From positions 62,001-126,000 of the forward strand of contig NZ_JPJI01000023.1 in the NCBI RefSeq assembly GCF_000732625.1: a DNA stretch of 64,000 nucleotides, read 5' to 3'. The first letter of the stretch is position 1. Every line of letters begins with the position of its first letter. Position numbers and translations under genes: made by a program. Shown here piece by piece: positions 1 through 64,000 of this stretch. The stretch is from Nonlabens ulvanivorans (GTDB lineage: Bacteria; Bacteroidota; Bacteroidia; Flavobacteriales; Flavobacteriaceae). Under the pieces are notes generated by a model that was not told the DNA's origin, searched no databases, and saw nothing but the letters and a program-made list of their open reading frames with translations.

Positions 1-1031
1 CTGCTCGAGTAGAAATTACGGGTCAGAGAATCTCTAATACAGGTGTATTATTAGGGAGTGCTTTTGATATCACTAATTCAACCACTGCTGGTGCGCAAAC
101 TAATGGATCAATTCCAGACATTATATTTAATCCGCTTTCTAATGATTATGTTGTTACCTATGTCGCTTCTCCTATAACAAATGAAGAAGAGGCCTATGCA
201 ACAATAGTAAGTCAAACAGGTGTCATAGGTAATACCGTGCGATTGAGTAATAGAGGTGCAATAGGTAATTCAGGTTTTGCTAACAAATCGGTTAGAGCAG
301 CTCATAGTAATATAGACAATTCTTATCTATTTGTTTATGAAGCAGATAATTCTACTCAAGGAGAATATGACGTTTTTGGAGTGATTTACGATGCTACAAT
401 GAACCTACTAGTGCCTGAATTTGATATAAGTCAAGTAGGTGGCAGCGATACCAGATTAGATGCAGTGGCTCCTCATGTTGAATGGTTGCCGTCAGACAAT
501 ATGTTTTATGTTGTTTTTCAAGCTAACCCATTCTTTAGTGATAGAAATGAAAGAGAAATATTCATGCGTTCCGTATCTTCTACTGGAACGGTAGGTGCAA
601 ATTTACTTAGAGTATCTGAAGCGCCTGTGGCTGCTGCAGGAAGCGCAACGCAACCTAGAATAGTCAGTAACGGAGATGGTGCTTTACTTACGGTTTATAA
701 AGCCGAAGACACATCTACTCAAAGCATGATGGTAAACGGCGAATTTGAGATCTATGGTCAGTTTTATGGGACAGCCACCTTTAATGAGACTGAACAGGAA
801 TTAACAGCTGTAAATGTATATCCCAATCCTGCCTTAAATGAAATTTATATCACGGGTCTTGATCATGTTTTTTCATTATCTATTTATGATGCCGTAGGAA
901 AACAGGTTTTTAAAAAGAAAAATCATAGCAGTGATCAATCCATTTCTATAACTGATTTTTCTAAAGGTTTATATTTTATAGAAATAGAAATGCCTGAAAG
1001 AAAAGAAGTTATTAAATTTATAAAGGAATAG
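1..1031 (+). CDS. T9SS-secreted protein, 3' part only (C-terminal sorting domain)
   Basis: The reading frame is open from the left edge, so the 5' end is missing; at least 342 residues are visible. A GTG at 237 lies inside the frame and is not the start. The visible part contains repeated strand-turn units (for example 'VSQTGVIGNTVRLSN' and 'SSTGTVGANLLRVSE') that suggest a beta-propeller-like ectodomain. The last ~75 residues match the type A T9SS sorting domain: 'NVYPNPALNE', then 'SIYDAVGKQV', 'SKGLYFIEIE' and a Lys-rich end 'KFIKE'. The protein should be exported by Sec, moved across the outer membrane by T9SS and released or anchored at the cell surface. The ligand or enzymatic role cannot be read from this fragment. 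A CHAT-domain lipoprotein follows 10 bp downstream and may be co-transcribed. Confidence 0.85.
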   Translation, partial: ARVEITGQRISNTGVLLGSAFDITNSTTAGAQTNGSIPDIIFNPLSNDYVVTYVASPITNEEEAYATIVSQTGVIGNTVRLSNRGAIGNSGFANKSVRAAHSNIDNSYLFVYEADNSTQGEYDVFGVIYDATMNLLVPEFDISQVGGSDTRLDAVAPHVEWLPSDNMFYVVFQANPFFSDRNEREIFMRSVSSTGTVGANLLRVSEAPVAAAGSATQPRIVSNGDGALLTVYKAEDTSTQSMMVNGEFEIYGQFYGTATFNETEQELTAVNVYPNPALNEIYITGLDHVFSLSIYDAVGKQVFKKKNHSSDQSISITDFSKGLYFIEIEMPERKEVIKFIKE

Positions 1032-1041
1032 TGATTCATTA

Positions 1042-4000
1042 ATGAAATTCAGTCAACTCATAATAAGCATCTTTATCATCACACTAATTTGTAGTTGTGA
1101 GAAAAAAGAGGTGGAAAAAGAATTGCCAAAAAGCCAAGTTTCTCAGGAGCTCGAAAAAGCTAAAAAACTTTATAAAGAAACTACTATTGACTTTATAAAA
1201 TATTCAAATAAACAGATACGTCAAAAATTAGATAGTGCATTAGCAATCACTAATTCTATTAAAAAACATGACACGGCTTTCTTAATTAAACTTTACCGAT
1301 ATGACGCTCAATTCAAAGGATTAAATCTAAAGATGGATGAGTCTCTTAATCAATTAGAAAAAGTTATTTTATTACAACAGTCATATTCACAAACGGATAC
1401 TTTAAAGCTTCTTTCTGACTATCATTTTATTTCTCGATATTCTTTGGATAATAGTCTTTTGAGAAAAGCTCTTTACGAAGGTGTAAGGCCGCAAAAAGAT
1501 CTAGCAAGCAAGCAACTAGAGTCTTTTCCTGAAGTAAATAAACAAAGTATAGAATATTTACAGTATTTGCTTAATGCAATGAGTTCTGAATACTCGATAT
1601 ATCAAGAACTAGGCGATTTTGCTGCTATTGAAAAATGGATTACGGAAGCTGAGCCTTTTTTTCTTAGTCAAATGGAGTCTGTATCTAATTATAAAAATAA
1701 CTCATCGACTCCAAAAAATCCATACTACGATTTTGAAATTAACTATTATTTGTCAAACCTAGCATTTAAACTATCGGAATATTATTTTATTAATAATCAA
1801 CAGGATAAAGCTATCTTCTATAATAATCATTTCAAAGCCTTCTACCATCCTGTAGATAATTATGCAAATCTAGTTTACTGCCTTAGAAAATTTAGATCTA
1901 AGCAAAAATTAGATGAAAAAGAAATAGACAGTATGTATCGTCAAGCTGTATTTCACAATAATTTGGTTCAAAAAAACAGTCATTTTAAGGAGATAGAGAA
2001 GAAACATTACATTGAAAATAAATGTTTGGGTATTTTAAGTGAGATAACTTCAAGATATGCGTACCGTAAATTTGGAGATAGTAAAGAAGCAGTTGCATGG
2101 TATAAAAAAGCCATTAAATTGGTGGATGATGCACAAACTGATCAACAAACTCATCCTCTATTTAGTATTAATAAACTTCTAATTTATTATGAGAATCAAG
2201 AAGACCCAGAAAAACTTAGATTCTATTTAGATCAATTTTTTGTTTACAACGAAAAAATATCTCAAATAAGTCAAGATAGAATTCTGTTAGGTTATGAAAT
2301 ACGATATGCTTTGAATTATGGCACAAAAAAGGAAGCAGATAGAGGTCTAAAAGAATTATTTAAATCTTATAGTATTAACGGCTACGACATAAATACTAGC
2401 CGCGATGCTTATTCTAAAGTGAACGGTATACCCCAAAACGTTTCTGACTGTCTAAAAATAGCAAATACCATTAAGCGTTATAATGAACAAAATCCTGAAC
2501 ACACCATTGAGGTATTGCCTTTGTATTTTTTGGCATCTGCTATACTAAAAAGTTATATCGGTAATCAACCAAGTGATCAAGATATTGAAGTTCAAAATGA
2601 AATAAAAGAAAACCTATTACGATTAGCATACACAAACAATAAACTGACTAAAAATCATTTAAAAATGGTTTTATTGAGTATACAAGAACTACAACAGCCT
2701 TTGCTTCATAAAAAACTAAGTATTAATGATCTTTTAAAAAAACACGACATTTCCCATTTAGGAAAGACTTTAGAGTATTTAAAAAATCAAATTCAAATTG
2801 ACTTAGAAAGATTAAATAATAAAACACTAGATAGTGACACTGATTTTTGGGAATCTCAATACGCATTGCACCAAAGAGAGTTGCAAAATTTAGTTGATTC
2901 TATAAGTGTCAAAGCACCAAGCTTCCATATGGTACAAAATACCAATTTAGATATGGATAGCTTTTTAAAAAACATGGATCAAAGTGATGCTATCATAAAA
3001 CTAGATAGTGATGAAAAAGATATCTACGCTTTCATTCTTACCAAAAATAATATTGATATATCCTACGTGGCTTCAAAAAAAGACTATGAAAACATATTAA
3101 AACATAGCAAGAATTCAGATTTCAATTTTAAAAAACGAAATATTTTATCTAAAAAAGTTGTTTCTAATACAAATGGCAAAAACTTTATAAAAATAATCCC
3201 TGATATTACATTAAATCCATTGCCAGTGGAGTACCTAGTTAGTCCTGAACAAGTAGGAAGTTATATTACATCCATAAACGCTGTTAGTAAACACAATGAA
3301 AATCAAACTCTTAAAGCAATTGTTTTTAGACCTGATTATAACGAAAAACGTAATCACACAGCAGAAACTCTTGTCAGGTCCGGTAAATTTGAATTGCCCT
3401 ATGCAAAAGAAGAGACTTCCTATATCAATAAAATATTTAATTCAAGAAATATGGAGGCCGCAAATGCAACTAAACAAAATTTTTTAAAAGAGGCTCCTGA
3501 TTATAACATGCATCACCTAGCTATGCATGCTGTGGTAAATCCTGAAAATGATAATGAAGGAAAACTACTTTTTCAAGGAGAAACGGATGATGACTATTTA
3601 AAACTTAAAGAGGTGTATAACCTGTCTTTAGATTCACAATTGATAACACTAAGTGCATGTAATACTGCTTATGGTAAAGTAGATCCTATAGAAGGTACCT
3701 TGAGTCTATCTCGTGCATTTCAATATGCTGGTGCTCGCGCAACCTTAACTAGTTTATGGCGTGTTCCAGATCGAGAGACCTCTATTATTATGAAAAGCTT
3801 TTATACTCACCTTAAAGACGGAGATCGTAAAGATGTAGCGCTTAAAAAAGCTAAACAAGATTATCTAAGAAACCAGATAGAGGAAGATTTAAAGCATCCT
3901 TATTATTGGGCAGGATTTATAATTACAGGCGACACCAGTCCTATTATTTTTCCCACACCATGGTATTATTATCTAGCCATAGGCTTAATAATTGTGATGG

Positions 4001-4068
4001 TGTTTGTACTAATCTCGCTTTCGCGAAAGCGTATTAATAAAGGTCTAAAAGTCGTGAGGAAACCCTAA
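1042..4068 (+). CDS. CHAT-domain (caspase-like) lipoprotein with helical repeats and C-terminal membrane anchor
   Basis: This is a 1008-residue protein. A lipoprotein signal peptide is visible (hydrophobic stretch ending 'TLICSC', Cys about residue 19). A long helical, TPR-like region fills residues 30-620. The C-terminal CHAT domain carries the expected caspase-type dyad: His829 in 'HLAMHA' and Cys873 in 'LSACNTAYG', followed by 'AGARATLTSLWRVPD'. A single transmembrane helix near residues 974-995 precedes a basic tail. CHAT proteases belong to the caspase/separase clan; TPR-CHAT proteins in other bacteria can cleave partner proteins. Here the protease would face the periplasm, which is an inference from the lipobox and terminal helix. 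The gene starts 10 bp after the T9SS-secreted protein. Its 3' end carries one copy of the 16-bp palindrome, encoding the basic 'SLSRKR' just after the membrane helix. The substrate is unknown. Confidence 0.85.
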   Translation: MKFSQLIISIFIITLICSCEKKEVEKELPKSQVSQELEKAKKLYKETTIDFIKYSNKQIRQKLDSALAITNSIKKHDTAFLIKLYRYDAQFKGLNLKMDESLNQLEKVILLQQSYSQTDTLKLLSDYHFISRYSLDNSLLRKALYEGVRPQKDLASKQLESFPEVNKQSIEYLQYLLNAMSSEYSIYQELGDFAAIEKWITEAEPFFLSQMESVSNYKNNSSTPKNPYYDFEINYYLSNLAFKLSEYYFINNQQDKAIFYNNHFKAFYHPVDNYANLVYCLRKFRSKQKLDEKEIDSMYRQAVFHNNLVQKNSHFKEIEKKHYIENKCLGILSEITSRYAYRKFGDSKEAVAWYKKAIKLVDDAQTDQQTHPLFSINKLLIYYENQEDPEKLRFYLDQFFVYNEKISQISQDRILLGYEIRYALNYGTKKEADRGLKELFKSYSINGYDINTSRDAYSKVNGIPQNVSDCLKIANTIKRYNEQNPEHTIEVLPLYFLASAILKSYIGNQPSDQDIEVQNEIKENLLRLAYTNNKLTKNHLKMVLLSIQELQQPLLHKKLSINDLLKKHDISHLGKTLEYLKNQIQIDLERLNNKTLDSDTDFWESQYALHQRELQNLVDSISVKAPSFHMVQNTNLDMDSFLKNMDQSDAIIKLDSDEKDIYAFILTKNNIDISYVASKKDYENILKHSKNSDFNFKKRNILSKKVVSNTNGKNFIKIIPDITLNPLPVEYLVSPEQVGSYITSINAVSKHNENQTLKAIVFRPDYNEKRNHTAETLVRSGKFELPYAKEETSYINKIFNSRNMEAANATKQNFLKEAPDYNMHHLAMHAVVNPENDNEGKLLFQGETDDDYLKLKEVYNLSLDSQLITLSACNTAYGKVDPIEGTLSLSRAFQYAGARATLTSLWRVPDRETSIIMKSFYTHLKDGDRKDVALKKAKQDYLRNQIEEDLKHPYYWAGFIITGDTSPIIFPTPWYYYLAIGLIIVMVFVLISLSRKRINKGLKVVRKP
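4016..4031. repeat. 16-bp palindrome copy 1 (exact)
   Basis: Exact CGCTTTCGCGAAAGCG inside the CHAT gene, read as Ser-Leu-Ser-Arg-Lys after the terminal membrane helix. It is 3129 bp from the next copy. See the finding on evenly spaced palindromes. Confidence 0.95.
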
Positions 4069-4886
4069 TCCCACAGTTTAAAACGAGCTCCAAATACCAT
4101 ATTTACCTGACGGAATAGAAAACTCTGACTTGCAGAATCTGAAGTGTCAGCAGTAGTTCGGATATCATTCATGTTGATATAACCACCTTTTAATTCTGTT
4201 TGAACAAAGAAGTGCTCAAAAAACTCAAAATTAATACCTAGCACAGCACTTAAGCCATATCCTGATACGTGAAACTCATCATAACGCTGGCGGCCCAATA
4301 ATTTAGTATTTGTTTTAGGGATAATGATTCCTCCTTCAAGACCAGTGACCGCTTGAAGGCTAAAGAATTTATAATCCCACAAATGGTCCATGCGACGCAA
4401 TCCTATATTAACATAGTTAAGCCCATCAGTATGTTCAAACTGTAAAAACGAGCGATCTAGCGATATCTCCTCATTATTATAAACGCCGTTATATAGGGTA
4501 GAGGTATCGTCTATGCGACCATTAATACGCACGGTTTGATCTCTTAGCATAACATATTTCATATGATCTGCTCCTATAGAGATATTATACTTGTCGTTTA
4601 TAAAATATCCTATTCTAAAATTGTATTGAGGTATGGTTATGCTACCAGGATTTAGATATTTTTTAGGATCAAAATCTGATTGACGATCATATGCCACTAC
4701 ATCTTCAAGAGTAAAGTCATAGTTGTCGCCTGTAAATGTAATATCTGATTTACCATAGGCAGATAAGTTCCAACCCCAATAAATGTAAAAATCTCCTTTG
4801 CGACCTGATGTATTAACCGGTTCTACTTGTGAAAAGGACTGATTAAAAATAGTAATTACTAGAAAGGTAAATATGTAGTATTTCAT
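4065..4886 (-). CDS. Putative outer-membrane beta-barrel protein
   Basis: 273 residues with a Sec signal peptide (hydrophobic core 'FTFLVITIF', cleavage likely after 'QSFSQ'). The mature part is rich in alternating aromatic and polar residues typical of beta strands ('FYIYWGWNLSAYG', 'YNFRIGYFINDKYNISIG', 'FFVQTELKGGYINM') and ends with 'MVFGARFKLWD', which resembles a barrel C-terminus. No enzyme motif was seen. The gene is convergent with the CHAT gene and their stop codons overlap by 4 bp, so the two are separate transcription units with no room for a terminator between them. Function is unknown; an OmpW- or OmpA-like barrel is the best structural guess. Confidence 0.7.
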   Translation of the reverse strand: MKYYIFTFLVITIFNQSFSQVEPVNTSGRKGDFYIYWGWNLSAYGKSDITFTGDNYDFTLEDVVAYDRQSDFDPKKYLNPGSITIPQYNFRIGYFINDKYNISIGADHMKYVMLRDQTVRINGRIDDTSTLYNGVYNNEEISLDRSFLQFEHTDGLNYVNIGLRRMDHLWDYKFFSLQAVTGLEGGIIIPKTNTKLLGRQRYDEFHVSGYGLSAVLGINFEFFEHFFVQTELKGGYINMNDIRTTADTSDSASQSFLFRQVNMVFGARFKLWD

Positions 4887-4978
4887 ACTTATTGTTGTGC
4901 AAAACGCAAAAGTAACACTAATAAAATGAGAACTATAAAGGCTACTATAAAAACAATCATAGTAGAATAGATAAATTA

Positions 4979-5013
4979 ATGCTAAATTGATATATTTATG
5001 CTAAATTAATATA
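4979..5013 (+). promoter_or_regulatory. Tandem direct repeat (19-bp period), candidate operator
   Basis: Two 16-bp units, ATGCTAAATTGATATA at 4979-4994 and ATGCTAAATTAATATA at 4998-5013, differ at one base. They start 19 bp apart and end 4 bp before the start codon of the zinc-ribbon HTH gene at 5018. A repeat this close to the start is where an autoregulatory protein could bind. It may instead reflect chance in AT-rich DNA. Confidence 0.45.
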
Positions 5014-5017
5014 GGTT

Positions 5018-5431
5018 ATGAGAGTTTGCCCGAGTTGTTCGTCTGAAAATCATATCAAAAGCGGAATTATTAATAACCGTCAACGCTATAAATGTAAGGA
5101 TTGTAACTATTTCTTTACAGTAGATAAAATAGGTAAAAAGATAGATGATTACTACGTTAATAAGGCCTTGCAACTTTACCTTGAGGGATTGACATATAGA
5201 GAGATAGAACGTATTCTTGGGATATCTCACGTAAGTATATTGAATTGGGTGAAAAAGTATAATATTAAAAGACCTAGCAATACAAAATATCATCCTACTT
5301 ATAAGATTTTAAATGCTGTAGAGTTAGGTGAGTATTTCTCTAATCCACTCAATATTAAAGGTGCAGGCGCTGTCGTTACTGAGCTAGGTGATAAGTTCAT
5401 GCTTATACAATGGGAACGATTTAGAGATTAA
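5018..5431 (+). CDS. Zinc-ribbon and helix-turn-helix protein related to IS1-type InsA, lacking a catalytic domain
   Basis: 137 residues. The N-terminus has a zinc ribbon with two CxxC pairs ('CPSCSSENH' at residues 4-12 and 'CKDCNYFF' near residue 27). A helix-turn-helix follows ('YREIERILGISHVSILNWV', about residues 57-75). This is the layout of the DNA-binding half of IS1-family transposases (InsA). The remaining ~50 residues do not contain a DDE catalytic core, and no second transposase frame or terminal inverted repeats lie nearby. The gene therefore looks like a domesticated DNA-binding protein rather than an active element. It lies 119 bp upstream of the porin of the acetate/propionate cassette on the same strand, so it may regulate that cassette or itself; this is inference. 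A 19-bp-period direct repeat sits immediately upstream. Confidence 0.7.
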   Translation: MRVCPSCSSENHIKSGIINNRQRYKCKDCNYFFTVDKIGKKIDDYYVNKALQLYLEGLTYREIERILGISHVSILNWVKKYNIKRPSNTKYHPTYKILNAVELGEYFSNPLNIKGAGAVVTELGDKFMLIQWERFRD

Positions 5432-5550
5432 ACTATAGTGCTTAACAGATAGCTATATTAAATTTTAATTAACATAAGATTTTGATGAGGTTAGCAGTGC
5501 GGTTAGAATTGAATTCTAATGGTTTATACTAATCTTAAAAACAATATCTT

Positions 5551-6795
5551 ATGAAAAATAGATACCCTTTTTTTCTCTCATTTTTTCTTCTTGCAGTAGC
5601 TGTTGGATTTGCTCAAGGTTCGAGTGAGTATACAGGCGGAATGAAGGTGAAGCTTAATGAGGATGGATCTAAATATTTCCGCATTATTTCTTGGGCGCAA
5701 TTCTGGGCTCAACATTCCGATAATGAGTCTTTAAATAGTTTTGGCAACGAGGAAAGTGATTTAAACTTTTCAATGCGCCGTGCTCGTGTATTAATGTATG
5801 CACAGGTATCTGACAAGTTTTTAATATTGACGCATTTTGGTCTTAATAGTCAGAACGCAAATAATCTCAATCCAGTTGGGGAAAGTGATAGTTCTCAATT
5901 GTTTTTTCATGACGTATGGGGACAATGGTCACTTAGTAATAATCACGCGGTAGGTGGTGGTTTACATTATTGGAATGGTATTTCAAGATTAAATAATCAA
6001 AGTACACTCAACATGCTGACGCTAGATAATAATCGTCAGAGCTGGGCTACCATAGGCTTAAGCGATCAGTTTGCTCGACATATGGGAGTTTATTTTAAAG
6101 GTAAGTTTGATAGGTTGCAATATCGAGTTGCGATTAATGAGGCTTTAACAAACGGTCTTGATGTTAATGGAATCCCAGCAATTGATGACGCTACTTATAA
6201 TGGTCGTGAGATACTAGGAAGTAAAGATGCTGGTAAGAATTATGCTGGTTATTTTGACTATCATTTCTTAGATCAAGAAAGTAACTTTTTGCCTTATAAA
6301 GTCGGTTCTTACTTAGGTGGTAAGGAAGTTTTCAATATTGGAGCTGGTTTTTTCTATCACCCTAATGGTAGTGTAAGTCTAGATGATAATAATGATTTTC
6401 AAGGTGAAGACGTTGCGATTTTTGCGGTGGACGCATTTTATGATGCGCCAGTAGGTGATAAAGGTGCTGCGATAACAGCATATGCTACTTATCAGAATAA
6501 TGACTACGGTACTAATTTTACTTTAGGACAAACTTATGAAACAGGCTCCATGTTATATGGTCATGTGGGATATGTATTACCTAGGGAAAACACAAATCTT
6601 AAAATACAACCATACCTGTCATTGTCATCTCGCAGTATAGATGCCATTGATGATAATGCCACCCGATATGGAATAGGCGGTAATCTTTATCTAAGCGGTC
6701 ATAATTCTAAAATTTCACTCGAGTACTCTAATCAAAAATATGGAAATCTGGATGCTGTAGGCACACTTACCCTACAAGCAATGATATATCTATAA
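5551..6795 (+). CDS. Outer-membrane porin of the carboxylate uptake cassette
   Basis: 414 residues with a clear signal peptide ('FFLSFFLLAVAVGFAQG'). The mature protein has features of 16-stranded phosphate-selective-porin-like (OprO/OprP-type) proteins: an early strand 'FRIISWAQFWAQHS', the motif 'MRRARVLMYAQVSDKFLILTHFG', and many aromatic-ended strands up to a terminal 'TLQAMIYL'. The porin is followed after 18 bp by the DUF4212 subunit and then by the Na+/solute symporter, so it is most likely the outer-membrane entry for the same short-chain acid (acetate or propionate). Substrate assignment rests on gene context, not on binding residues. Confidence 0.8.
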   Translation: MKNRYPFFLSFFLLAVAVGFAQGSSEYTGGMKVKLNEDGSKYFRIISWAQFWAQHSDNESLNSFGNEESDLNFSMRRARVLMYAQVSDKFLILTHFGLNSQNANNLNPVGESDSSQLFFHDVWGQWSLSNNHAVGGGLHYWNGISRLNNQSTLNMLTLDNNRQSWATIGLSDQFARHMGVYFKGKFDRLQYRVAINEALTNGLDVNGIPAIDDATYNGREILGSKDAGKNYAGYFDYHFLDQESNFLPYKVGSYLGGKEVFNIGAGFFYHPNGSVSLDDNNDFQGEDVAIFAVDAFYDAPVGDKGAAITAYATYQNNDYGTNFTLGQTYETGSMLYGHVGYVLPRENTNLKIQPYLSLSSRSIDAIDDNATRYGIGGNLYLSGHNSKISLEYSNQKYGNLDAVGTLTLQAMIYL

Positions 6796-6813
6796 TCTTA
6801 AAATCAATCAATT

Positions 6814-7077
6814 ATGTCAGATAAAAAAGCAAACGCAATTGCATACTGGAAAGAAAACATAAAATATCTATCCATTCTATTACTCATTTGGTTTATCGTT
6901 TCTTATGGAGCAGGTATCCTATTTAAAGATGCATTAGACACCATACGTTTAGGCGGTTTTAAGCTAGGTTTCTGGTTTGCACAACAAGGTTCTATATATG
7001 TTTTTGTCATTCTCATCTTTGTTTACGTGCGCATCATGAATAAGCTTGATAAAAAATATGGTTATGATGAAGAATAG
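6814..7077 (+). CDS. DUF4212 small membrane subunit of a sodium/solute symporter
   Basis: 87 residues with two transmembrane helices ('YLSILLLIWFIVSYGAGILF' at about 18-37 and 'GSIYVFVILIFVYVRIM' at about 58-74). The central 'FKLGFWFAQQGSIYVFV' segment is typical of DUF4212. Members of this family are encoded directly before large symporters of the VC_2705 type and are thought to be their small subunit. Here the large subunit begins 140 bp downstream. The 140-bp spacer holds a palindrome copy. Confidence 0.88.
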   Translation: MSDKKANAIAYWKENIKYLSILLLIWFIVSYGAGILFKDALDTIRLGGFKLGFWFAQQGSIYVFVILIFVYVRIMNKLDKKYGYDEE

Positions 7078-7144
7078 TCAAAAGTAGAATTAAAGTAAAT
7101 CTAAAAAATATACTGTTGTAGTGGGTGCTGGGTTGGGAACATTA

Positions 7145-7160
7145 CGCTTTCGCGAAAGCG
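7145..7160. repeat. 16-bp palindrome copy 2 (exact, symmetry extends to 24 bp)
   Basis: Exact core in the spacer between the DUF4212 and symporter genes. Perfect dyad symmetry extends four bases on each side (7141-7164, ATTA/TAAT flanks), the longest in the window. No T-run follows, so it does not look like a terminator. Confidence 0.95.
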
Positions 7161-7217
7161 TAATAATAAAATCATCTAGATCTTACACAACAACTAACAA
7201 ATCAAAATATTAATATT

Positions 7218-9008
7218 ATGGATGTTCAAATGTGGACTTATATACTTGTAGGACTAACCTTTACCCTTTATATAGGGATTGCGATATGGAGTCGCGCAGG
7301 TTCTACTAAAGAATTTTATGTTGCCGGTGGTGGAGTATCACCACTTGCAAATGGTATGGCTACTGCAGCAGACTGGATGAGTGCAGCATCGTTTATATCT
7401 ATGGCAGGTATTATTGCTTTTGCGGGATATGATGGGTCAGTTTATCTCATGGGATGGACAGGTGGATACGTTTTGTTGGCGTTATTGCTAGCGCCTTATC
7501 TTAGAAAATTTGGAAAATTTACAGTGCCAGATTTTATAGGTGATCGATATTACTCCAAAACAGCAAGGCTTGTAGCAGTGTTTTGTGCGTTGCTTGTATC
7601 ATTTACTTATGTCGCTGGACAGATGCGTGGTGTAGGACTGGTTTTCTCTCGATTTCTTGAAGTAGAGATTAATACAGGTGTTATCATAGGAATGATTATC
7701 GTTTTATTCTATGCTGTGTTAGGAGGAATGAAAGGGATCACATATACCCAAGTGGCACAATATTGTGTTTTAATATTTGCCTTTACGGTTCCTGCAATCT
7801 TCATATCAATTCAAATGACCGGAAATCCTATACCACAATTAGGTATGGGAAGTACCCTAGCTGATGGGTCTGGAACTTATTTACTAGATAAACTAGACGG
7901 ATTGAGTACTGAACTAGGATTTGCCGCTTATACCGACGGTTCTAAATCGATGATGGATGTGTTTGCTATTACATTAGCATTAATGGTAGGAACGGCCGGA
8001 TTGCCGCATGTTATTGTACGTTTCTTTACCGTTAAAAGAGTTAAAGATGCTCGTAAAAGTGCTGGATGGGCATTACTACTAATCGCTATTTTATATACAA
8101 TGGCACCAGCCGTATCAGTATTTGCAAAAACAAATATGATTGATAGTGTTGTAGGTAAGTCATATGCAGATCAACCAGATTGGTTAAAGAATTATGAAGA
8201 TCTAGGGCTAATCGCTTGGGCCGATAAAAATGGTGATGGGATCGTTCAATATAGTCCAGGTAATGCATTTGAAGGTAATAAATCCAAGCCTATGTTTAAT
8301 GAAAAAGTACGTACAGCCTTAGGCAACAGAGCTACAACAAATGCGAGTATGACTTCTGCAAATGAGTTGTATGTAGATAGAGATATCATGGTGCTGGCAA
8401 ATCCTGAAATAGCTAATCTGCCAGGATGGGTGATTGCGTTGGTTGCTGCTGGTGCACTAGCAGCGGCGCTGTCTACTGCTGCTGGATTATTACTGGTGAT
8501 TTCATCGTCTGTATCGCATGATTTAATTAAGAAGGTAGTGAATCCTAACATATCAGAAAAAGGAGAATTGATCGCCGCGCGTTTAAGTGCAGTAGGAGCC
8601 GTATGTGTTGCAGGTTACTTTGGTATTAATCCGCCTGGGTTTGTGGCAGCAGTAGTTGCATTGGCCTTTGGTCTTGCGGCAGCATCCTTTTTCCCAGCAA
8701 TAATACTTGGAATTTTTTACAAGCGTATGAATAAAGAAGGAGCAATTGCAGGAATGGTAATAGGTATCTTAACGATGTTAATCTATATGATGAAATACAA
8801 GTTGGGTTGGTTTGATGAAGTACTACCCGGTAAAGACGAGTGGTGGTTTGGTATATCTCCAGAAGGTTTCGGTAGTGTAGCGATGTTAATCAATTTTGTA
8901 GTGAGTCTGGTGGTTTGTCATTTTACATCACCACCACCACAAGATGTGCAAGATATTGTTGAAAACATACGTATACCTAGTGGAGCAGGAGAAGCAACTG
9001 GACATTAA
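7218..9008 (+). CDS. Sodium/solute symporter, acetate-permease-like (VC_2705 family)
   Basis: 596 residues with about 13 predicted transmembrane helices. It begins 'MDVQMWTYILVGLTFTLYIG' and carries SSS-family landmarks: 'FYVAGGGVSPLANGMATAAD' near residue 37, 'GGYVLLALLLAPYLRKFGKF' near residue 83, and 'LPHVIVRFFTVKRVKDARKS' near residue 262. An insert near residues 300-395 carries a DxNGDG-like segment ('ADKNGDGIVQY'), which could be a calcium-binding loop. The protein should import a short-chain carboxylate with Na+. Context with prpE and acs points to acetate or propionate. An actP-like name is plausible, but the pairing with DUF4212 places it in a different subgroup from E. coli ActP. 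Confidence 0.88.
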   Translation: MDVQMWTYILVGLTFTLYIGIAIWSRAGSTKEFYVAGGGVSPLANGMATAADWMSAASFISMAGIIAFAGYDGSVYLMGWTGGYVLLALLLAPYLRKFGKFTVPDFIGDRYYSKTARLVAVFCALLVSFTYVAGQMRGVGLVFSRFLEVEINTGVIIGMIIVLFYAVLGGMKGITYTQVAQYCVLIFAFTVPAIFISIQMTGNPIPQLGMGSTLADGSGTYLLDKLDGLSTELGFAAYTDGSKSMMDVFAITLALMVGTAGLPHVIVRFFTVKRVKDARKSAGWALLLIAILYTMAPAVSVFAKTNMIDSVVGKSYADQPDWLKNYEDLGLIAWADKNGDGIVQYSPGNAFEGNKSKPMFNEKVRTALGNRATTNASMTSANELYVDRDIMVLANPEIANLPGWVIALVAAGALAAALSTAAGLLLVISSSVSHDLIKKVVNPNISEKGELIAARLSAVGAVCVAGYFGINPPGFVAAVVALAFGLAAASFFPAIILGIFYKRMNKEGAIAGMVIGILTMLIYMMKYKLGWFDEVLPGKDEWWFGISPEGFGSVAMLINFVVSLVVCHFTSPPPQDVQDIVENIRIPSGAGEATGH

Positions 9009-9013
9009 ATTAA

Positions 9014-9053
9014 AATATCAGGTAGTGCCATCCCTAAGGTACTGCCTGATATT
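9014..9053 (+). terminator. Hairpin after the symporter gene (weak terminator or attenuator)
   Basis: A 13-bp stem (AATATCAGGTAGT paired with ACTGCCTGATATT, one G-T pair) with a 14-nt loop begins 6 bp after the symporter stop. The following T-run is poor (ATTTAG), so partial termination between transport genes and sensor genes is the most that can be said. Confidence 0.5.
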
Positions 9054-9134
9054 ATTTAGAGTTAGTAATAGAAAAAGTCCATCTCATTTTAACCTAAAAA
9101 ATATTACCTTAAGAGTTTACTTGTAAACGATACT

Positions 9135-9326
9135 ATGAAAAAACGCCATCAACAAAAACTTGTAATTCTATCGATAGGATTGGTTATTTTCTTAAACCTA
9201 CCTGTCATTTTCATTTTTAATAATGATATTGATATACTAGGGATTCCTTTGTTGTATGCTTACATTTTTTTTGTGTGGTTATTGAGTGTGATAATAACAT
9301 TTACAGTTCTTAAAAAGTATGGCTAG
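9135..9326 (+). CDS. Small two-helix membrane protein preceding the sensor kinase
   Basis: 63 residues: a basic start 'MKKRHQQK' followed by two hydrophobic helices ('LVILSIGLVIFLNLPVIFIF' and 'LLYAYIFFVWLLSVIITFTV'). It overlaps the start of the symporter-kinase gene by 8 bp, which suggests translational coupling. In size and position it resembles small proteins such as DUF3311 that accompany SSS transporters, and it may be an accessory subunit of the kinase's transporter-like domain. No motif identifies it further. Confidence 0.65.
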   Translation: MKKRHQQKLVILSIGLVIFLNLPVIFIFNNDIDILGIPLLYAYIFFVWLLSVIITFTVLKKYG

Positions 9327-11997
9327 TTATGTGATTATATTAGTTATTGTTGGGTATTTATCACTTCTATTTGCGATAGGTATCTGGGCAGATCGCAGGT
9401 CAAAATCTAAATGGGTTCATAATCCATGGGTTTATGCCTTGTCACTTGCTGTATACTGCAGTGCATGGACTTATTATGGTAGTGTAGGTATCGCAGCCAC
9501 TAGTGGTGTTAGTTTCTTGACTACTTATTTAGGACCTATTATAGCTCTGCCTTTATGGATTCTCGTTTTTAAAAGAATTGTGGTTATTTCTAAACAATAT
9601 CAGGTAGCAAGTATTGCAGACTTTATTTCATTGCGATATGGTAATAAAAGGTCCATCGGTGCGCTAGTAACTATTATTTGCGTGATTGCTGTATTTCCAT
9701 ATATAGCCTTGCAACTAAAAGCTGTTTCTGAAACATTTGATATTCTTTCAGGCAGCTCAAAAAGTGTTTCCGTATTTACAGATAGTACTTTTTATATCGC
9801 TGTATTATTAGCGGTTTTTGTGGCTCTTTTTGGTACACAAACAACAGATGCTTCTCGCAGACGCAGTGGTTTAATTTTTACGGTAGCTGTAGAAAGTGTT
9901 TTAAAATTAGTGTTCTTTTTAATTATAGGTGTTTATGTCACATTCTACTTGTTTGATGGGACTACAGATATATATAACCAAATATCAGCATTAGATGGAT
10001 TTGAAAAGTTAGCGACATTTTCAAACATAGAAGCCAGTATTAATTGGTACTTTATGATTGCACTATCCTTTTTTGCAATTTTCTTATTACCACGTCAATT
10101 TCAAGTAAGTGTTGTAGAAAATACATCTGTCAGTCATTTAAAAAAAGCCAGTTGGGTTTTTCCACTTTATTTATTATTGTTTAATGTCTTTGTGATTTTT
10201 ATAGCATGGGCAGGAAAACTATTATTATCCGGTGAATTAAATCCAGATTATTATACGCTTTATTTACCGTTAGCACATGGTCACAAGTTCTTAGGACTTA
10301 TAGTTTTTTTAGGTGGTCTTTCTTCGGTCATCTCAATGGTTGTCGTTAGTGCATTAGCATTAAGTACAATGATTAGTAATAATTTAATTATTCCTTATGG
10401 CTTTATAAAAGCACTTAATGATAGTAATCCTAAACGTAATGCACAGCGTATAAAAAATGTACGTAGAGCTTCTATTTTTATACTAATCATAGGTGCCTAT
10501 TTCTTTTATGTAAATTTCAATATTGAATTATCATTGTTTAGTATAGGCTTGATTGCTTTTGTAATTATTGCGCAATTAGCACCTGCCTTTTTTATAGGAT
10601 TGTTTTGGAATCGAGGAAGTGCTATTGCTGCAAAGACAGGTATAATTGTAGGTTCTTTAGTTACTTTTTACACATTAGTGTTGCCGTTTATAACAGAGGT
10701 ATTTGTAGAAGGTAGCTCTCTTATAACAAACGGTCCAGGAGGTATTGCACTTTTAAAACCATATGAGCTATTTGGTGTTGACTTTATGCCACCAGTAACT
10801 CATGCATTTTTCTGGTCTATGGTGTTTAATGTGATGTCCTATTTGGTTTTTTCTGTATTACAAAAAGGTGATTATAGAGAGCGCAATTATGCAGAACTGG
10901 TTGTTAATGCATCGAGCTATGGAGAGTTGCAAGAAAATGCTTTCGTTTGGAGAGGTGAAGCCTATGTGTCTGAGATCAGAAAAGCATTAATCAGATTTCT
11001 AGGAGAAAAACGTACTACGAGAGCATTAAATTTATTTTATCGCAAATATGATATTGATCCACAAGAAGAAAAGGCAGATGCTAGACTCGTTAATTTTTCA
11101 GAAAAATTACTGACCGGTTCAATAGGAGCTGCAAGTGCAAAATTAATGATTAGTAGTGTTGTTAAAGAGCAACCAGTTTCACTACCCGAAGTACTTAAAA
11201 TTTTAGAAGAAAACAAGGAAACCATTACTATTAATAAGCAATTGCAACAGCAATCACATGATTTAAAACGTTTAAGCGATAGGCTTAAAAATGCAAATCA
11301 AGCACTTGTTGAAAAAGATAGACAGAAAGATGAGTTTTTAGATACTGTAGCTCATGAGTTAAAAACGCCTACAGCGTCCATTAGAGCAGCAAGTGAAATT
11401 TTATTTGACGATGATGATATGCCTGTCGAATTAAAGAAAAAATTTCTAGATAACATCGTTAATGATTCTGATCGTCTGGCAGCATTAATTACAAATATTT
11501 TAGATCTTGAAAAACTATCTAATGGTCGAGAAGTGATGGATAAAAAACAACACTCATTAAAAGATACTCTCCATAAAGCTGTAGATGGTGTTTATCAATT
11601 AGCTCTTAAAAAACAAGTTAAGATTGATGTTAATGAAATAGAATCCATAAATCTTTATTATGATGAGGATCGTATTCTGCAAGTATTCACTAATCTCCTT
11701 TCTAACAGTATAAAATTTGTTTCAAGTAAAGATGGAGTTATAAAAGTGAAGACTCAATTAACAGATACAACTGTATTAATGATTTTTGAAGATAATGGAA
11801 AAGGCATACCTCAAGAAGATATGCAGTTCATTTTTGATAAATTTTATCAGTCCAATAACCAAAACGTAAAAAAGCCCATGGGAAGTGGTATGGGATTAGC
11901 AATAAGCCGTCACATTATAGAAAATCATCATGGTAGTATTAGGGTCGATCCTGATTTTATTAATGGTGCTCGATTTATAGTAGAATTTAAAAATTAG
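9319..11997 (+). CDS. Sensor histidine kinase with N-terminal sodium/solute symporter domain (CbrA-like)
   Basis: 892 residues. Residues 1 to about 510 form an SSS-type transporter domain with about 13 helices ('SLAVYCSAWTYYGSVGIAA' near residue 43). A linker and coiled coil (about 600-665, 'HDLKRLSDRLKNANQALVEK') lead to the HisKA domain with phospho-acceptor His679 in 'DTVAHELKTPTASIRAA'. The HATPase domain follows with N box 'NLLSNSIKF', G1 'DNGKGIP' and G2 'GSGMGLAISRHI'. Kinases of this build, such as CbrA and the CrbS acetate-switch kinase of Vibrio and Pseudomonas, control carbon use and acs. Here the gene is 4 bp before a receiver-only regulator and just upstream of prpE and acs, so a role in sensing or importing the same acids is a reasonable inference. 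Confidence 0.9.
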   Translation: MASYVIILVIVGYLSLLFAIGIWADRRSKSKWVHNPWVYALSLAVYCSAWTYYGSVGIAATSGVSFLTTYLGPIIALPLWILVFKRIVVISKQYQVASIADFISLRYGNKRSIGALVTIICVIAVFPYIALQLKAVSETFDILSGSSKSVSVFTDSTFYIAVLLAVFVALFGTQTTDASRRRSGLIFTVAVESVLKLVFFLIIGVYVTFYLFDGTTDIYNQISALDGFEKLATFSNIEASINWYFMIALSFFAIFLLPRQFQVSVVENTSVSHLKKASWVFPLYLLLFNVFVIFIAWAGKLLLSGELNPDYYTLYLPLAHGHKFLGLIVFLGGLSSVISMVVVSALALSTMISNNLIIPYGFIKALNDSNPKRNAQRIKNVRRASIFILIIGAYFFYVNFNIELSLFSIGLIAFVIIAQLAPAFFIGLFWNRGSAIAAKTGIIVGSLVTFYTLVLPFITEVFVEGSSLITNGPGGIALLKPYELFGVDFMPPVTHAFFWSMVFNVMSYLVFSVLQKGDYRERNYAELVVNASSYGELQENAFVWRGEAYVSEIRKALIRFLGEKRTTRALNLFYRKYDIDPQEEKADARLVNFSEKLLTGSIGAASAKLMISSVVKEQPVSLPEVLKILEENKETITINKQLQQQSHDLKRLSDRLKNANQALVEKDRQKDEFLDTVAHELKTPTASIRAASEILFDDDDMPVELKKKFLDNIVNDSDRLAALITNILDLEKLSNGREVMDKKQHSLKDTLHKAVDGVYQLALKKQVKIDVNEIESINLYYDEDRILQVFTNLLSNSIKFVSSKDGVIKVKTQLTDTTVLMIFEDNGKGIPQEDMQFIFDKFYQSNNQNVKKPMGSGMGLAISRHIIENHHGSIRVDPDFINGARFIVEFKN

Positions 11998-12001
11998 GAA
12001 T

Positions 12002-12367
12002 ATGAAGAAGATTTTAATTGTTGATGATGAACCTAATATCGTGATGTCTCTAGAATATGCATTTAAGAAGCAAGGATATTCAGTTTTTATTGCTCGTGAT
12101 GGAAGTGAGGCGCTGGTTATTATGGAAAGAGAGATTCCTGATTTAGTTATTCTAGACGTCATGATGCCACAGGTAGATGGTTATGAGACCATTGGGATGA
12201 TAAAAAATAATCCCGCTTTCGCGAAAGCGAAAGTCATATTCTTATCTGCAAAAAGTAAAGCTGCAGATATAGAAAAAGGTCTTAAGCTAGGTGCTGACGA
12301 GTATTTCACGAAGCCTTTTTCTGTTAAAAAATTAATTACAGCAGTTGATCATTTAATACGTGCATAG
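12002..12367 (+). CDS. Single-domain response regulator (receiver only)
   Basis: 121 residues, a complete CheY-like receiver with no output domain: acidic pair Asp8-Asp9 in 'LIVDDEPN', phospho-acceptor Asp52 in 'LVILDVMMPQVDG', and Lys104 in 'FTKPFS'. It starts 4 bp after the symporter-kinase gene and ends 2 bp before prpE, so it is the cognate partner in an operon. Lacking a DNA-binding domain, it must pass its signal to another protein; in the CrbS/CrbR acetate switch the regulator has a LuxR-type output, so this system is built differently. One palindrome copy lies within the gene and encodes 'PAFAKAK' near residues 71-77. Confidence 0.9.
   Translation: MKKILIVDDEPNIVMSLEYAFKKQGYSVFIARDGSEALVIMEREIPDLVILDVMMPQVDGYETIGMIKNNPAFAKAKVIFLSAKSKAADIEKGLKLGADEYFTKPFSVKKLITAVDHLIRA
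12214..12229. repeat. 16-bp palindrome copy 3 (exact)
   Basis: Exact copy inside the receiver-only response regulator gene, read in the Ala-Phe-Ala-Lys-Ala frame. It lies 5069 bp after copy 2 and 4009 bp before copy 4. Confidence 0.95.
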
Positions 12368-12369
12368 TT

Positions 12370-14265
12370 ATGAATTACGATAGCCTCTATAAACAAAGTT
12401 TAAAATCGCCTGAATTATTTTGGGAAACTCAGAGTAACGAAATTGAGTGGTTTAAGAAGCCTCAAGAAATTTTATCTAAAGACTCAAATGATTATTACCA
12501 ATGGTTTAAAGATGGAACTACAAATTTGAGTTACTTGTGTATCGATAAGCATATCAATGATGGATATGGCGAGCAACTTGCTGTTGTATATGATAGCCCA
12601 GTAACCCACAAAAAGGAATCATTTACATTCAATCAATTATATGATGAGGTATCTAGACTTGCAGGTGGATTAAAATCACTAGGTCTTGAAAAGGGAGATA
12701 CTTGTTTGCTCTACATGCCCATGATACCACAAGCAGTGTTTGCAATGTTAGCATGTGCTAGATTAGGTGTTATTCACTCAGTTGTTTTTGGTGGTTTTGC
12801 ACCTCACGAATTAGCGATACGTATTAATGATTGTAAACCCAAAGCTATTATTACAGCTTCACATGGTATAGAAATAAACCGCGTCATTCCATATAAACCG
12901 TTTGTGGATATTGCGATTGAAAAAGCAGATTTTAAACCAGAGAAAGTAATCCTGTTTAAAAGAGAAGAGGCGCCGGTAATGGATCAAAAACCTTATGATG
13001 TGGATTATCAGCAATTAGTTGCAGATTCTAAGATAACAGCAGCTATTGAATTACCATCTACACATCCTTCATATATATTATATACATCAGGTACTACAGG
13101 AACACCTAAAGGGATTATAAGAGATACTGGTGGTTATGCAACAGCTCTTAAGTTTTCTATGAAAAAAATATATGGTGTTGATGAAGGTGAAACTTACTGG
13201 GCAGCAAGTGATGTAGGTTGGGTAGTAGGGCACAGTTACATTGTTTACGGACCACTGATCAATCGCAATACGACAATATTATTTGAAGGTAAACCTATAA
13301 AAACGCCAGATGCGAGTACGTTTTGGCGTGTGATTAGTGAGCACAATGTCAGTGTCATGTTCACGGCTCCTACTGCTATAAGAGCAATTAAAAAAGAAGA
13401 TCCTGATGGAGAATATATTAAAAAGTATGATCTCTCATCTTTAAAATTTCAATTTCTAGCTGGAGAACGTTGTGATGCTGCGACGCTATTATGGACTAAA
13501 AAACACCTTGGTATACCAGTAATAGACCACTGGTGGCAGACTGAAAGTGGCTGGCCTATGCTAGCCAATATGGTAGGCGTAGAGTTATTAGAAAGTAAAG
13601 TAGGTAGCGCAGGAAAACCAGTTTGTGGATATGATATCCAGATTTTAAATGAAAACGGCCTTGAAACAAAACCTGACGAAGAAGGTTATATCGCTATAAA
13701 ACTTCCTTTGCCACCAGGTACGTTAAAGAATATCTGGGGCAATACAGAGCGATTTAAAAAAGGATATTTAGAAAGATTCCCTGACTTTTATTTTTCTGGC
13801 GATGGTGGCTATAAAGATTCGGATGGTTATGTGTTTGTAACAGGTCGTGTGGATGATATTATCAATGTTGCAGGTCACCGACTTTCTACTGCCGAGATGG
13901 AAGAAGTCGTCTCTAATCATACCGATGTCGCAGAGTGTGCTGTTTTTGGTATTCATTGTGATTTAAAAGGACAGCAGCCGCTAGGTTTAATCGTGTTGAA
14001 AAGCAAAACCTCAAATCAATTAGATCAAATACAAAATCAAATTGTTTTAAATGTACGAGAAGAGATAGGTGCTGTTGCTTCTCTTAGAAATGTTTTAGTT
14101 GTTAATCGATTACCTAAAACACGCAGTGGTAAAATTATGCGCAAATTGTTGCGCAACATAGCAGACGTAGATGATTTTAAAGTGCCGTCAACACTAAATG
14201 ACATTCAAATCATAAGCGAGATTCAAGATATTTATAAGTCGCACAGAATCGGAAAATTTCAATAA
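12370..14265 (+). CDS. prpE: Propionyl-CoA synthetase-like acyl-CoA ligase
   Basis: 631 residues of the AMP-forming acyl-CoA synthetase (ANL) family. The P-loop is 'ILYTSGTTGTPKG' near residues 236-248. The PrpE/ACSS3 signature 'SDVGWVVGHSYIVYGPLI' follows, then 'WWQTESGWP' and the C-terminal catalytic Lys588 in 'LPKTRSGKIMRK', which is also the usual acetylation target. The N-terminus 'SLKSPELFWETQSNEIEWFK' matches the PrpE rather than the Acs subgroup. It should convert propionate, ATP and CoA to propionyl-CoA, perhaps with some activity on acetate. It sits 2 bp after the response regulator and 25 bp before acs, completing uptake plus activation in one transcription direction. Confidence 0.85.
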   Translation: MNYDSLYKQSLKSPELFWETQSNEIEWFKKPQEILSKDSNDYYQWFKDGTTNLSYLCIDKHINDGYGEQLAVVYDSPVTHKKESFTFNQLYDEVSRLAGGLKSLGLEKGDTCLLYMPMIPQAVFAMLACARLGVIHSVVFGGFAPHELAIRINDCKPKAIITASHGIEINRVIPYKPFVDIAIEKADFKPEKVILFKREEAPVMDQKPYDVDYQQLVADSKITAAIELPSTHPSYILYTSGTTGTPKGIIRDTGGYATALKFSMKKIYGVDEGETYWAASDVGWVVGHSYIVYGPLINRNTTILFEGKPIKTPDASTFWRVISEHNVSVMFTAPTAIRAIKKEDPDGEYIKKYDLSSLKFQFLAGERCDAATLLWTKKHLGIPVIDHWWQTESGWPMLANMVGVELLESKVGSAGKPVCGYDIQILNENGLETKPDEEGYIAIKLPLPPGTLKNIWGNTERFKKGYLERFPDFYFSGDGGYKDSDGYVFVTGRVDDIINVAGHRLSTAEMEEVVSNHTDVAECAVFGIHCDLKGQQPLGLIVLKSKTSNQLDQIQNQIVLNVREEIGAVASLRNVLVVNRLPKTRSGKIMRKLLRNIADVDDFKVPSTLNDIQIISEIQDIYKSHRIGKFQ

Positions 14266-14290
14266 AAAACTAACCCATTAATTTATAATT

Positions 14291-16201
14291 ATGAGTAATT
14301 ATCACATAAAACACCTCGAAGAATACTGGCAAGTTTATAGAAAATCAGTACGTAATCCAGAGAGTTTCTGGGAAGAAATAGCCGAAGAACATTTCCTGTG
14401 GCGTAAGAAATGGGATAAGGTCTTAAGTTGGGATTTTTCAAAACCAGAAGTGAAGTGGTTTGAAGGTGCAAAACTTAATATTACAGAGAATTGTCTGGAT
14501 AGACACTTAGCTACTAGAGCAGATAAAACCGCTATTATATTCGAGCCTAATAATCCAGATGAAGAATCACAGCACATAACTTACCGAGAGTTGCATGAAC
14601 GTGTTTCTAGATTTGCAAATGTTTTAAAGTCTCAAGGGGTTAATAAAGGCGATCGTGTTTGTGTTTATTTACCTATGATACCAGAACTAGCGGTCGCTAT
14701 ATTAGCTTGTGCAAGAATAGGTGCCATACACTCAGTAGTATTTGCTGGATTCAGTTCTACAGCGCTAGCAACACGTATTAATGATTGTGATTGTGAAACT
14801 ATTATATGTAGTGATGGTAGCTATCGTGGTAAAAAAACTATTATTCTTAAAAGTATTGTTGATGAAGCTTTAGAGAGCTGTCCAGGTATTAAAAAATCAT
14901 TTGTTGTAAATAGAATCAATAGTGACGTAGTGATGAAAGAAGGACGTGACATATGGTTGCAACCTTTGTTAGATGAAGCAAGTCCTACCAGTAAAGCTAC
15001 AGTTATGGATGCCGAAGACCCATTATTCATTTTATATACTTCAGGATCAACAGGTAAGCCTAAGGGAATGGTGCATACCACGGCAGGTTACATGGTTTAT
15101 ACAGCATATACCTTTAAAAATGTATTTCAATATCGAGAAAATGACATCTACTGGTGTACTGCAGATATAGGTTGGATCACTGGCCATAGTTATATTGTTT
15201 ATGGACCTTTAGCAAATGGTGCCACATCTGTCATGTTTGAAGGCGTGCCGTCATATCCTGACTATGGTAGATTCTGGGAAATAGTAGAAAAACACAAAGT
15301 CACACAATTTTATACTGCGCCTACTGCAATTAGAGCGCTCGCTAAAGAAAATATAAGCTTTGTAGAAAATCATGATTTGAGCTCTCTTAAAGTTTTAGGT
15401 ACCGTTGGTGAGCCTATTAATGAAGAAGCGTGGCACTGGTATAATGATAATGTCGGGAAGAAAAATAGTCCTATAGCAGACACGTGGTTCCAAACAGAAA
15501 CTGGCGGAATCATGATCTCACCTATACCATACTCTACACCTACCATACCTACATATGCCACCTTACCATTACCAGGTATTCAACTAGCATTAATGGATGA
15601 AAAAGGTAAAGAAATAAAGGGAAATCAGGTAGAAGGAAGATTAACCATTAAATATCCATGGCCATCCATGGCACGTTCTATTTATGGCGACCATGAAAGA
15701 TATAAAAACACCTATTTCAATAGTTTTGAAAACATGTACTTTACTGGTGATGGCGCATTAAGAGATGCTGTAGGATATTATAGAATTACAGGTCGTGTAG
15801 ACGATGTAATCATTATTAGCGGTCATAATTTAGGAACAGCACCTATAGAAGATGCGATAAATGAGCATCCTGCAGTGGCAGAAAGTGCCATTGTAGGTTT
15901 TCCACACGATATTAAAGGAAATGCTTTGTATGGTTACATTACTTTGAAAGAAACAGGAGAAGGAAGAGATCATGATAATCTGCGTAAAGAAATAAATCAA
16001 TTGATTGCAGATCGTATAGGAGCTATCGCAAAACTGGATAAAATTCAATTTACTCAAGGTCTGCCAAAAACTCGCAGCGGTAAAATTATGCGCCGTATTT
16101 TAAGAAAGATTGCATGTAATGACACCTCTAATCTAGGTGATATAAGCACTCTTCTTAATCCCGAAGTTGTTGAAGATATTATAGAAAAAGCGCTTATTTA
16201 G
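14291..16201 (+). CDS. acs: Acetyl-CoA synthetase
   Basis: 636 residues, full length for AMP-forming acetate-CoA ligase. Motifs: P-loop 'ILYTSGSTGKPKG', 'CTADIGWITGHSYIVYGPL', 'DTWFQTETGGIMI' (the Trp in this motif limits the pocket to acetate-sized substrates), 'GRVDDVIIISGHNLGT', and catalytic Lys598 in 'LPKTRSGKIMRR'. It makes acetyl-CoA from acetate through acetyl-adenylate. The gene ends the carboxylate cassette and is followed by a palindrome copy and a strong terminator. The sensor kinase gene with a transporter domain upstream fits regulation of acetate assimilation. Confidence 0.95.
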   Translation: MSNYHIKHLEEYWQVYRKSVRNPESFWEEIAEEHFLWRKKWDKVLSWDFSKPEVKWFEGAKLNITENCLDRHLATRADKTAIIFEPNNPDEESQHITYRELHERVSRFANVLKSQGVNKGDRVCVYLPMIPELAVAILACARIGAIHSVVFAGFSSTALATRINDCDCETIICSDGSYRGKKTIILKSIVDEALESCPGIKKSFVVNRINSDVVMKEGRDIWLQPLLDEASPTSKATVMDAEDPLFILYTSGSTGKPKGMVHTTAGYMVYTAYTFKNVFQYRENDIYWCTADIGWITGHSYIVYGPLANGATSVMFEGVPSYPDYGRFWEIVEKHKVTQFYTAPTAIRALAKENISFVENHDLSSLKVLGTVGEPINEEAWHWYNDNVGKKNSPIADTWFQTETGGIMISPIPYSTPTIPTYATLPLPGIQLALMDEKGKEIKGNQVEGRLTIKYPWPSMARSIYGDHERYKNTYFNSFENMYFTGDGALRDAVGYYRITGRVDDVIIISGHNLGTAPIEDAINEHPAVAESAIVGFPHDIKGNALYGYITLKETGEGRDHDNLRKEINQLIADRIGAIAKLDKIQFTQGLPKTRSGKIMRRILRKIACNDTSNLGDISTLLNPEVVEDIIEKALI

Positions 16202-16222
16202 TGCTGTAAATAAATTGTATTT

Positions 16223-16238
16223 CGCTTTCGCGAAAGCG
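16223..16238. repeat. 16-bp palindrome copy 4 (exact)
   Basis: Exact copy 22 bp after the acs stop and upstream of the acs terminator hairpin. It is a separate structure from that terminator. Confidence 0.95.
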
Positions 16239-16245
16239 TACTAAA

Positions 16246-16292
16246 TAAAAACCACGTAAATAAATTCAAAATTTGTTCACGTGGTTTTTTTG
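16246..16292 (+). terminator. Rho-independent terminator of the carboxylate operon
   Basis: The arms AAAACCACGT (16248-16257) and ACGTGGTTTT (16279-16288) pair perfectly around an AT-rich loop of about 21 nt, and a run of seven or more T follows the stem. It ends the acs transcript. Confidence 0.85.
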
Positions 16293-16349
16293 GGAATAAT
16301 ATATCATTTTAGATGAAAGATGTTCACGTGTTTTACTATCTGTTGGTTT

Positions 16350-16357
16350 TAAATTTG
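16350..16357 (+). promoter_or_regulatory. Bacteroidota -7 box TAAATTTG
   Basis: Matches the TAnnTTTG consensus of the primary Bacteroidota sigma factor and lies 29 bp upstream of the ATG at 16387. The -33 element is not clear. Confidence 0.5.
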
Positions 16358-16386
16358 CACTATAATAATAAGTAATATACATAGTC

Positions 16387-16836
16387 ATGAAAACATTTAT
16401 AAATATAACAACAGCATTAGTGTTTCTTTTATCCATTCATAGTAATGCACAAGTTTTTCAAGATCAATTAGATGAAATTTATTTAGGATCAGCAAAAGTA
16501 GAGTTAAATGATTTTATACTGCTAAATAGTGAAATAAGTAACAGTGATCGATTTAAATTTAGGAAAGCACTGCGTGCCGCTAGAAATGGTCAAGATAGCT
16601 TAGTATTTACGAGTGATGAATATCGTCTAGCACTAACAGAAGTAGAGTACTTAAAACTGATTAGAAGAACGGCAAATCAAAGTAGTGATTCAACAGAGTT
16701 TGTAACTAAGCTCAGTGCTCAAATGCCATCATTAAAAGATATTATTGAATCAGATGTTTCTTATACTAATCTTTATGAAGCTGTAAGACCTACCACATTT
16801 TATGGTAGAATAGAGGCTTTACCAGATGTGCTGTAA
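16387..16836 (+). CDS. Small secreted protein of unknown function
   Basis: 149 residues with a signal peptide ('INITTALVFLLSIHSNAQ', cleavage about residue 22). The mature part is helical and charged ('DRFKFRKALRAARNG', 'YRLALTEVEYLKLIRRTANQ') with no Cys and no recognised motif. It has its own promoter box and a bidirectional terminator behind it, so it is probably a single-gene unit. I do not recognise the family. Confidence 0.7.
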   Translation: MKTFINITTALVFLLSIHSNAQVFQDQLDEIYLGSAKVELNDFILLNSEISNSDRFKFRKALRAARNGQDSLVFTSDEYRLALTEVEYLKLIRRTANQSSDSTEFVTKLSAQMPSLKDIIESDVSYTNLYEAVRPTTFYGRIEALPDVL

Positions 16837-16855
16837 TTACATTCATATAAATATG

Positions 16856-16896
16856 AAAAACACCTAACAAATTGACGACGTTGTTAGGTGTTTTCG
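16856..16896. terminator. Bidirectional terminator between convergent genes
   Basis: AAAAACACCTAACAA (16856-16870) pairs with TTGTTAGGTGTTTT (16881-16894) around a 10-nt loop. The A-run on the left and T-run on the right serve both the secreted protein gene (+) and the thioredoxin/MsrA-like gene (-). Confidence 0.85.
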
Positions 16897-16932
16897 TATT
16901 CATTTTTTGAGGAAGTCTTTAGTATACTTAAA

Positions 16933-17907
16933 TTAAGAACGGTACGTCCTTTCTTTCCAAGCTTGTCCAAAGGGTGATAAATACAGAGTTTTATCAGTTT
17001 TACGAGACTCTGCATACCATTTCCTTTGTTGTGGACTTAAATATTGTTGTGCATCATTTCTATTTCCTAAAGCACTATTTATCAATGTGCGCTGTAGAGG
17101 AGATAAAGGTAAATACTGGTAGTTACTATGTTTTAAATAATAATCTTCATCTTTAGAACTGATTCTGTAAGATTGATCCTTTTTAATAGGACGCATTTCT
17201 TGACTACTTGCATAACTGTTTAAATCACTAATGTTTACCGCAGTGTTGTCATAGGTTACTTTTACTACTTCATAACCATTCATAAATCCTGCCTCGGTAT
17301 TCAATATACCAGGTTGTGTACCTAATAGCTTCTCGCCACTCCAGAAACAGTACATGCTGTAGTAGGTTTCCTTGTTCCTAGAATTGATATAGCCATAAAG
17401 TTCTTTTGCTAAAATTTTCATGTACTGTGGAATCTCTTTTTTGCAAACTTTTAAAGCATTTTCCATTGCGCTATATAGTCCTTGGGCACTGTAATCATTT
17501 CCCACGCGATCTACGATATCTACACCATCATAATCTACAATGCGTACCACGGGATTATTCCATGCAGGTTCTTTATAGATTTTTAATACATCTTTATCCT
17601 TTCCGCCTTTATTATTATAAATAGCTAATGGAATAAATTCATTTTGAATAGCCTCAGTCATCAATGGGTTACTCAATACATCGTGACCATAATTACGACA
17701 AGTAGCGCATCCTGGAACTTCTTGAAATAAAATAAGAACTGGTTTATTGTATTCTTTAGATAATTGTAACGCGGTTGAATAATCTCTATACCAGCTTATA
17801 GCACCTAATTCTTTATCTTGATTTTTTGGGTCTGTTCTTTGTGCGCTTGTAGCTATTGAGTATAGTGCTAAGCTTATAGCTATAATAGTGTTTACCGTAT
17901 TTTTCAT
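16933..17907 (-). CDS. Secreted thioredoxin-fold protein fused to an MsrA-like domain
   Basis: 324 residues using the ATG at 17907, which gives a clean signal peptide ('NTIIAISLALYSIATSAQ') and an AAAGGT ribosome site; a start at 17958 would add 17 residues before it and is less likely. A thioredoxin-like domain at about residues 35-155 carries a CxxC (Cys67 and Cys70 in 'VPGCATCRN'). The following domain resembles methionine sulfoxide reductase A: 'YCFWSGEKLLGTQPGILNTE' keeps the Cys-Phe-Trp core (Cys187) and the Glu, followed by 'AGFMNGYEVVKVTYD'. The later section ('YYLKHSNYQYLPLSPLQRTL') is diverged from standard MsrA. Repair of oxidised periplasmic proteins, with the thioredoxin domain recycling MsrA, is a plausible role. 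Catalytic competence is unproven. Confidence 0.7.
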   Translation of the reverse strand: MKNTVNTIIAISLALYSIATSAQRTDPKNQDKELGAISWYRDYSTALQLSKEYNKPVLILFQEVPGCATCRNYGHDVLSNPLMTEAIQNEFIPLAIYNNKGGKDKDVLKIYKEPAWNNPVVRIVDYDGVDIVDRVGNDYSAQGLYSAMENALKVCKKEIPQYMKILAKELYGYINSRNKETYYSMYCFWSGEKLLGTQPGILNTEAGFMNGYEVVKVTYDNTAVNISDLNSYASSQEMRPIKKDQSYRISSKDEDYYLKHSNYQYLPLSPLQRTLINSALGNRNDAQQYLSPQQRKWYAESRKTDKTLYLSPFGQAWKERTYRS

Positions 17908-18051
17908 AACCTTTTTGTTTGGATTAAAATTAGAGTTAATCCGTATTAAAGATGTCACGATTAAATAACAATATTGTGATTTTTAAATGCTTATGTTTTT
18001 TTTGTTTACACTTTCGCAAATGCGTGTTAACTTTAACTCAAATCTATTCTT

Positions 18052-18531
18052 ATGAAAATTATTAAACTACTGACATTATTCTTCTTAATAGTAATCGTGT
18101 ATGCTTGCTCGACCGCAACAGCCGAAAAACTTCAAGAAACTGATGAAGAAGCCACGATTGCTGTAGAGGAAGTGGTTCAAAACTTATTTGATGAAGTCTG
18201 GTCAGATTATGATGAGGCAGCAATAACTAAGTATCAAACAGATGATTTTTTGCTGTTAGAACACGGTGAGGTATGGAATAATGACACCATTGCAAATTGG
18301 TGTAAAAGTGCTAAGAAAAGAGAGCTCCAATTTGACCGCATCAACAATTTTAAAAGAATTGCGTCAAAACGTAACGGTGATAAATTATGGCTAGCATATC
18401 ACAATTACGGTACGTTCAAGTTAGACACTCTTAGTTTTAAAAGTAGCTGGTTAGAAAGTGTTGTAGCAGTTAAAAAAGATTCTGTTTGGAAATTAGAGTT
18501 AATGCATTCAACTAGACAATCAAACGATTGA
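18052..18531 (+). CDS. Lipoprotein with NTF2/SnoaL-like (DUF4440-type) fold
   Basis: 159 residues. A lipobox is visible ('LIVIVYAC', Cys about residue 19). The rest has the helix-plus-sheet pattern of DUF4440/NTF2-like proteins: 'AVEEVVQNLFDEVWSDYDEA', 'YQTDDFLLLEHGEVWNN', and a terminal strand 'DSVWKLELMHSTRQ'. Such folds bind small ligands, but no catalytic residues can be named here. It stands alone between the convergent MsrA-like gene and an HTH membrane protein; a divergent promoter region lies at 17908-18051. Confidence 0.65.
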   Translation: MKIIKLLTLFFLIVIVYACSTATAEKLQETDEEATIAVEEVVQNLFDEVWSDYDEAAITKYQTDDFLLLEHGEVWNNDTIANWCKSAKKRELQFDRINNFKRIASKRNGDKLWLAYHNYGTFKLDTLSFKSSWLESVVAVKKDSVWKLELMHSTRQSND

Positions 18532-18657
18532 TTTACCAGTTTTATAGGCTACTCAAGGCTTTGCCGTGTAAATGTCGGGTTTAAGTTGCTTAAAATATTT
18601 TGACCTAGCTTGTCATATCCAGTAATATTGCTGCATGAATTTTAAAACCCATTTGTT

Positions 18658-19467
18658 ATGAACCAGCCAGAATTAGGAGACTACATTGCACAATTAAGAA
18701 AAGAAAAAGGACTTACTCAAGAAGAGCTTGTTGAACTGTGCAATATTAATGTACGGACTATACAACGCATTGAGAATGGAGATGTGACTCCTAGAAGTTA
18801 CACGGTTAAGAATATTTTTGAAGCATTAGGGAAGTCCATTGATGAGGTTTTTAAAAAATCAGAAAAACAACCTGATGTTTTACCAGCTATAAATTATAAT
18901 AAATCTTTACTAGGTTGGGGAATGATTGCTGGTATCATCTATTTAATATTAGGCACATTAAATGTGTTGGTAAGTATAAACGAAGCTTATAATACTGAGC
19001 ATATGTCACCTATTATTTATGCAGCAAGTGTAATTATTGAATACTTAACTTTAACTGTTTTACTAATAGCTATCGCGCACTATGGTCGATTAAATGAAAG
19101 CTCGTTAATTAAAAATGCTTCTTATGGTGCAATAGCTTTACTCGCAATATTTTATATTATTGACTTCTTGTTTTATTCAAATTTTCTTGATGAAAATGAA
19201 GGAATAGGCATGGTGCTATCATACTCTTCTCTTTTCCTCTATGGATTGATATACCTGTTTTTGGCAATAGGATTTTTTACTCATCGCGTACAACTGGGAG
19301 AACTTGCAAAATGGGCAGGAATTACAGGTATTATTGGTGGTGTGTCTTTCTGTTTAATCATTCTATTTCCGCTAGGGATTCTAGCAACATTAGCTTTTGA
19401 AATTATGCTAATTATACTTCTGTATAAAGCTTGGGATAATTCCAATAAAAAATCCCTAGATCATTAA
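18658..19467 (+). CDS. XRE-type HTH protein with a multi-spanning membrane domain
   Basis: 269 residues. Residues 1-63 form an XRE/Cro helix-turn-helix ('YIAQLRKEKGLTQEELVELC', 'NVRTIQRIENGDVTPRSYTV'). After a short linker the protein has about six hydrophobic helices from residue 80 on, beginning 'LLGWGMIAGIIYLILGTLNV'. The layout is that of a membrane-tethered DNA-binding protein that may sense a membrane signal. Its 3' end overlaps the minus-strand terminator of mscS. No target gene is evident. Confidence 0.8.
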   Translation: MNQPELGDYIAQLRKEKGLTQEELVELCNINVRTIQRIENGDVTPRSYTVKNIFEALGKSIDEVFKKSEKQPDVLPAINYNKSLLGWGMIAGIIYLILGTLNVLVSINEAYNTEHMSPIIYAASVIIEYLTLTVLLIAIAHYGRLNESSLIKNASYGAIALLAIFYIIDFLFYSNFLDENEGIGMVLSYSSLFLYGLIYLFLAIGFFTHRVQLGELAKWAGITGIIGGVSFCLIILFPLGILATLAFEIMLIILLYKAWDNSNKKSLDH

Positions 19468-19482
19468 CGATCTAGGGATTCT
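19447..19482 (-). terminator. Terminator of mscS overlapping the HTH gene stop
   Basis: A perfect 12-bp stem (AATCCCTAGATC with GATCTAGGGATT, 6-nt loop) is followed on the minus strand by a T-run (plus-strand AAAAAA). It terminates the minus-strand mscS message. The stop codon of the plus-strand HTH gene lies in its loop. Confidence 0.85.
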
Positions 19483-19504
19483 CAATCTATAAATCTAAAC
19501 TACT

Positions 19505-20458
19505 CTAACTTTGTTGTTCAGGAACATTTTGCATTTGCAATTGATTGTCAAACTGTAATGTTCTTATCGGGAATGGTATATTAATTCCTTCTTTGTCAAA
19601 TGCTTTTTTGATAACAATAATAGCTTCACTAGTATTGATTAACTTTTGTAATCCATTCTCAATATCATAATAGAACCTCAACATGAAGTTAATGCTACTA
19701 TCACCAAATTCTCTATAATAAAATTCTACGTCGTCTTTAGAATTAATTTGATCAAAATTATCGATAATCGCTTGTTTAGCCACTTCTCTTACGTGATCTA
19801 AATCACTCTCATATCCAACACCACAATGTACAATAACACGCATGGTTTTAGTAAGTCCATAATTCTTCATGGGATTATCCATGATTAACTTATTAGGTAT
19901 AATTACTGTATTATTATCAGCCTCACGCATGATGAATTTGTTCAAATCGATAGAGATAATTTCACCTTCATAGCCATTAGTTTCTACCCAATCGCCAACA
20001 CTTACCATTTTCCTAAAACTTAAATGTACACCGCTTAAAGTATTTGATAAAGTACCTTGTAAGGCAAGACCTATAACCAGACCTGATACACCAGCACCAG
20101 CAATTATGGCTTGTACCGTTTCATTTAAATCCAGCACATTTAAGGCAATAAACAAACCACCTACAATTACTACCGCTGCAGCGACTTTACCTATTAGTTT
20201 ACGTACAGATACTTGATTAACTTTATGCTGTACTAGTTTTTGTACACCTCTACTAACCCATTTTGATATAAAATAAGTTACTATTAATACGATAAGTGCA
20301 ACTGCCATGCTAGGCAAGTTGGTGATAAGAGTTTCATACCATGATTCTAATTGATCTAATATCAATTCAGTGGTAGTCATATTAGATTTTGCTTCAGCTT
20401 CTGCAGCCTCTGCCGCGGCAGCTGCTACTTCTTTTGTATTTTCCTGTTGGAATATCAT
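19505..20458 (-). CDS. MscS-family mechanosensitive ion channel
   Basis: 317 residues. An Ala/Glu-rich leader ('AAAAAEAAEAEAKSN') precedes three transmembrane segments. The pore helix region 'AIIAGAGVSGLVIGLALQGT' has the glycine/alanine packing of MscS TM3, followed by 'LSNTLSGVHLSFRKMVSVGD' and the beta domain 'IISIDLNKFIMREADNNTVI'. The C-terminal domain ends near 'NIPFPIRTLQFD'. It opens under membrane tension to release solutes during osmotic downshock. Length is close to E. coli MscS. It is a single-gene unit with its own terminator. Confidence 0.93.
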   Translation of the reverse strand: MIFQQENTKEVAAAAAEAAEAEAKSNMTTTELILDQLESWYETLITNLPSMAVALIVLIVTYFISKWVSRGVQKLVQHKVNQVSVRKLIGKVAAAVVIVGGLFIALNVLDLNETVQAIIAGAGVSGLVIGLALQGTLSNTLSGVHLSFRKMVSVGDWVETNGYEGEIISIDLNKFIMREADNNTVIIPNKLIMDNPMKNYGLTKTMRVIVHCGVGYESDLDHVREVAKQAIIDNFDQINSKDDVEFYYREFGDSSINFMLRFYYDIENGLQKLINTSEAIIVIKKAFDKEGINIPFPIRTLQFDNQLQMQNVPEQQS

Positions 20459-20630
20459 AAATAATTAATTGGGTTGATTCTAATTCCTCATAAAAGTAAA
20501 GCTATTTAACAGTGTGTATGTTTTATTTAACATGGTTTAACTAGATATCCTTAATAAAAACAAAATTTACTTCAAGTATCCTTAAAAATTAACATTTAAA
20601 TTAAGATATATCTATTGCTAAGAGATAATC

Positions 20631-20779
20631 ATTTATAAAATAGTACTTTAGGTCAGCCAGTAAGTTCTATTTTAAAAAGCAACGTTATCAATACTTCAAA
20701 ACATCCTTTAGGAATTTACTTTCTAACCATTATCGATGTCGAAGGTTTCAAAACGGTAAGACAGTTAATTAAGGAATAA
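20631..20779 (+). pseudogene. Relic of a T9SS C-terminal sorting domain
   Basis: In the 368-bp gap between mscS and the lipoprotein gene, an open stretch from 20639 to the stop at 20777-20779 translates to a sequence ending 'HPLGIYFLTIIDVEGF' and 'KTVRQLIKE', preceded by 'STLGQPVSS'. This is the pattern of the last ~45 residues of type A T9SS tails (compare 'SKGLYFIEIE...KFIKE' in the first gene). 'Ile-Tyr' at 20631-20636, expected just before 'Asn-x-Leu-Gly', is in a different frame, so a frameshift separates it. No start codon or upstream domain is present. It looks like the remnant of a deleted secreted-protein gene. Confidence 0.6.
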
Positions 20780-20790
20780 TAGTATAATTT

Positions 20791-20806
20791 CGCTTTCGCG
20801 AAAGCG
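20791..20806. repeat. 16-bp palindrome copy 5 (exact)
   Basis: Exact copy 20 bp upstream of the start codon of the GldM-like lipoprotein gene. It is close enough to lie in the 5' leader of that gene. Confidence 0.95.
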
Positions 20807-20826
20807 GAATAAACAACCAAATCACC

Positions 20827-21471
20827 ATGAAAAAACACTTATACATCCTATTTTCAATAGCATTACTGTTTAGTATAACGGCCTGTAATTTTTTTAATAA
20901 GCAAACTACTGAGGCATTTGATGCCATAGAACTTAATGTGGAAGCAGCTTCACTTGATAAGTCAAAGGAAATCGAGTCTTTAATGAAAACGATAACAGAT
21001 AGCGCCATGGCAAACCCAGCGGTATATGCAAGTGCCTATAACCATATGAATGAGTTTCATACCAAGTCAGAACGATTGCTGACTGAATTACAACATGTAA
21101 GAGGTTTAATTAATGATCAAGTAGGTGAATCAGGTGATTTTGAAAAGATGGATGAAGACACAGATCAATTATTGTTTAATGGTGATCAACCATCAGAAAA
21201 TGGAGCGCGTTTTATAAAAGCCATTCAAGATTATAACCTTACTGCTAGTGACCAACTTTTCTTTTTTCCAGAGGCCGAAAAGATGGCTCAAAATGCCTTC
21301 TCTATAGAAGATGTTATAAATCGTGATGGTGAGAATGTAGAGTGGTTAACATATAATTTTAAGGGATTTCCGGCAATTGCTTCTAAGACTAAAATTGCGA
21401 TGATGGAAAATGATGTGAAAAACGTCGAATCTACATTTTTAAAAGCTTTAATTGAAAAGCCACAATTTTAA
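20827..21471 (+). CDS. Lipoprotein resembling the N-terminal domain of GldM
   Basis: 214 residues with a lipobox ('LFSITACNFF', Cys about residue 20). The mature part looks like the periplasmic D1 region of the T9SS/gliding motor protein GldM: an early 'AFDAIELNVEAASLDKSKEI', a long helical segment with 'ERLLTELQHVRGLINDQVGE', and near the end 'YNFKGFPAIASKTKIAMMEN' plus 'DVKNVESTFLKAL', which parallels the GldM segment with LSKLQNDV and a following Glu-rich helix. GldM proper is about 510 residues with an N-terminal membrane helix and four domains; this one is lipid-anchored and stops after the first. It could be a GldM partner or decoy, or a divergent domain copy. The relation is by eye and needs a profile search. 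Confidence 0.5.
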   Translation: MKKHLYILFSIALLFSITACNFFNKQTTEAFDAIELNVEAASLDKSKEIESLMKTITDSAMANPAVYASAYNHMNEFHTKSERLLTELQHVRGLINDQVGESGDFEKMDEDTDQLLFNGDQPSENGARFIKAIQDYNLTASDQLFFFPEAEKMAQNAFSIEDVINRDGENVEWLTYNFKGFPAIASKTKIAMMENDVKNVESTFLKALIEKPQF

Positions 21472-21477
21472 AACGGC

Positions 21478-21485
21478 TACCTTTG
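21478..21485 (+). promoter_or_regulatory. -7 box TACCTTTG immediately before era
   Basis: Matches TAnnTTTG and ends 4 bp before the era ATG at 21490. A TTG at 21452-21454, 23 bp upstream, could be the -33 element. Transcription would start at or next to the start codon, giving a leaderless or nearly leaderless mRNA. Confidence 0.45.
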
Positions 21486-21489
21486 TCAC

Positions 21490-22392
21490 ATGGAAGAGAA
21501 AGTAGAACATAAAGCAGGTTTTGTTAACATAGTAGGGAATCCTAATGTTGGAAAATCTACATTGATGAATGCTCTAGTAGGTGAGCGTTTATCTATTATC
21601 ACTTCAAAAGCACAGACGACACGTCACCGTATATTAGGTATTGTAAATGGTGAGGATTTTCAAATGGTATTGAGTGATACACCTGGTATTATTAAACCAG
21701 CATACAAGCTTCAAGAAAGTATGATGGAGTTTGTAAAAAATGCTTTTGAAGATGCAGATTGTATTCTGTATATGGTAGAACTAGGTGAAAAGGAACTTAA
21801 AAATGAAGCGTTTGAAAAACGATTAACCTTTGCAGAGGTTCCTGTTATTGTATTGATTAATAAGATTGATAAAGGACAGGCTTCTCAATTAGAAGAGGCT
21901 GTTGAACACTGGAAAGAGAGATTGCCTAATGCAGAGATTTTTGCAATTAGTGCTTTAGAGAATTTTGGTGTCCCACAATTAATGGCTCGTATTGTAGAGA
22001 TATTGCCTGCCTCACCAGCTTTTTATCCTAAAGATGCTTTAACGGATAAACCAGAACGATTTTTTGTAAATGAAAGCATACGAGAGAAAATCTTAATTCA
22101 TTACAAAAAAGAAATTCCATACTCTGTAGAGATTGATACAGAAGAGTTTTTTGAAGATGAAGATATCATAAGAATACGATCAGTGATTATGGTAGAGCGC
22201 GAGACTCAAAAAGGTATTATAATAGGTCATAAAGGTGCTGCTATTAAACGTGTTGGTACTGAGGCTCGTAAGGATTTACAAAAATTCTTTGGTAAGCAAG
22301 TTCATATAGAGTTGTTTGTAAAAGTGAATAAAAACTGGCGTAGTAATGAGAAACAGCTGCGACGTTTTGGTTATAAAGGAGAGAATAAATAA
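21490..22392 (+). CDS. era: GTPase Era
   Basis: 300 residues, usual Era length. G motifs in order: G1 'GNPNVGKST' (about residues 16-24), G2 region 'TSKAQTTRHRILG', G3 'DTPGI', G4 'NKID', G5 'SAL'. A C-terminal KH domain follows ('GIIIGHKGAAIKRVGTEARK', 'FVKVNKNWRSNEKQLRRFGY'). Era binds the 3' end of 16S rRNA and helps 30S assembly at the inner membrane. The gene starts 18 bp after the GldM-like lipoprotein stop, seems to have its own promoter box, and is followed by a terminator. Confidence 0.97.
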   Translation: MEEKVEHKAGFVNIVGNPNVGKSTLMNALVGERLSIITSKAQTTRHRILGIVNGEDFQMVLSDTPGIIKPAYKLQESMMEFVKNAFEDADCILYMVELGEKELKNEAFEKRLTFAEVPVIVLINKIDKGQASQLEEAVEHWKERLPNAEIFAISALENFGVPQLMARIVEILPASPAFYPKDALTDKPERFFVNESIREKILIHYKKEIPYSVEIDTEEFFEDEDIIRIRSVIMVERETQKGIIIGHKGAAIKRVGTEARKDLQKFFGKQVHIELFVKVNKNWRSNEKQLRRFGYKGENK

Positions 22393-22416
22393 ATCTTTTC
22401 AATCATATAAAATCAT

Positions 22417-22452
22417 AAAGCCGATGCTGTTCAATCAACATCGGCTTTACTT
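22417..22452 (+). terminator. Terminator after era
   Basis: A perfect 10-bp stem (AAAGCCGATG with CATCGGCTTT), 12-nt loop, followed by ACTTTT. It lies between era and the convergent anti-sigma gene. The plus-strand T-run is short, and the reverse direction could also use the A-rich flank. Confidence 0.75.
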
Positions 22453-22483
22453 TTGAAAAGAGTATTTTAAAATCTATAGTAGA

Positions 22484-23281
22484 TTATGGTATTGTATTTA
22501 GTGGTATCGATGATACAAGGTTTTCAACACTTGCGTGCTTGCTTCCTCCAGCTTTTTCAATGGTGATATTTAAATCTGATGCTTTTTTTAAAATTTCAGC
22601 ACTTATCGTTTTAGGTTTCAAATCGTTTAACACAGCAAGGGAAACCATCTCGCCGTCTACATCTGCCCATAATTGGTAGTCCAGTCCTTTTTCTAGTTCA
22701 GGTAATGCAGCAATTTCAATTTGAGCTTTACCAGCTGGTTGATTATAATATGCAATAACACGTAACGGTTCTTCTTCTATATAACCTCGCATTAAATATT
22801 TCTCAGTATCACCAGCTTCTATAAACGCAAGGCGCATTTCTAATATTCTTTTTTGAGTGTCATTAAGTTCATAATCACGCTCTAGGTTTTCAAATTGAGT
22901 AGTTGTTTCTACAATTTCTTGTTTAAGACCAGTGTTTTGTTGATATAGATAACCTAGCCCAGATAATGCTAGCAGAGCAACGATAACAGCTGCAATACTT
23001 AACCAGTTTTCATGTTTACTATATTCTGGTTCTAATTCTTTTCTAGGTGTTACTTTATTTAAAACCTGTTCTTTTAAGTAATCTGGTGGTGTAATCGCAT
23101 TTGTATTTGCATATAAGAAAAGCTCTTCTTGTAACTTATCATAAGCTAGTTGAACCTCACTATGCTGGTTGATCATATCCTCAACCATAGTATTCTCAGT
23201 ATCAGATGTGTCACCAATGACATAGCGATCTAGTAATCCAGATTGTAAAAACTCTTCGATATGTTGATTCTTTAATTTCAT
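22484..23281 (-). CDS. Anti-sigma factor, RskA type
   Basis: 265 residues from the ATG at 23281, chosen because it overlaps the sigma factor stop in an ATGA arrangement; a start at 23299 would add six residues. Residues 1-95 form the cytoplasmic sigma-binding region ('EEFLQSGLLDRYVIGDTSDT'). One transmembrane helix follows ('WLSIAAVIVALLALSGLGYL', about 93-112), then a coiled coil and a periplasmic RskA C-terminal domain ('RVIAYYNQPAGKAQIEIAAL', 'GLDYQLWADVDGEMVSLAVL'). It should hold the ECF sigma factor inactive until the periplasmic part is cleaved or released. The adjacent fasciclin gene is a likely target of the pair. Confidence 0.88.
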   Translation of the reverse strand: MKLKNQHIEEFLQSGLLDRYVIGDTSDTENTMVEDMINQHSEVQLAYDKLQEELFLYANTNAITPPDYLKEQVLNKVTPRKELEPEYSKHENWLSIAAVIVALLALSGLGYLYQQNTGLKQEIVETTTQFENLERDYELNDTQKRILEMRLAFIEAGDTEKYLMRGYIEEEPLRVIAYYNQPAGKAQIEIAALPELEKGLDYQLWADVDGEMVSLAVLNDLKPKTISAEILKKASDLNITIEKAGGSKHASVENLVSSIPLNTIP

Positions 23282-23841
23282 GATAGTAATAAAATCCATA
23301 ATAGGATGGTGATTCCTTTATTAATCGAGCGCAACTCAATTAAAGCGGCACGCATCCTGGTTTTAAAAGTTCCTAGAGGAATGTCTAAATAGTCTGCAGC
23401 CTCCATATGTGTCATTCCTTTATAAAAAACCGCATCTAATACCGAGATGTATTTTGTGTCTAAGGTACTAATTTGCCTTTTAAGACTTTCTTTATCATCT
23501 TGATTAATAGTGTCCTCTATAGGATATACGTCTCGATTCTTTAATTGGATTTCTTTAGACTGTTTTTTTTGAACTTTTCTTAAATAATCAATAGTCGTAT
23601 TGCGAGTGATACCATAACACCAGGTAAAAAACTTTGCTTTGTCTGGATTATAGCTGCTGCTATTGTTCCATATTTTGATAAGAGCATCCTGTAAAATGTC
23701 GCTTGAAGCATCTTTATCCTTAGTTAGTTTTAAAGCGCATCCATATAAAGCAGGTCCAAAATTGTCATAGAGTAAACTCATGCCACGCTGGTCGCCTTGC
23801 TTTATTAATTCAACGATATGTTGTTCTAAAATAGGAGTCAA
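23278..23841 (-). CDS. ECF-type RNA polymerase sigma factor (SigK-like)
   Basis: 187 residues from a TTG at 23841; no ATG is available upstream and the next Met is at residue 21. Sigma region 2 is at about residues 20-85 ('GCALKLTKDKDASSDILQDA', 'KAKFFTWCYGITRNTTIDYL') and region 4 near 125-175 ('DAVFYKGMTHMEAADYLDIP', 'LGTFKTRMRAALIELR'). It is translationally coupled to the RskA-like anti-sigma gene. The 110-bp divergent space to the fasciclin gene probably holds promoters for both directions. Confidence 0.92.
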   Translation of the reverse strand: MTPILEQHIVELIKQGDQRGMSLLYDNFGPALYGCALKLTKDKDASSDILQDALIKIWNNSSSYNPDKAKFFTWCYGITRNTTIDYLRKVQKKQSKEIQLKNRDVYPIEDTINQDDKESLKRQISTLDTKYISVLDAVFYKGMTHMEAADYLDIPLGTFKTRMRAALIELRSINKGITILLWILLLS

Positions 23842-23951
23842 TGTTGTTTTAACTTTTTTTTAGTACTTGTTAAAAATCCATTTCAAAGTTACGGGCGTAT
23901 TACCCTTAGATGCATCAAACTTTCAAATAATTAACAAAATAAAACTTGAAA

Positions 23952-24539
23952 ATGAAATTAGCAAACCTCTTTACCGCACTTGTATTCTTAGGATTAGCAT
24001 TAAGTGTAAATGCACAATCAGACCAGCAACTAGCCTCAGCTAGCCTTACACAGACAGCTGTTCTTCAACCATCAACATCACAAGTCATGTCTGACGATAT
24101 TATAGGTGTTGCCGCATCAGATAAACGTTTTGCTACATTAGTTGCTGCTGTAAAAGCTGCAGATTTAGTAGAGACCTTACAAGGTGATGGGCCTTTTACC
24201 GTTTTTGCTCCTACTAATAGTGCTTTTGATAAATTACCAAAGGGAACAATTGCTACATTATTAAAAGAAGAAAATAAAGATAAGATCGCAAGTATCCTTG
24301 CATATCATGTCATCCCTGGCGAATGGACAGCGGCAAAAATTATTGAAAATATAGAAAGTAATGGTGGTGGTTTTATGGCTACTACAGTACAAGGTCAGCC
24401 TATTTATGCAAGCCTAGTAGATGGAAAAGTAGTTTTGCAAGATGCAAATGGCGGAAGTTCTACAATAACCGTAACAGATATTGAAGCTACTAATGGTGTG
24501 ATTCACGCTATTGATACCGTAGTGCTTCCAAAAGAGTAA
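23952..24539 (+). CDS. Secreted fasciclin (FAS1) domain protein
   Basis: 195 residues from the ATG at 23952; the TTG at 23946 would add two residues and is less likely. The signal peptide 'NLFTALVFLGLALSVNAQ' is followed by one FAS1 domain: H1 'GPFTVFAPTNSAFDKLP' and H2-like 'ITVTDIEATNGVIHAIDTVV', with 'ILAYHVIPGEW' between. FAS1 domains mediate adhesion or ligand binding outside the membrane. The gene is divergent from the ECF sigma/RskA pair, the same partnership seen for SigK-RskA and the FAS1 proteins MPT70/MPT83 in mycobacteria. A terminator follows. Confidence 0.92.
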   Translation: MKLANLFTALVFLGLALSVNAQSDQQLASASLTQTAVLQPSTSQVMSDDIIGVAASDKRFATLVAAVKAADLVETLQGDGPFTVFAPTNSAFDKLPKGTIATLLKEENKDKIASILAYHVIPGEWTAAKIIENIESNGGGFMATTVQGQPIYASLVDGKVVLQDANGGSSTITVTDIEATNGVIHAIDTVVLPKE

Positions 24540-24560
24540 TTTTCCCTAAAAATTGCTCTA

Positions 24561-24599
24561 AGACCTCTTTTAATCATGTGGATTAAGAGAGGTTTTTTT
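24561..24599 (+). terminator. Terminator of the fasciclin gene
   Basis: The arms ACCTCTTTTAATC and GATTAAGAGAGGT pair around a short loop with one imperfection, followed by TTTTTTT. It is a clear intrinsic terminator 22 bp after the stop. Confidence 0.85.
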
Positions 24600-24602
24600 A
24601 TG

Positions 24603-24618
24603 CGCTTCCGCGAAAGCG
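24603..24618. repeat. 16-bp palindrome copy 6 (one mismatch)
   Basis: CGCTTCCGCGAAAGCG, a single T-to-C change in the left arm. It lies just after the fasciclin terminator, 3812 bp from copy 5. Confidence 0.9.
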
Positions 24619-24699
24619 AAATAAAAATCAAATATTTTTTATAATCTAGACAACCTTTTTAAAAACATCTCGTCTATGTTAATAGAAAGTCTGTAAATT

Positions 24700-25266
24700 G
24701 TGAAAGTGATACAACTCTATACTAACGAAAAAAAGCTTATTGAAAAAGCTGCTGCTGGCGATAGGAAAGCCCAGAAGCATCTTTATGATAAGCATGCATC
24801 TAGAATGCTGAGCGTTTGTAGACAATATGTATCACCTGTGGAACTGGCAGAAGAATTGATGCTTAACGGTTTTTTTAAAGTATTTACAAAACTAGATAGT
24901 TTTTCACATCAGGGAAGTTTTGAAGGATGGGTAAGACGTATAATGGTTAGAGAGTGTATTGACTATTTACGCAAGAAAGACCCTTTTAAATATTCTTCTA
25001 GTATTGATGAAGAAAAAGAGCCTGCCTGTATGGATGAAGATACAGATGACAATATTGATATGAATGTTCTGCAACAGGCCATTGATGGATTGCCGGTAGG
25101 GTATAAAACTGTTTTTGTAATGTATGCAATAGATGGTTTTAAACATGGCGAGATTGCTCAAGTACTTCAAATAAGTGAGAGTACCTCAAAAACACAGTTC
25201 CGTAAAGCGCGATTGATGCTGCAGGAAGAATTAAAAATGATGAAAAAGAAGCATTATGAAGCTTAA
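24700..25266 (+). CDS. ECF-type RNA polymerase sigma factor
   Basis: 188 residues starting at GTG 24700 (no ATG in the available upstream frame). Region 2 is visible at 'ASRMLSVCRQYVSPVELAEE' and 'SFEGWVRRIMVRECIDYLRK', and region 4 at 'YAIDGFKHGEIAQVLQISES' and 'TSKTQFRKARLMLQEEL'. An acidic linker with two Cys-free Asp/Glu runs ('DEDTDDNIDM') separates them. The gene overlaps the next one, a single-span membrane protein, by 11 bp, so it forms a sigma/anti-sigma pair distinct from the SigK-like one 1 kb upstream. The two barrel proteins downstream are likely targets. Confidence 0.9.
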   Translation: MKVIQLYTNEKKLIEKAAAGDRKAQKHLYDKHASRMLSVCRQYVSPVELAEELMLNGFFKVFTKLDSFSHQGSFEGWVRRIMVRECIDYLRKKDPFKYSSSIDEEKEPACMDEDTDDNIDMNVLQQAIDGLPVGYKTVFVMYAIDGFKHGEIAQVLQISESTSKTQFRKARLMLQEELKMMKKKHYEA

Positions 25267-26023
25267 TAATATAAAAAACACTTTTGAAAAGAGAGAGATA
25301 AAGCCTAGTGCAGGCTCTTGGGACGTGCTGTCTGCTCGATTAGATGAAGATGATAAGAAGAGTAAAAAGCCAGTGATTATTTATTGGTTAAGCGCTATCG
25401 CCGCTATTTTTATTGCTGCGTTATTATTGTATCCATCACTATCTAATGAGGCGATTATCAATAGCGATGATAAGATAGTTAACACTTTACCCTTGAATAC
25501 AGATAATGCTAAAGACGACTTACTAATTGTTGAGCCTAAATTAGAACGTGATAAAAATATTAATGTAGCTAGCACGGTTAATACTGAGGTTCAAAATAAT
25601 GATGAATCTAATAATAATGCTATAAAAAATCAATCGATTGCTCAAAATAACAAGCAACCTAAGACTGTAAATTCTAAAGTAAAAGATCAAGCAATCAATG
25701 TTCAAAATCCCGCATCATCTTTAAATATAGATAAGGCATTATCAAAGGGTAATGAGGATACAGCAATGGCTAGTGTGTCTAATCAGCATATTATAGAAAA
25801 ACAACTTACTGCCGAGGAAGAAATGGAACTTTTACTTAATAAAGCGATGGGTAAAGTTGAGGTCACAGAAGTGGCTGTAAAGACAATAAATCCCGATAAA
25901 TTATTGAGAGAAACAGAATGGGATATCGAATCTGATAATAGAAGTAAATTGCAAAACAGCATACAAGGTGGACTTAATTTCTTAAGAGCAGAAGCTGTTG
26001 CAATCGTAGATCGTAATAAATAA
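25256..26023 (+). CDS. Probable anti-sigma factor with one membrane span
   Basis: 255 residues. A short cytoplasmic N-terminus ('KREIKPSAGSWDVLSARLDE') is followed by one transmembrane helix ('VIIYWLSAIAAIFIAALLLY', about 39-58) and a low-complexity Asn/Lys/Ser-rich periplasmic region to about residue 180, then an acidic helix ('AEEEMELLLNKAMGKVEVTE'). No RskA or FecR domain was recognised. The 11-bp overlap with the ECF sigma gene is the main argument for an anti-sigma role. It precedes two paralogous outer-membrane proteins by 80 bp. Confidence 0.7.
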   Translation: MKLNNIKNTFEKREIKPSAGSWDVLSARLDEDDKKSKKPVIIYWLSAIAAIFIAALLLYPSLSNEAIINSDDKIVNTLPLNTDNAKDDLLIVEPKLERDKNINVASTVNTEVQNNDESNNNAIKNQSIAQNNKQPKTVNSKVKDQAINVQNPASSLNIDKALSKGNEDTAMASVSNQHIIEKQLTAEEEMELLLNKAMGKVEVTEVAVKTINPDKLLRETEWDIESDNRSKLQNSIQGGLNFLRAEAVAIVDRNK

Positions 26024-26102
26024 ACAAAACCAATTTAATAACCTTTAAAACAGCTGTTTATGTACAACGGACAGCCATACTTATATCTAAAAATTAAAAA
26101 TT

Positions 26103-27287
26103 ATGAAAACACATGTACTTATTGCAAGCTTGATTTTATCTCTTTTTTTAGGACTATTTACTCAAGCTCAAGAAACTGAAAAAAAATCTACTAGAAGAGA
26201 TTCTATTAGAGCTGCAAAAATGCGAGAAAAATATCCTGTTCAAATAGATACAGTAGATGGTAAAGTTATAAAATATGTTAATGGAACTCCTGGCGCTCAT
26301 GAGAGAAAAATAATGAGTAGTGAATCTGCAATAGCGGCGTTAGAAGAAAGTCATAGCCTTTACGTGTCAGATAAAAAGACTCAATTCAAAACCATGATTG
26401 AGCGAGTTAATAAATCTTTAGAGGATAATAAAATTAGTGAAGAACAAGCAGATGAATCCAAAGCAAAGTTTGCCGAAGATCTTGCAGAGATCATTACTCA
26501 ACATAGAGTGAAAACAGATGCCGAAATTAATTTAATTAAGGTTAACCGTACCTCTGCATTTTATGATTATAGATTAGAGGACCATGCCTCATCAACACTT
26601 GAAATTTCTACTAAAAAGGGAATCAGTATTAATATTGAGAATAATAGGCAAAATCAAAAGTTTATCAAGACGACTTCTGGATTTACCCTAGGTTTTGGAT
26701 ACAATTATATGAATGGTGAAAATCTAGGAATCAATGATTTTAGTTACCCTAATAATAACTATTTCTCTCTAGGATATCAGTGGAAAACGACACTTGATAA
26801 AAATAACCATGTAAGGTTAATGTATGGTGTAGAGTATCAAACACAAGGTACAGAGCTTAATGGTAATAGGTTTATAACTCAAGGCGATCAAGCGCAAGTA
26901 GCGGCTATAGGTTTTGATACTAAAAAAGCAAAATTCCGTCAGGATCAGTTGGTATTTCCTCTTCACTTAGAGTTCGGTGGTAGTGACCGTAAAGAATATG
27001 AAGATGGTCGTGTACGTTTTCAAGAATATGATAAATGGAAATTTGGAATCGGTGGATTTGCCGGTTTTAATATGAGTTCACGTTTAAAATTAAAATATGA
27101 TTTAGATGGACGTGAGATTAAGGAAACTCGAATTAATAATTTCGATAACGAAGTATTGTTATATGGTATTGATGCCTACGTAGGTAAAGATAGTTTTACC
27201 TTCTTTGGTCGTATGAATTTCAATAATGTATTTAAAAGCGATTCTGTAGACGCTCAATATGTAACATTCGGTATTAGGATTCAATAA
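26103..27287 (+). CDS. Outer-membrane protein with periplasmic coiled coil and barrel domain (paralogue 1)
   Basis: 394 residues: signal peptide ('LIASLILSLFLGLFTQAQ'), a charged helical section at about residues 30-155 ('KKTQFKTMIERVNKSLEDNK', 'AKFAEDLAEIITQHRVKTDA'), then a strand-rich C-terminal region. Its last ~100 residues match the next gene product: 'HLEFGGSDRKEYEDG', 'IGGFAGFN' and the end 'QYVTFGIRIQ' parallel 'HLEFGRRDLKDYEDG', 'VGGYIGLV' and 'QYVTLGVRFR'. The last residues fit a beta-barrel terminus. It follows an ECF sigma/anti-sigma pair and may belong to its regulon. Function is unknown. Confidence 0.7.
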   Translation: MKTHVLIASLILSLFLGLFTQAQETEKKSTRRDSIRAAKMREKYPVQIDTVDGKVIKYVNGTPGAHERKIMSSESAIAALEESHSLYVSDKKTQFKTMIERVNKSLEDNKISEEQADESKAKFAEDLAEIITQHRVKTDAEINLIKVNRTSAFYDYRLEDHASSTLEISTKKGISINIENNRQNQKFIKTTSGFTLGFGYNYMNGENLGINDFSYPNNNYFSLGYQWKTTLDKNNHVRLMYGVEYQTQGTELNGNRFITQGDQAQVAAIGFDTKKAKFRQDQLVFPLHLEFGGSDRKEYEDGRVRFQEYDKWKFGIGGFAGFNMSSRLKLKYDLDGREIKETRINNFDNEVLLYGIDAYVGKDSFTFFGRMNFNNVFKSDSVDAQYVTFGIRIQ

Positions 27288-27310
27288 AATAAAGATTTGA
27301 ATTAGCCAGT

Positions 27311-27344
27311 GAAACAGCTCTTGTTTAATAACATGAGCTGTTTC
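27311..27344 (+). terminator. Hairpin after paralogue 1
   Basis: A perfect 10-bp stem (GAAACAGCTC with GAGCTGTTTC) with a 14-nt loop, 24 bp after the stop. The T-run is weak, so partial termination between the two paralogues is the likely effect. Confidence 0.5.
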
Positions 27345-27413
27345 TATGGTTAAAAATTAGTTAATGTATAATCGCATTACTATCACTACATTAACTTTAA
27401 ATAAAAATGTTTT

Positions 27414-28184
27414 ATGAAAACTAATCTACTTTTAATTATTACAGTTATCGGTTTGTTTAATCTAGGTTATGCTCAAGAAGAAAATGAGCTGGAAGATGCG
27501 CCTTACGATTTTCTAGACTTGTTTGATGAATCTAGAAGAGATCAAGAAACGGTCATGACTAATACAAAGCTGTATGTCGGTTTTGGATTTAATCAGGCCT
27601 TAGGAGATGGCAATGGTATAGGTGATGATTATCGTTTTTGGGGATCAGGTGTATTTGATGTAGGACTGGAATTCTCGACAAGACTTAAAAAAGAAGATGA
27701 TTTTATGAGGTTCAACTATGGACTTACTATGCGTATTCAAAGTTTAAGGATTAATGATGATAAGGTTTTTAGTACATTTAATAATGTCACGAGACTAGAA
27801 GATGCAGGATTTGATTTAGATGGCTCACGATTCACTCAAGTAAGTATATTAACACCAGTACATCTTGAATTTGGGAGACGTGATTTAAAAGATTATGAAG
27901 ACGGTATCAAGCGCTATGGTGGTGCAAAACCATTTGTAGTAGGTGTAGGTGGATATATAGGGCTGGTTTCAACTTCTTCTCAAGAAATTAAATATGAGCG
28001 TGAAGGTCGTGACGTCACTAACACGCTTACTAATGACTTTAAAGTAAATAATTTTCAATACGGCTTAAGTGTTTATGCGGGATGGAATGACTCGCAAATT
28101 TTTGCGACTTATGGATTAAACGATATTTTTAAAGACTCACCAGTGCAACAACAGTACGTTACCTTGGGTGTTCGATTCAGATAG
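27414..28184 (+). CDS. Outer-membrane barrel protein (paralogue 2)
   Basis: 256 residues with a signal peptide ('LLIITVIGLFNLGYAQE'). It lacks the helical N-terminal part of the preceding protein but shares its barrel-like region ('HLEFGRRDLKDYEDG', 'GREGRD'-like turn, terminal 'QYVTLGVRFR'). The pair probably arose by tandem duplication. An acidic N-terminal segment ('EEENELEDAPYDFLDLFDE') is unusual. A strong terminator follows 22 bp after the stop. Function is unknown. Confidence 0.7.
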   Translation: MKTNLLLIITVIGLFNLGYAQEENELEDAPYDFLDLFDESRRDQETVMTNTKLYVGFGFNQALGDGNGIGDDYRFWGSGVFDVGLEFSTRLKKEDDFMRFNYGLTMRIQSLRINDDKVFSTFNNVTRLEDAGFDLDGSRFTQVSILTPVHLEFGRRDLKDYEDGIKRYGGAKPFVVGVGGYIGLVSTSSQEIKYEREGRDVTNTLTNDFKVNNFQYGLSVYAGWNDSQIFATYGLNDIFKDSPVQQQYVTLGVRFR

Positions 28185-28206
28185 AAATCAATAATTGCAA
28201 TGAAGT

Positions 28207-28236
28207 AAGCCCTTATAATGATAAGGGCTTTTTTTA
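28207..28236 (+). terminator. Terminator of paralogue 2
   Basis: A perfect 10-bp stem (AAGCCCTTAT with ATAAGGGCTT) with a tetraloop AATG, followed by TTTTTT. It is a textbook intrinsic terminator. Confidence 0.92.
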
Positions 28237-28238
28237 TA

Positions 28239-28254
28239 CGCTTTCGCGAAAGCG
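28239..28254. repeat. 16-bp palindrome copy 7 (exact)
   Basis: Exact copy 3 bp after the terminator T-run, in the 228-bp gap upstream of dnaG, 3636 bp from copy 6. Confidence 0.95.
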
Positions 28255-28412
28255 AGACTAATATCGAATCCGTTGAAATTACTGTCAGTTCGATTCATTT
28301 ACTTATGCTGCTTAATTCTTATTTTTACATTCTGATTCGGAAGCAAAGTAAATAGCAGTCAGCTATTTTTACTGTAGAGTTAAAAGTTACCATAAATTAG
28401 AATTTCCATAAA

Positions 28413-30374
28413 TTGATATCACGTACTACTGTAGATAATGTTTTTGAAACCGCTCGAGTTGAAGAGGTAATAGGTGACTTTGTACAACTCAAAAAATCAG
28501 GTTCAAACTTTAAAGGTTTAAGCCCGTTCTCTGATGAGCGCTCACCTAGTTTTATGGTATCACCTGTAAAGCAAATTTGGAAAGATTTTAGTTCTGGTAA
28601 AGGAGGAAATGCAGTGACATTTTTAATGGAACATGAGCATTTTACATTTCCTGAGGCCATTAAATGGTTAGCAAATAAATACGGTATTGAGATTATAGAA
28701 ACTCAACAAACCGATGAAGAAAAGCAAACACAAGATCAAAAAGAATCTATGTTTTTGGTTTCTAAATTTGCTGCAGAGTGGATGGAGTCACAGCTCAAAA
28801 CCGAAATGGGTAAAGCTATAGGCTACAGCTATTTTAAAGAGCGTGGCTTTACTGATGAAACGATTAAGTACTTTCAATTAGGATATTCTCCAGATCAGTG
28901 GAGTGCCTTTACTGATGCTGCTATAAAAGCGGGATATCAATTAGAGTTTCTTGATAAAACTGGTTTAACCATCGTTAAGGAAGAAAAACAATTTGACCGG
29001 TTTAAAGGTCGAGTGATGTTTCCTATACGTAGTTTGTCAGGTAGAGTATTAGGTTTTGGTGGTAGGATTCTTACTAATGATAAGAAGGCCGCAAAATATC
29101 TGAACTCGCCACAAAGTGATATCTATGATAAGTCTAAGGTGCTATATGGTATCTATGAGGCAAAGCAATCCATTGCTAAAGAAGACTTATGTTACCTAGT
29201 AGAAGGTTATACAGACGTGATACAGCTTCATCAAGCTGGCGTTAAAAACGTAGTGTCTAGTTCTGGTACCGCTTTAACTAAAGAGCAAATCAGATTAATA
29301 CAAAGACTTACTAAAAATATTACTGTTCTTTATGATGGTGATGCCGCAGGAATGCGTGCCGCTATACGTGGAATTGATTTAATTCTAGAAGCAGGAATGA
29401 ATGTCCGTATTTGTACTTTTCCAGAAGGTGAAGATCCAGATAGCTTTGCAAAAGCACATACACAGATAGAAATTGAAGACTTCTTAAAAGCAAACTCAGT
29501 AGATTTTATAAGTTTTAAATCTAATTTACTTAAAAATGAAGCTGCTGGAGATCCTATCAAAAAAGCAGAGATGATTAGAGATATTGTCCAGAGTATTGCA
29601 AAGGTGCCTGATGATATTTCTAGAGAGATTTATGTAAGAGAAAGCGCTGCTATACTAGGCATAGGCGAGGATGTATTGTTTTCTTCACTAGCCCAAAATC
29701 GTAATGCAGGTTTAAAGGAGCAACGCAAGAAAGATCGTCGTGATCAACAATCCCAACCATTAAAGAAAGTTGAAAACGTAGAGGCTGCCGTAAAAGTGGA
29801 CAGACGATCTGTACTTGAACACGCTATCATTAAAATCTTATTATTATACGGTGATAAAGTAGAAGATTTTAAAGAAGAGTTTTTACAAGAGTCCGATGAT
29901 GGTGAGCTAGTCGTTGAACCTGTTAAAGTTACGATGCCAGTTTATGAAAAGGTTTATCTCGACCTTCAAAACGATGAAATAGAGTTTTCCAACTCCATTT
30001 TTAAAACTTTGTACCCTAAGATAGTAGATTTATTGCTTATGCAAGGTAAAGTAGATCTTAATCAGGTTATGTCTTCACTTAATGAGCATGAGGCTAGACT
30101 AGTTGCAGATCTAGTGATGCAAGAGGATAAATATCAACTGCATAAATGGGATGGTAAAATGATCTTTGTAAAGTCTAAGGATGAAACGGTTTCCACTTAT
30201 ACAATGGATGCCATTTTAAATTTCCGAAGGTTAATGATAGAAGAGAAGATAAAAGCTTTATTTGAAACTATATCTAAAGATCCCGCAGTAGATAATACTG
30301 ATGTACTATCTACTGTAAGGGACTATAATAAATTGAGTAGATATCTGGGGAGACGCCTAAACCGTGTAGTCTAA
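28413..30374 (+). CDS. dnaG: DNA primase DnaG lacking the zinc-binding ligands
   Basis: 653 residues. The start is a TTG at 28413; the frame closes at 28398-28400, no ATG lies between, and 'MIS(R)' fits the family N-terminus. The CHC2-type N-terminal domain is present by sequence ('FKGLSPFSDERSPSFMVSPV'), but all four zinc ligands are replaced: Cys/His/Cys/Cys become Ser37, Ser40, Asp58 and Ser61. The catalytic core is intact, with the TOPRIM Glu in 'LVEGYTDVIQLHQAG' and 'DGDAAG' near residue 311. A C-terminal helicase-binding region follows. It synthesises RNA primers for replication. The 3' end overlaps the convergent response regulator by 4 bp. Confidence 0.95.
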   Translation: MISRTTVDNVFETARVEEVIGDFVQLKKSGSNFKGLSPFSDERSPSFMVSPVKQIWKDFSSGKGGNAVTFLMEHEHFTFPEAIKWLANKYGIEIIETQQTDEEKQTQDQKESMFLVSKFAAEWMESQLKTEMGKAIGYSYFKERGFTDETIKYFQLGYSPDQWSAFTDAAIKAGYQLEFLDKTGLTIVKEEKQFDRFKGRVMFPIRSLSGRVLGFGGRILTNDKKAAKYLNSPQSDIYDKSKVLYGIYEAKQSIAKEDLCYLVEGYTDVIQLHQAGVKNVVSSSGTALTKEQIRLIQRLTKNITVLYDGDAAGMRAAIRGIDLILEAGMNVRICTFPEGEDPDSFAKAHTQIEIEDFLKANSVDFISFKSNLLKNEAAGDPIKKAEMIRDIVQSIAKVPDDISREIYVRESAAILGIGEDVLFSSLAQNRNAGLKEQRKKDRRDQQSQPLKKVENVEAAVKVDRRSVLEHAIIKILLLYGDKVEDFKEEFLQESDDGELVVEPVKVTMPVYEKVYLDLQNDEIEFSNSIFKTLYPKIVDLLLMQGKVDLNQVMSSLNEHEARLVADLVMQEDKYQLHKWDGKMIFVKSKDETVSTYTMDAILNFRRLMIEEKIKALFETISKDPAVDNTDVLSTVRDYNKLSRYLGRRLNRVV

Positions 30375-31003
30375 GAGGTGATTTGTAGAAGTCGAGACTG
30401 GTGTATCAAGTCTGCGATATTATCTACATTAAGTTTTTTAAGTAAGCGAGTTTTGTAAGTACTTACAGTTTTCTCGTTGATACTCAAGATTTGCGATATT
30501 TCCTTATTTCTTTTTCCTCTAGAAAGTAAATTAAGAACTTCAATTTCTCTGGCAGATAATTTTTTGTAACGTAGAGTTACAGATTTACCAGTTTTACTTT
30601 TTGAGTTCATTACTTCTTTGATAGAATCAGATAAGAATGTTTCTCCACTGATCACAGTTTCGATCGCTTTCTTAATCTCTTTAGAAGATTTAGTTTTTGC
30701 GATATATCCATTTGCGCCAGCTTTAATGGCACTTATGGCATATATCTCTTCTGGGTGACAACTTACGATAAGTACTTTCAGGTCTGGGAAGTGAGAGCGT
30801 ATATCTCTCAATGCGCCAGCACCGTTAGAATTAGGTAAGTCAATTTCTAGGATTAATAAGTCTGGTTTATGCTCCTTGATGCCTGATAAGAGCATCTCTC
30901 CATCTTCTACCTTGCCAGTGAAGCGTAAACGCTTACTGTCCTTCATCAGACTTTTAATTCCTCTTCGGAATACAGGGTGATGGTCTGCTAATAAAACGTT
31001 CAT
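30371..31003 (-). CDS. NarL/LuxR-type response regulator with an altered phospho-acceptor site
   Basis: 210 residues from the ATG at 31003, which matches the usual receiver start; an upstream Met at 31027 would add eight residues. The receiver keeps Asp7 but has His8 where the second acidic residue normally sits ('LLADHHPVF'). The phospho-acceptor position is Glu53 ('LLILEIDLP', codon GAA) instead of Asp. A conserved Lys is present in 'IAKTKSS'. The LuxR-type HTH is intact ('LSAREIEVLNLLSRGKRNKE', 'INEKTVSTYKTRLLKKL'). The protein is likely to work without phosphorylation, or to be locked on by the Glu; this is inference. No kinase gene is adjacent. Confidence 0.88.
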   Translation of the reverse strand: MNVLLADHHPVFRRGIKSLMKDSKRLRFTGKVEDGEMLLSGIKEHKPDLLILEIDLPNSNGAGALRDIRSHFPDLKVLIVSCHPEEIYAISAIKAGANGYIAKTKSSKEIKKAIETVISGETFLSDSIKEVMNSKSKTGKSVTLRYKKLSAREIEVLNLLSRGKRNKEISQILSINEKTVSTYKTRLLKKLNVDNIADLIHQSRLLQITS

Positions 31004-31100
31004 TTTTAGGGGTATTTGTAAGTACAAATATACAACGATTAATTAGGCTTTACAATCGATAATAATGTAAGTATTTCCTTGCTTATTAGGCTGTTATGTC

Positions 31101-31892
31101 CTATTTTATAAGGTTTTTAGGGATCATGCAAACAGGTATAGGGTTCATTTTGTGTTGATTCTTTTTGTTTAAAACGCTATAAAGATTAAACACTTCTAGC
31201 TTTCTGCCGGTGAAATCACTCACTGTTTTTCCGTCACTAATCTCGTTCATGATATGTTCTAGCTCATCATAACTAGCGCCTATTTGATCTTCGTCAGTAC
31301 GTTCTGCTCCATATAATCCATCACTAGGTGCTGCTTTCATAATGCTGTCTGGGACTAATACATGTTTCCCTATTTTATACACTTCGCTCTTCATTAAATC
31401 TGCAATAGGACTTACGTCTACACCACCATCTCCATATTTAGTGTAAAATCCAACGCCAAAATCCTCAACTTTATTTCCAGTTCCAGCAACCAGCAGTCCA
31501 TGAACGCCACCATGATAGTATAATGTCGTCATTCTCAATCTCGCACGTGTATTTCCACGAGTTAATTCTACTAGTGCGCTATCTTCTATGTCTGGCATGT
31601 TGTCTATAAAGCTATCAAAAACCGGTGTAAGATCACTACGCACATCGTTTACATTATCAAACCTCGATTTTAATTGTTTAATATGTTCTTGAGCTCGGGT
31701 TACATGATCTTGATGTTGGTGTATAGGCATCTCAACACATAAGACGTCTAGACCTGTCATGGCACATAGGGTTGAGGTAACGGCACTATCAATTCCGCCG
31801 CTTACACCTACAACATATCCATTTACTCCTGCTTTGGTGGCATAGTCTTTAAGCCATGTTACAATGTGATCTGTTACTTTATCTACTTTCAT
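31101..31892 (-). CDS. nadE: NH3-dependent NAD+ synthetase
   Basis: 263 residues, the short ammonia-using form without a glutaminase domain. The PP-loop ATP pyrophosphatase motif 'SGGIDS' is at residues 31-36. Further family signatures are 'GTGNKVEDFGVGFYTKYGDG', 'VDVSPIADLMKSEVYKIG' and 'PSDGLYGAERTDEDQIG'. It converts deamido-NAD+ to NAD+ in the last step of NAD synthesis. The gene is divergent from gldB across a 74-bp space that contains a -7 box for gldB. Confidence 0.95.
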   Translation of the reverse strand: MKVDKVTDHIVTWLKDYATKAGVNGYVVGVSGGIDSAVTSTLCAMTGLDVLCVEMPIHQHQDHVTRAQEHIKQLKSRFDNVNDVRSDLTPVFDSFIDNMPDIEDSALVELTRGNTRARLRMTTLYYHGGVHGLLVAGTGNKVEDFGVGFYTKYGDGGVDVSPIADLMKSEVYKIGKHVLVPDSIMKAAPSDGLYGAERTDEDQIGASYDELEHIMNEISDGKTVSDFTGRKLEVFNLYSVLNKKNQHKMNPIPVCMIPKNLIK

Positions 31893-31918
31893 AGTCTTTA
31901 ATTGATATAGATTAGCTG

Positions 31919-31926
31919 TATTTTTG
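31919..31926 (+). promoter_or_regulatory. -7 box TATTTTTG upstream of gldB
   Basis: Matches TAnnTTTG and lies 40 bp upstream of the gldB start codon in the short divergent space with nadE. A TTG at 31902-31904 is closer than usual for a -33 element. Confidence 0.5.
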
Positions 31927-31966
31927 CAGCCTTAAAATTAATTAAAAAAAGCGTCGTTATAGGACT

Positions 31967-32953
31967 ATGAAGTATAAGATTTACAGAGGTTTTAAATATC
32001 TCGCTTTCGCGAAAGCGTTATTCATACTTTCGTCGTGCAACGATTCATCGAGGTTAGAGCAGGAAATTGCTGCAATACCTATACAATCTGAAATCAAATT
32101 GTTTCATGAAGAGTTTGCTCAAGCCACTCCAGACGATTTAAGTAGTTTAAAGCAGGAATATTCAATGTTGTTTCCTCAACGTTTTGCAGATAGTGTGTGG
32201 ATTGCAAAGTTAACAGGTGCAGACACAATTCAAATGGTGCTAGAGAATGCGGTGATGGATCGCAAATTTGATTATCAAAAAATACATGATGAAGTAGATA
32301 ATGTTTTCAGGCATGTAGAATATTATTTTCCAGAATTTGAAACTCCAGATATAGTTACTGTTATATCTCAAGTAGATTATAGACGCCAGGTAACGCCTAC
32401 TGAGGCTCAGCTATTGATTGCGATAGATACCTATCTAGGTAATGACCACGAGCTTTATGCTGGGATTAGTAATTATCAAAAACAAGGTTTGCAAATAGAA
32501 CATTTGCCAGCAGACGTAGGTCTGGCTTATGCTTATTTATTTGTAAAGCCATCCATGGATAGATCATTACTGGGATCTATGGTGTATCACGGTAAGCTTC
32601 ATTATGTACAAGAGTTGTTTGCGCCACAATCAACAGGAGCCCAGATATTTAATTATGCGCCCGAAAAATTTGACTTTGTAGTAAATAACGAATCTCAAAT
32701 GTGGAGTTTCTTTGTGGATGAAAACTTGTTGTATAATACTAATCCAAAATTACAATCACGTTTTATATTACCGGCACCGTTTTCAAAATTTTACTTAGAA
32801 GTAGATCAAAATACTCCAGGTGGAGTAGGTCAGTATATAGGCTATCGTATTGTTAAGTCTTACATGGAGAATAATGACACTTCATTAGATGCAATGCTCA
32901 CTTTGCCAGCAGATGTTATTTTTAATAAATCAGGATATAAACCAAAACAATAA
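31967..32953 (+). CDS. gldB: Gliding motility lipoprotein GldB
   Basis: 328 residues. A lipobox is present ('LFILSSCNDSS', Cys about residue 24). The body matches GldB: 'FHEEFAQATPDDLSSLKQEY', 'FPQRFADSVWIAKLTGADTI', 'YAGISNYQKQGLQIEHLPAD' and 'NESQMWSFFVDENLLYNTNP'. GldB is needed for gliding and T9SS function in Flavobacterium johnsoniae and is thought to sit in the membrane facing the periplasm. gldC follows with a 1-bp overlap. The signal peptide is odd: a palindrome copy encodes 'LAFAKAL' inside it and places a Lys in the hydrophobic section, leaving only about seven hydrophobic residues before the lipobox Cys. Confidence 0.93.
   Translation: MKYKIYRGFKYLAFAKALFILSSCNDSSRLEQEIAAIPIQSEIKLFHEEFAQATPDDLSSLKQEYSMLFPQRFADSVWIAKLTGADTIQMVLENAVMDRKFDYQKIHDEVDNVFRHVEYYFPEFETPDIVTVISQVDYRRQVTPTEAQLLIAIDTYLGNDHELYAGISNYQKQGLQIEHLPADVGLAYAYLFVKPSMDRSLLGSMVYHGKLHYVQELFAPQSTGAQIFNYAPEKFDFVVNNESQMWSFFVDENLLYNTNPKLQSRFILPAPFSKFYLEVDQNTPGGVGQYIGYRIVKSYMENNDTSLDAMLTLPADVIFNKSGYKPKQ
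32002..32017. repeat. 16-bp palindrome copy 8 (exact)
   Basis: Exact copy inside the signal-peptide coding part of gldB, read in the Ala-Phe-Ala-Lys-Ala frame. It is 3763 bp from copy 7 and 5419 bp from copy 9, the largest gap. Confidence 0.95.
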
Positions 32954-33291
32954 TGGCTCAAAATCATAGATCAGAGATTAAAATAGGAATTGAACTAGAT
33001 GAAAATCGTGTTCCAGAACATATTAGATGGAGTGCGCCAGATGGTGGCGTTACAGGAGCAGAAGCTAAAGCAATGATGGTATCTATGTGGGATTCTATAG
33101 AGAAAGAGAGTTTCCGTATAGATTTATGGACTAAAGATATGCCGGTTGACGAGATGAGAGTATTTTTTCATCAGACCTTAGTATCAATGGCAGACTCTTA
33201 TCATCGAGCGACTAATGATGATAAGATGAGAGATACAATGATTGATTTTTGTGACTACTTTGCAGAAAAGCTAGAGTTAAAAAAGAAGTAA
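32953..33291 (+). CDS. gldC: Gliding motility protein GldC
   Basis: 112 residues without a signal peptide. Family pattern 'SEIKIGIELDENRVPEHIRW', 'DGGVTGAEAKAMMVSMWDSI' and 'RIDLWTKDMPVDEMRVFFHQ' identifies GldC, a small cytoplasmic protein associated with gliding that interacts genetically with GldB. The start codon shares its A with the gldB stop codon, indicating coupling. Confidence 0.93.
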   Translation: MAQNHRSEIKIGIELDENRVPEHIRWSAPDGGVTGAEAKAMMVSMWDSIEKESFRIDLWTKDMPVDEMRVFFHQTLVSMADSYHRATNDDKMRDTMIDFCDYFAEKLELKKK

Positions 33292-33364
33292 TTCCATTAC
33301 TTACAGAATCATGTTAGCTGTATAAGTAGATCTTAGTAGCTGGGATAATTAATAATCATGTGAA

Positions 33365-33396
33365 GTCAGAGCGGTGAAAAAAAATCCGTCTCTGAC
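33365..33396. other. Hairpin between gldC and the DUF3820 gene
   Basis: GTCAGAGCGG pairs with CCGTCTCTGAC (one bulged base) around an A-rich loop. No T-run follows on the plus strand. It may protect the gldBC 3' end or lie in the leader of the next gene. Confidence 0.35.
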
Positions 33397-33416
33397 ATAA
33401 TGTTTGTCACCTCACT

Positions 33417-33665
33417 TTGGAACCATTTTTTGATCATAAACAATTGATAGAGCTGGCATGGTATAAAATGCCATTTGGCCAGCATAAGGGGCGATTCTTA
33501 AGTGAGTTGCCAGAGTCATATTATGTTTGGTTCCGTCGGAAAGGTTTTCCAGAAGGTAAGTTAGGTCGTTACATGACAACCGTTTATGATATGAAAGTTA
33601 ACGGTATTGAAGATATTTTGAGAGAAATACGTCGCAAGACGGTAAATGATCGACCAGTCTTTTAA
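33417..33665 (+). CDS. DUF3820 family protein
   Basis: 82 residues from a TTG at 33417. The family pattern 'MPFGQHKGRFLSELPESYYV' and 'WFRRKGFPEGKLGRYM' is clear; DUF3820 proteins share this core with putative quorum-sensing-regulated or exonuclease-linked domains, but no function is established. The gene overlaps engB by 4 bp in convergent orientation. Confidence 0.8.
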   Translation: MEPFFDHKQLIELAWYKMPFGQHKGRFLSELPESYYVWFRRKGFPEGKLGRYMTTVYDMKVNGIEDILREIRRKTVNDRPVF

Positions 33666-34267
33666 TTATCTAGGTTATCGTTAATCTCACCTATATAGTT
33701 CAGTAATTCTTCTTTGCCATTTCCATGACTAGAGCTGGTCACAAAGTATGGAGGGACCTCTTCCCAGACGCCATCTAGCAATTGCTTTTTATATAATTCA
33801 ACATTGCGTTCTAGTGCATTAGGTTTAAGTTTGTCTGCCTTAGTAAAAACAATTCCAAAAGGGATACCATTCTCACCTAGCCATTCCATAAATTCTGTAT
33901 CAATAGGCTGCGGCTCATGACGCACATCAACTAGTACAAATGCGCATACTAACTGACGCCTTTGTTTAAAATAATTAGTGATAAACTTTTGAAATTTTGC
34001 CTTACTAGTCTTAGAAACACGAGCATAACCATAGCCTGGTAAATCAACAAGATGCCAACTTTTGTTAATCAAAAAGTGATTGATTAACTGTGTTTTTCCT
34101 GGTCGTCCTGATGTTTTAGCGAGACTCTTCTTATTGGTCAACATGTTGATTAAAGAAGATTTGCCTACGTTAGATCGTCCTATAAAAGCATACTCTGCTA
34201 ATTTACTGTCGGGACATCTCTTTACGTCTTGATTTGAAATTACAAATTCTGAACTAGTTATTTTCAT
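33662..34267 (-). CDS. engB: Ribosome biogenesis GTPase EngB (YsxC/YihA)
   Basis: 201 residues, typical EngB length. G1 is 'GRSNVGKSS' (residues 30-38), G2 region 'KTSGRPGKTQLINHF', G3 'DLPGYG', G4 'FTKADKL', and G5-like 'TSSSHGNG'. It acts in late assembly of the 50S subunit. It is convergent with the DUF3820 gene and lies downstream of the hydrolase gene on the same strand, 111 bp away. Confidence 0.95.
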   Translation of the reverse strand: MKITSSEFVISNQDVKRCPDSKLAEYAFIGRSNVGKSSLINMLTNKKSLAKTSGRPGKTQLINHFLINKSWHLVDLPGYGYARVSKTSKAKFQKFITNYFKQRRQLVCAFVLVDVRHEPQPIDTEFMEWLGENGIPFGIVFTKADKLKPNALERNVELYKKQLLDGVWEEVPPYFVTSSSHGNGKEELLNYIGEINDNLDN

Positions 34268-34378
34268 TTGGCAAAGATAAGTTAGTCCTTAATTTTTTAG
34301 ACTACCAGAATAGGTAAATGAGATAGTGGTAAAAGTTTAGGGTAATTAAATCAAAAAACGATAGTGATGATAAGTCGT

Positions 34379-35143
34379 TTACAGTTCTCTTTTTTCTAGC
34401 CAAGCAGCTAGTATTTCATTAAATTGATCAGGATGCTCCATCATGGCAGCATGACCACATTTATCAATCCAGAAAAGTTCGCTATCTGGTAATTTTTCAT
34501 GGAACTCAGTAGCGACCTCTGGAGGCGTTACGCTGTCTTGTTTTCCCCATATAATACAAACAGGTGTTGGCATTTTAGGAAGGTCTTTGGCCATGTTGTG
34601 ACGTATAGCGCTTTTTGCAATAGCTAGTGTTTTGATCAATTTATTACGATCATTTACAACACCAAAAACTTCATCGACAATTTCTTTTGTAGCGACAGCT
34701 GGATCGTAAAACACACCTTCGGCTTTTTTCTTGATGTACTCATAGTTACCACGTTTAGGGTAGCTTTCTCCCATGGCACTTTCATAAAGGCCAGAGCTAC
34801 CTGTTATCACTAAGGCTTTTATCTTATCTGGAAATAACTTTGTAGTTACTAAACCTATATGCCCACCTAAAGAATTACCTAAAAGAATCACTTCTTTCCA
34901 GCCCATGTGGTCAATAAATTCATTGATGTATTTTGCAAATGTCCCTACACTAGTTTTTAGTAAAGGCATGCTGTATAGCGGTAGAGAAGGCACTACAACT
35001 TGATATCCACGAGAAGGGAAATAGTCGATCACGCCTTGAAAATTACTCAATCCGCCCATTAAACCATGTAAAATGATTATGGGTGTTCCTTCGCCAGTGG
35101 CATAGTATTCAAATTTTCCTTCGGTAATCAGCTCTTGCGTCAT
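34379..35143 (-). CDS. Alpha/beta hydrolase
   Basis: 254 residues with the classical hydrolase layout: oxyanion motif 'LHGLMGG' (His26-Gly27), nucleophile Ser91 in 'GNSLGGH', acid Asp in 'WGKQDSVTPP', and His in 'DKCGHAAMMEHP'. No signal peptide. The sequence resembles the MhpC/esterase-like group, but the substrate cannot be assigned. In many flavobacteria a similar gene lies between engB and mraZ, divergent from the dcw cluster, as here. Confidence 0.88.
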   Translation of the reverse strand: MTQELITEGKFEYYATGEGTPIIILHGLMGGLSNFQGVIDYFPSRGYQVVVPSLPLYSMPLLKTSVGTFAKYINEFIDHMGWKEVILLGNSLGGHIGLVTTKLFPDKIKALVITGSSGLYESAMGESYPKRGNYEYIKKKAEGVFYDPAVATKEIVDEVFGVVNDRNKLIKTLAIAKSAIRHNMAKDLPKMPTPVCIIWGKQDSVTPPEVATEFHEKLPDSELFWIDKCGHAAMMEHPDQFNEILAAWLEKREL

Positions 35144-35379
35144 ATACTGTATTTAGTACAGTAAGCAAATATAGCTTATTTGCATTATATAATGCATGCA
35201 TTGTAAATGAGTATAATGGTAATTTTTAGGCTTTCCCACTTCATGACACGATTTATGTTTTTTAGCGTTCATTTATGTGAAAGCAATATTTAAAGTATCT
35301 CAAATCTTAAATAGAGGTTATCATTTGAATTGTTCATAAGTCCCGTAGTTATTCAGAATAACGTCGTTTTATTAACAAT

Positions 35380-35409
35380 GTGGTAAAAAGTGGTAAATTG
35401 TGGAGTAAT
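35380..35409 (+). promoter_or_regulatory. MraZ-binding repeats upstream of mraZ
   Basis: Three direct GTGG units start at 35380, 35390 and 35400, an exact 10-bp period (GTGGTAAAAA, GTGGTAAATT, GTGGAGTAAT). MraZ in other bacteria binds TGGG- or GTGGG-type direct repeats with about this period before its own gene. They lie just upstream of the -7 box, so binding should block transcription of the cluster. Confidence 0.75.
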
Positions 35410-35414
35410 AATTT

Positions 35415-35422
35415 TATATTTG
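35415..35422 (+). promoter_or_regulatory. dcw cluster promoter -7 box TATATTTG
   Basis: Matches TAnnTTTG, 5 bp after the last MraZ repeat unit and 19 bp before the mraZ start codon. The leader would be about 12-14 nt. Confidence 0.6.
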
Positions 35423-35441
35423 AAATAATAACTCATCAAGC

Positions 35442-35909
35442 TTGATCAATTTCATAGGAACATACGAGTGTAAAATCGATGCAAAAGGGCGTTTTATGAT
35501 GCCGGTTTCATTGAAAAAACAGCTAGCGCCAGTCTTGCAAGAAGGCTTTGTGCTTAAGCGTTCCGTATTTCAACCATGCTTAGAGTTGTATCCCATGAAA
35601 GAGTGGAATGAAATGATGGTGAGTATGAATAAGCTCAATCGATTTAAGAAAAAAAATAACGACTTCATACGTCGTTTTACTGCTGGTGTAAAAACGGTAG
35701 AAATAGATGCAAATGGTAGGTTGTTAATTCCTAAGGATTTAATACACATCGCTAGTATTACTAAAAATCTCACCGTATCGAGTGCGATTAATATAATAGA
35801 AATATGGGATAAGGAAAGTTATGAGCAGGCTATTGATGAGGCTGCTGTAGATTTTGCTGATCTCGCAGAAGAAGTAATGGGAGATGACACAACAGAGCTC
35901 ATATCATAG
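35442..35909 (+). CDS. mraZ: Transcriptional regulator MraZ
   Basis: 155 residues from TTG 35442. It contains the two AbrB-like SpoVT motifs: 'GTYECKIDAKGRFMMPVSLK' near the start and 'VKTVEIDANGRLLIPKDLIH' near residue 83. MraZ binds repeats before its own gene and represses the division and cell-wall cluster. It overlaps rsmH by 26 bp. It is the first gene of a run of 13 genes on the same strand with little spacing. Confidence 0.93.
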   Translation: MINFIGTYECKIDAKGRFMMPVSLKKQLAPVLQEGFVLKRSVFQPCLELYPMKEWNEMMVSMNKLNRFKKKNNDFIRRFTAGVKTVEIDANGRLLIPKDLIHIASITKNLTVSSAINIIEIWDKESYEQAIDEAAVDFADLAEEVMGDDTTELIS

Positions 35910-36798
35910 TCCAGTATTGCTGGAAGAGTCCATTGACGGACTTGCTATTCATCCTTCAGGAGTTTACGTAGATGTGACTTATGGAGGTGGTGGTCATTCA
36001 CGCGAAATTTTGTCTAGGTTAGGTGAGGATGGTAAGTTGTTTGCCTTTGATCAAGATCTTGATGCTTTAGAAAACGTGATTGATGACCCTAGGTTTGTTT
36101 TAATAAATCAAAATTTCCGATTCATGAAGCGTTTTTTACGCATGTATGGTGTGAAAGAGGTTGACGGGATTTTGGCAGATCTGGGTGTGAGTTCTCATCA
36201 GTTTGATGAGGCAGATCGTGGTTTTTCTACACGTTTTGATGCTAGACTTGATATGCGTATGAATCAAGAAAGTGAACTAGATGCTGTTAGAGTAGTTAAT
36301 GATTATGATGAAGATGATCTAAATCGAATTTTTAAAGAATATGGTGAGTTGCGTATTGCGCCTAGATTAACTAGGGCAATCATTGCAAAGCGTGATGAAG
36401 GTCTTATTGAGACAGTAGCTCAATTGAAAGAAATATGTGCTCCATTTGTTCCAGAGCGTATACAGCATAAAATGCTAGCTCAAGTTTTTCAAGCAATACG
36501 TATTGAGGTGAATCAGGAGATGGACGTGTTAGAGGAATTTCTAGTACAGTCCAAAGAAATATTAAAAACAGGTGGAAGACTTAGTGTGATATCCTATCAT
36601 TCTTTAGAAGATCGTCCTGTAAAGCGATTTATGCGTAATGGTCTTTTTCATGGTGAACCTGAAAAGGATGTTTTTGGTAGAGCAAGTGTGCCCTTTAAAA
36701 AAGTAGGTAAGCTAATAGTCCCGACAGCAGCTCAGATTAAAGAAAATAATCGTGCGCGTAGTGCAAAATTACGCATCGCACAACGGATTGAAGATTAG
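35884..36798 (+). CDS. rsmH: 16S rRNA (cytosine-N4)-methyltransferase RsmH
   Basis: 304 residues, the usual length. SAM-binding motif 'YVDVTYGGGGHSREIL' lies at about residues 28-43, followed by 'GILADLGVSSHQFDEADRGF' and 'FQAIRIEVNQEMDVLEEFLV', and 'SVISYHSLEDRPVKRFMR' near the end. It methylates C1402 of 16S rRNA. It starts inside mraZ (26-bp overlap) and is 2 bp before ftsL. Confidence 0.97.
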   Translation: MTQQSSYHSPVLLEESIDGLAIHPSGVYVDVTYGGGGHSREILSRLGEDGKLFAFDQDLDALENVIDDPRFVLINQNFRFMKRFLRMYGVKEVDGILADLGVSSHQFDEADRGFSTRFDARLDMRMNQESELDAVRVVNDYDEDDLNRIFKEYGELRIAPRLTRAIIAKRDEGLIETVAQLKEICAPFVPERIQHKMLAQVFQAIRIEVNQEMDVLEEFLVQSKEILKTGGRLSVISYHSLEDRPVKRFMRNGLFHGEPEKDVFGRASVPFKKVGKLIVPTAAQIKENNRARSAKLRIAQRIED

Positions 36799-36800
36799 TT

Positions 36801-37133
36801 ATGGCGTCTAAGGTTTATGACATATTAAAAGGTAGTTTCCTTACAAATGATGATGCGTTCAAAAATTGGCGCTTTATCATTTTTGCGGTATTTCTATCTA
36901 TAGTCATGATCTACACTGGGCATAGTTTTGAGAAAAAAGTGCATTACATAGGCCAGCTTGCAGAGCAAGAAAATGAATTGCGCAGTCAGTATGTAGATGG
37001 TCAACGTGAGTTGATGTTTCTGCAAATGGAATCAACAATAGCAAATAAATTAAAGAAGCGTGGAATTGCACCGGCAAAAAATCCACCACAAAAAATAATT
37101 ATTAAATCAACAACACCAGATGGCAACAACTGA
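36801..37133 (+). CDS. ftsL: FtsL-like division protein
   Basis: 110 residues: a cytoplasmic N-terminus, one transmembrane helix ('WRFIIFAVFLSIVMIYTGHS', about 22-41) and a periplasmic coiled coil ('AEQENELRSQYVDGQREL'). This topology, the size and the place between rsmH and ftsI identify FtsL, a subunit of the FtsQLB complex that activates FtsWI. Sequence similarity within the family is low, so the call rests largely on context. It overlaps ftsI by 14 bp. Confidence 0.85.
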   Translation: MASKVYDILKGSFLTNDDAFKNWRFIIFAVFLSIVMIYTGHSFEKKVHYIGQLAEQENELRSQYVDGQRELMFLQMESTIANKLKKRGIAPAKNPPQKIIIKSTTPDGNN

Positions 37134-39111
37134 AAAAAGCATACTGAATAGAATCTACATTGTAGGTGCAGTGCTTTTAATCATTGCCCTAGGAATTGTT
37201 GTGAAGATTATCAATATTCAATTTATCGACGGAGATAAATATCGCGCAAAGGCAGAACAGCGAATTTTTAAAAATGATACTATACCTGCAAACCGTGGGA
37301 ATCTCTATGATGCTAATGGGCAATTACTAGCAACCTCTATATCAAAATATGATATCAGATTTGATGCAGTGGCACCTAGCGAGGCAGATTTTAATGAGTT
37401 TATTGGGGCTTTGAGTGACTCGCTTTCGCGAAAGCTAAACCGTCCAAAATCTTATTTTTCTAAAAAACTACGTACCGCTCGCAGTAACCGTAATCGTTAT
37501 TTGCTAATCACTAAAAACTTAAACTATAGTGATTACATACAGATTAAATCATTTCCTCTATTTAGAAAAGGTCCGTATCGAGGTGGTATCATTGTAGAGC
37601 AGCGTGTAGTAAGAGAACATCCTCTAGGTAAAATGGCAGAACGTATAGTAGGTTATGATAAACCTGGTAGTGCACCTGTAGGATTAGAAGGTGCCTTCTC
37701 TCAATACTTGAGAGGTAGTAATGGAGTGCGCCAAAAACAAAAAATTTCTCAAAATCAATGGAAACCTATTAGTGGTGCAAATGAGATTGAGCCACAAGAT
37801 GGATATGATGTTTACACTACTATAGATGTGAACATGCAAGATGTTGCTCATCATGCCTTGCTAGAGCAGTTAGAGTATTTTCAAGCAGAACACGGTACTG
37901 CAGTTGTCATGGAAGTTGCAACTGGAGAAATAAAAGCTCTTTCTAATCTAGGTCGTGGAGAAAGTGGTAAATATTTTGAAAAGCGCAATTATGCGGTATG
38001 GGAATCGCACGAGCCTGGATCTACATTTAAACTTATGAGTGTAGTTGCGGCTCTTGAAGATAAGGTGGTAGATACAAGTACTGTCTTTGATACTAGAGGT
38101 GGGAAAATTTCATATTATGGGCGTGATGTAAAAGATTCTAAATACGGCGGTTATGGAAAGATAAGTGTTGCGAGAGCATTTGAGGTTTCTTCTAACACTG
38201 CTTTAGTACAGATGGTTACAGATAATTATAAGGGTAAAGATGAAAGCGCTAGATATGTTGATCGTCTTTATAGTATGGGATTAAATAAAAGATTAGATCT
38301 TTCTATTACTGGCGAAGGTATTCCTAGAATTCCGCATCCCGAGGATAATCAATGGAGCGGTACATCTTTACCATGGATGGCTTTCGGTTATGGAGTGCAT
38401 CTAACACCTTTGCAAACCTTGACTTTTTATAATGCGATTGCTAACAATGGTGTGATGGTTAAGCCTCGCTTAATAAGAGAAGTACGCTCTAAAGATCAGT
38501 TAATTGAAAGGTTTGATCGCAGTATTTTAAACCCTTCTATCTGTTCTCAACAAACGGTAAACAAGGTGAAAGTAATGATGGAAAATGTTGTGAAACGTGG
38601 TACAGCAGATAATCTTTATTCCCCAAGTTTTTCTATGGCTGGCAAAACAGGTACCTGTCAGACTGGTTACGGAGATAAAACAAAAAAACTGGAATATATC
38701 GCTTCTTTTGCTGGTTATTTTCCTGCAGATGAACCTAAGTATAGTTGTATAGTAGTGATACATAAACCGAATACAGCGAAAGGTTACTATGGAAATATCG
38801 TTGCTGGTCCAGTGTTTAAAAAAATCGCTCAAAAGATTTATGCAAATAATCCTATGCTGGATGAAGTGCCTATGCCTGAAATAGCGCCAGATGATATCAT
38901 AAAGTCTCAAGAAGCATTTTATACACAAGCTCAATCCACGTCAAATAAAATACCCAATTTAAAAGGTATGGACGCCATGGATGCTTTGACATTACTTGAA
39001 AATCTTGGAGCAAAAGTAGTACTCAAAGGAAAAGGTAAGGTTAAAGAGCAGAGTGCTGCACCTGGAACTCGAGTAAAGACTAATGATCAAATTACACTAA
39101 CTCTATCATGA
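37120..39111 (+). CDS. ftsI: Septal peptidoglycan transpeptidase FtsI (PBP2-type) with a PASTA domain
   Basis: 663 residues: one N-terminal membrane helix, a dimerisation domain and a transpeptidase domain with active Ser301 in 'EPGSTFKLMS' (SxxK), 'SSNTAL' (SxN) and 'AGKTGTCQTG' (KTG). A single PASTA domain ends the protein ('IPNLKGMDAMDALTLLENLG'). It cross-links septal peptidoglycan with FtsW. PASTA tails are common on Bacteroidota and Gram-positive FtsI homologues but absent from E. coli FtsI. A palindrome copy encodes 'SLSRKLNRP' in the N-terminal domain near residue 103. The stop overlaps the murE start (ATGA). Confidence 0.95.
   Translation: MATTEKSILNRIYIVGAVLLIIALGIVVKIINIQFIDGDKYRAKAEQRIFKNDTIPANRGNLYDANGQLLATSISKYDIRFDAVAPSEADFNEFIGALSDSLSRKLNRPKSYFSKKLRTARSNRNRYLLITKNLNYSDYIQIKSFPLFRKGPYRGGIIVEQRVVREHPLGKMAERIVGYDKPGSAPVGLEGAFSQYLRGSNGVRQKQKISQNQWKPISGANEIEPQDGYDVYTTIDVNMQDVAHHALLEQLEYFQAEHGTAVVMEVATGEIKALSNLGRGESGKYFEKRNYAVWESHEPGSTFKLMSVVAALEDKVVDTSTVFDTRGGKISYYGRDVKDSKYGGYGKISVARAFEVSSNTALVQMVTDNYKGKDESARYVDRLYSMGLNKRLDLSITGEGIPRIPHPEDNQWSGTSLPWMAFGYGVHLTPLQTLTFYNAIANNGVMVKPRLIREVRSKDQLIERFDRSILNPSICSQQTVNKVKVMMENVVKRGTADNLYSPSFSMAGKTGTCQTGYGDKTKKLEYIASFAGYFPADEPKYSCIVVIHKPNTAKGYYGNIVAGPVFKKIAQKIYANNPMLDEVPMPEIAPDDIIKSQEAFYTQAQSTSNKIPNLKGMDAMDALTLLENLGAKVVLKGKGKVKEQSAAPGTRVKTNDQITLTLS
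37421..37436. repeat. 16-bp palindrome copy 9 (one mismatch)
   Basis: CGCTTTCGCGAAAGCT in ftsI, last base changed. Read in the Ser-Leu-Ser-Arg-Lys frame, as in copy 1. Confidence 0.9.
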
Positions 39112-40574
39112 GAAATTTAAAAGATTTATTATATAAAGTGAGCCTAGAGTTGGTTATTGGTCCTACAGATATTTCTGTAGAACGAGTACACTTTGATTCT
39201 AGAGAGATTAAAGAAGGAGATGTTTTTGTAGCTCTTAAAGGTAGTGCTGTAGACGGTCATCAATTTATTGAAAAGGCTGTAGCTAGTGGTGCTAGGGCTG
39301 TCATATTAGAGGATTTACCAGATTACCAATCTGATAATGTTACATATGTACAGGTCAATCATGCTCACAAAGCGCTAGCACTGATAGGAGCAAATTATTA
39401 TGGTAATCCTTCTAAGGATTTAAAATTAGTTGGTGTTACTGGAACTAACGGTAAGACTACCACAACTAGTTTATTATATCAATTATTTAAAAACCTAGGT
39501 TTTAAAACAGGTTTAATTTCTACCGTAGAGATTTTAATTAATGGTAAAGTTATTCCTACTAAACATACTACTCCAGATCCAATAACTATAAATAGTCATC
39601 TTGCTGATATGCGCGATGCTGGTGTAGATTATTGTTTTATGGAGGTGAGTAGTCATGGTATTGATCAAGAACGTGTAACCGGTCTATATTTTGTAGGTGG
39701 CATGTTTACAAATTTAACCCATGATCATCTAGATTATCACAGCACCTTTGCAGAGTATCGAGATGTGAAGAAACGATTCTTTGATATGTTACCTTCTAAG
39801 GCATTTGCATTAACAAATCGCGATGACAAGAACGGTGAATTTATGTTGCAGAATACTAAAGCTCGTAAGCTAGGTTATGCTCTGAAAACATATACAGATT
39901 ATCGTGCTCAAATTATAGAGAATCAATTTGGTGGTCTACAATTAAAAGTAAATAATCAAGAATTATGGACTAAAATGATCGGTGAATTTAATGCCTATAA
40001 TGTGCTTGCCATTTATGGTTGTGCTATAGAGTTAGGGTTAGAGGCTACTGAGGTTTTAGAAGCGATTTCAAAGTTAGATGGTGTTTCTGGAAGATTTCAA
40101 TATTTTACAACTGCCGCACAACATATCACTGCTATTGTAGACTATGCCCACACGCCAGATGCTTTAAAGAATGTATTAGAGACGATTAATGCTATCCGTA
40201 CACGTAATGAAAAATTAATAACTGTTGTTGGATGTGGCGGTGATCGAGATAAAACTAAAAGACCTGTCATGGCAAATATAGCTGCGTCGTTAAGTGATCA
40301 GGTCATATTTACTAGTGATAATCCGCGAACAGAGAATCCAGATAATATCCTAGAAGATATGGAAGCTGGTGTAGAACCTATAGACTTTAAAAAAACACTT
40401 ACCGTAACCGATCGTAGAAATGCTATTAAAACCGCTGTACAAATGGCACAAGCTAATGACATTATTCTTATCGCGGGAAAAGGACACGAAACATATCAAG
40501 AAATTAATGGTGTGCGATCTGATTTTAATGACCGCATGATTGTGGCAGACCTACTTAACCAACTTAATAAATAA
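39108..40574 (+). CDS. murE: UDP-MurNAc-tripeptide synthetase MurE
   Basis: 488 residues. The ATP-binding loop 'GTNGKTTT' starts at about residue 112. The C-terminal domain has 'TSDNPRTENPDNI'; the DNPR motif is the mark of enzymes that add meso-diaminopimelate rather than Lys. It attaches mDAP to UDP-MurNAc-Ala-Glu in the cytoplasm. The start overlaps the ftsI stop by 4 bp, and mraY follows after 10 bp. Confidence 0.96.
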   Translation: MRNLKDLLYKVSLELVIGPTDISVERVHFDSREIKEGDVFVALKGSAVDGHQFIEKAVASGARAVILEDLPDYQSDNVTYVQVNHAHKALALIGANYYGNPSKDLKLVGVTGTNGKTTTTSLLYQLFKNLGFKTGLISTVEILINGKVIPTKHTTPDPITINSHLADMRDAGVDYCFMEVSSHGIDQERVTGLYFVGGMFTNLTHDHLDYHSTFAEYRDVKKRFFDMLPSKAFALTNRDDKNGEFMLQNTKARKLGYALKTYTDYRAQIIENQFGGLQLKVNNQELWTKMIGEFNAYNVLAIYGCAIELGLEATEVLEAISKLDGVSGRFQYFTTAAQHITAIVDYAHTPDALKNVLETINAIRTRNEKLITVVGCGGDRDKTKRPVMANIAASLSDQVIFTSDNPRTENPDNILEDMEAGVEPIDFKKTLTVTDRRNAIKTAVQMAQANDIILIAGKGHETYQEINGVRSDFNDRMIVADLLNQLNK

Positions 40575-40584
40575 CCATTCATAA

Positions 40585-41820
40585 ATGTTATACTACTTAT
40601 TCAAATACCTAGAAGAGCAGTTCCAGTTTCCTGGTGCGTCGTTGTTTGGTTTCATTACATTCAGAGCAGCCATCGCTTTTTTATTGTCACTAGGGATATC
40701 TACCGTTTATGGAAAACGTATCATAAAATTTTTACAACGTCAACAGGTTGGTGAAACAGTTAGAGATTTAGGTTTAGAAGGTCAGTCAGAAAAAGCTGGA
40801 ACACCTACTATGGGTGGCGTCATCATAATTATGGCGACGCTAATACCTGTTTTCTTATTATCACAATTAGATAATATATATGTAGTTCTCTTAATTGTTA
40901 CTACGATTTGGATGGGATTAATAGGTTTCACTGATGATTATATTAAAGTCTTTAAAAAAGATAAAGACGGATTAAAAGGGAAGTTTAAAGTCTTAGGTCA
41001 GGTAGGCTTAGGGGCTATTGTAGGGGCAACTATGTTCTTTCATCCTGGTATTACAATTAAAGAAGAAGTAACGGATCCTGTTGTAGCCCAAGAGATAATG
41101 GCACGTACTGAATTACCAGTGGCCTTTGGTGAGGCCATACAGTCTACAAAAACGACTATACCATTTCTTAAAAATAATGAATTTGAATACACATCATTAA
41201 TTGATTGGATTGATCCTAGTCTGGCATCATGGGCATGGTTAATATTTATTCCTATAGTAATAATAATAGTAACTGCTGTTTCAAATGGCGCAAATCTGAC
41301 AGATGGTATCGATGGTCTGGCGGCAGGAACAAGTGCTATTGCGGTTATAACATTGGCTCTTTTTGCTTGGATATCGGGTAATATTATTTTTTCAGACTAT
41401 TTGAACGTCATGTATATTCCTAATTCTGGTGAGATGGTAGTCTTTATAACGGCGTTTACTGGTGCTCTAGTCGGTTTTCTATGGTACAACACCTATCCTG
41501 CACAAGTGTTTATGGGAGACACGGGTAGTTTAACTATAGGAGGGATTATTGCTGTGCTAGCTATTGCAACGAGAAAGGAGCTACTAATACCAATACTTTG
41601 TGGAGTCTTTTTAATGGAGAATTTATCTGTAATGATGCAGGTGAGTTGGTTTAAATACACTAAGAAAAAATACGGTGAAGGAAGACGTATATTCCTAATG
41701 TCACCTCTACATCATCACTACCAGAAAAAGGGAATTCATGAAAGCAAAATCGTTGTCAGATTCTGGATTGTAGGGATTTTACTTGCTATAATCAGTATTG
41801 TAACACTTAAAGTAAGGTAA
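40585..41820 (+). CDS. mraY: Phospho-MurNAc-pentapeptide translocase MraY
   Basis: 411 residues with about ten transmembrane helices. Catalytic motifs are visible: '[11 protein letters not shown]', '[10 protein letters not shown]' (paired Asp), '[12 protein letters not shown]' and '[11 protein letters not shown]'. It transfers phospho-MurNAc-pentapeptide to undecaprenyl phosphate to make lipid I. The sequence is longer than the usual ~360 residues because of an insert near residues 150-200 that is typical of Bacteroidota. The stop shares a base with the murD start. Confidence 0.96.
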
Positions 41821-43178
41821 TGAGCTGGTTAAAAACAAACAATAAAAAGCGTATTGTCATATTGGGTGGCGGCATGAGTGGCGTAGGTGCTGCCATGCTA
41901 GCAACGCAACGAGGATATGATGTTTTTTTAAGCGACGGTGGTGTTTTGAAAGATGCTTTCGCGAAAGCGTTACAAGATCAACATATCCCACATGAGACTG
42001 GTGGACACGATATGGAGCAAATCTTAAATGCAGATGTTGTAGTTAAAAGTCCTGGTATACCTGACAACGCTACAATTGTTCAAAAAATTCTAGAGGCTAA
42101 TATTCCTGTGATTTCTGAAATTGAATTTGCTTCAAGATTTACAGATGAGGTAGAAATAGCTATAACCGGTAGTAATGGTAAAACTACAGTTACTAGTTTA
42201 GTAGGTCATATACTTCAAATAGCAGATTTTGACGTCTCCGTAGGTGGGAATATAGGACAAAGCTATGCTGCTCAAGTTGCGGAAGCACCAGCTGAATATA
42301 GAGTTCTAGAGGTGAGTAGCTTTCAGCTAGATGGTATAAAAACCTTTAAACCTAAAATAGCTGTTTTATTAAATATTACGCCAGATCATCTCGATAGATA
42401 CGATTACAAATTTGAAAATTATGTAGCCAGTAAATTGCGCATTGCCATGAATCAAGATGAGAATGATTTTCTTATCTACAATGCTGACGATCCTGCTATA
42501 ATAGAAGCTCTCAAAATTCATAAGCCCAAATCGAAATTAGTTCCATTCAGCATGCAGAAGCAGCTAGATTTTGGAGCATACATACAAGATCATAATATCA
42601 ACATTAACCTAGACACAAACCTTTTTACTATGCCTATTCAAAATTTATCCATTAAAGGACAGCACAATACAGCAAACGCGATGGCAGCAGCCACTACCGC
42701 AAAATTGCTTCAAATCCGTAAGGAAACCATAAGACAAAGTTTAGCTTCTTTTCAAGGAGTTGAGCATCGTCTAGAGCAAGTTTTGAAAATTAATAAGGTA
42801 CAGTATATCAATGATTCAAAGGCTACTAACGTAAATGCAACTTATTATGCATTAGATAGTATGGAAAAGCCTACGGTATGGATTGTAGGTGGTGTTGATA
42901 AAGGTAACGATTACAGTGAGTTGTATGCACTAGTAAATAAAAATGTGAAAGCTATAGTTTGTCTAGGAACTGATAATTCAAAAATTGTTGAGGCATTTGG
43001 TAGTTGTGTAGATAATATGGTTGAAACATCTTCTATGGAAGATGCAGTACGTGTCGCATATAAACTTGCAGGTCCTGGAGATAACGTTTTATTATCACCT
43101 GCCTGCGCCAGTTTTGATCTATTTGAAAATTATGAAGATCGTGGAAGACAATTTAAAAATGCAGTGAGAGCACTATAA
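41820..43178 (+). CDS. murD: UDP-MurNAc-alanine-D-glutamate ligase MurD
   Basis: 452 residues. The N-terminal nucleotide-binding fold begins 'VILGGGMSGVGAAMLA'; the ATP loop is 'GSNGKTT'; later family motifs include 'LNITPDHLDRY' and 'YINDSKATNVNAT'. It adds D-Glu to UDP-MurNAc-Ala. The start overlaps mraY by one base, and ftsW begins directly after the stop. A palindrome copy encodes 'DAFAKAL' in a surface loop after the first Rossmann strands. Confidence 0.96.
   Translation: MSWLKTNNKKRIVILGGGMSGVGAAMLATQRGYDVFLSDGGVLKDAFAKALQDQHIPHETGGHDMEQILNADVVVKSPGIPDNATIVQKILEANIPVISEIEFASRFTDEVEIAITGSNGKTTVTSLVGHILQIADFDVSVGGNIGQSYAAQVAEAPAEYRVLEVSSFQLDGIKTFKPKIAVLLNITPDHLDRYDYKFENYVASKLRIAMNQDENDFLIYNADDPAIIEALKIHKPKSKLVPFSMQKQLDFGAYIQDHNININLDTNLFTMPIQNLSIKGQHNTANAMAAATTAKLLQIRKETIRQSLASFQGVEHRLEQVLKINKVQYINDSKATNVNATYYALDSMEKPTVWIVGGVDKGNDYSELYALVNKNVKAIVCLGTDNSKIVEAFGSCVDNMVETSSMEDAVRVAYKLAGPGDNVLLSPACASFDLFENYEDRGRQFKNAVRAL
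41954..41969. repeat. 16-bp palindrome copy 10 (one mismatch)
   Basis: TGCTTTCGCGAAAGCG in murD, first base changed. Read in the Ala-Phe-Ala-Lys-Ala frame, 4533 bp from copy 9. Confidence 0.9.
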
Positions 43179-44384
43179 ATGAAAATTAAAGATTACATAT
43201 CAGGTGATTTATTTCTGTGGGCATTAGTCCTTGCACTTGCTATTTTCTCTTTTTTACCTGTGTACAGTGCTAGTAGTAATCTTGCTTACTTAAACGGTGG
43301 AGAAGGAGATACGGCAAAGTATATCGTTAAACACTTTGTTCATTTAGTACTAGGATTGAGTATAGCATATGCTGTCCATAAAATACCATACAATTGGTTT
43401 AAAGGTTTGAGTGTGATGTTACTGCCGTTTGTCATTTTAATGCTTATCTATACAGCGTTACAAGGGACAACTATGGACGGAGCAAATGCCAGTCGATGGA
43501 TACGTATACCAGTTATAGGTGTCGGTTTTCAGACCAGTACACTTGCATCAGTAGTTTTGATGACATATGTCGCTAAATACTTGAGTGGTATTAAAGATAA
43601 AGTTGTGACCTTTAAGCAATCTCTCTGGCCGCTATGGTTTCCAGTAGCGTTTACATTGATATGGATCTTACCATCTAACTTTTCTACAACAGCTCTTATC
43701 TTTTTAATGGTGTTGATTCTGTGTTTTATAGGTGGTTATCCATGGAAGTATTTACTTGCTATCATCGGAGCAGGAATTGTAGGTTTAGGGTTGTTTGTGT
43801 TAACTGCCAAAGCATTTCCTGGATTACTACCTAACCGTGTAGATACATGGGCATCTCGTATTGCTAGTTTTGCTGGTGATGGAGATAGTGATTCTGTATA
43901 TCAAGTTGAAAAAGCAAAGACCGCTATTGCAAATGGTTATCCCTTTGGAGTTGGTCCTGGAAAAAGTTCTACTAAACATTTTTTACCGCAATCATCGAGT
44001 GATTTTATATATGCAATAATTATCGAAGAGTTTGGACTTTTTGGTGGTCTAGTTGTACTTGCAGTATATCTATTTTTCCTATTCCGAGTCGTCGTTATCG
44101 CAAATAAAGCCGAAACCATTTTCGGCAGTTTACTTGTAATAGGAGTAGGCTTACCTATTGTAATTCAGGCATTAATGAATATGGGTGTCGCTGTTAATTT
44201 ATTTCCAGTTACTGGACAGACCTTACCGCTAATAAGTAGCGGTGGTACCTCGATATGGATGACCTGTATGGCGGTAGGTATCGTTTTAAGTGTAAGCTCA
44301 AAAAGACAGAAACTACGTCAACAAGAAAACGAATTAAATGAAGAAGAGTTGAACCCTTTAGATGTATTAAGTGAAGCCTTATAA
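43179..44384 (+). CDS. ftsW: Septal peptidoglycan polymerase FtsW (SEDS family)
   Basis: 401 residues with about ten transmembrane helices. SEDS landmarks: '[20 protein letters not shown]', '[20 protein letters not shown]' and '[20 protein letters not shown]', and the late '[15 protein letters not shown]' motif. It polymerises lipid II at the septum with FtsI. It starts right after the murD stop and overlaps murG by 14 bp. A Glu/Asn-rich cytoplasmic tail ends the protein. Confidence 0.95.
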
Positions 44385-45459
44385 ATTTATCATATCAGGT
44401 GGCGGCACAGGCGGTCATATATATCCAGCAATAGCTATTGCAAATGAATGCAAGCGTCGCTGGCCAGATTGCGAGATCCTATTTGTGGGCGCCAGTAATC
44501 GTATGGAAATGGAAAAAGTCCCAGCAGCTGGTTATGAAATTAAGGGCTTATGGATTAGTGGTTTGCAACGTAAGTTCGCCTTAGAAAACTTTGCGTTCCC
44601 TTTAAAAGTTACAAAAAGCTTATGGGACGCAAGACGCATAATTAATAAATTTAAACCTACAGCTGCAATAGGTACTGGTGGGTATGCTAGTGGACCATTA
44701 TTACAAATGGCTAGTATGAAAAAAATACCTAGTTTAATCCAAGAGCAGAATTCCTATCCGGGAATTACAAATAAATTACTCTCTAAAAAAGTACAGAAAA
44801 TTTGTGTTGCCAGTACAGGACTAGATCGATTCTTCCCTAAAGAAAAGATTGTTCTTACTGGTAATCCTGTACGTCAAGATTTACTAGATATCGATTCAAA
44901 AAGAGAAGAGGCTCTCAATCATTTTGACCTTGATACTTCCAAGAAAACATTATTAATACTCGGTGGTAGTTTGGGAGCGCGCAGGATTAATCAACTCATC
45001 GATACTCAATTAGAAAATATTGCACAAGATGTTCAAATCATTTGGCAGTGTGGTAAGTTCTATTATGATCAGTATAAGAATAAAGCAAAGGAATCAGTGC
45101 AAGTCCATGCTTTTATAAGTAGAATGGATTTAGCTTACAGTGCGGCAGATTTTATCATTTCTAGGGCAGGTGCCGGGACTATTTCAGAACTATGTATTGT
45201 TGGTAAACCAGTGATTTTTATTCCATCACCTAACGTTGCTGAAGATCACCAGACTAAAAATGCTCTTGCTGTAGTAGAGAAAGGAGCTGGTTTATTAGTT
45301 AGAGAAGTAGAAATTGATCAAAATTTTAATACCATTTGGAAAGGTTTGATTTCAGATGTTGAGTTGCAAAACAATCTATCATCTCAAATCAAACAACTTG
45401 CATTACCTCATGCAACCATAGATATTGTTAACCAGTTAGAATCTATTATTAATGACTAG
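44371..45459 (+). CDS. murG: Lipid II synthase MurG
   Basis: 362 residues from a GTG at 44371. GT-B glycosyltransferase motifs: '[16 protein letters not shown]' at the start, '[14 protein letters not shown]', '[14 protein letters not shown]', and in the C-terminal half '[10 protein letters not shown]' and '[20 protein letters not shown]'. It adds GlcNAc to lipid I at the inner face of the membrane. The start overlaps ftsW by 14 bp and the end overlaps murC by 8 bp. Confidence 0.96.
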
Positions 45460-46819
45460 TTTGCAACATATCACACATGTTTATTTCATCGGTATAGGTG
45501 GTATCGGGATGAGTGCGCTTGCTCGTTATTTAAATGAGCAAGGTAAAATAGTTGCAGGTTATGATAAGGTCATTACTTCGCTCACAAAACAATTAGAAGA
45601 AGAAGGGATTGATATTCATTACAATGATGATTTCAATAGCATCCCTGCAGAATTTAAAAATCCTGATACGGCTCAAGTTATATTTACACCTGCAATTCCA
45701 GCCACGATGGATGAATTATTACGCTTTCGCGAAAGCGGAATACCAATTCTCAAACGTGCTCAATTATTAGGGCAGATTTCACAAACGATGACCTGTCTAG
45801 CTGTTGCTGGAACACATGGTAAAACAACAACTAGTGCGATTCTAGCACATCTACTTTATAAAAGTGATGTTGAAGTAACAGCTTTCTGTGGTGGTATTTT
45901 AGAAGAATATAACACGAACTACCTATGTTCAGGAACAGATGTAATGGTCGTTGAGGCAGATGAGTTTGATCGCTCATTCATGCAATTATCTCCAGATATT
46001 GCTGGTATAACAGCAATAGATGCAGACCATTTAGATATCTATGGAGATGTTGCCACCTTTGAAAAAACCTTTCATGACTTTGCATCATTGTTAGAAGGTA
46101 AGACGCTTTTAGTAAATGAACAGGTTGCTATAGATGGTATAAAGGTAGGGTTAGTTCATGGTAAGTTTAAAGCGATCAATATCGTAATTGCTGGTGGTGC
46201 TTATCATTTTGATTTACAAATTGAAGAGGTTATCCATAAAGGATTTTGTTTACAATTACCGGGCAAGCACAATTTATCTAATGCACTTCTAGCGATTGCA
46301 ATGGCTGTTGAGTATGGTGTTTCCATAGAAAAATTGAAACATGCTCTAGTGACTTTTCAAGGTGTGGAGCGCAGGTTTACTTATAGAATAAATACAGAAG
46401 AAAGGGTTCTTATTGATGACTATGCGCATCATCCCACAGAAATAAATGCTGTTCATCAAGCGGTAAGGGAAATGTATCCTGACGAGAAAGTGCTAGCTAT
46501 TTTTCAGCCTCATTTATTTTCTCGTACAAAAGATTTCATGAATGACTTTGTTACTAGTCTAGCTCAATTTGATAAAATAGCATTGCTGGACATCTATCCT
46601 GCAAGAGAATTACCTATAGAAGGTATAACCTCTCAGGTGTTGTGTAGTAAAATTCAAAAATTAGAGGAAAAGCCTGCGGTCATAACGGTTCTTGAAAAAG
46701 AAGATATCGCAGAGTTTATAGAAGAAATGAACACTCGAGTGGTGGTTATGATAGGTGCTGGAGATATAGGTGTAGAGATAAAAAAGTTGATAAATAAACC
46801 GTTGAATAATGAGCATTAA
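45452..46819 (+). CDS. murC: UDP-MurNAc-L-alanine ligase MurC
   Basis: 455 residues. It opens with '[18 protein letters not shown]', has the ATP loop '[10 protein letters not shown]' and the later motifs '[10 protein letters not shown]' and '[12 protein letters not shown]'. It adds the first L-Ala to UDP-MurNAc. Overlaps of 8 bp with murG and 11 bp with ftsQ suggest one operon. A palindrome copy is read in the rare frame as 'LRFRESGIP', replacing the region where other MurC proteins have a variable helix. Confidence 0.96.
45722..45737. repeat. 16-bp palindrome copy 11 (exact)
   Basis: Exact copy in murC, read in the Arg-Phe-Arg-Glu-Ser frame, the only copy in this frame. It is 3768 bp from copy 10. 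Confidence 0.95.
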
Positions 46820-47522
46820 AAGCATACTAAAATATGGCCTGTGTATAGTGTTGATATTCAGTGCATACGCTTTTGCAGGTCATCGATTTGAGAAAAGAAC
46901 GGTTAAAGATGTAACTGTTTCTTTTACAGATAGTAAAGCATTATTCATATCTGAAAAAAACGTTAATAAATTGTTGATACAAAATATAGACAGTGTGGAA
47001 TCTATAGCGTTAGAAAAATTAGATTTGAATGAAGGTGAATTGCGTTTGATTGATAACGCAATGATCAGAGGTGCAGAGGTTTCCGTTTCTTTAGAAGGTG
47101 AAGTTAATGTGCTAGTAGAACAGCGCACGCCTATTGCAAGGTTAATGTTATCTTCTCAGGTGTATCTCGATGCCGATAACAAAATAATGCCTTTATCAAC
47201 AGAGCACACAGCATTTGTTCCGCTGGTCTATGGTTATAAAGAGTCATTTAATGAAAAGCTTTTTGAATTGATCAATTTTATAAATGATGATTCGTTTTTA
47301 AAGCCTTCCATCACACAAATTTCTTTTGATAAAAAAGGAAAAGTTACTATGCAAATAAGAGCTCATGATCATGACATCTTATTGGGTAAAATTGAAGATT
47401 TACAACACAAGGCGATGAACTATAAAGCGTTTATTGCAAAAATGAAGAAAGATAATCGCTTAAATCAAGTTAAAACGATCGACTTGAGGTATAAAAATCA
47501 GGTCGTTAGTATTAAAAAGTAA
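46809..47522 (+). CDS. ftsQ: Cell division protein FtsQ
   Basis: 237 residues: short cytoplasmic start, one transmembrane helix ('ILKYGLCIVLIFSAYAFAG'), then a periplasmic POTRA-like and beta domain ('KDVTVSFTDSKALFISEKNV', 'EVSVSLEGEVNVLVEQRTPI', 'YLDADNKIMPLS'). This matches FtsQ/DivIB topology, and it sits in the expected place between murC and ftsA. It links FtsL/FtsB to the divisome. ftsA begins 4 bp after the stop. Confidence 0.9.
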   Translation: MSIKSILKYGLCIVLIFSAYAFAGHRFEKRTVKDVTVSFTDSKALFISEKNVNKLLIQNIDSVESIALEKLDLNEGELRLIDNAMIRGAEVSVSLEGEVNVLVEQRTPIARLMLSSQVYLDADNKIMPLSTEHTAFVPLVYGYKESFNEKLFELINFINDDSFLKPSITQISFDKKGKVTMQIRAHDHDILLGKIEDLQHKAMNYKAFIAKMKKDNRLNQVKTIDLRYKNQVVSIKK

Positions 47523-47526
47523 GGAA

Positions 47527-48858
47527 ATGGATTTACAAGAATATGCAGTAGGACTGGACATTGGGACCACAAAGATTGTGGCCATGATAGGTCGTAAGAA
47601 TGAGTACGGCAAACTTGAAATTCTAGGTGTAGGAAGATCAAAGAGCCTTGGTGTACATAGAGGTGTTGTTAATAATATCACACAGACCATACAGTCTATT
47701 CAACAAGCTGTTGATCAGGCAGAGGCTGTAAGCGGTATAAAAATTAAAGAAGTAACAGTAGGTATTGCAGGTCAACATATACGCAGTTTACAACACAGTG
47801 ATTATATCACTAGAGGTAATTCTGAAGAGGTTATTGATCAATCAGATATCGATATCTTATGTGGACAAGTGCATAAACTGGTCATGTTACCAGGTGAAGA
47901 AATTATTCATGTTTTGCCACAGGAATATAAAATCGATGGTCAGTCAGAGATCAAAGAGCCTGTAGGAATGTATGGTGGTCGTTTAGAAGCAAATTTTCAC
48001 GTGGTCGTCGGTCAGGTAGCCTCTATTAAGAATATTTATCGATGTGTGAAAAGCGCAGATCTAGACCTTAAGAAAATTACACTTGAACCACTAGCTAGTG
48101 CAGACGCTGTATTGAGTCAAGAAGAAAAAGAGGCAGGTGTAGCGCTTATCGATATAGGTGGTGGAACGACTGATCTCGCAATTTTTAAGGATGGGATTAT
48201 ACGTCATACAGCAGTTATTCCTCAAGGAGGAAATATCATTACTGAAGACATTAAAGCAGGTTGTTCTATTATAGAAAAGCAGGCAGAATTGTTGAAGACA
48301 AAATTCGGTAGTGCATGGCCTGGAGAGAATAAAGAAAATGAAATTGTATCAATTCCAGGATTGCGTGGTCGTGAGCCTAAGGAAATTACACTTAAGAACT
48401 TGAGTAAGATTATTCATGCTCGAGTGATTGAGATTTTGGAAAATGTCTTTGTAGAAATTAAAAACTATGGACATGATGATCCTAAAAAGCAACTTATTGC
48501 AGGTGTCGTTTTAACTGGTGGTGGTAGTCAGTTAAAGCATATCAAACAATTAGCAGAGTATGTTACTGGAATGCCTAGTCGTATAGGCTACCCTAATGAA
48601 CACCTAGCTGGTGATAGCGATGCAGAAAGTACAAGTCCTGTTTTTGCAACTGCAGTAGGACTAGTGATGAAAGGATTAGAAGACGGTTACCTTAATTCAA
48701 AATTAGAAGAGCAACCGGTAGAAGAAGTAGAAAAAGAACCAGTAGTAGAGGTTGATGAAATAGAGCAACCAGAACCAGAGGTTCAAGAAAGTAAAAAACG
48801 TGGATTCTTTGAAAATTGGACCACAAAATTGAAGGATTTTCTAGATAATGCAGAGTAG
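47527..48858 (+). CDS. ftsA: Cell division protein FtsA
   Basis: 443 residues of the actin-like fold. Phosphate 1 motif 'VGLDIGTTKIVAMIG', phosphate 2 'ALIDIGGGTTDLAIF', adenosine motif 'GVVLTGGGSQLKHI'. The C-terminus has an acidic linker ('VEEVEKEPVVEVDEIEQPEP') and ends in a helix ('RGFFENWTTKLKDFLDNAE') that can serve as the amphipathic membrane-targeting helix. It tethers FtsZ to the membrane. ftsZ follows after 66 bp. Confidence 0.96.
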   Translation: MDLQEYAVGLDIGTTKIVAMIGRKNEYGKLEILGVGRSKSLGVHRGVVNNITQTIQSIQQAVDQAEAVSGIKIKEVTVGIAGQHIRSLQHSDYITRGNSEEVIDQSDIDILCGQVHKLVMLPGEEIIHVLPQEYKIDGQSEIKEPVGMYGGRLEANFHVVVGQVASIKNIYRCVKSADLDLKKITLEPLASADAVLSQEEKEAGVALIDIGGGTTDLAIFKDGIIRHTAVIPQGGNIITEDIKAGCSIIEKQAELLKTKFGSAWPGENKENEIVSIPGLRGREPKEITLKNLSKIIHARVIEILENVFVEIKNYGHDDPKKQLIAGVVLTGGGSQLKHIKQLAEYVTGMPSRIGYPNEHLAGDSDAESTSPVFATAVGLVMKGLEDGYLNSKLEEQPVEEVEKEPVVEVDEIEQPEPEVQESKKRGFFENWTTKLKDFLDNAE

Positions 48859-48924
48859 TTATCAATTAGAAAACAAGATTAAATAAAAGAATAAAGAGAG
48901 CTTAAACCATAAAGTAGCAGCGAT

Positions 48925-50928
48925 ATGAGTAATGAAGATTTTAACAGTATAGCATTTGACTTACCTTTAAATAAGTCAAATGTGATTAAAGTAATAGGTG
49001 TCGGTGGTGGCGGTAGTAATGCCATTAAACACATGTTCCAGCAAGGAATAAAAGGAGTAGATTTTGTTATCTGTAATACAGATTCACAAGCGCTAGATAA
49101 TAGTCCAGTGCCTAACAAAATACAATTAGGTGTAACCTTAACAGAAGGTCTAGGAGCTGGAGCAAACCCAGAGGTAGGTGAGCGTGCTGCGCAAGAAAGC
49201 ATTGAAGAATTGCGTGGTATGTTAGATACTAATACTAAAATGGTATTTATTACCGCTGGTATGGGTGGTGGAACAGGAACTGGTGCTGCGCCAGTGATTG
49301 CTCAAGTATCACGAGAGATGGGCATTCTTACTGTGGGAATTGTAACCACACCATTTAATTTTGAAGGTAAAGTACGTAACGAGCAAGCACAGCTGGGAAT
49401 AGAAAAATTCCGTTCTCAGGTGGACTCCTTAATAATTATTAATAATAATAAGCTTAGAGAAGTTTATGGGAACTTAGGTTTTAAAGCAGGTTTCTCAAAA
49501 GCAGATGAGGTACTTGCTACTGCCTCACGTGGTATTGCAGAGGTTATAACGCATCACTACACGCAAAACATTGACTTGCGTGATGCAAAAACCGTTCTTT
49601 CAAATTCTGGAACAGCCATTATGGGAAGTGCTCAGTCTACAGGAGCAAACCGTGCCCAAGAAGGGATTATTAAGGCTTTAGATTCTCCTTTATTAAATGA
49701 TAATAAAATCACTGGTGCAAAGAATGTATTGCTACTTATTGTTTCTGGATCAGAAGAAATTACCATTGATGAAATAGGAGAGATTAACGATTTAATCCAG
49801 ACAGAAGCTGGTGGTGGTGCAAATATCATTATGGGTGTAGGAGAAGATGAATCTTTGGGAGACGCTATTTCTGTAACCGTAATCGCTACGGGATTTAATA
49901 AAGAACAGCAAAATGATATCTCAAATACTGAGGCAAAACGCATCATTCACACCTTAGAAGATGAGCAGCGCGCTAGTGCCGTTTTACAAGAGAAAACTAC
50001 CGATGCATCCCCAGGAAAAGTTATTATGGACCTAGATGATAGTGTTGATGATACAGGAGATATAGATAACGCTTTCGCGAAAGCGGAATCACCACAACCT
50101 GTAGTTGCACCGCAGCCTACAGAGCCTGTGAAAATTATACACACACTAGGTGAAGAAGAACCTGAGCCAATAATGCCAGCGGTTAAAGAAGAGAATACTT
50201 TAATACCAACTACAGAGTTTATTTCAAACCTAAATGTGGTATATGAAGAAGTGCTGGATAAGGTAAAACCAACAGAATTTGTAATAACAGAAGCACAACC
50301 TGAAGCGACTCATCTTGAAGAAGAGATTGAAGAAGAAAAGGATCAATTCTTTTTAGATTTTGATATGCCTGTGTCTAATAAGGAAACTATAGAGCCAGAA
50401 AAACCTATTGTACATAATCTAGAAGACATAGAAGTTAACGACCCTATTAACGTGATTCCTGTAACTGAAGTAACAACAGATGGAATAACTAAATACTCAC
50501 TAGATGATTACATGGAAATTGAAGAAACCATGAATCAAGCTAAGCCTGTCAATAAGCAGCCTGAACAAGTTGCAGAAGAGGAAATTCAGATTGTGGCTAA
50601 AAGTGCGCCTACAGAGCCATTAAATAGTACTGTGGTAAAAGACACAACTGTTGACGATGTAGATCTTACAGACTTACCTATCAATGAAATGTTAGTGCTT
50701 AGAGCCGAAGAACGTAAGCGTAAAATGCATGCATACAATTTCAAGTTTAAGAATTCACATAGACTTGAAGAAATTGAAAAAAAGCCTGCTTTTGAACGAC
50801 ATGGTGTACAGCTAGATGAATTGCCTAGTGAGGCTGATCGCTCTAGAACTACACTTTCTACAGATGAAAATGATGATATACAGTTGAGGACAAACAACAA
50901 CTCATTTTTACACGATAATGTAGATTAA
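48925..50928 (+). CDS. ftsZ: Cell division protein FtsZ with a long C-terminal linker
   Basis: 667 residues, far longer than the ~380 of E. coli FtsZ. The GTPase core occupies about residues 1-330: '[13 protein letters not shown]', the tubulin signature '[11 protein letters not shown]', and the T7-loop region '[20 protein letters not shown]'. An acidic, Pro/Glu-rich disordered linker of about 250 residues follows, containing a palindrome copy encoding 'NAFAKAES'. The C-terminal ~80 residues are conserved-looking and basic-to-acidic ('[20 protein letters not shown]', ending '[10 protein letters not shown]'). It forms the Z ring. Long linkers are usual in flavobacterial FtsZ. A strong terminator follows. 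Confidence 0.96.
50070..50085. repeat. 16-bp palindrome copy 12 (exact)
   Basis: Exact copy in the disordered linker of ftsZ, read in the Ala-Phe-Ala-Lys-Ala frame. It is 4348 bp from copy 11. Confidence 0.95.
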
Positions 50929-50953
50929 GAATTGCTTTCCCTAAAAGCAGTAG

Positions 50954-50987
50954 GCCCGAATTCTTTAAGTAGAATTTGGGCTTTTTT
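50954..50987 (+). terminator. Terminator of the dcw cluster
   Basis: GCCCGAATTCT pairs with AGAATTTGGGC (one G-T pair), 6-nt loop, followed by TTTTTT. It lies 25 bp after the ftsZ stop and ends the long mraZ-ftsZ transcript. Confidence 0.9.
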
Positions 50988-51064
50988 ATGAAGTGTTTTG
51001 AAATCGAGTTTGTTGTATAAGGTCATTATAAGCCTTATTTTTATGGCCTTAAAGAATACATACT

Positions 51065-51511
51065 ATGAGTTTAGAAAAAGATATCATGACCGCTATGAAA
51101 GAGGCCATGAAAGCAAAAGATCAAACAGCTCTTGCCGCATTACGTGCTGTAAAAAGTGAATTATTACTTGCAAAAACATCAGGTGATACTGCCGATTTAT
51201 CTGAAGAAGATGAGATAAAACTTGTTCAAAAACTAGTTAAGCAACGTAAGGATAGTGCACGTATTTTTTCTGAACAAAATAGAGAAGATCTTTCAGAACC
51301 AGAACTAGCACAGGCAGCTGTTCTAGAACAGTTTTTACCAGAACAATTAAGTGAAGAAGAAATCGCAAAAGTGGTACAAGATATTATAGCCCAAACTGGT
51401 GCAGCAGGAATGAAAGATATGGGTAAGGTTATGGGTATGGCAAATCAGCAACTAGCTGGAAAGGCAGATGGTAGAACTATTAGTACCATAGTAAAGAACC
51501 AGTTAATATAG
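51065..51511 (+). CDS. GatB/YqeY domain protein
   Basis: 148 residues, typical of stand-alone YqeY proteins: 'DIMTAMKEAMKAKDQTALAA', 'LRAVKSELLLAKTS', 'EEDEIKLVQKLVKQRKDSAR' and 'GAAGMKDMGKVMGMANQQLA'. The domain resembles the tRNA-binding tail of GatB, and a link to tRNA amidation or quality control is proposed but not proven. It lies after the ftsZ terminator and 9 bp before the tRNA gene. Confidence 0.93.
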   Translation: MSLEKDIMTAMKEAMKAKDQTALAALRAVKSELLLAKTSGDTADLSEEDEIKLVQKLVKQRKDSARIFSEQNREDLSEPELAQAAVLEQFLPEQLSEEEIAKVVQDIIAQTGAAGMKDMGKVMGMANQQLAGKADGRTISTIVKNQLI

Positions 51512-51520
51512 ACATCAAAT

Positions 51521-51594
51521 GGCCACGTAGCTCAGCTGAATAGAGCACTGGATTTCGGCTCCAGCGGTCACAGGTTTGAATCCTGTCGTGGTCA
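51521..51594 (+). tRNA. tRNA-Arg (anticodon UCG)
   Basis: A 74-nt cloverleaf. The acceptor stem pairs GGCCACG with CGTGGTC (one G-U), discriminator A. The D arm is GCTC/GAGC. The anticodon stem CTGGA/TCCAG encloses the 7-nt loop TTTCGGC, so the anticodon is TCG, reading CGA and related Arg codons. The T arm is ACAGG/CCTGT with loop TTTGAAT. The 3' CCA is not encoded. A terminator hairpin follows 11 bp downstream. Confidence 0.93.
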
Positions 51595-51922
51595 CGAATA
51601 CATTGAAAAAGGTCAAAGGGAATTGAGTTAGCTCAAAATTTCTTTTGACCTTTTTTATATAAAGCTTAGTAATTTTAAATTTGAAATAAGTAATTTTTAC
51701 ATGATTTGGAATGTAAGTGGGATACCATTTTTCATTGCAATCGTTATATTAAGTGATGGGTCGATATGTTATTATATATAATTAGTTCGATTAAGATGAT
51801 GTGCAGGATTACAATACTGTAATTAAGTAATGATTTTAGTCTGTAAAATTTGATCTAGTAAGTCAATACATTATCTAAATTAAATACATGTTCATAAATT
51901 AAATTTATACCTATGGTTATAA
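51595..51922. other. AT-rich intergenic region between tRNA-Arg and the metal efflux operon
   Basis: 328 bp. The first 60 bp hold the tRNA terminator. A TAAATTTG -7-like box lies at 51676-51683, far from the next gene. The remainder is very AT-rich with no coding frame and no repeat of the tRNA end that would mark an integrated element. The promoter of the metal operon should lie here. Confidence 0.6.
51606..51656 (+). terminator. Terminator after tRNA-Arg
   Basis: AAAAAGGTCAAAGGG pairs with TCTTTTGACCTTTTT through a long imperfect stem, followed by further Ts. It ends the yqeY-tRNA transcript. Confidence 0.85.
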
Positions 51923-52363
51923 ATGTTACACAACCATATAATTAAATTTTATACATTTACCATTGTGAGTAAATTAATTAGTATATCTATTTCTATAATC
52001 ATCCTGATGCAAAGCTTCGGGATACAAATTAATGATATCTCGCAAATTGATGAATTTATAGAACACGCTCAATTTCATAATGAGGAATATGGAGATAATA
52101 TTATCGTCTTTATAGCAAAGCATTATGGAGAATTAAAGGCAGAACATGCTCAAGACCATCAAGAAGAAAAAGAGGAACATGAAGAATTACCTTTTCAACA
52201 GCAGTCTCAATTAACTTCAATTACAGCTATTGTATTTAATACTCAAAGGTCAGAGTTAAAATTATTAGAACCATTAGAGTATAAAAAGCATAATTTCTTT
52301 TATCAGGCACCATCTTCATCATTGCATTGTGATGGACTATTCCAGCCGCCTAAGTTTTCATAA
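51923..52363 (+). CDS. Small His/Glu-rich periplasmic protein at the head of the metal efflux operon
   Basis: 146 residues. An N-terminal hydrophobic helix ('LISISISIIILMQSF', about 18-32) is a signal peptide or anchor. The mature part has 'FIEHAQFHNEEYGDNIIVFI', 'AKHYGELKAEHAQDHQEEKE' and 'EHEELPFQQQS', clusters of His and Glu fit for binding divalent metal. Bacteroidota often encode a similar protein directly before a CzcA-type pump. It is probably a metal chaperone or sensor; no experimental role is known to me. czcA follows after 76 bp. Confidence 0.7.
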   Translation: MLHNHIIKFYTFTIVSKLISISISIIILMQSFGIQINDISQIDEFIEHAQFHNEEYGDNIIVFIAKHYGELKAEHAQDHQEEKEEHEELPFQQQSQLTSITAIVFNTQRSELKLLEPLEYKKHNFFYQAPSSSLHCDGLFQPPKFS

Positions 52364-52439
52364 ATATCCGTGTTAATTCCATTTCATTCTCTTGCACAAT
52401 TGTGTTATAGAGGATAATAACATTTATTATTTATGAAAA

Positions 52440-55400
52440 ATGCTATCAAATATTATCAATTTCAGCATCAAGAATAAACTCATTATTCTTCTATTTACTG
52501 TATTCATTATTGGATTCGGTTTATATTCTCTTACTCAAATTCCCATAGGTGCCGTACCAGATGTTACTAATAATCAAGTACAGGTAATTACCACATCTCG
52601 TAATCTATCGACACGAGATATGGAGCAATTCATTACATATCCTGTAGAATTAGAAATGGCAAATTTACCTGGTGTGCAGGAAATTCGCTCGGTTTCAAAA
52701 TTTGGATTATCCGTGGTTACTATTGTCTTTGATGATGATATGGGAACCTATCTTCCCAGACAGCTTATTGCCGAGAAGATAAAATCTGCAACAGAGAAAA
52801 TTCCAGAAGGTTTTGGAACACCTGAAATGGGACCTATAACCACAGGACTAGGTGAGATATATCAATATATACTTGATGTAGAGCCAGGTTATAAAGATCA
52901 GTATACTGCACAAGACCTGCGTACCATACAGGATTGGATAGTAAAAAGGCAATTATCTGGTATACCTGGCGTGATAGAGGTCAATACATGGGGTGGATTT
53001 TTAAAGCAATATGAAGTTGCTATTAATACAGAAAAATTAAACGCGATGGATATCACATCGCAAGAAGTATTTATAGCCCTAGAAATGAACAATAGTATTT
53101 CTGGTGGTAGTTACATAGAAAAAGTAAATCAGGCTTATTTTATAAGAGGAGAAGGATTAATATCCTCCATCGATGATATTAATAATATAGTCGTTAAGAA
53201 TAGTGATAATTTCCCCATTTACATAAAAGATGTAGCGACTGTAGATTATGGAAGCGCACCACGTTTTGGAGCCATTACAGGTAATGGTGAAGGCGAGAAA
53301 GTGCTAGGACAGGTCATGATGCTTAAGGATGCAAACTCTAAAAAAGTCATCGATGCTGTTAAAGAACGAGTAGAATTAATATCTAAGTCATTGCCTGAAG
53401 GTGTTTATATAAACGCTTTCCTCGATCGCAGTGAATTAATCGCTAAGACTACATTTACCGTTTCAGAGAATTTAATATTAGGATGTTTAATCGTCATTTT
53501 TATTGTTGTTTTATTACTAGGTAGCTGGCGATCAGGCCTTGTAGTAGCATCGGTGATACCGTTGTGTTTATTATTTGCATTATCTCTTATGTACGTTTTT
53601 GGGGTAGACGCAAACCTTATGAGTTTAGGAGCGATAGACTTTGGTATTATCATCGATGGAGCAGTGATTATTGTAGAATTTATTGCTTTTGAGATCACCA
53701 GAAAGAAAGATGAGATTCTCGCTTTCGCGAAAGCGGATCAACAACAAATTAAAGATAAAATTACTATTCATGGTGCATCAAAAATGATGAACTCTGCAGT
53801 GTTTGGGCAGCTCATTATATTGATTGTTTTCATACCTATCCTTTCCTTATCTGGTGTAGAAGGCAAGATGTTTAAACCGATGGCACTCACATTTAGTTTT
53901 GCATTGATAGGCGCGATGATTTTGTGTTTTACATATGTGCCAGTAGTAGCTTCCATCTTTCTTAAGCCATCCACAATATCAGATAAAAATATATCTGTGC
54001 GATTAATGAAGTGGTTGCATAAAATTTATGAACCTGTTATTGAATGGGCATTAGTAAGTAAACGCATCGTCCTATCTATCGCAGTTCTTTTACTATCCTT
54101 ATCTATTTATTTATATGCCACGATGGGCGGTGAATTTGTACCTACACTAGATGAAGGTGATTTTGTTATACAACCAGTACTTAAAACTGGTACTTCATTA
54201 AGTAATACGGTGGCGATTACAACACAAATAGAATCTATATTACTAGATGAATTTCCTGAGGTGAAACAAGTGGTAACTCGTATAGGTGCTGCAGAGGTTC
54301 CTACAGACCCTATGTCTATGGAAGAAAGCGATGTTATTATAGTTTTAAAACCAAAAAGTGAATGGAAATCTGCATCTACAAAAGATGAATTAGCAGACAA
54401 ATTCAAAGAAGCGCTAGCCATTATTCCAGGAATGGAAGTAGAATTTACACAACCTATTGAGATGCGTTTTAATGAGTTAATTACAGGTGTAAGAGCAGAT
54501 ATTGCCATTAAAATATTTGGCGACGACCTAGATGTGTTAACTAAAAAAGGTAATGAAATAGGAACCTTAATAGAAAACGTTCTTGGGGCTGCAGACGTGT
54601 CTGTAGAGAAGATAGCTGGATTGCCTGAAATGAATGTAAAATTCAACAGATTAAAAATAGCTCGATATGGTCTTAACATTCAAGAAGTAAATGACATGAT
54701 TGCTATGGGATTTGCCGGTCGCCAGGCTGGTAGCGTTTTTGAAGGTGAGAAACGATTTGATTTAGTCCTCAGGCTAGATAAAAAAAATAGACGGGATATT
54801 GAAGATTTAAAAAATCTTTACATCGATGTGCCTAATGGCGGCAAGATTCCTTTAAGTGAACTTGCAGAGATAACCTATCAAAAAGGAGCTGCAAAAATTT
54901 CTAGAGATGATACTAGACGTAGAATTGTAGTAGGTGTCAATGTACGTAACCGTGATTTACAGTCTGTGGTAGATGATGTTCAAAAATTAATTGATGATAA
55001 TGTAGAATTACCAGTAGGTTATAACATCACATATGGTGGTCAGTTTGAAAATTTACAGAGCGCAAAGTCCAGACTACTGGTAGCAGTACCTATTGCCTTA
55101 ATTTTAATATTTATACTTCTTTATTTTGCATTTAAATCGGTTAAAGAGGCGTTGATTATTTACTCGGCTATACCACTGGCTGCGGTAGGTGGTGTTTTAC
55201 TATTGTGGATAAGAGATTTGCCTTTTAGTATATCTGCAGGAGTAGGTTTTATAGCATTGTTTGGTATTGCAGTGTTAAATGGTATCGTTTTAATAGAACA
55301 TTTTAAAGAGTTGAAAAAAGAAGGTCGGTTTAACAATATTAATGATCTTATAAAACAGGGAACTAGAGATAGGTTACGTGCAGTATTGTTAACCGCTATG

Positions 55401-56771
55401 GCTGCTGCATTAGGTTTTTTACCTATGGCAATATCGACCAATGCTGGTGCTGAGGTACAACGACCACTTGCAACCGTTGTTGTAGGTGGTTTGATAACTG
55501 CAACTTTACTTACCCTAATAGTACTACCAGTGTTATATGCTTATTTTAATAAGCCTAAAGTTAAGTCAGCTACAAGCCATAATGGAATAGTAACGACTAG
55601 CTTAATGATTTTTTCAATCGCGGCAATAGGTCAGGCACAACAACAGCCTATAGATTTAGAAACCTTGATTCCTATGGCGTTAGAGAATAATGCCAGTATC
55701 AAAGCACAAGAATTACAAGTGGATCATTCTAATGAGCTAGTTAATAGTGCATTTAGTTTTGATAAAACCCAGTTGTATTATGAGTTTGATCAAAACAACC
55801 TCGCGATTAATAATAAGCCGTTGAGAGTTTTGGGTATTCAACAAGATTTTAAGTTTCCGACGGTTTATTTTACTCAAAAGAAAGTGAATGAAGCAAATGT
55901 AGCATTGGTAACCAGTGCAAGAGATATCAATAAAAAGAATATTGAAAGAAAAGTAACCATTGCTTATTATCAGTATCAAATCGCTAGAAAAAAAGAGGTG
56001 GCACTTAAAACTCTCGATAGTTTATATACTAACTTTTCAAGTATGGCGACCAGACGCTTTGAACTAGGTGAGACTAATTATTTAGAAAAAATAACAGCTG
56101 CCTCAAAACAGAAACAGATCAATACTAAATATCTAGAGTCAAGGCTAGATGTTGTGTTAAGTTATAACGAGTTAAAGAAGCTAGTGCAGTCATCTGATAC
56201 TCTTATATTGGTTGCAGAAAAAGATCTAAAAATCCCTCTAGAAAGGATCGATGTTGAGTCTAGTGTAGAATTGGATTATTATCGCAACCGAATTTCTTTA
56301 TTAGATGCACAAAGGCAATTAGAGAAAAAACAATTACTACCAGATATCAGTCTTCATTATTTTCAAGGAACTAATTCTGAACTGAATAGTAGTTTATATG
56401 GTTATCAGGTAGGTTTAAAAATTCCTCTTCTATTTGGAGGACAGTCCTCACGAATTAAAGCATCAGGTATAGCGCAGCAAATTGCATCTCAAGAGTATAA
56501 TGAATATAATATTCAATTAAAGGCTCGATATGAAGCTCTTATGGTAAGAAGAAATCAATTAAATAATGCGCTATTATATTATGAGCAAGAAGGCACCGCG
56601 CTGTCTGATGAAATCCTCAAAACCGCGCAAGGAAGCTTTAAGAATGGTGAGATTGATTTTTATCAATTTATACAAAGCCTAGAAGGAGCCTATGAGATCA
56701 AACTAGATTATCTAGAGCAGTTAAATCAATACAATAATGTAGTAATAGAAATCAATTACTTAACCTTATAA
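52440..56771 (+). CDS. Heavy-metal RND efflux permease (CzcA type) fused to an outer-membrane factor
   Basis: 1443 residues. Residues 1 to about 1035 form an HME-family RND permease with 12 membrane helices. The TM4 motif 'DFGIIIDGAVIIVE' (two Asp and a Glu) is the signature of pumps for divalent ions (Zn, Co, Cd, Ni) rather than Cu(I)/Ag(I). A second hydrophobic stretch near residues 1048-1065 ('TTSLMIFSIAAIGQAQQQ') looks like an internal signal peptide with a cleavage site. The remaining ~380 residues are a TolC/CzcC-like factor ('LETLIPMALENNASIKAQEL', 'FQGTNSELNSSLYGYQVGLK'). Permease-factor fusions are common in Bacteroidota. A palindrome copy encodes 'LAFAKADQQ' in the cytoplasmic loop after TM4. 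Confidence 0.9.
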   Translation: MLSNIINFSIKNKLIILLFTVFIIGFGLYSLTQIPIGAVPDVTNNQVQVITTSRNLSTRDMEQFITYPVELEMANLPGVQEIRSVSKFGLSVVTIVFDDDMGTYLPRQLIAEKIKSATEKIPEGFGTPEMGPITTGLGEIYQYILDVEPGYKDQYTAQDLRTIQDWIVKRQLSGIPGVIEVNTWGGFLKQYEVAINTEKLNAMDITSQEVFIALEMNNSISGGSYIEKVNQAYFIRGEGLISSIDDINNIVVKNSDNFPIYIKDVATVDYGSAPRFGAITGNGEGEKVLGQVMMLKDANSKKVIDAVKERVELISKSLPEGVYINAFLDRSELIAKTTFTVSENLILGCLIVIFIVVLLLGSWRSGLVVASVIPLCLLFALSLMYVFGVDANLMSLGAIDFGIIIDGAVIIVEFIAFEITRKKDEILAFAKADQQQIKDKITIHGASKMMNSAVFGQLIILIVFIPILSLSGVEGKMFKPMALTFSFALIGAMILCFTYVPVVASIFLKPSTISDKNISVRLMKWLHKIYEPVIEWALVSKRIVLSIAVLLLSLSIYLYATMGGEFVPTLDEGDFVIQPVLKTGTSLSNTVAITTQIESILLDEFPEVKQVVTRIGAAEVPTDPMSMEESDVIIVLKPKSEWKSASTKDELADKFKEALAIIPGMEVEFTQPIEMRFNELITGVRADIAIKIFGDDLDVLTKKGNEIGTLIENVLGAADVSVEKIAGLPEMNVKFNRLKIARYGLNIQEVNDMIAMGFAGRQAGSVFEGEKRFDLVLRLDKKNRRDIEDLKNLYIDVPNGGKIPLSELAEITYQKGAAKISRDDTRRRIVVGVNVRNRDLQSVVDDVQKLIDDNVELPVGYNITYGGQFENLQSAKSRLLVAVPIALILIFILLYFAFKSVKEALIIYSAIPLAAVGGVLLLWIRDLPFSISAGVGFIALFGIAVLNGIVLIEHFKELKKEGRFNNINDLIKQGTRDRLRAVLLTAMAAALGFLPMAISTNAGAEVQRPLATVVVGGLITATLLTLIVLPVLYAYFNKPKVKSATSHNGIVTTSLMIFSIAAIGQAQQQPIDLETLIPMALENNASIKAQELQVDHSNELVNSAFSFDKTQLYYEFDQNNLAINNKPLRVLGIQQDFKFPTVYFTQKKVNEANVALVTSARDINKKNIERKVTIAYYQYQIARKKEVALKTLDSLYTNFSSMATRRFELGETNYLEKITAASKQKQINTKYLESRLDVVLSYNELKKLVQSSDTLILVAEKDLKIPLERIDVESSVELDYYRNRISLLDAQRQLEKKQLLPDISLHYFQGTNSELNSSLYGYQVGLKIPLLFGGQSSRIKASGIAQQIASQEYNEYNIQLKARYEALMVRRNQLNNALLYYEQEGTALSDEILKTAQGSFKNGEIDFYQFIQSLEGAYEIKLDYLEQLNQYNNVVIEINYLTL
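53720..53735. repeat. 16-bp palindrome copy 13 (exact)
   Basis: Exact copy in the czcA-like gene in the Ala-Phe-Ala-Lys-Ala frame, in a loop between membrane helices. It is 3650 bp from copy 12. Confidence 0.95.
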
Positions 56772-56781
56772 AATTAAAGAC

Positions 56782-57945
56782 ATGCAACGCATTATAAATA
56801 AATACACTTTTTTAATTCTATTACTGGTTCTAGCCAGTTGTGGTGAAAAAGAATCTACAAGTTTAGATAGTCAAACGTCAGACACTCATCGCAATGATGA
56901 TAGGATATTTGTATCTACAGCACAGTTTGAAAATAGTAATATGACACTGGGAAAACTGATCCAGCAACCTTTTCCTATAACTGTAAAAACAACCGGAATG
57001 ATAGATGTGCCACCAGAAAATAGAGCGGTCGTAAATGCAACTATGGGCGGTTATATTAAATCAACTCCGTTATTAATAGGTGATAAGGTGCGTAAAGGAC
57101 AGGTTTTAGTGTCAATTGAGAATCCAGATTTTGTTAAGATCCAGCAAGAGTATCTGGAAGTTAAGGAACAAATGACTTATTTGAGAGTGGAGTATGAGAG
57201 ACACCAAACTATGATGGATGAAAACATTACCTCTCAAAAAAGTTTCTTAAAAGCAGAAAGTTCTTATAAAACTATAAACGCTAGATACACTGGATTGCGC
57301 AAGCAATTACAAATGTTAAATATATCTCCTTCTAATGTAGAAGCAGGCACGATTGTATCTGTAGTTAATATTTATGCACCTATCTCTGGAAGTATTACTA
57401 AAGTTAATGTAACTAGAGGTACCTATGTATCACCTGCAACAGCAATTCTAGAAATAATCGATAATGATCACTTACATCTAGAATTATCGGTTTTTGAAAA
57501 AGATATTCTGAAACTTCAAAAAGGACAAAAGATTAATTTTAAAATCCCAGAGTCATCAAATGAAACTTTCCTTGCCGACGTTCATCTTATCGGTACCACG
57601 ATTGAAGATAATAGAACTATAAAGGTTCATGGACACATAAATAGTGAAAAGGAAATACATTTTCTAACAGGTATGTTTGTTGAGGCAGGAATTGTGATTG
57701 ATTCCGCTTCCGCGAAAGCGTTACCAGAAACAGCTGTTGCAAATATGGACAATGAAAATTATGTGTTGATACTAGATGAAACTACTAATGCAGGCTATTA
57801 TTTTACACAAGTTGAAGTTGAAATAGGTCAACAATTAAATCAGTATATTGAAATAGTAACCGATTCTAAAATCAACGATGAAATTACTTTTTTAATTAAA
57901 GGTGCTTTTAATCTAGTCGGAGAATCTGGTAGTCACGATCATTAA
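56782..57945 (+). CDS. Periplasmic adaptor of the metal efflux pump (CzcB type)
   Basis: 387 residues. Lipoprotein signal ('FLILLLVLASCGEKES', Cys about residue 20). Barrel-sandwich and coiled-coil parts are visible: 'NATMGGYIKSTPLLIGDKVR' with 'KGQVLVSIENPDF', a helical hairpin of about residues 115-185, and 'NIYAPISGSITKVNVTRGTY'. It joins the permease to the outer-membrane factor. It starts 10 bp after the czcA-like gene. A palindrome copy (one mismatch) encodes 'SASAKALPE' near residue 310. Confidence 0.92.
   Translation: MQRIINKYTFLILLLVLASCGEKESTSLDSQTSDTHRNDDRIFVSTAQFENSNMTLGKLIQQPFPITVKTTGMIDVPPENRAVVNATMGGYIKSTPLLIGDKVRKGQVLVSIENPDFVKIQQEYLEVKEQMTYLRVEYERHQTMMDENITSQKSFLKAESSYKTINARYTGLRKQLQMLNISPSNVEAGTIVSVVNIYAPISGSITKVNVTRGTYVSPATAILEIIDNDHLHLELSVFEKDILKLQKGQKINFKIPESSNETFLADVHLIGTTIEDNRTIKVHGHINSEKEIHFLTGMFVEAGIVIDSASAKALPETAVANMDNENYVLILDETTNAGYYFTQVEVEIGQQLNQYIEIVTDSKINDEITFLIKGAFNLVGESGSHDH
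57705..57720. repeat. 16-bp palindrome copy 14 (one mismatch)
   Basis: CGCTTCCGCGAAAGCG in the adaptor gene. It has the same T-to-C change as copy 6, read Ala-Ser-Ala-Lys-Ala. It is 3985 bp from copy 13. Confidence 0.9.
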
Positions 57946-57950
57946 AAATT

Positions 57951-58640
57951 ATGCATACTAAAGAAAAACATTATATCAATCGTAGTGCGTGGTTGAGAGC
58001 TGCTGTATTAGGAGCAAATGATGGGATTTTATCTACGGCTAGTATCATCATAGGTGTTGCCGCAGCGAGCACAACGAGAGAACCAGTTTTACTTGCTGGT
58101 GTCGCTGGGTTAGTGGCAGGAGCTTTATCTATGGCTGCTGGTGAATATGTTTCTGTTAGCTCTCAAACAGATATAGAGCAAGCTGATCTAAAACGCGAGA
58201 AACAAGAGCTGATAGATATGCCAGAGCAAGAGTTAGTAGAGCTTGCTAAAATCTATGAAGAAAGAGGTTTAAATCCAGCTACAGCAATAGAAGTCGCAAA
58301 GCAGTTAACAGCACATGATGCCCTAGGAACTCATGCAAGAGATGAACTAGGAATATCAGAACAGACCGAAGCTAAACCTTTACAGGCAGCTTTGTCCTCA
58401 GGTATTGCTTTTACAGTCGGTGGTTTCTTGCCAGTGGTTGTTGCTTATATGTCACCTCTTGATCTGATGGAATATGTTCAGTATGTATTTGCTATAGTGT
58501 TTTTAATCTTGTTAGGTGTTGTTGCTGCGCGTGCAGGTGGTTCTAGTGTTTTGAAAGCTATTTTTAGAGTGACTTTATGGGGTACACTGGCCATGGGAAT
58601 TACAGCATTAATAGGGAATTTATTTGAAGTGAATCTATAA
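57951..58640 (+). CDS. VIT/CCC1-family iron or manganese transporter
   Basis: 229 residues. The VIT1 core motifs are present: 'WLRAAVLGANDGILSTASII' in TM1, 'GLVAGALSMAAGEYVSVSSQ' in TM2, a cytoplasmic acidic helical segment ('EQADLKREKQELIDMPEQEL'), and three more helices. Family members export Fe2+ or Mn2+ from the cytoplasm (to vacuoles in plants and yeast). It begins 5 bp after the adaptor gene, so the operon seems to combine an RND pump with a second divalent-metal exporter. Confidence 0.9.
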   Translation: MHTKEKHYINRSAWLRAAVLGANDGILSTASIIIGVAAASTTREPVLLAGVAGLVAGALSMAAGEYVSVSSQTDIEQADLKREKQELIDMPEQELVELAKIYEERGLNPATAIEVAKQLTAHDALGTHARDELGISEQTEAKPLQAALSSGIAFTVGGFLPVVVAYMSPLDLMEYVQYVFAIVFLILLGVVAARAGGSSVLKAIFRVTLWGTLAMGITALIGNLFEVNL

Positions 58641-58671
58641 AAATCTATTATCGCATATTCTTTAAATCCTG

Positions 58672-58884
58672 TTATGGATTAACAGCACAACCTTTTGCTT
58701 CTTTCTTAACACCTAATTTTACCAGAATAGTTTCTAGTAAACACCACTTTGTAAATGCAGACTGTATAAGATTAACACCTATAAATACCGTAAACCACAT
58801 CCAGTTTGGGTTTACATAAACGGTTAACACCACGCTTAAAAGTACCATTGTACCTACGATTACTCTAAAATATGTATTTAACAT
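58672..58884 (-). CDS. DUF2892 (YgaP-like) small membrane protein
   Basis: 70 residues with two transmembrane helices ('FRVIVGTMVLLSVVLTVYV' and 'WMWFTVFIGVNLIQSAFTKW') and the family's 'CLLETILVKLGVK' end, plus a C-terminal Cys. Such proteins often stand alone or fused to rhodanese domains. It lies 12 bp after the second RND permease on the same strand, so it is the last gene of that operon. Function is unknown. Confidence 0.85.
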   Translation of the reverse strand: MLNTYFRVIVGTMVLLSVVLTVYVNPNWMWFTVFIGVNLIQSAFTKWCLLETILVKLGVKKEAKGCAVNP

Positions 58885-58896
58885 TGCTTGATTTTA

Positions 58897-61800
58897 TTAT
58901 TTATAATTTTTCTTTTCTATCATATAATAAACTAATGGTACTACCAGTAAGGTCAATACAGTAGACACAATAGTTCCACCCATTAATGATATTGCCAACC
59001 CTTGAAAAATAGGGTCAAATAGTATGACAAATGCGCCTATAACAACTGTACCTGCAGTAAGCAAGATAGGAGTGGTACGTACCGCACCAGCTTCAATAGC
59101 AGCCTGTTTAAGAGGCACACCTTCGGCAGTTCTTAAATTGATGAAGTCTATTAATAGTACAGAGTTCCTAACCATAATACCGGCTAGGGCTATCATTCCT
59201 ATAAAAGATGTTGCAGTAAAGAAAGCACCCATAATCCAGTGACCTAAAATAATACCGATTAGGGATAACGGTATGGCCACCATCATAACGATAGGTGCTT
59301 TAAAATTTTGAAACCATCCTACAATCAATATGTAGATTAAGATGATGGCTCCTAGAAATGCAATTCCCAGATCTCTAAATACTTCTAATGTTATTTGCCA
59401 TTCGCCATCCCATTTTACCGTATAATCATCTTCAAAATCTGGTTGGCCTAAATAAATTTCGCTAATACTGTAGCCTTCAGGCATAGGAATTGATTTTAAT
59501 TTTTCTTCCATGCCCAGAATAGCATATGCAGGACTTTCTAGTTCTCCTGCCATATCTGCCATGACGTAAACGACTCTTTTTTGATTTTTACGATAAATAC
59601 TTTTTGCACTTATAGACTCACTGATCTCTACTAAGTCTGCAATAGGTACCATGGTTCCCTGATTAGAAGCAACTTTAAGTTGTGAAATGTCTTGAATCGT
59701 TGACTTCTCTTTTTCATCTAGCGCTAGTACGATACCTATTTGCTGTACAGCATCTTCATCATATAGATTTGTTACTGGTCTATCAGATAGTGCTAGGTGC
59801 ATGGTGTAGGCTATTTGTTGCGGTGCCACGCCATATAACATTGCCTTTTCTTTGTTGATAGTAAATTGATATTCAGTTTGGTCGTTTTCTACCATCCAGT
59901 CTATATCAACTACATCATCCGTGTTCTTTAAAATATTTTGAACCTCATTTGCTACAATAATCTGTTGTTCATAATCAGGACCATAAATTTCTGCAACAAT
60001 TGTAGATAGCACTGGTGGTCCTGGCGGTACTTCTACCAGTTTTACATTGGCATTATACTTCGCAGCGATTTTTTGAATATCAGGACGCAATAAGCTAGCG
60101 ATATCATGACTTTGTGCACTACGTTTTTCTTTATCAATTAGATTAACTTGTATATCAGCCATATTACTACCGCCACGCAAATCATAATGACGCACTAGTC
60201 CGTTAAAAGTGATAGGTGCAGATGTCCCGATGTAATTTTGATAATTGACTACTTCTGGTCTAGTAGATAAATACTGAGATATTTCTTGAGCGACCACACC
60301 AGTGCGTTCTAGTGTTGTACCTTCAGGCATATCTATGACCACTTGAAACTCGTTTTTATTGTCAAATGGCAACATTTTTACCGCAACAGAATTTGTGAAA
60401 AACAATCCCATGGTAACTAGTAAAATCAAAAAAGTACCACCTAGAAATAACCATCGGTTGAAACGATTTTCCATTAAAGGACGCTCAAATTTATTATACA
60501 GTCTATAAATAAGAGTTTCTTCAAGTGGTTTTTCTGTTTTTTCAACTCTACCTTTTTTGTCTTTTTCTCTTAAGAATATATAACCTAAGTATGGAGTGAT
60601 GGTTAAGGCTACAAATAAAGATAAAATCATGGCAATGGAAGCTCCTATAGGCATAGGTGCCATATATGGTCCCATTAATCCAGATACAAAAGCCATAGGT
60701 AATACAGATGCGATTACCGTAAAAGTTGCTAGGATAGTAGGGTTCCCTACTTCGTTTATAGCATATAAGGCAGCATCTTTAAAAGGCAATCGCTTCATTT
60801 TAAAGTGGCGGTGCATATTCTCTGCTATAATGATGGAATCATCAACTACAATACCGGTTACAAACACTAATGCAAATAAGGTGATCCTGTTTAAGGTGTA
60901 GTCCAGCATGTAATAACTCAATAAAGTTAATGCAAACGTGATCGGTACAGAAAGAAATACAACGAGTCCTCCACGCCAGCCCATCGCTAGCATTACAACA
61001 AAGGTTACAGCAATAATAGAACCTATAAGGTGCAATAATAATTCTGACACTTTATGAGATGCCGTCTCGCCATAATTACGTGTAATTTCTACTTGCACAT
61101 CATCTGGTATTAAGGTCTTGCGCAGGTGTTCAACTTTGGCAATAATGACATCTGCAATTTTCATAGCATCTGCACCTTTACGTTTTGCAACAGATATAGT
61201 TACCGCTGGATATTCAGATAAGAAATCGGTTTTTTTATCACTTCCTAGACCAAAGCCTAAACTCACATAACTTTGAGGCACCTCTGGTCCATCAATTATT
61301 TGAGCGACTTGTTTTAAATAGATAGGTTGGTTTTGTTGCACACCAACTACAAGATTTTCAACATCAGTAGTACTGGCTAGGAAATCACCAGTGTTAACGA
61401 TAAACTCGGTGTCGTTTTTATCAAATTTTCCAGCATTAAGTTGGGCGTTATTAGCCTTAATCATTTGAGAGACTTGCATAAAGTCTAGACCACTAGAGGC
61501 TAGTTTATCCTTATCTAAAACAACTCTTAGTTGACGTTCTCTACCACCTATTTTATGTGTGATAGCGACATCGTTTATTTTCTTTATTTCGGCCTCTAAT
61601 TCATGAGCCATTTGTCCTAGTTGATAATCACTATAATTCTCACTCCATAAAGTAAGGCCTAGCATCGGGACATCATCTATGGCACGTGTTTTTACCAGTG
61701 GCATGGTCACGCCTTCAGGCATTTGATCCATGTGTTTATTGATCTCGTTGTATAATTTCACAAAACTGCGTTCAATATCCTCGCCCACATAAAACTGCAC

Positions 61801-62091
61801 AATCACCATTCCTTGTTCCTTCATAGAAGTAGAGTAGACGTACTCGACACCTTTGATGTTAGAAATAAGTTGCTCCAGTGGTTTAATAACACGAGATTCC
61901 ACCTCAGTAGGGCTAGCACCTGGATAACCTACAAAGATATCTGCCATAGGCACATCGATCTGTGGTTCTTCCTCACGTGGTATTAAAAATGAGCTGTATA
62001 CTCCTACGACCATAAAGACGATCATTAAGAGTACAGTCAGCTTTGAATTCATAAAGACTTTGGCAACTTTACCAGCTAATCCTTCTTTCAT
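58897..62091 (-). CDS. RND efflux permease (hydrophobe/AcrB-like branch)
   Basis: 1064 residues with 12 predicted membrane helices. The proton-relay pair is in 'VTGIVVDDSIIIAENMHRHF' (VDD motif in TM4). Other landmarks are the N-terminal 'FLIPREEEPQIDVPMADIFV' with 'GYPGASPTEVESRVIKPLEQ', and the late 'TPILLTAGTVVIGAFVILFD'. It lacks the DFG motif of the metal pump upstream. It likely exports organic compounds, but the substrate is unknown. Gene order on the minus strand is outer-membrane factor, adaptor, permease, DUF2892. Confidence 0.93.
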   Translation of the reverse strand: MKEGLAGKVAKVFMNSKLTVLLMIVFMVVGVYSSFLIPREEEPQIDVPMADIFVGYPGASPTEVESRVIKPLEQLISNIKGVEYVYSTSMKEQGMVIVQFYVGEDIERSFVKLYNEINKHMDQMPEGVTMPLVKTRAIDDVPMLGLTLWSENYSDYQLGQMAHELEAEIKKINDVAITHKIGGRERQLRVVLDKDKLASSGLDFMQVSQMIKANNAQLNAGKFDKNDTEFIVNTGDFLASTTDVENLVVGVQQNQPIYLKQVAQIIDGPEVPQSYVSLGFGLGSDKKTDFLSEYPAVTISVAKRKGADAMKIADVIIAKVEHLRKTLIPDDVQVEITRNYGETASHKVSELLLHLIGSIIAVTFVVMLAMGWRGGLVVFLSVPITFALTLLSYYMLDYTLNRITLFALVFVTGIVVDDSIIIAENMHRHFKMKRLPFKDAALYAINEVGNPTILATFTVIASVLPMAFVSGLMGPYMAPMPIGASIAMILSLFVALTITPYLGYIFLREKDKKGRVEKTEKPLEETLIYRLYNKFERPLMENRFNRWLFLGGTFLILLVTMGLFFTNSVAVKMLPFDNKNEFQVVIDMPEGTTLERTGVVAQEISQYLSTRPEVVNYQNYIGTSAPITFNGLVRHYDLRGGSNMADIQVNLIDKEKRSAQSHDIASLLRPDIQKIAAKYNANVKLVEVPPGPPVLSTIVAEIYGPDYEQQIIVANEVQNILKNTDDVVDIDWMVENDQTEYQFTINKEKAMLYGVAPQQIAYTMHLALSDRPVTNLYDEDAVQQIGIVLALDEKEKSTIQDISQLKVASNQGTMVPIADLVEISESISAKSIYRKNQKRVVYVMADMAGELESPAYAILGMEEKLKSIPMPEGYSISEIYLGQPDFEDDYTVKWDGEWQITLEVFRDLGIAFLGAIILIYILIVGWFQNFKAPIVMMVAIPLSLIGIILGHWIMGAFFTATSFIGMIALAGIMVRNSVLLIDFINLRTAEGVPLKQAAIEAGAVRTTPILLTAGTVVIGAFVILFDPIFQGLAISLMGGTIVSTVLTLLVVPLVYYMIEKKNYK

Positions 62092-62146
62092 TAGATATAT
62101 TTTTTGGGCGTTTTAACAGGCTATCCGTTACAATCTTTTTGAAGGC

Positions 62147-62162
62147 AGTTTTCGCGAAAGCG
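62147..62162. repeat. 16-bp palindrome copy 15 (two mismatches)
   Basis: AGTTTTCGCGAAAGCG in the 121-bp gap between the adaptor and permease genes. The right arm is intact and the left is changed at two bases. It is 4442 bp from copy 14. Confidence 0.75.
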
Positions 62163-62212
62163 AAAAAAACCACAAAAAGGATTTTCACTACTATCCTTAA
62201 CGCAATATTGAA

Positions 62213-63289
62213 TTATTGTATAGTCACTTTTGCACCGTTAAATAGCTTACCATTTGATGAGGTAATGTATTTTTCATCGGCATTAAGTCCTGATAATATT
62301 TCTACTTGATCACCTAGAGTTCTTCCTAATCGCAACCAGCGTAGCATGGCTGTATTATTCTCACTGATGGTATACACACCAGTAAGTTGACCTTTTGTAA
62401 TAAGTGCCGTGGCAGGTATTAAAACATTATGATTTGCAGCTTTTCTTTCAACAGGGAAAGCAATAGTGGCAAACATGCCTGATAGAACCGGTACATCTGT
62501 TTTATCTAACGTTATCTTTACTAGATACTGACCACCAGTTTGTTGTGCAGATGTACTTACTTCTTTTACCTTACCAGTTAATGTTTGTTGAATGGAAGAT
62601 ATCGTTACCTGTACTTCTGTTTCTTTTTTAATTTGAGAGATTTCAGTTTCAGGTACCATAGCCATTACCTCAAAATCGCCAGGAGCCTCTATAGAAAGTA
62701 ACGGTTGTCCAGGATTTGCCATGTCACCTTTTTTAATGTTTTTGCTAGTAATAACACCATTAAAAGGCGCGGTTATATTAGAATATGCAAACTGAGCATT
62801 GATTTCGTTTTTCATTTGCTGTGCACCTTCCAGACGAGCCTTGGCCATATTAAAATTTGCCGTGATGTCATCTAGTTCTTTTTGTGACGCACTATTATCT
62901 GCAAAGAGATTTTTAAATCTGTTGTAATCTTTTTGAGCATTATTAAATGCTGCAGTAGCTTCGGTTATACTAGCGTTTACTTGTCCTTTTTTTGCTTGTA
63001 AATCTGCATTATTAATGGACACTAACAACTGACCTTTTTTTACTGGATCACCTACGTTAACTAGAACATTATTTACAAATCCCATCATGCGTGTACTTAA
63101 TTGTGCGCTATTTGCGGCTTGAACTTTGCCGCTTACCGCAAGAAAAGGACTGCTATTATTGTCAATTACTGCCTGTACCGTTACAGGAATTGCAGGAGAA
63201 TTGTCCACCACTGGTTGAGACTCTTTTTCACCACAGCTCATTATTAGTAAGGTAAAGACTGCGGTTATTAGGATATATGATTTTTTCAT
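62213..63289 (-). CDS. RND efflux periplasmic adaptor (MFP family)
   Basis: 358 residues with a lipobox ('VFTLLIMSCGEKES', Cys about residue 19). Adaptor motifs: 'FVNNVLVNVGDPVKKGQLLV', a coiled-coil hairpin ('NASITEATAAFNNAQKDYNR'), 'YSNITAPFNGVITSKNIKKG', and 'LVKITLDKTDVPVLSGMFAT'. It connects the AcrB-like permease to the TolC-like protein, whose gene lies 51 bp upstream on the same strand. The 121 bp to the permease contain a palindrome copy. Confidence 0.92.
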   Translation of the reverse strand: MKKSYILITAVFTLLIMSCGEKESQPVVDNSPAIPVTVQAVIDNNSSPFLAVSGKVQAANSAQLSTRMMGFVNNVLVNVGDPVKKGQLLVSINNADLQAKKGQVNASITEATAAFNNAQKDYNRFKNLFADNSASQKELDDITANFNMAKARLEGAQQMKNEINAQFAYSNITAPFNGVITSKNIKKGDMANPGQPLLSIEAPGDFEVMAMVPETEISQIKKETEVQVTISSIQQTLTGKVKEVSTSAQQTGGQYLVKITLDKTDVPVLSGMFATIAFPVERKAANHNVLIPATALITKGQLTGVYTISENNTAMLRWLRLGRTLGDQVEILSGLNADEKYITSSNGKLFNGAKVTIQ

Positions 63290-63340
63290 TCTTTATATTT
63301 TATAAATAAAAAGCTTAGGCTCTTTTATTAGATGGATTTG

Positions 63341-64000
63341 TTATTCTGACTTGGTTAAAAAATTGATATACGCCTGTGCATAGTTGAATTCAAAAACCGT
63401 TTGATAATATTCTAATTGTTTTTGAGCAAATTGCGTTTCGGCATTTAATAGGTCTGATGTTTTTTCAAGACCTTCTTTAAATCTATTGGTACGTATGCGT
63501 AATGATTCTTTAGACTGATCTAGTGCTAGTTGTGCTAGTTTTAATCTGTTTTCTGCATCATTAAGCATGCGTTGTGCTTTATTAATTTCTAATTTTGATT
63601 TAGAAACATATTGCTCGTATTGTAATTTTGATCTCTCTAATGTTGCTTTACTTTTCTTAGCCTGACCGATACGTTGTGATCCTTTAAAAAGATCCCAGCT
63701 TAATTGTGCACCTACCACATATCCATTTGCACTTGCTTGAAATAGATTTTCATCATACAATTCATAGGATCCAAATGCATTAAGTCTAGGTAGAAAAGCC
63801 ATCTTGTCTGCCTTGCTTGCAGCTTCATATGCAGTAGTAGCAAGTTGCATGGCTTTAATATCTGATCTGTTTTCAGAAAAGTTATTATCCTTAATAGTGA
63901 TGCTTTTAATCGTTAAGCTATCACTAGGCTGGTATATGGTATAACCATCGTCATCCATTAAATAAGAAAGATAATCTGATGCATTTTGCACGTTACTACG
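63341..64000 (-). CDS. TolC-family outer-membrane factor, N-terminus beyond the window
   Basis: The frame is open to the right edge, so the start lies outside; the GTG at 63991 is internal. The 219 visible residues are the C-terminal half of a TolC-type protein: 'AATTAYEAASKADKMAFLPR' and 'LNAFGSYELYDENLF' (repeat strand), then 'YVVGAQLSWDLFKGSQRIGQ', long helices, and the end 'VFEFNYAQAYINFLTKSE'. It should be the exit channel for the second RND pump and the first or an early gene of that operon. Confidence 0.9.
   Translation of the reverse strand, partial: RSNVQNASDYLSYLMDDDGYTIYQPSDSLTIKSITIKDNNFSENRSDIKAMQLATTAYEAASKADKMAFLPRLNAFGSYELYDENLFQASANGYVVGAQLSWDLFKGSQRIGQAKKSKATLERSKLQYEQYVSKSKLEINKAQRMLNDAENRLKLAQLALDQSKESLRIRTNRFKEGLEKTSDLLNAETQFAQKQLEYYQTVFEFNYAQAYINFLTKSE

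Follow-up and report, generated by a model that had tools for sequence, protein, structure and literature searches.

A strictly conserved 16-letter palindrome recurs throughout Nonlabens genomes and looks like a self-recognition or chromosome-organising signal

The closest described counterparts of the palindrome reported here are the DNA uptake signals of Neisseria (DUS) and Haemophilus (USS), which like it are over-represented, occur in hundreds of copies, are conserved above background and have copies without indels; the A-rich flanks of the Nonlabens site also resemble the A/T preference of USS. Chi sites are short and polar and are likewise found once per several kb throughout the genome, while the Nonlabens site is long and shows no polarity. 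Noc/NBS, parS, matS and the gyrase motif are also palindromic or dyad-symmetric protein sites, and the Nonlabens site outnumbers those of Noc, parS and matS. HIP1 of cyanobacteria (GCGATCGC) is likewise a highly iterated palindrome across a clade, but the Nonlabens site has a 16-bp core with arms of about 50 bp and fewer copies. For Neisseria DUS a similar set of features is given in the available part of PMC2397512, and in the available part of PMC7811141 the relatively even distribution of USS is the expected outcome of drive; the same part gives a USS spacing near 1 kb and a USS length of 31 bp, compared with about 4.5 kb and a dyad-symmetric footprint of about 115 bp in Nonlabens. Unlike DUS and USS, the Nonlabens site is a perfect 16-bp palindrome with arms on both sides and belongs to the phylum Bacteroidota. 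Searches of open-licence papers, without supplementary files, found none on the 16-mer or the 14-mer and, judged by title, no relevant one on Nonlabens and palindromes.

The window, meaning the whole 64-kb stretch of Nonlabens ulvanivorans DNA that was analysed, had been reported in a sequence-only reading to hold 15 copies of the palindrome. The re-scan returned every one of them, at the same coordinates and with the same split into ten exact copies, four with one mismatch and one with two, while matches with up to three mismatches averaged 0.03 in dinucleotide shuffles. The copies, and a degenerate sixteenth, are the following (no strand is assigned to any of them; G201 and G206 are two of the five species compared):

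4016..4031, exact copy close to the 3' end of a CHAT-domain gene (1042-4068); ortholog exact in G201 and G206
7145..7160, exact copy, intergenic; exact in G206, the four other compared species unaligned
12214..12229, exact copy within a response-regulator gene (12002-12367); exact in G206, the four other compared species unaligned
16223..16238, exact copy, intergenic; exact in G201 and G206
18009..18024, degenerate sixteenth copy with three mismatches; two mismatches at the orthologous place in G201
20791..20806, exact copy, intergenic; exact in G201, one mismatch in G206
24603..24618, copy with one mismatch, intergenic; exact in G201 and G206
28239..28254, exact copy, intergenic; one mismatch in G201, exact in G206
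32002..32017, exact copy in the 5' part of gldB; exact in 5/5 compared species
37421..37436, copy with one mismatch within the PBP/ftsI gene; kept in 3/5 compared species
41954..41969, copy with one mismatch within murD; present in 21/21 Nonlabens murD rows (17 of them exact and 4 with a single mismatch)
45722..45737, exact copy within murC; exact in 5/5 compared species
50070..50085, exact copy in ftsZ, past the FtsZ_C domain; exact in 5/5 compared species
53720..53735, exact copy within an AcrB-type efflux gene (52440-56771); exact in G201
57705..57720, copy with one mismatch within an HlyD/CusB-type gene (56782-57945); unaligned in 5/5 compared species
62147..62162, copy with two mismatches, intergenic; likewise two mismatches in G206

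The copy at 18009 is perhaps a decaying site. With simple gene calls, six of the 15 copies are intergenic in a window with about 9% intergenic DNA, in accordance with the earlier estimate of roughly a tenth, and across 800 kb sampled from this genome (G000) the excess was also seen (67 of 176 sites, intergenic DNA being 11.6%).

The DNA is flavobacterial, as the earlier reading had supposed, and the chromosome-wide reach that it suggested was borne out by scans of the genome and its relatives. Allowing up to two mismatches, CGCTTTCGCGAAAGCG occurs 682 times in the genome, compared with 5 times for the reversed pattern, and its numbers are far above dinucleotide shuffles as well. Exact 14-mer cores number 288-857 per genome in all 23 Nonlabens genomes searched, and among the 197 other genera of Flavobacteriaceae sampled only G190 is motif-rich. 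Nonlabens genomes carry one strictly conserved 16-letter palindrome every 4 to 5 kb or so, genome-wide. Other genera were screened for a different over-represented palindrome of their own. Across 78 other dcw loci, palindromes made of only two letters being excluded, no 12- or 14-mer palindrome reached at least three copies and a 10-mer palindrome was found at three copies in six; a non-palindromic 12-mer was present at five or more copies in three of the 78, and no analogue was recognised among the k-mers pooled from these loci.

A near-even interval of about 4.15 kb had been proposed. This holds within the window (mean gap 4152 bp, SD 615, CV 0.15), but the window is a local extreme: the 176 sites of the 800-kb sample have a mean gap of 4475 bp and a CV of 0.43, compared with 0.99 for uniform placement and 0.77 for the lowest of 4000 simulations. 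In this sample no gap is shorter than 1 kb while 34.9 were expected, and the pair correlation is 0.00, 0.26 and 0.62 in the first, second and third kb and near 1 beyond. The non-random spacing is short-range exclusion without long-range order; a periodic lattice or architecture was therefore ruled out. A second species, G204, was sampled over 400 kb; its gap CV of 0.98 is like that of uniform placement, and the sole sign of exclusion is that 2 gaps are shorter than 1 kb where 22 were expected. Compared with DUS and USS, spacing is thus more even than random in G000, while in G204 only short gaps are lacking. The earlier interpretation as a whole keeps its genome-wide and genus-wide reach and, in the 800-kb sample, its non-exponential gaps, but the CV of G204 taken alone is compatible with an exponential distribution and evenness is weaker genome-wide than in the window.

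Conservation of the sites is above background. Aligned sites were at least 15/16 identical in 11 of 11 cases in G201 and 13 of 13 in G206 (control 16-mers 44% and 51%), and in 13 of 15 in G202, G204 and G208, where controls reached 6-8% and the same five window sites were compared in each; sites are kept where the identity of the surrounding DNA is about 72%. The alignments also bear on how the sites came about. At the site the alignment is ungapped in 83 other rows of murD, in 74 of 76 of murC and in 73 of 77 of ftsI, and of six other gldB loci that could be aligned one has a gap there. The sites have arisen in place by codon replacement, without indels. An ancestral murD site in other genera, where the 83 other rows keep GTT CTT at codons 49-50, was considered and rejected; the GTT CTT was treated as coincidence because the ftsI, murC and ftsZ sites show nothing similar. 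Conservation of the flanks, out to 55 bp, is below average, but the same is true of DNA 301-600 bp away, and a permissive setting of the sites is therefore weakly supported.

It is hardly conceivable that the copies are a mobile palindromic repeat of the REP or MITE type or an RNA hairpin terminator, although they are numerous and the RNA could, by its sequence, form a 6-bp stem. The copies are not insertions, as the mostly gapless other rows of murD, murC and ftsI show, and on this ground the mobile repeat was ruled out; exclusion spacing is not expected of either. Left-right pairing covariation is absent from the flanks (1234 against 1302 expected), and intergenic sites are least dense where genes converge (5 in 14.1 kb, compared with 45 in 44.2 kb and 17 in 19.8 kb), which together rule out a terminator or hairpin.

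The flanks carry a dyad-symmetric signature, G-poor and A-rich, to about 50 bp past the core on either side. It is very improbable, in spite of the highly iterated palindrome, that a methyltransferase targets the site as in the case of HIP1, which the available part of PMC4390886 links to orphan methyltransferases, because the conserved signal extends this far past the core. TCGCGA occurs 217 times in the 800-kb sample where 58 were expected, but 153 of these lie inside TTTCGCGAAA, so that the remainder is near the expected number; a methylase, moreover, has no need of spacing.

Our leading, still tentative, explanation is that the 16-mer is the core of a protein site of about 115 bp, dyad-symmetric, which marks Nonlabens DNA as self during exchange and would be the functional counterpart of a DNA uptake signal. 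A putative dimeric factor would bind the palindrome together with its G-poor, A-rich arms and favour the uptake or the recombinational use of fragments that bear a site. If exchanged fragments are a few kb long, as we propose, one site per fragment would suffice, and biased exchange, acting as molecular drive, could accumulate the sites, preserve them and keep them apart. We know of no uptake sequence that is palindromic, which counts against a role in exchange.

A close rival, possible though somewhat doubtful, is a nucleoid protein of which one dimer per palindrome wraps or bridges about 115 bp and so organises the chromosome. The dyad symmetry of core and flanks, with no left-right covariation, indicates recognition of double-stranded DNA, and the deep conservation of position is also in accordance with such a protein. 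If its benefit saturated within a few kb, neighbouring sites would not be selected. The available part of PMC7017377 describes a precedent, a symmetric, degenerate gyrase motif of about 130 bp, similar in total length to the Nonlabens site. No trend in density is visible along the complete G204 chromosome (44 stretches of 20 kb, of which 24 form two runs; origin position not located), which also suits a nucleoid protein. Against it, site-free gaps of 20 and 33 kb exist, the motif is genome-wide in just two unrelated genera among those sampled, there is no lattice, and the candidate proteins are ordinary in number: G000, G010 and G190 have one ParB_N (PF02195) gene each and no dedicated ParB-family paralogue, and 13 genomes have two GyrA/ParC each (one gene split in G216) and no extra GyrA or ParC paralogue. 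With a single ParB_N gene and no extra GyrA or ParC, the case differs from Noc/NBS, parS, matS and the gyrase motif, and the segregation-protein site that had also been suggested finds no support in the single ParB_N gene or along the one chromosome.

The reading as a self mark in exchange is, of the three offered from sequence alone, the best fit to the genomic pattern. In its favour are the short-range exclusion without long-range order, the conservation far above background, the intergenic excess, the replacement of codons without indels and the parallels with DUS and USS. Of the two longest gaps in the G204 sample, moreover, one holds a TraG-like ATPase and an integrase, the other an integrase and an ORC-like ATPase, and both therefore look acquired and island-like; this inspection was confined to G204 regions picked as gaps, other gaps being hardly annotated. 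The usual machinery is lacking. In 13 genomes neither a secretin nor the pilus ATPase PF00437 was matched above the family cut-off (weak matches only for the latter), which sets Nonlabens apart from the bearers of DUS and USS, and a route by type IV pilus or T2SS is thus not recognisable. Distant pilus homologues could be missed, since those of pilus type in F. johnsoniae, which was not competent there, have about 24% identity according to the available part of PMC7965970; it also reports natural competence with preference for own DNA in Riemerella columbina. No papers joining Nonlabens and natural competence were found in the open-licence literature. In favour of exchange, ComEC and HHH_3 proteins, the latter with the fold of ComEA, are present, and equally so in the six of 13 genomes without the genome-wide motif. 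Compared with a view to a transferred binding protein that the two might share, partial samples of Nonlabens and G190 gave 256 well-covered matches, the best 30 of 256 being considered by coordinates and identity, unannotated. Together with the gap CV of G204, the differences from USS in spacing and footprint and the presence of sites in phage contigs, the equal presence of ComEC and HHH_3 in motif-free genomes was counted against exchange.

These phage contigs, along with two free phages of a Nonlabens host that have no site, are in favour of another mechanism, a bidirectional Chi-like or self-DNA protection signal which would stop a nuclease and spare DNA with a site every few kb. The spacing of a few kb agrees with it. 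We consider it unlikely: one would not expect such a signal to have a 16-bp core and 50-bp arms, known Chi is short and polar, and long site-free gaps persist.

From these results the palindrome looks like a self-recognition or chromosome-organising signal. It may, we suggest with reserve, be a self mark of a new kind, in which a dimeric, DNA-wrapping factor specific to the lineage and the palindrome that it binds, present in two flavobacterial genera through independent origin or transfer, tag host DNA every few kb and control either exchange or the folding of the chromosome, with neither a recognisable pilus nor a second ParB. As an uptake signal it would be, to our knowledge, the first in Bacteroidota and the first that is a palindrome, and it would work in cells without a recognisable uptake secretin, pointing to a new DNA receptor. 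As a chromosome-organising site it would offer about 700 repeats per genome with a readable footprint of about 115 bp. Used as a tag, the site may show which DNA has at some point been in Nonlabens, and on either reading it would be usable as bait for its putative protein.

All 15 copies of the palindrome are present in the window at the positions that the sequence-only reading gave, and a scan of the whole Nonlabens ulvanivorans draft genome (3.21 Mb, with the window on contig C23) at up to two mismatches fits its suggestion of a chromosome-wide landmark, with 682 copies against 5 for the reversed pattern. The exact inner 14-mer occurs 288-857 times per genome in 23 of 23 genomes of the genus, while the reversed control gave 0. 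Any copy (up to one mismatch) was found in 48 of 199 genomes of the family sample; beyond two own-genus genomes G190, a flavobacterial genome of another genus, was alone in being rich (377 copies), and the remaining positives were two genomes with 21 copies, one with 12 and others with at most 8. In the phylum sample the exact 14-mer was present in 16 of 296 genomes, the maximum being 4 copies apart from the own genome. The motif was not found in published open-licence papers, and its novelty is provisional because the search covered this literature only.

The genus is called Nonlabens since a MurD tree, built after removal of the site codons, places 19 same-genus genomes and both named Nonlabens in one group of 21 rows (G218 MurD is identical to that of N. 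xiamenensis), and since the window MraY is nearest to N. xiamenensis (86%) and N. dokdonensis (85%). G190 joins Leeuwenhoekiella in this tree, not Nonlabens (97% SH-aLRT; one gene, quick method). This second, unrelated genus (loci L011, L012, L194-L213) has the motif throughout the genome in a form whose outer base pair is looser: the outermost pair of the core is the most variable in general and still more variable in G190, like a dialect of the motif.

In 800 kb of contig C32 of N. ulvanivorans 121 copies are exact, 43 have one mismatch and 12 have two; the reversed sequence yields 0, 0 and 2. The 175 gaps have a CV of 0.43, which 4000 uniform simulations never brought below 0.77 and random placement that preserved the intergenic and coding counts never below 0.82 (2000 placements, mean 1.03). 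Gaps under 1 kb are absent (34.9 expected), and five fall below 1.5 kb (49.6 expected). Pair correlation goes from 0.00 through 0.26 and 0.62 to 1.21 over the first four kb and is about 1 beyond; therefore, the sites keep apart from one another without a lattice. The even spacing proposed earlier stands in this sample as a low CV and a lack of short gaps, but not as a periodic lattice. In 400 kb of the Nonlabens genome G204 the CV (0.98) is not below uniform and some gaps are very long, and short gaps are rare here too (2 under 1 kb, 22 expected); in 400 kb of G190 the CV is 0.64, with 2 such gaps for 12.5 expected. Along the G204 chromosome, whose origin position was not located, no trend is visible in the site counts of 44 stretches of 20 kb, 24 of them from two runs.

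In the G204 sample the 33-kb and 20-kb gaps, its two longest, look like acquired islands, one having a TraG-like conjugation ATPase and a phage-type integrase, the other a phage-type integrase and an ORC-CDC6-like ATPase; being selected as gaps, they are no measure of islands generally. Nine of the ten gap proteins tested came from these two, and the tenth, from a third gap, is a BlaR1-type peptidase. The N. ulvanivorans sample includes four gaps of 10.5-12.1 kb. In five few-copy flavobacterial genomes inspected (G087, G078, G012, G111, G101) the copies are clustered and some are mismatched. Small clusters in other flavobacterial genera (L001-L010) adjoin efflux and P-type ATPase genes, and seven proteins from four few-copy genomes were of AcrB-type, outer-membrane efflux, P-type ATPase, HlyD-type and Fur-type families. 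Such clusters may be islands once resident in a motif-bearing host. A pair of phage isolates from a Nonlabens host (Persicivirga sp. IMCC12024) had 0 copies at up to three mismatches in 71 kb. An exact scan of viral contigs found 41 stretches on 30 contigs, and 18 viral contigs (36-47% GC) with at least two copies at up to one mismatch hold 52 in 277 kb, an upper bound on density as contig parts were chosen for holding a copy. Phage head, packaging or tail families were matched by eight of ten tested proteins (one weak) from five motif-bearing contigs. Phage contigs L116, L118, L120, L133, L143 and L150 bear several copies each.

Of the 176 sites in the N. ulvanivorans sample, 67 fall between genes, although intergenic DNA makes up 11.6% of the total (simple in-house gene caller). 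Their density per kb is about the same in tandem and divergent intergenic regions and lowest in convergent ones, which is unlike terminators and speaks against these. Coding sites favour the reading Ala-Phe-Ala-Lys-Ala (53 of 109). In the window, a CHAT-domain gene (1042-4068; 1008 aa) has a copy 37 bases before its end. Read outward on either side, the flanks are poor in G and rich in A for about 17 bases, and A excess recurs near 24-33 and 44-50 bases out (662 half-sites with no more than one mismatch, drawn from four species; some of them are orthologues and hence not independent). This signature is present at both coding and intergenic sites of N. ulvanivorans and weaker in G204, while in G190 the nearest bases alone stand out. 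The two arms show no covariation (complementary pairs 1234 versus 1302 expected in N. ulvanivorans, 316 versus 340 in G190), which speaks against a hairpin and points to double-stranded recognition, as would be expected from putative binding by a symmetric protein. Symmetry and footprint would also fit a chromosome-organising nucleoid protein that binds the palindrome, as a rival to a self-DNA uptake signal.

Among window sites within alignable DNA, 11 of 11 in G201 and 13 of 13 in G206 are at least 15/16 identical (control 16-mers 44% and 51%; overall identity in the alignment 0.865 and 0.882). In G202, G204 and G208 (identity 0.71-0.72; controls 6-8%) the counts are 4/5, 5/5 and 4/5, resting on the same five sites; both losses are the ftsI site, and the G208 murD site, hidden at its mapped start by a 3-base alignment shift, is scored as kept. 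In G201 the flanks out to 55 bp have an identity of 0.82-0.84, lower than the 0.87 of all aligned DNA; in G206 the values are 0.79-0.86 and 0.885. A permissive setting of the sites is only weakly supported, since identity at 301-600 bp likewise falls short of the average (0.85 and 0.865). All 21 Nonlabens murD rows have the site (17 exact, 4 one-mismatch; two rows are the same protein; of the 23 genomes, G203 has a split gene and G211, G212 and G217 were left out), and four of the five most synonymously constrained codons fall inside it. In 83 other rows the aligned codons are gap-free with 7-14 mismatches. No gap lies near the site in 74 of 76 other loci for murC and 73 of 77 for ftsI; of six alignable for gldB, one is gapped. 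In the 83 non-Nonlabens murD rows (window 41967-41972, orthologues L035-L112) codons GTT CTT are frozen, with CTT making up 72 of 79 Leu codons; this pair is the gene's strongest synonymous constraint and likely a hidden cis element. Also frozen are ftsQ codons 51-72 (window 46962-47027, orthologues L035-L112; TTG 73/73, ATA 72/72), perhaps an internal promoter.

Several features of the palindrome agree with those of the Neisseria DNA uptake sequence (DUS), which PMC2397512 describes as spaced to match conversion fragments, stringently conserved, located in permissive places, absent from recently acquired genes and arisen through changes too numerous to be point mutations. Uptake is our first choice, held tentatively and with some doubt, because island scarcity and permissive setting are not firmly supported, recognisable secretin and pilus-type ATPase were not found in 13 genomes, ComEC and HHH_3 proteins occur in motif-bearing and motif-free genomes alike, and symmetry and footprint suit a nucleoid protein too. 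Judged from the genomes compared, the pattern is that of a putative trans-acting, lineage-specific DNA-binding factor.
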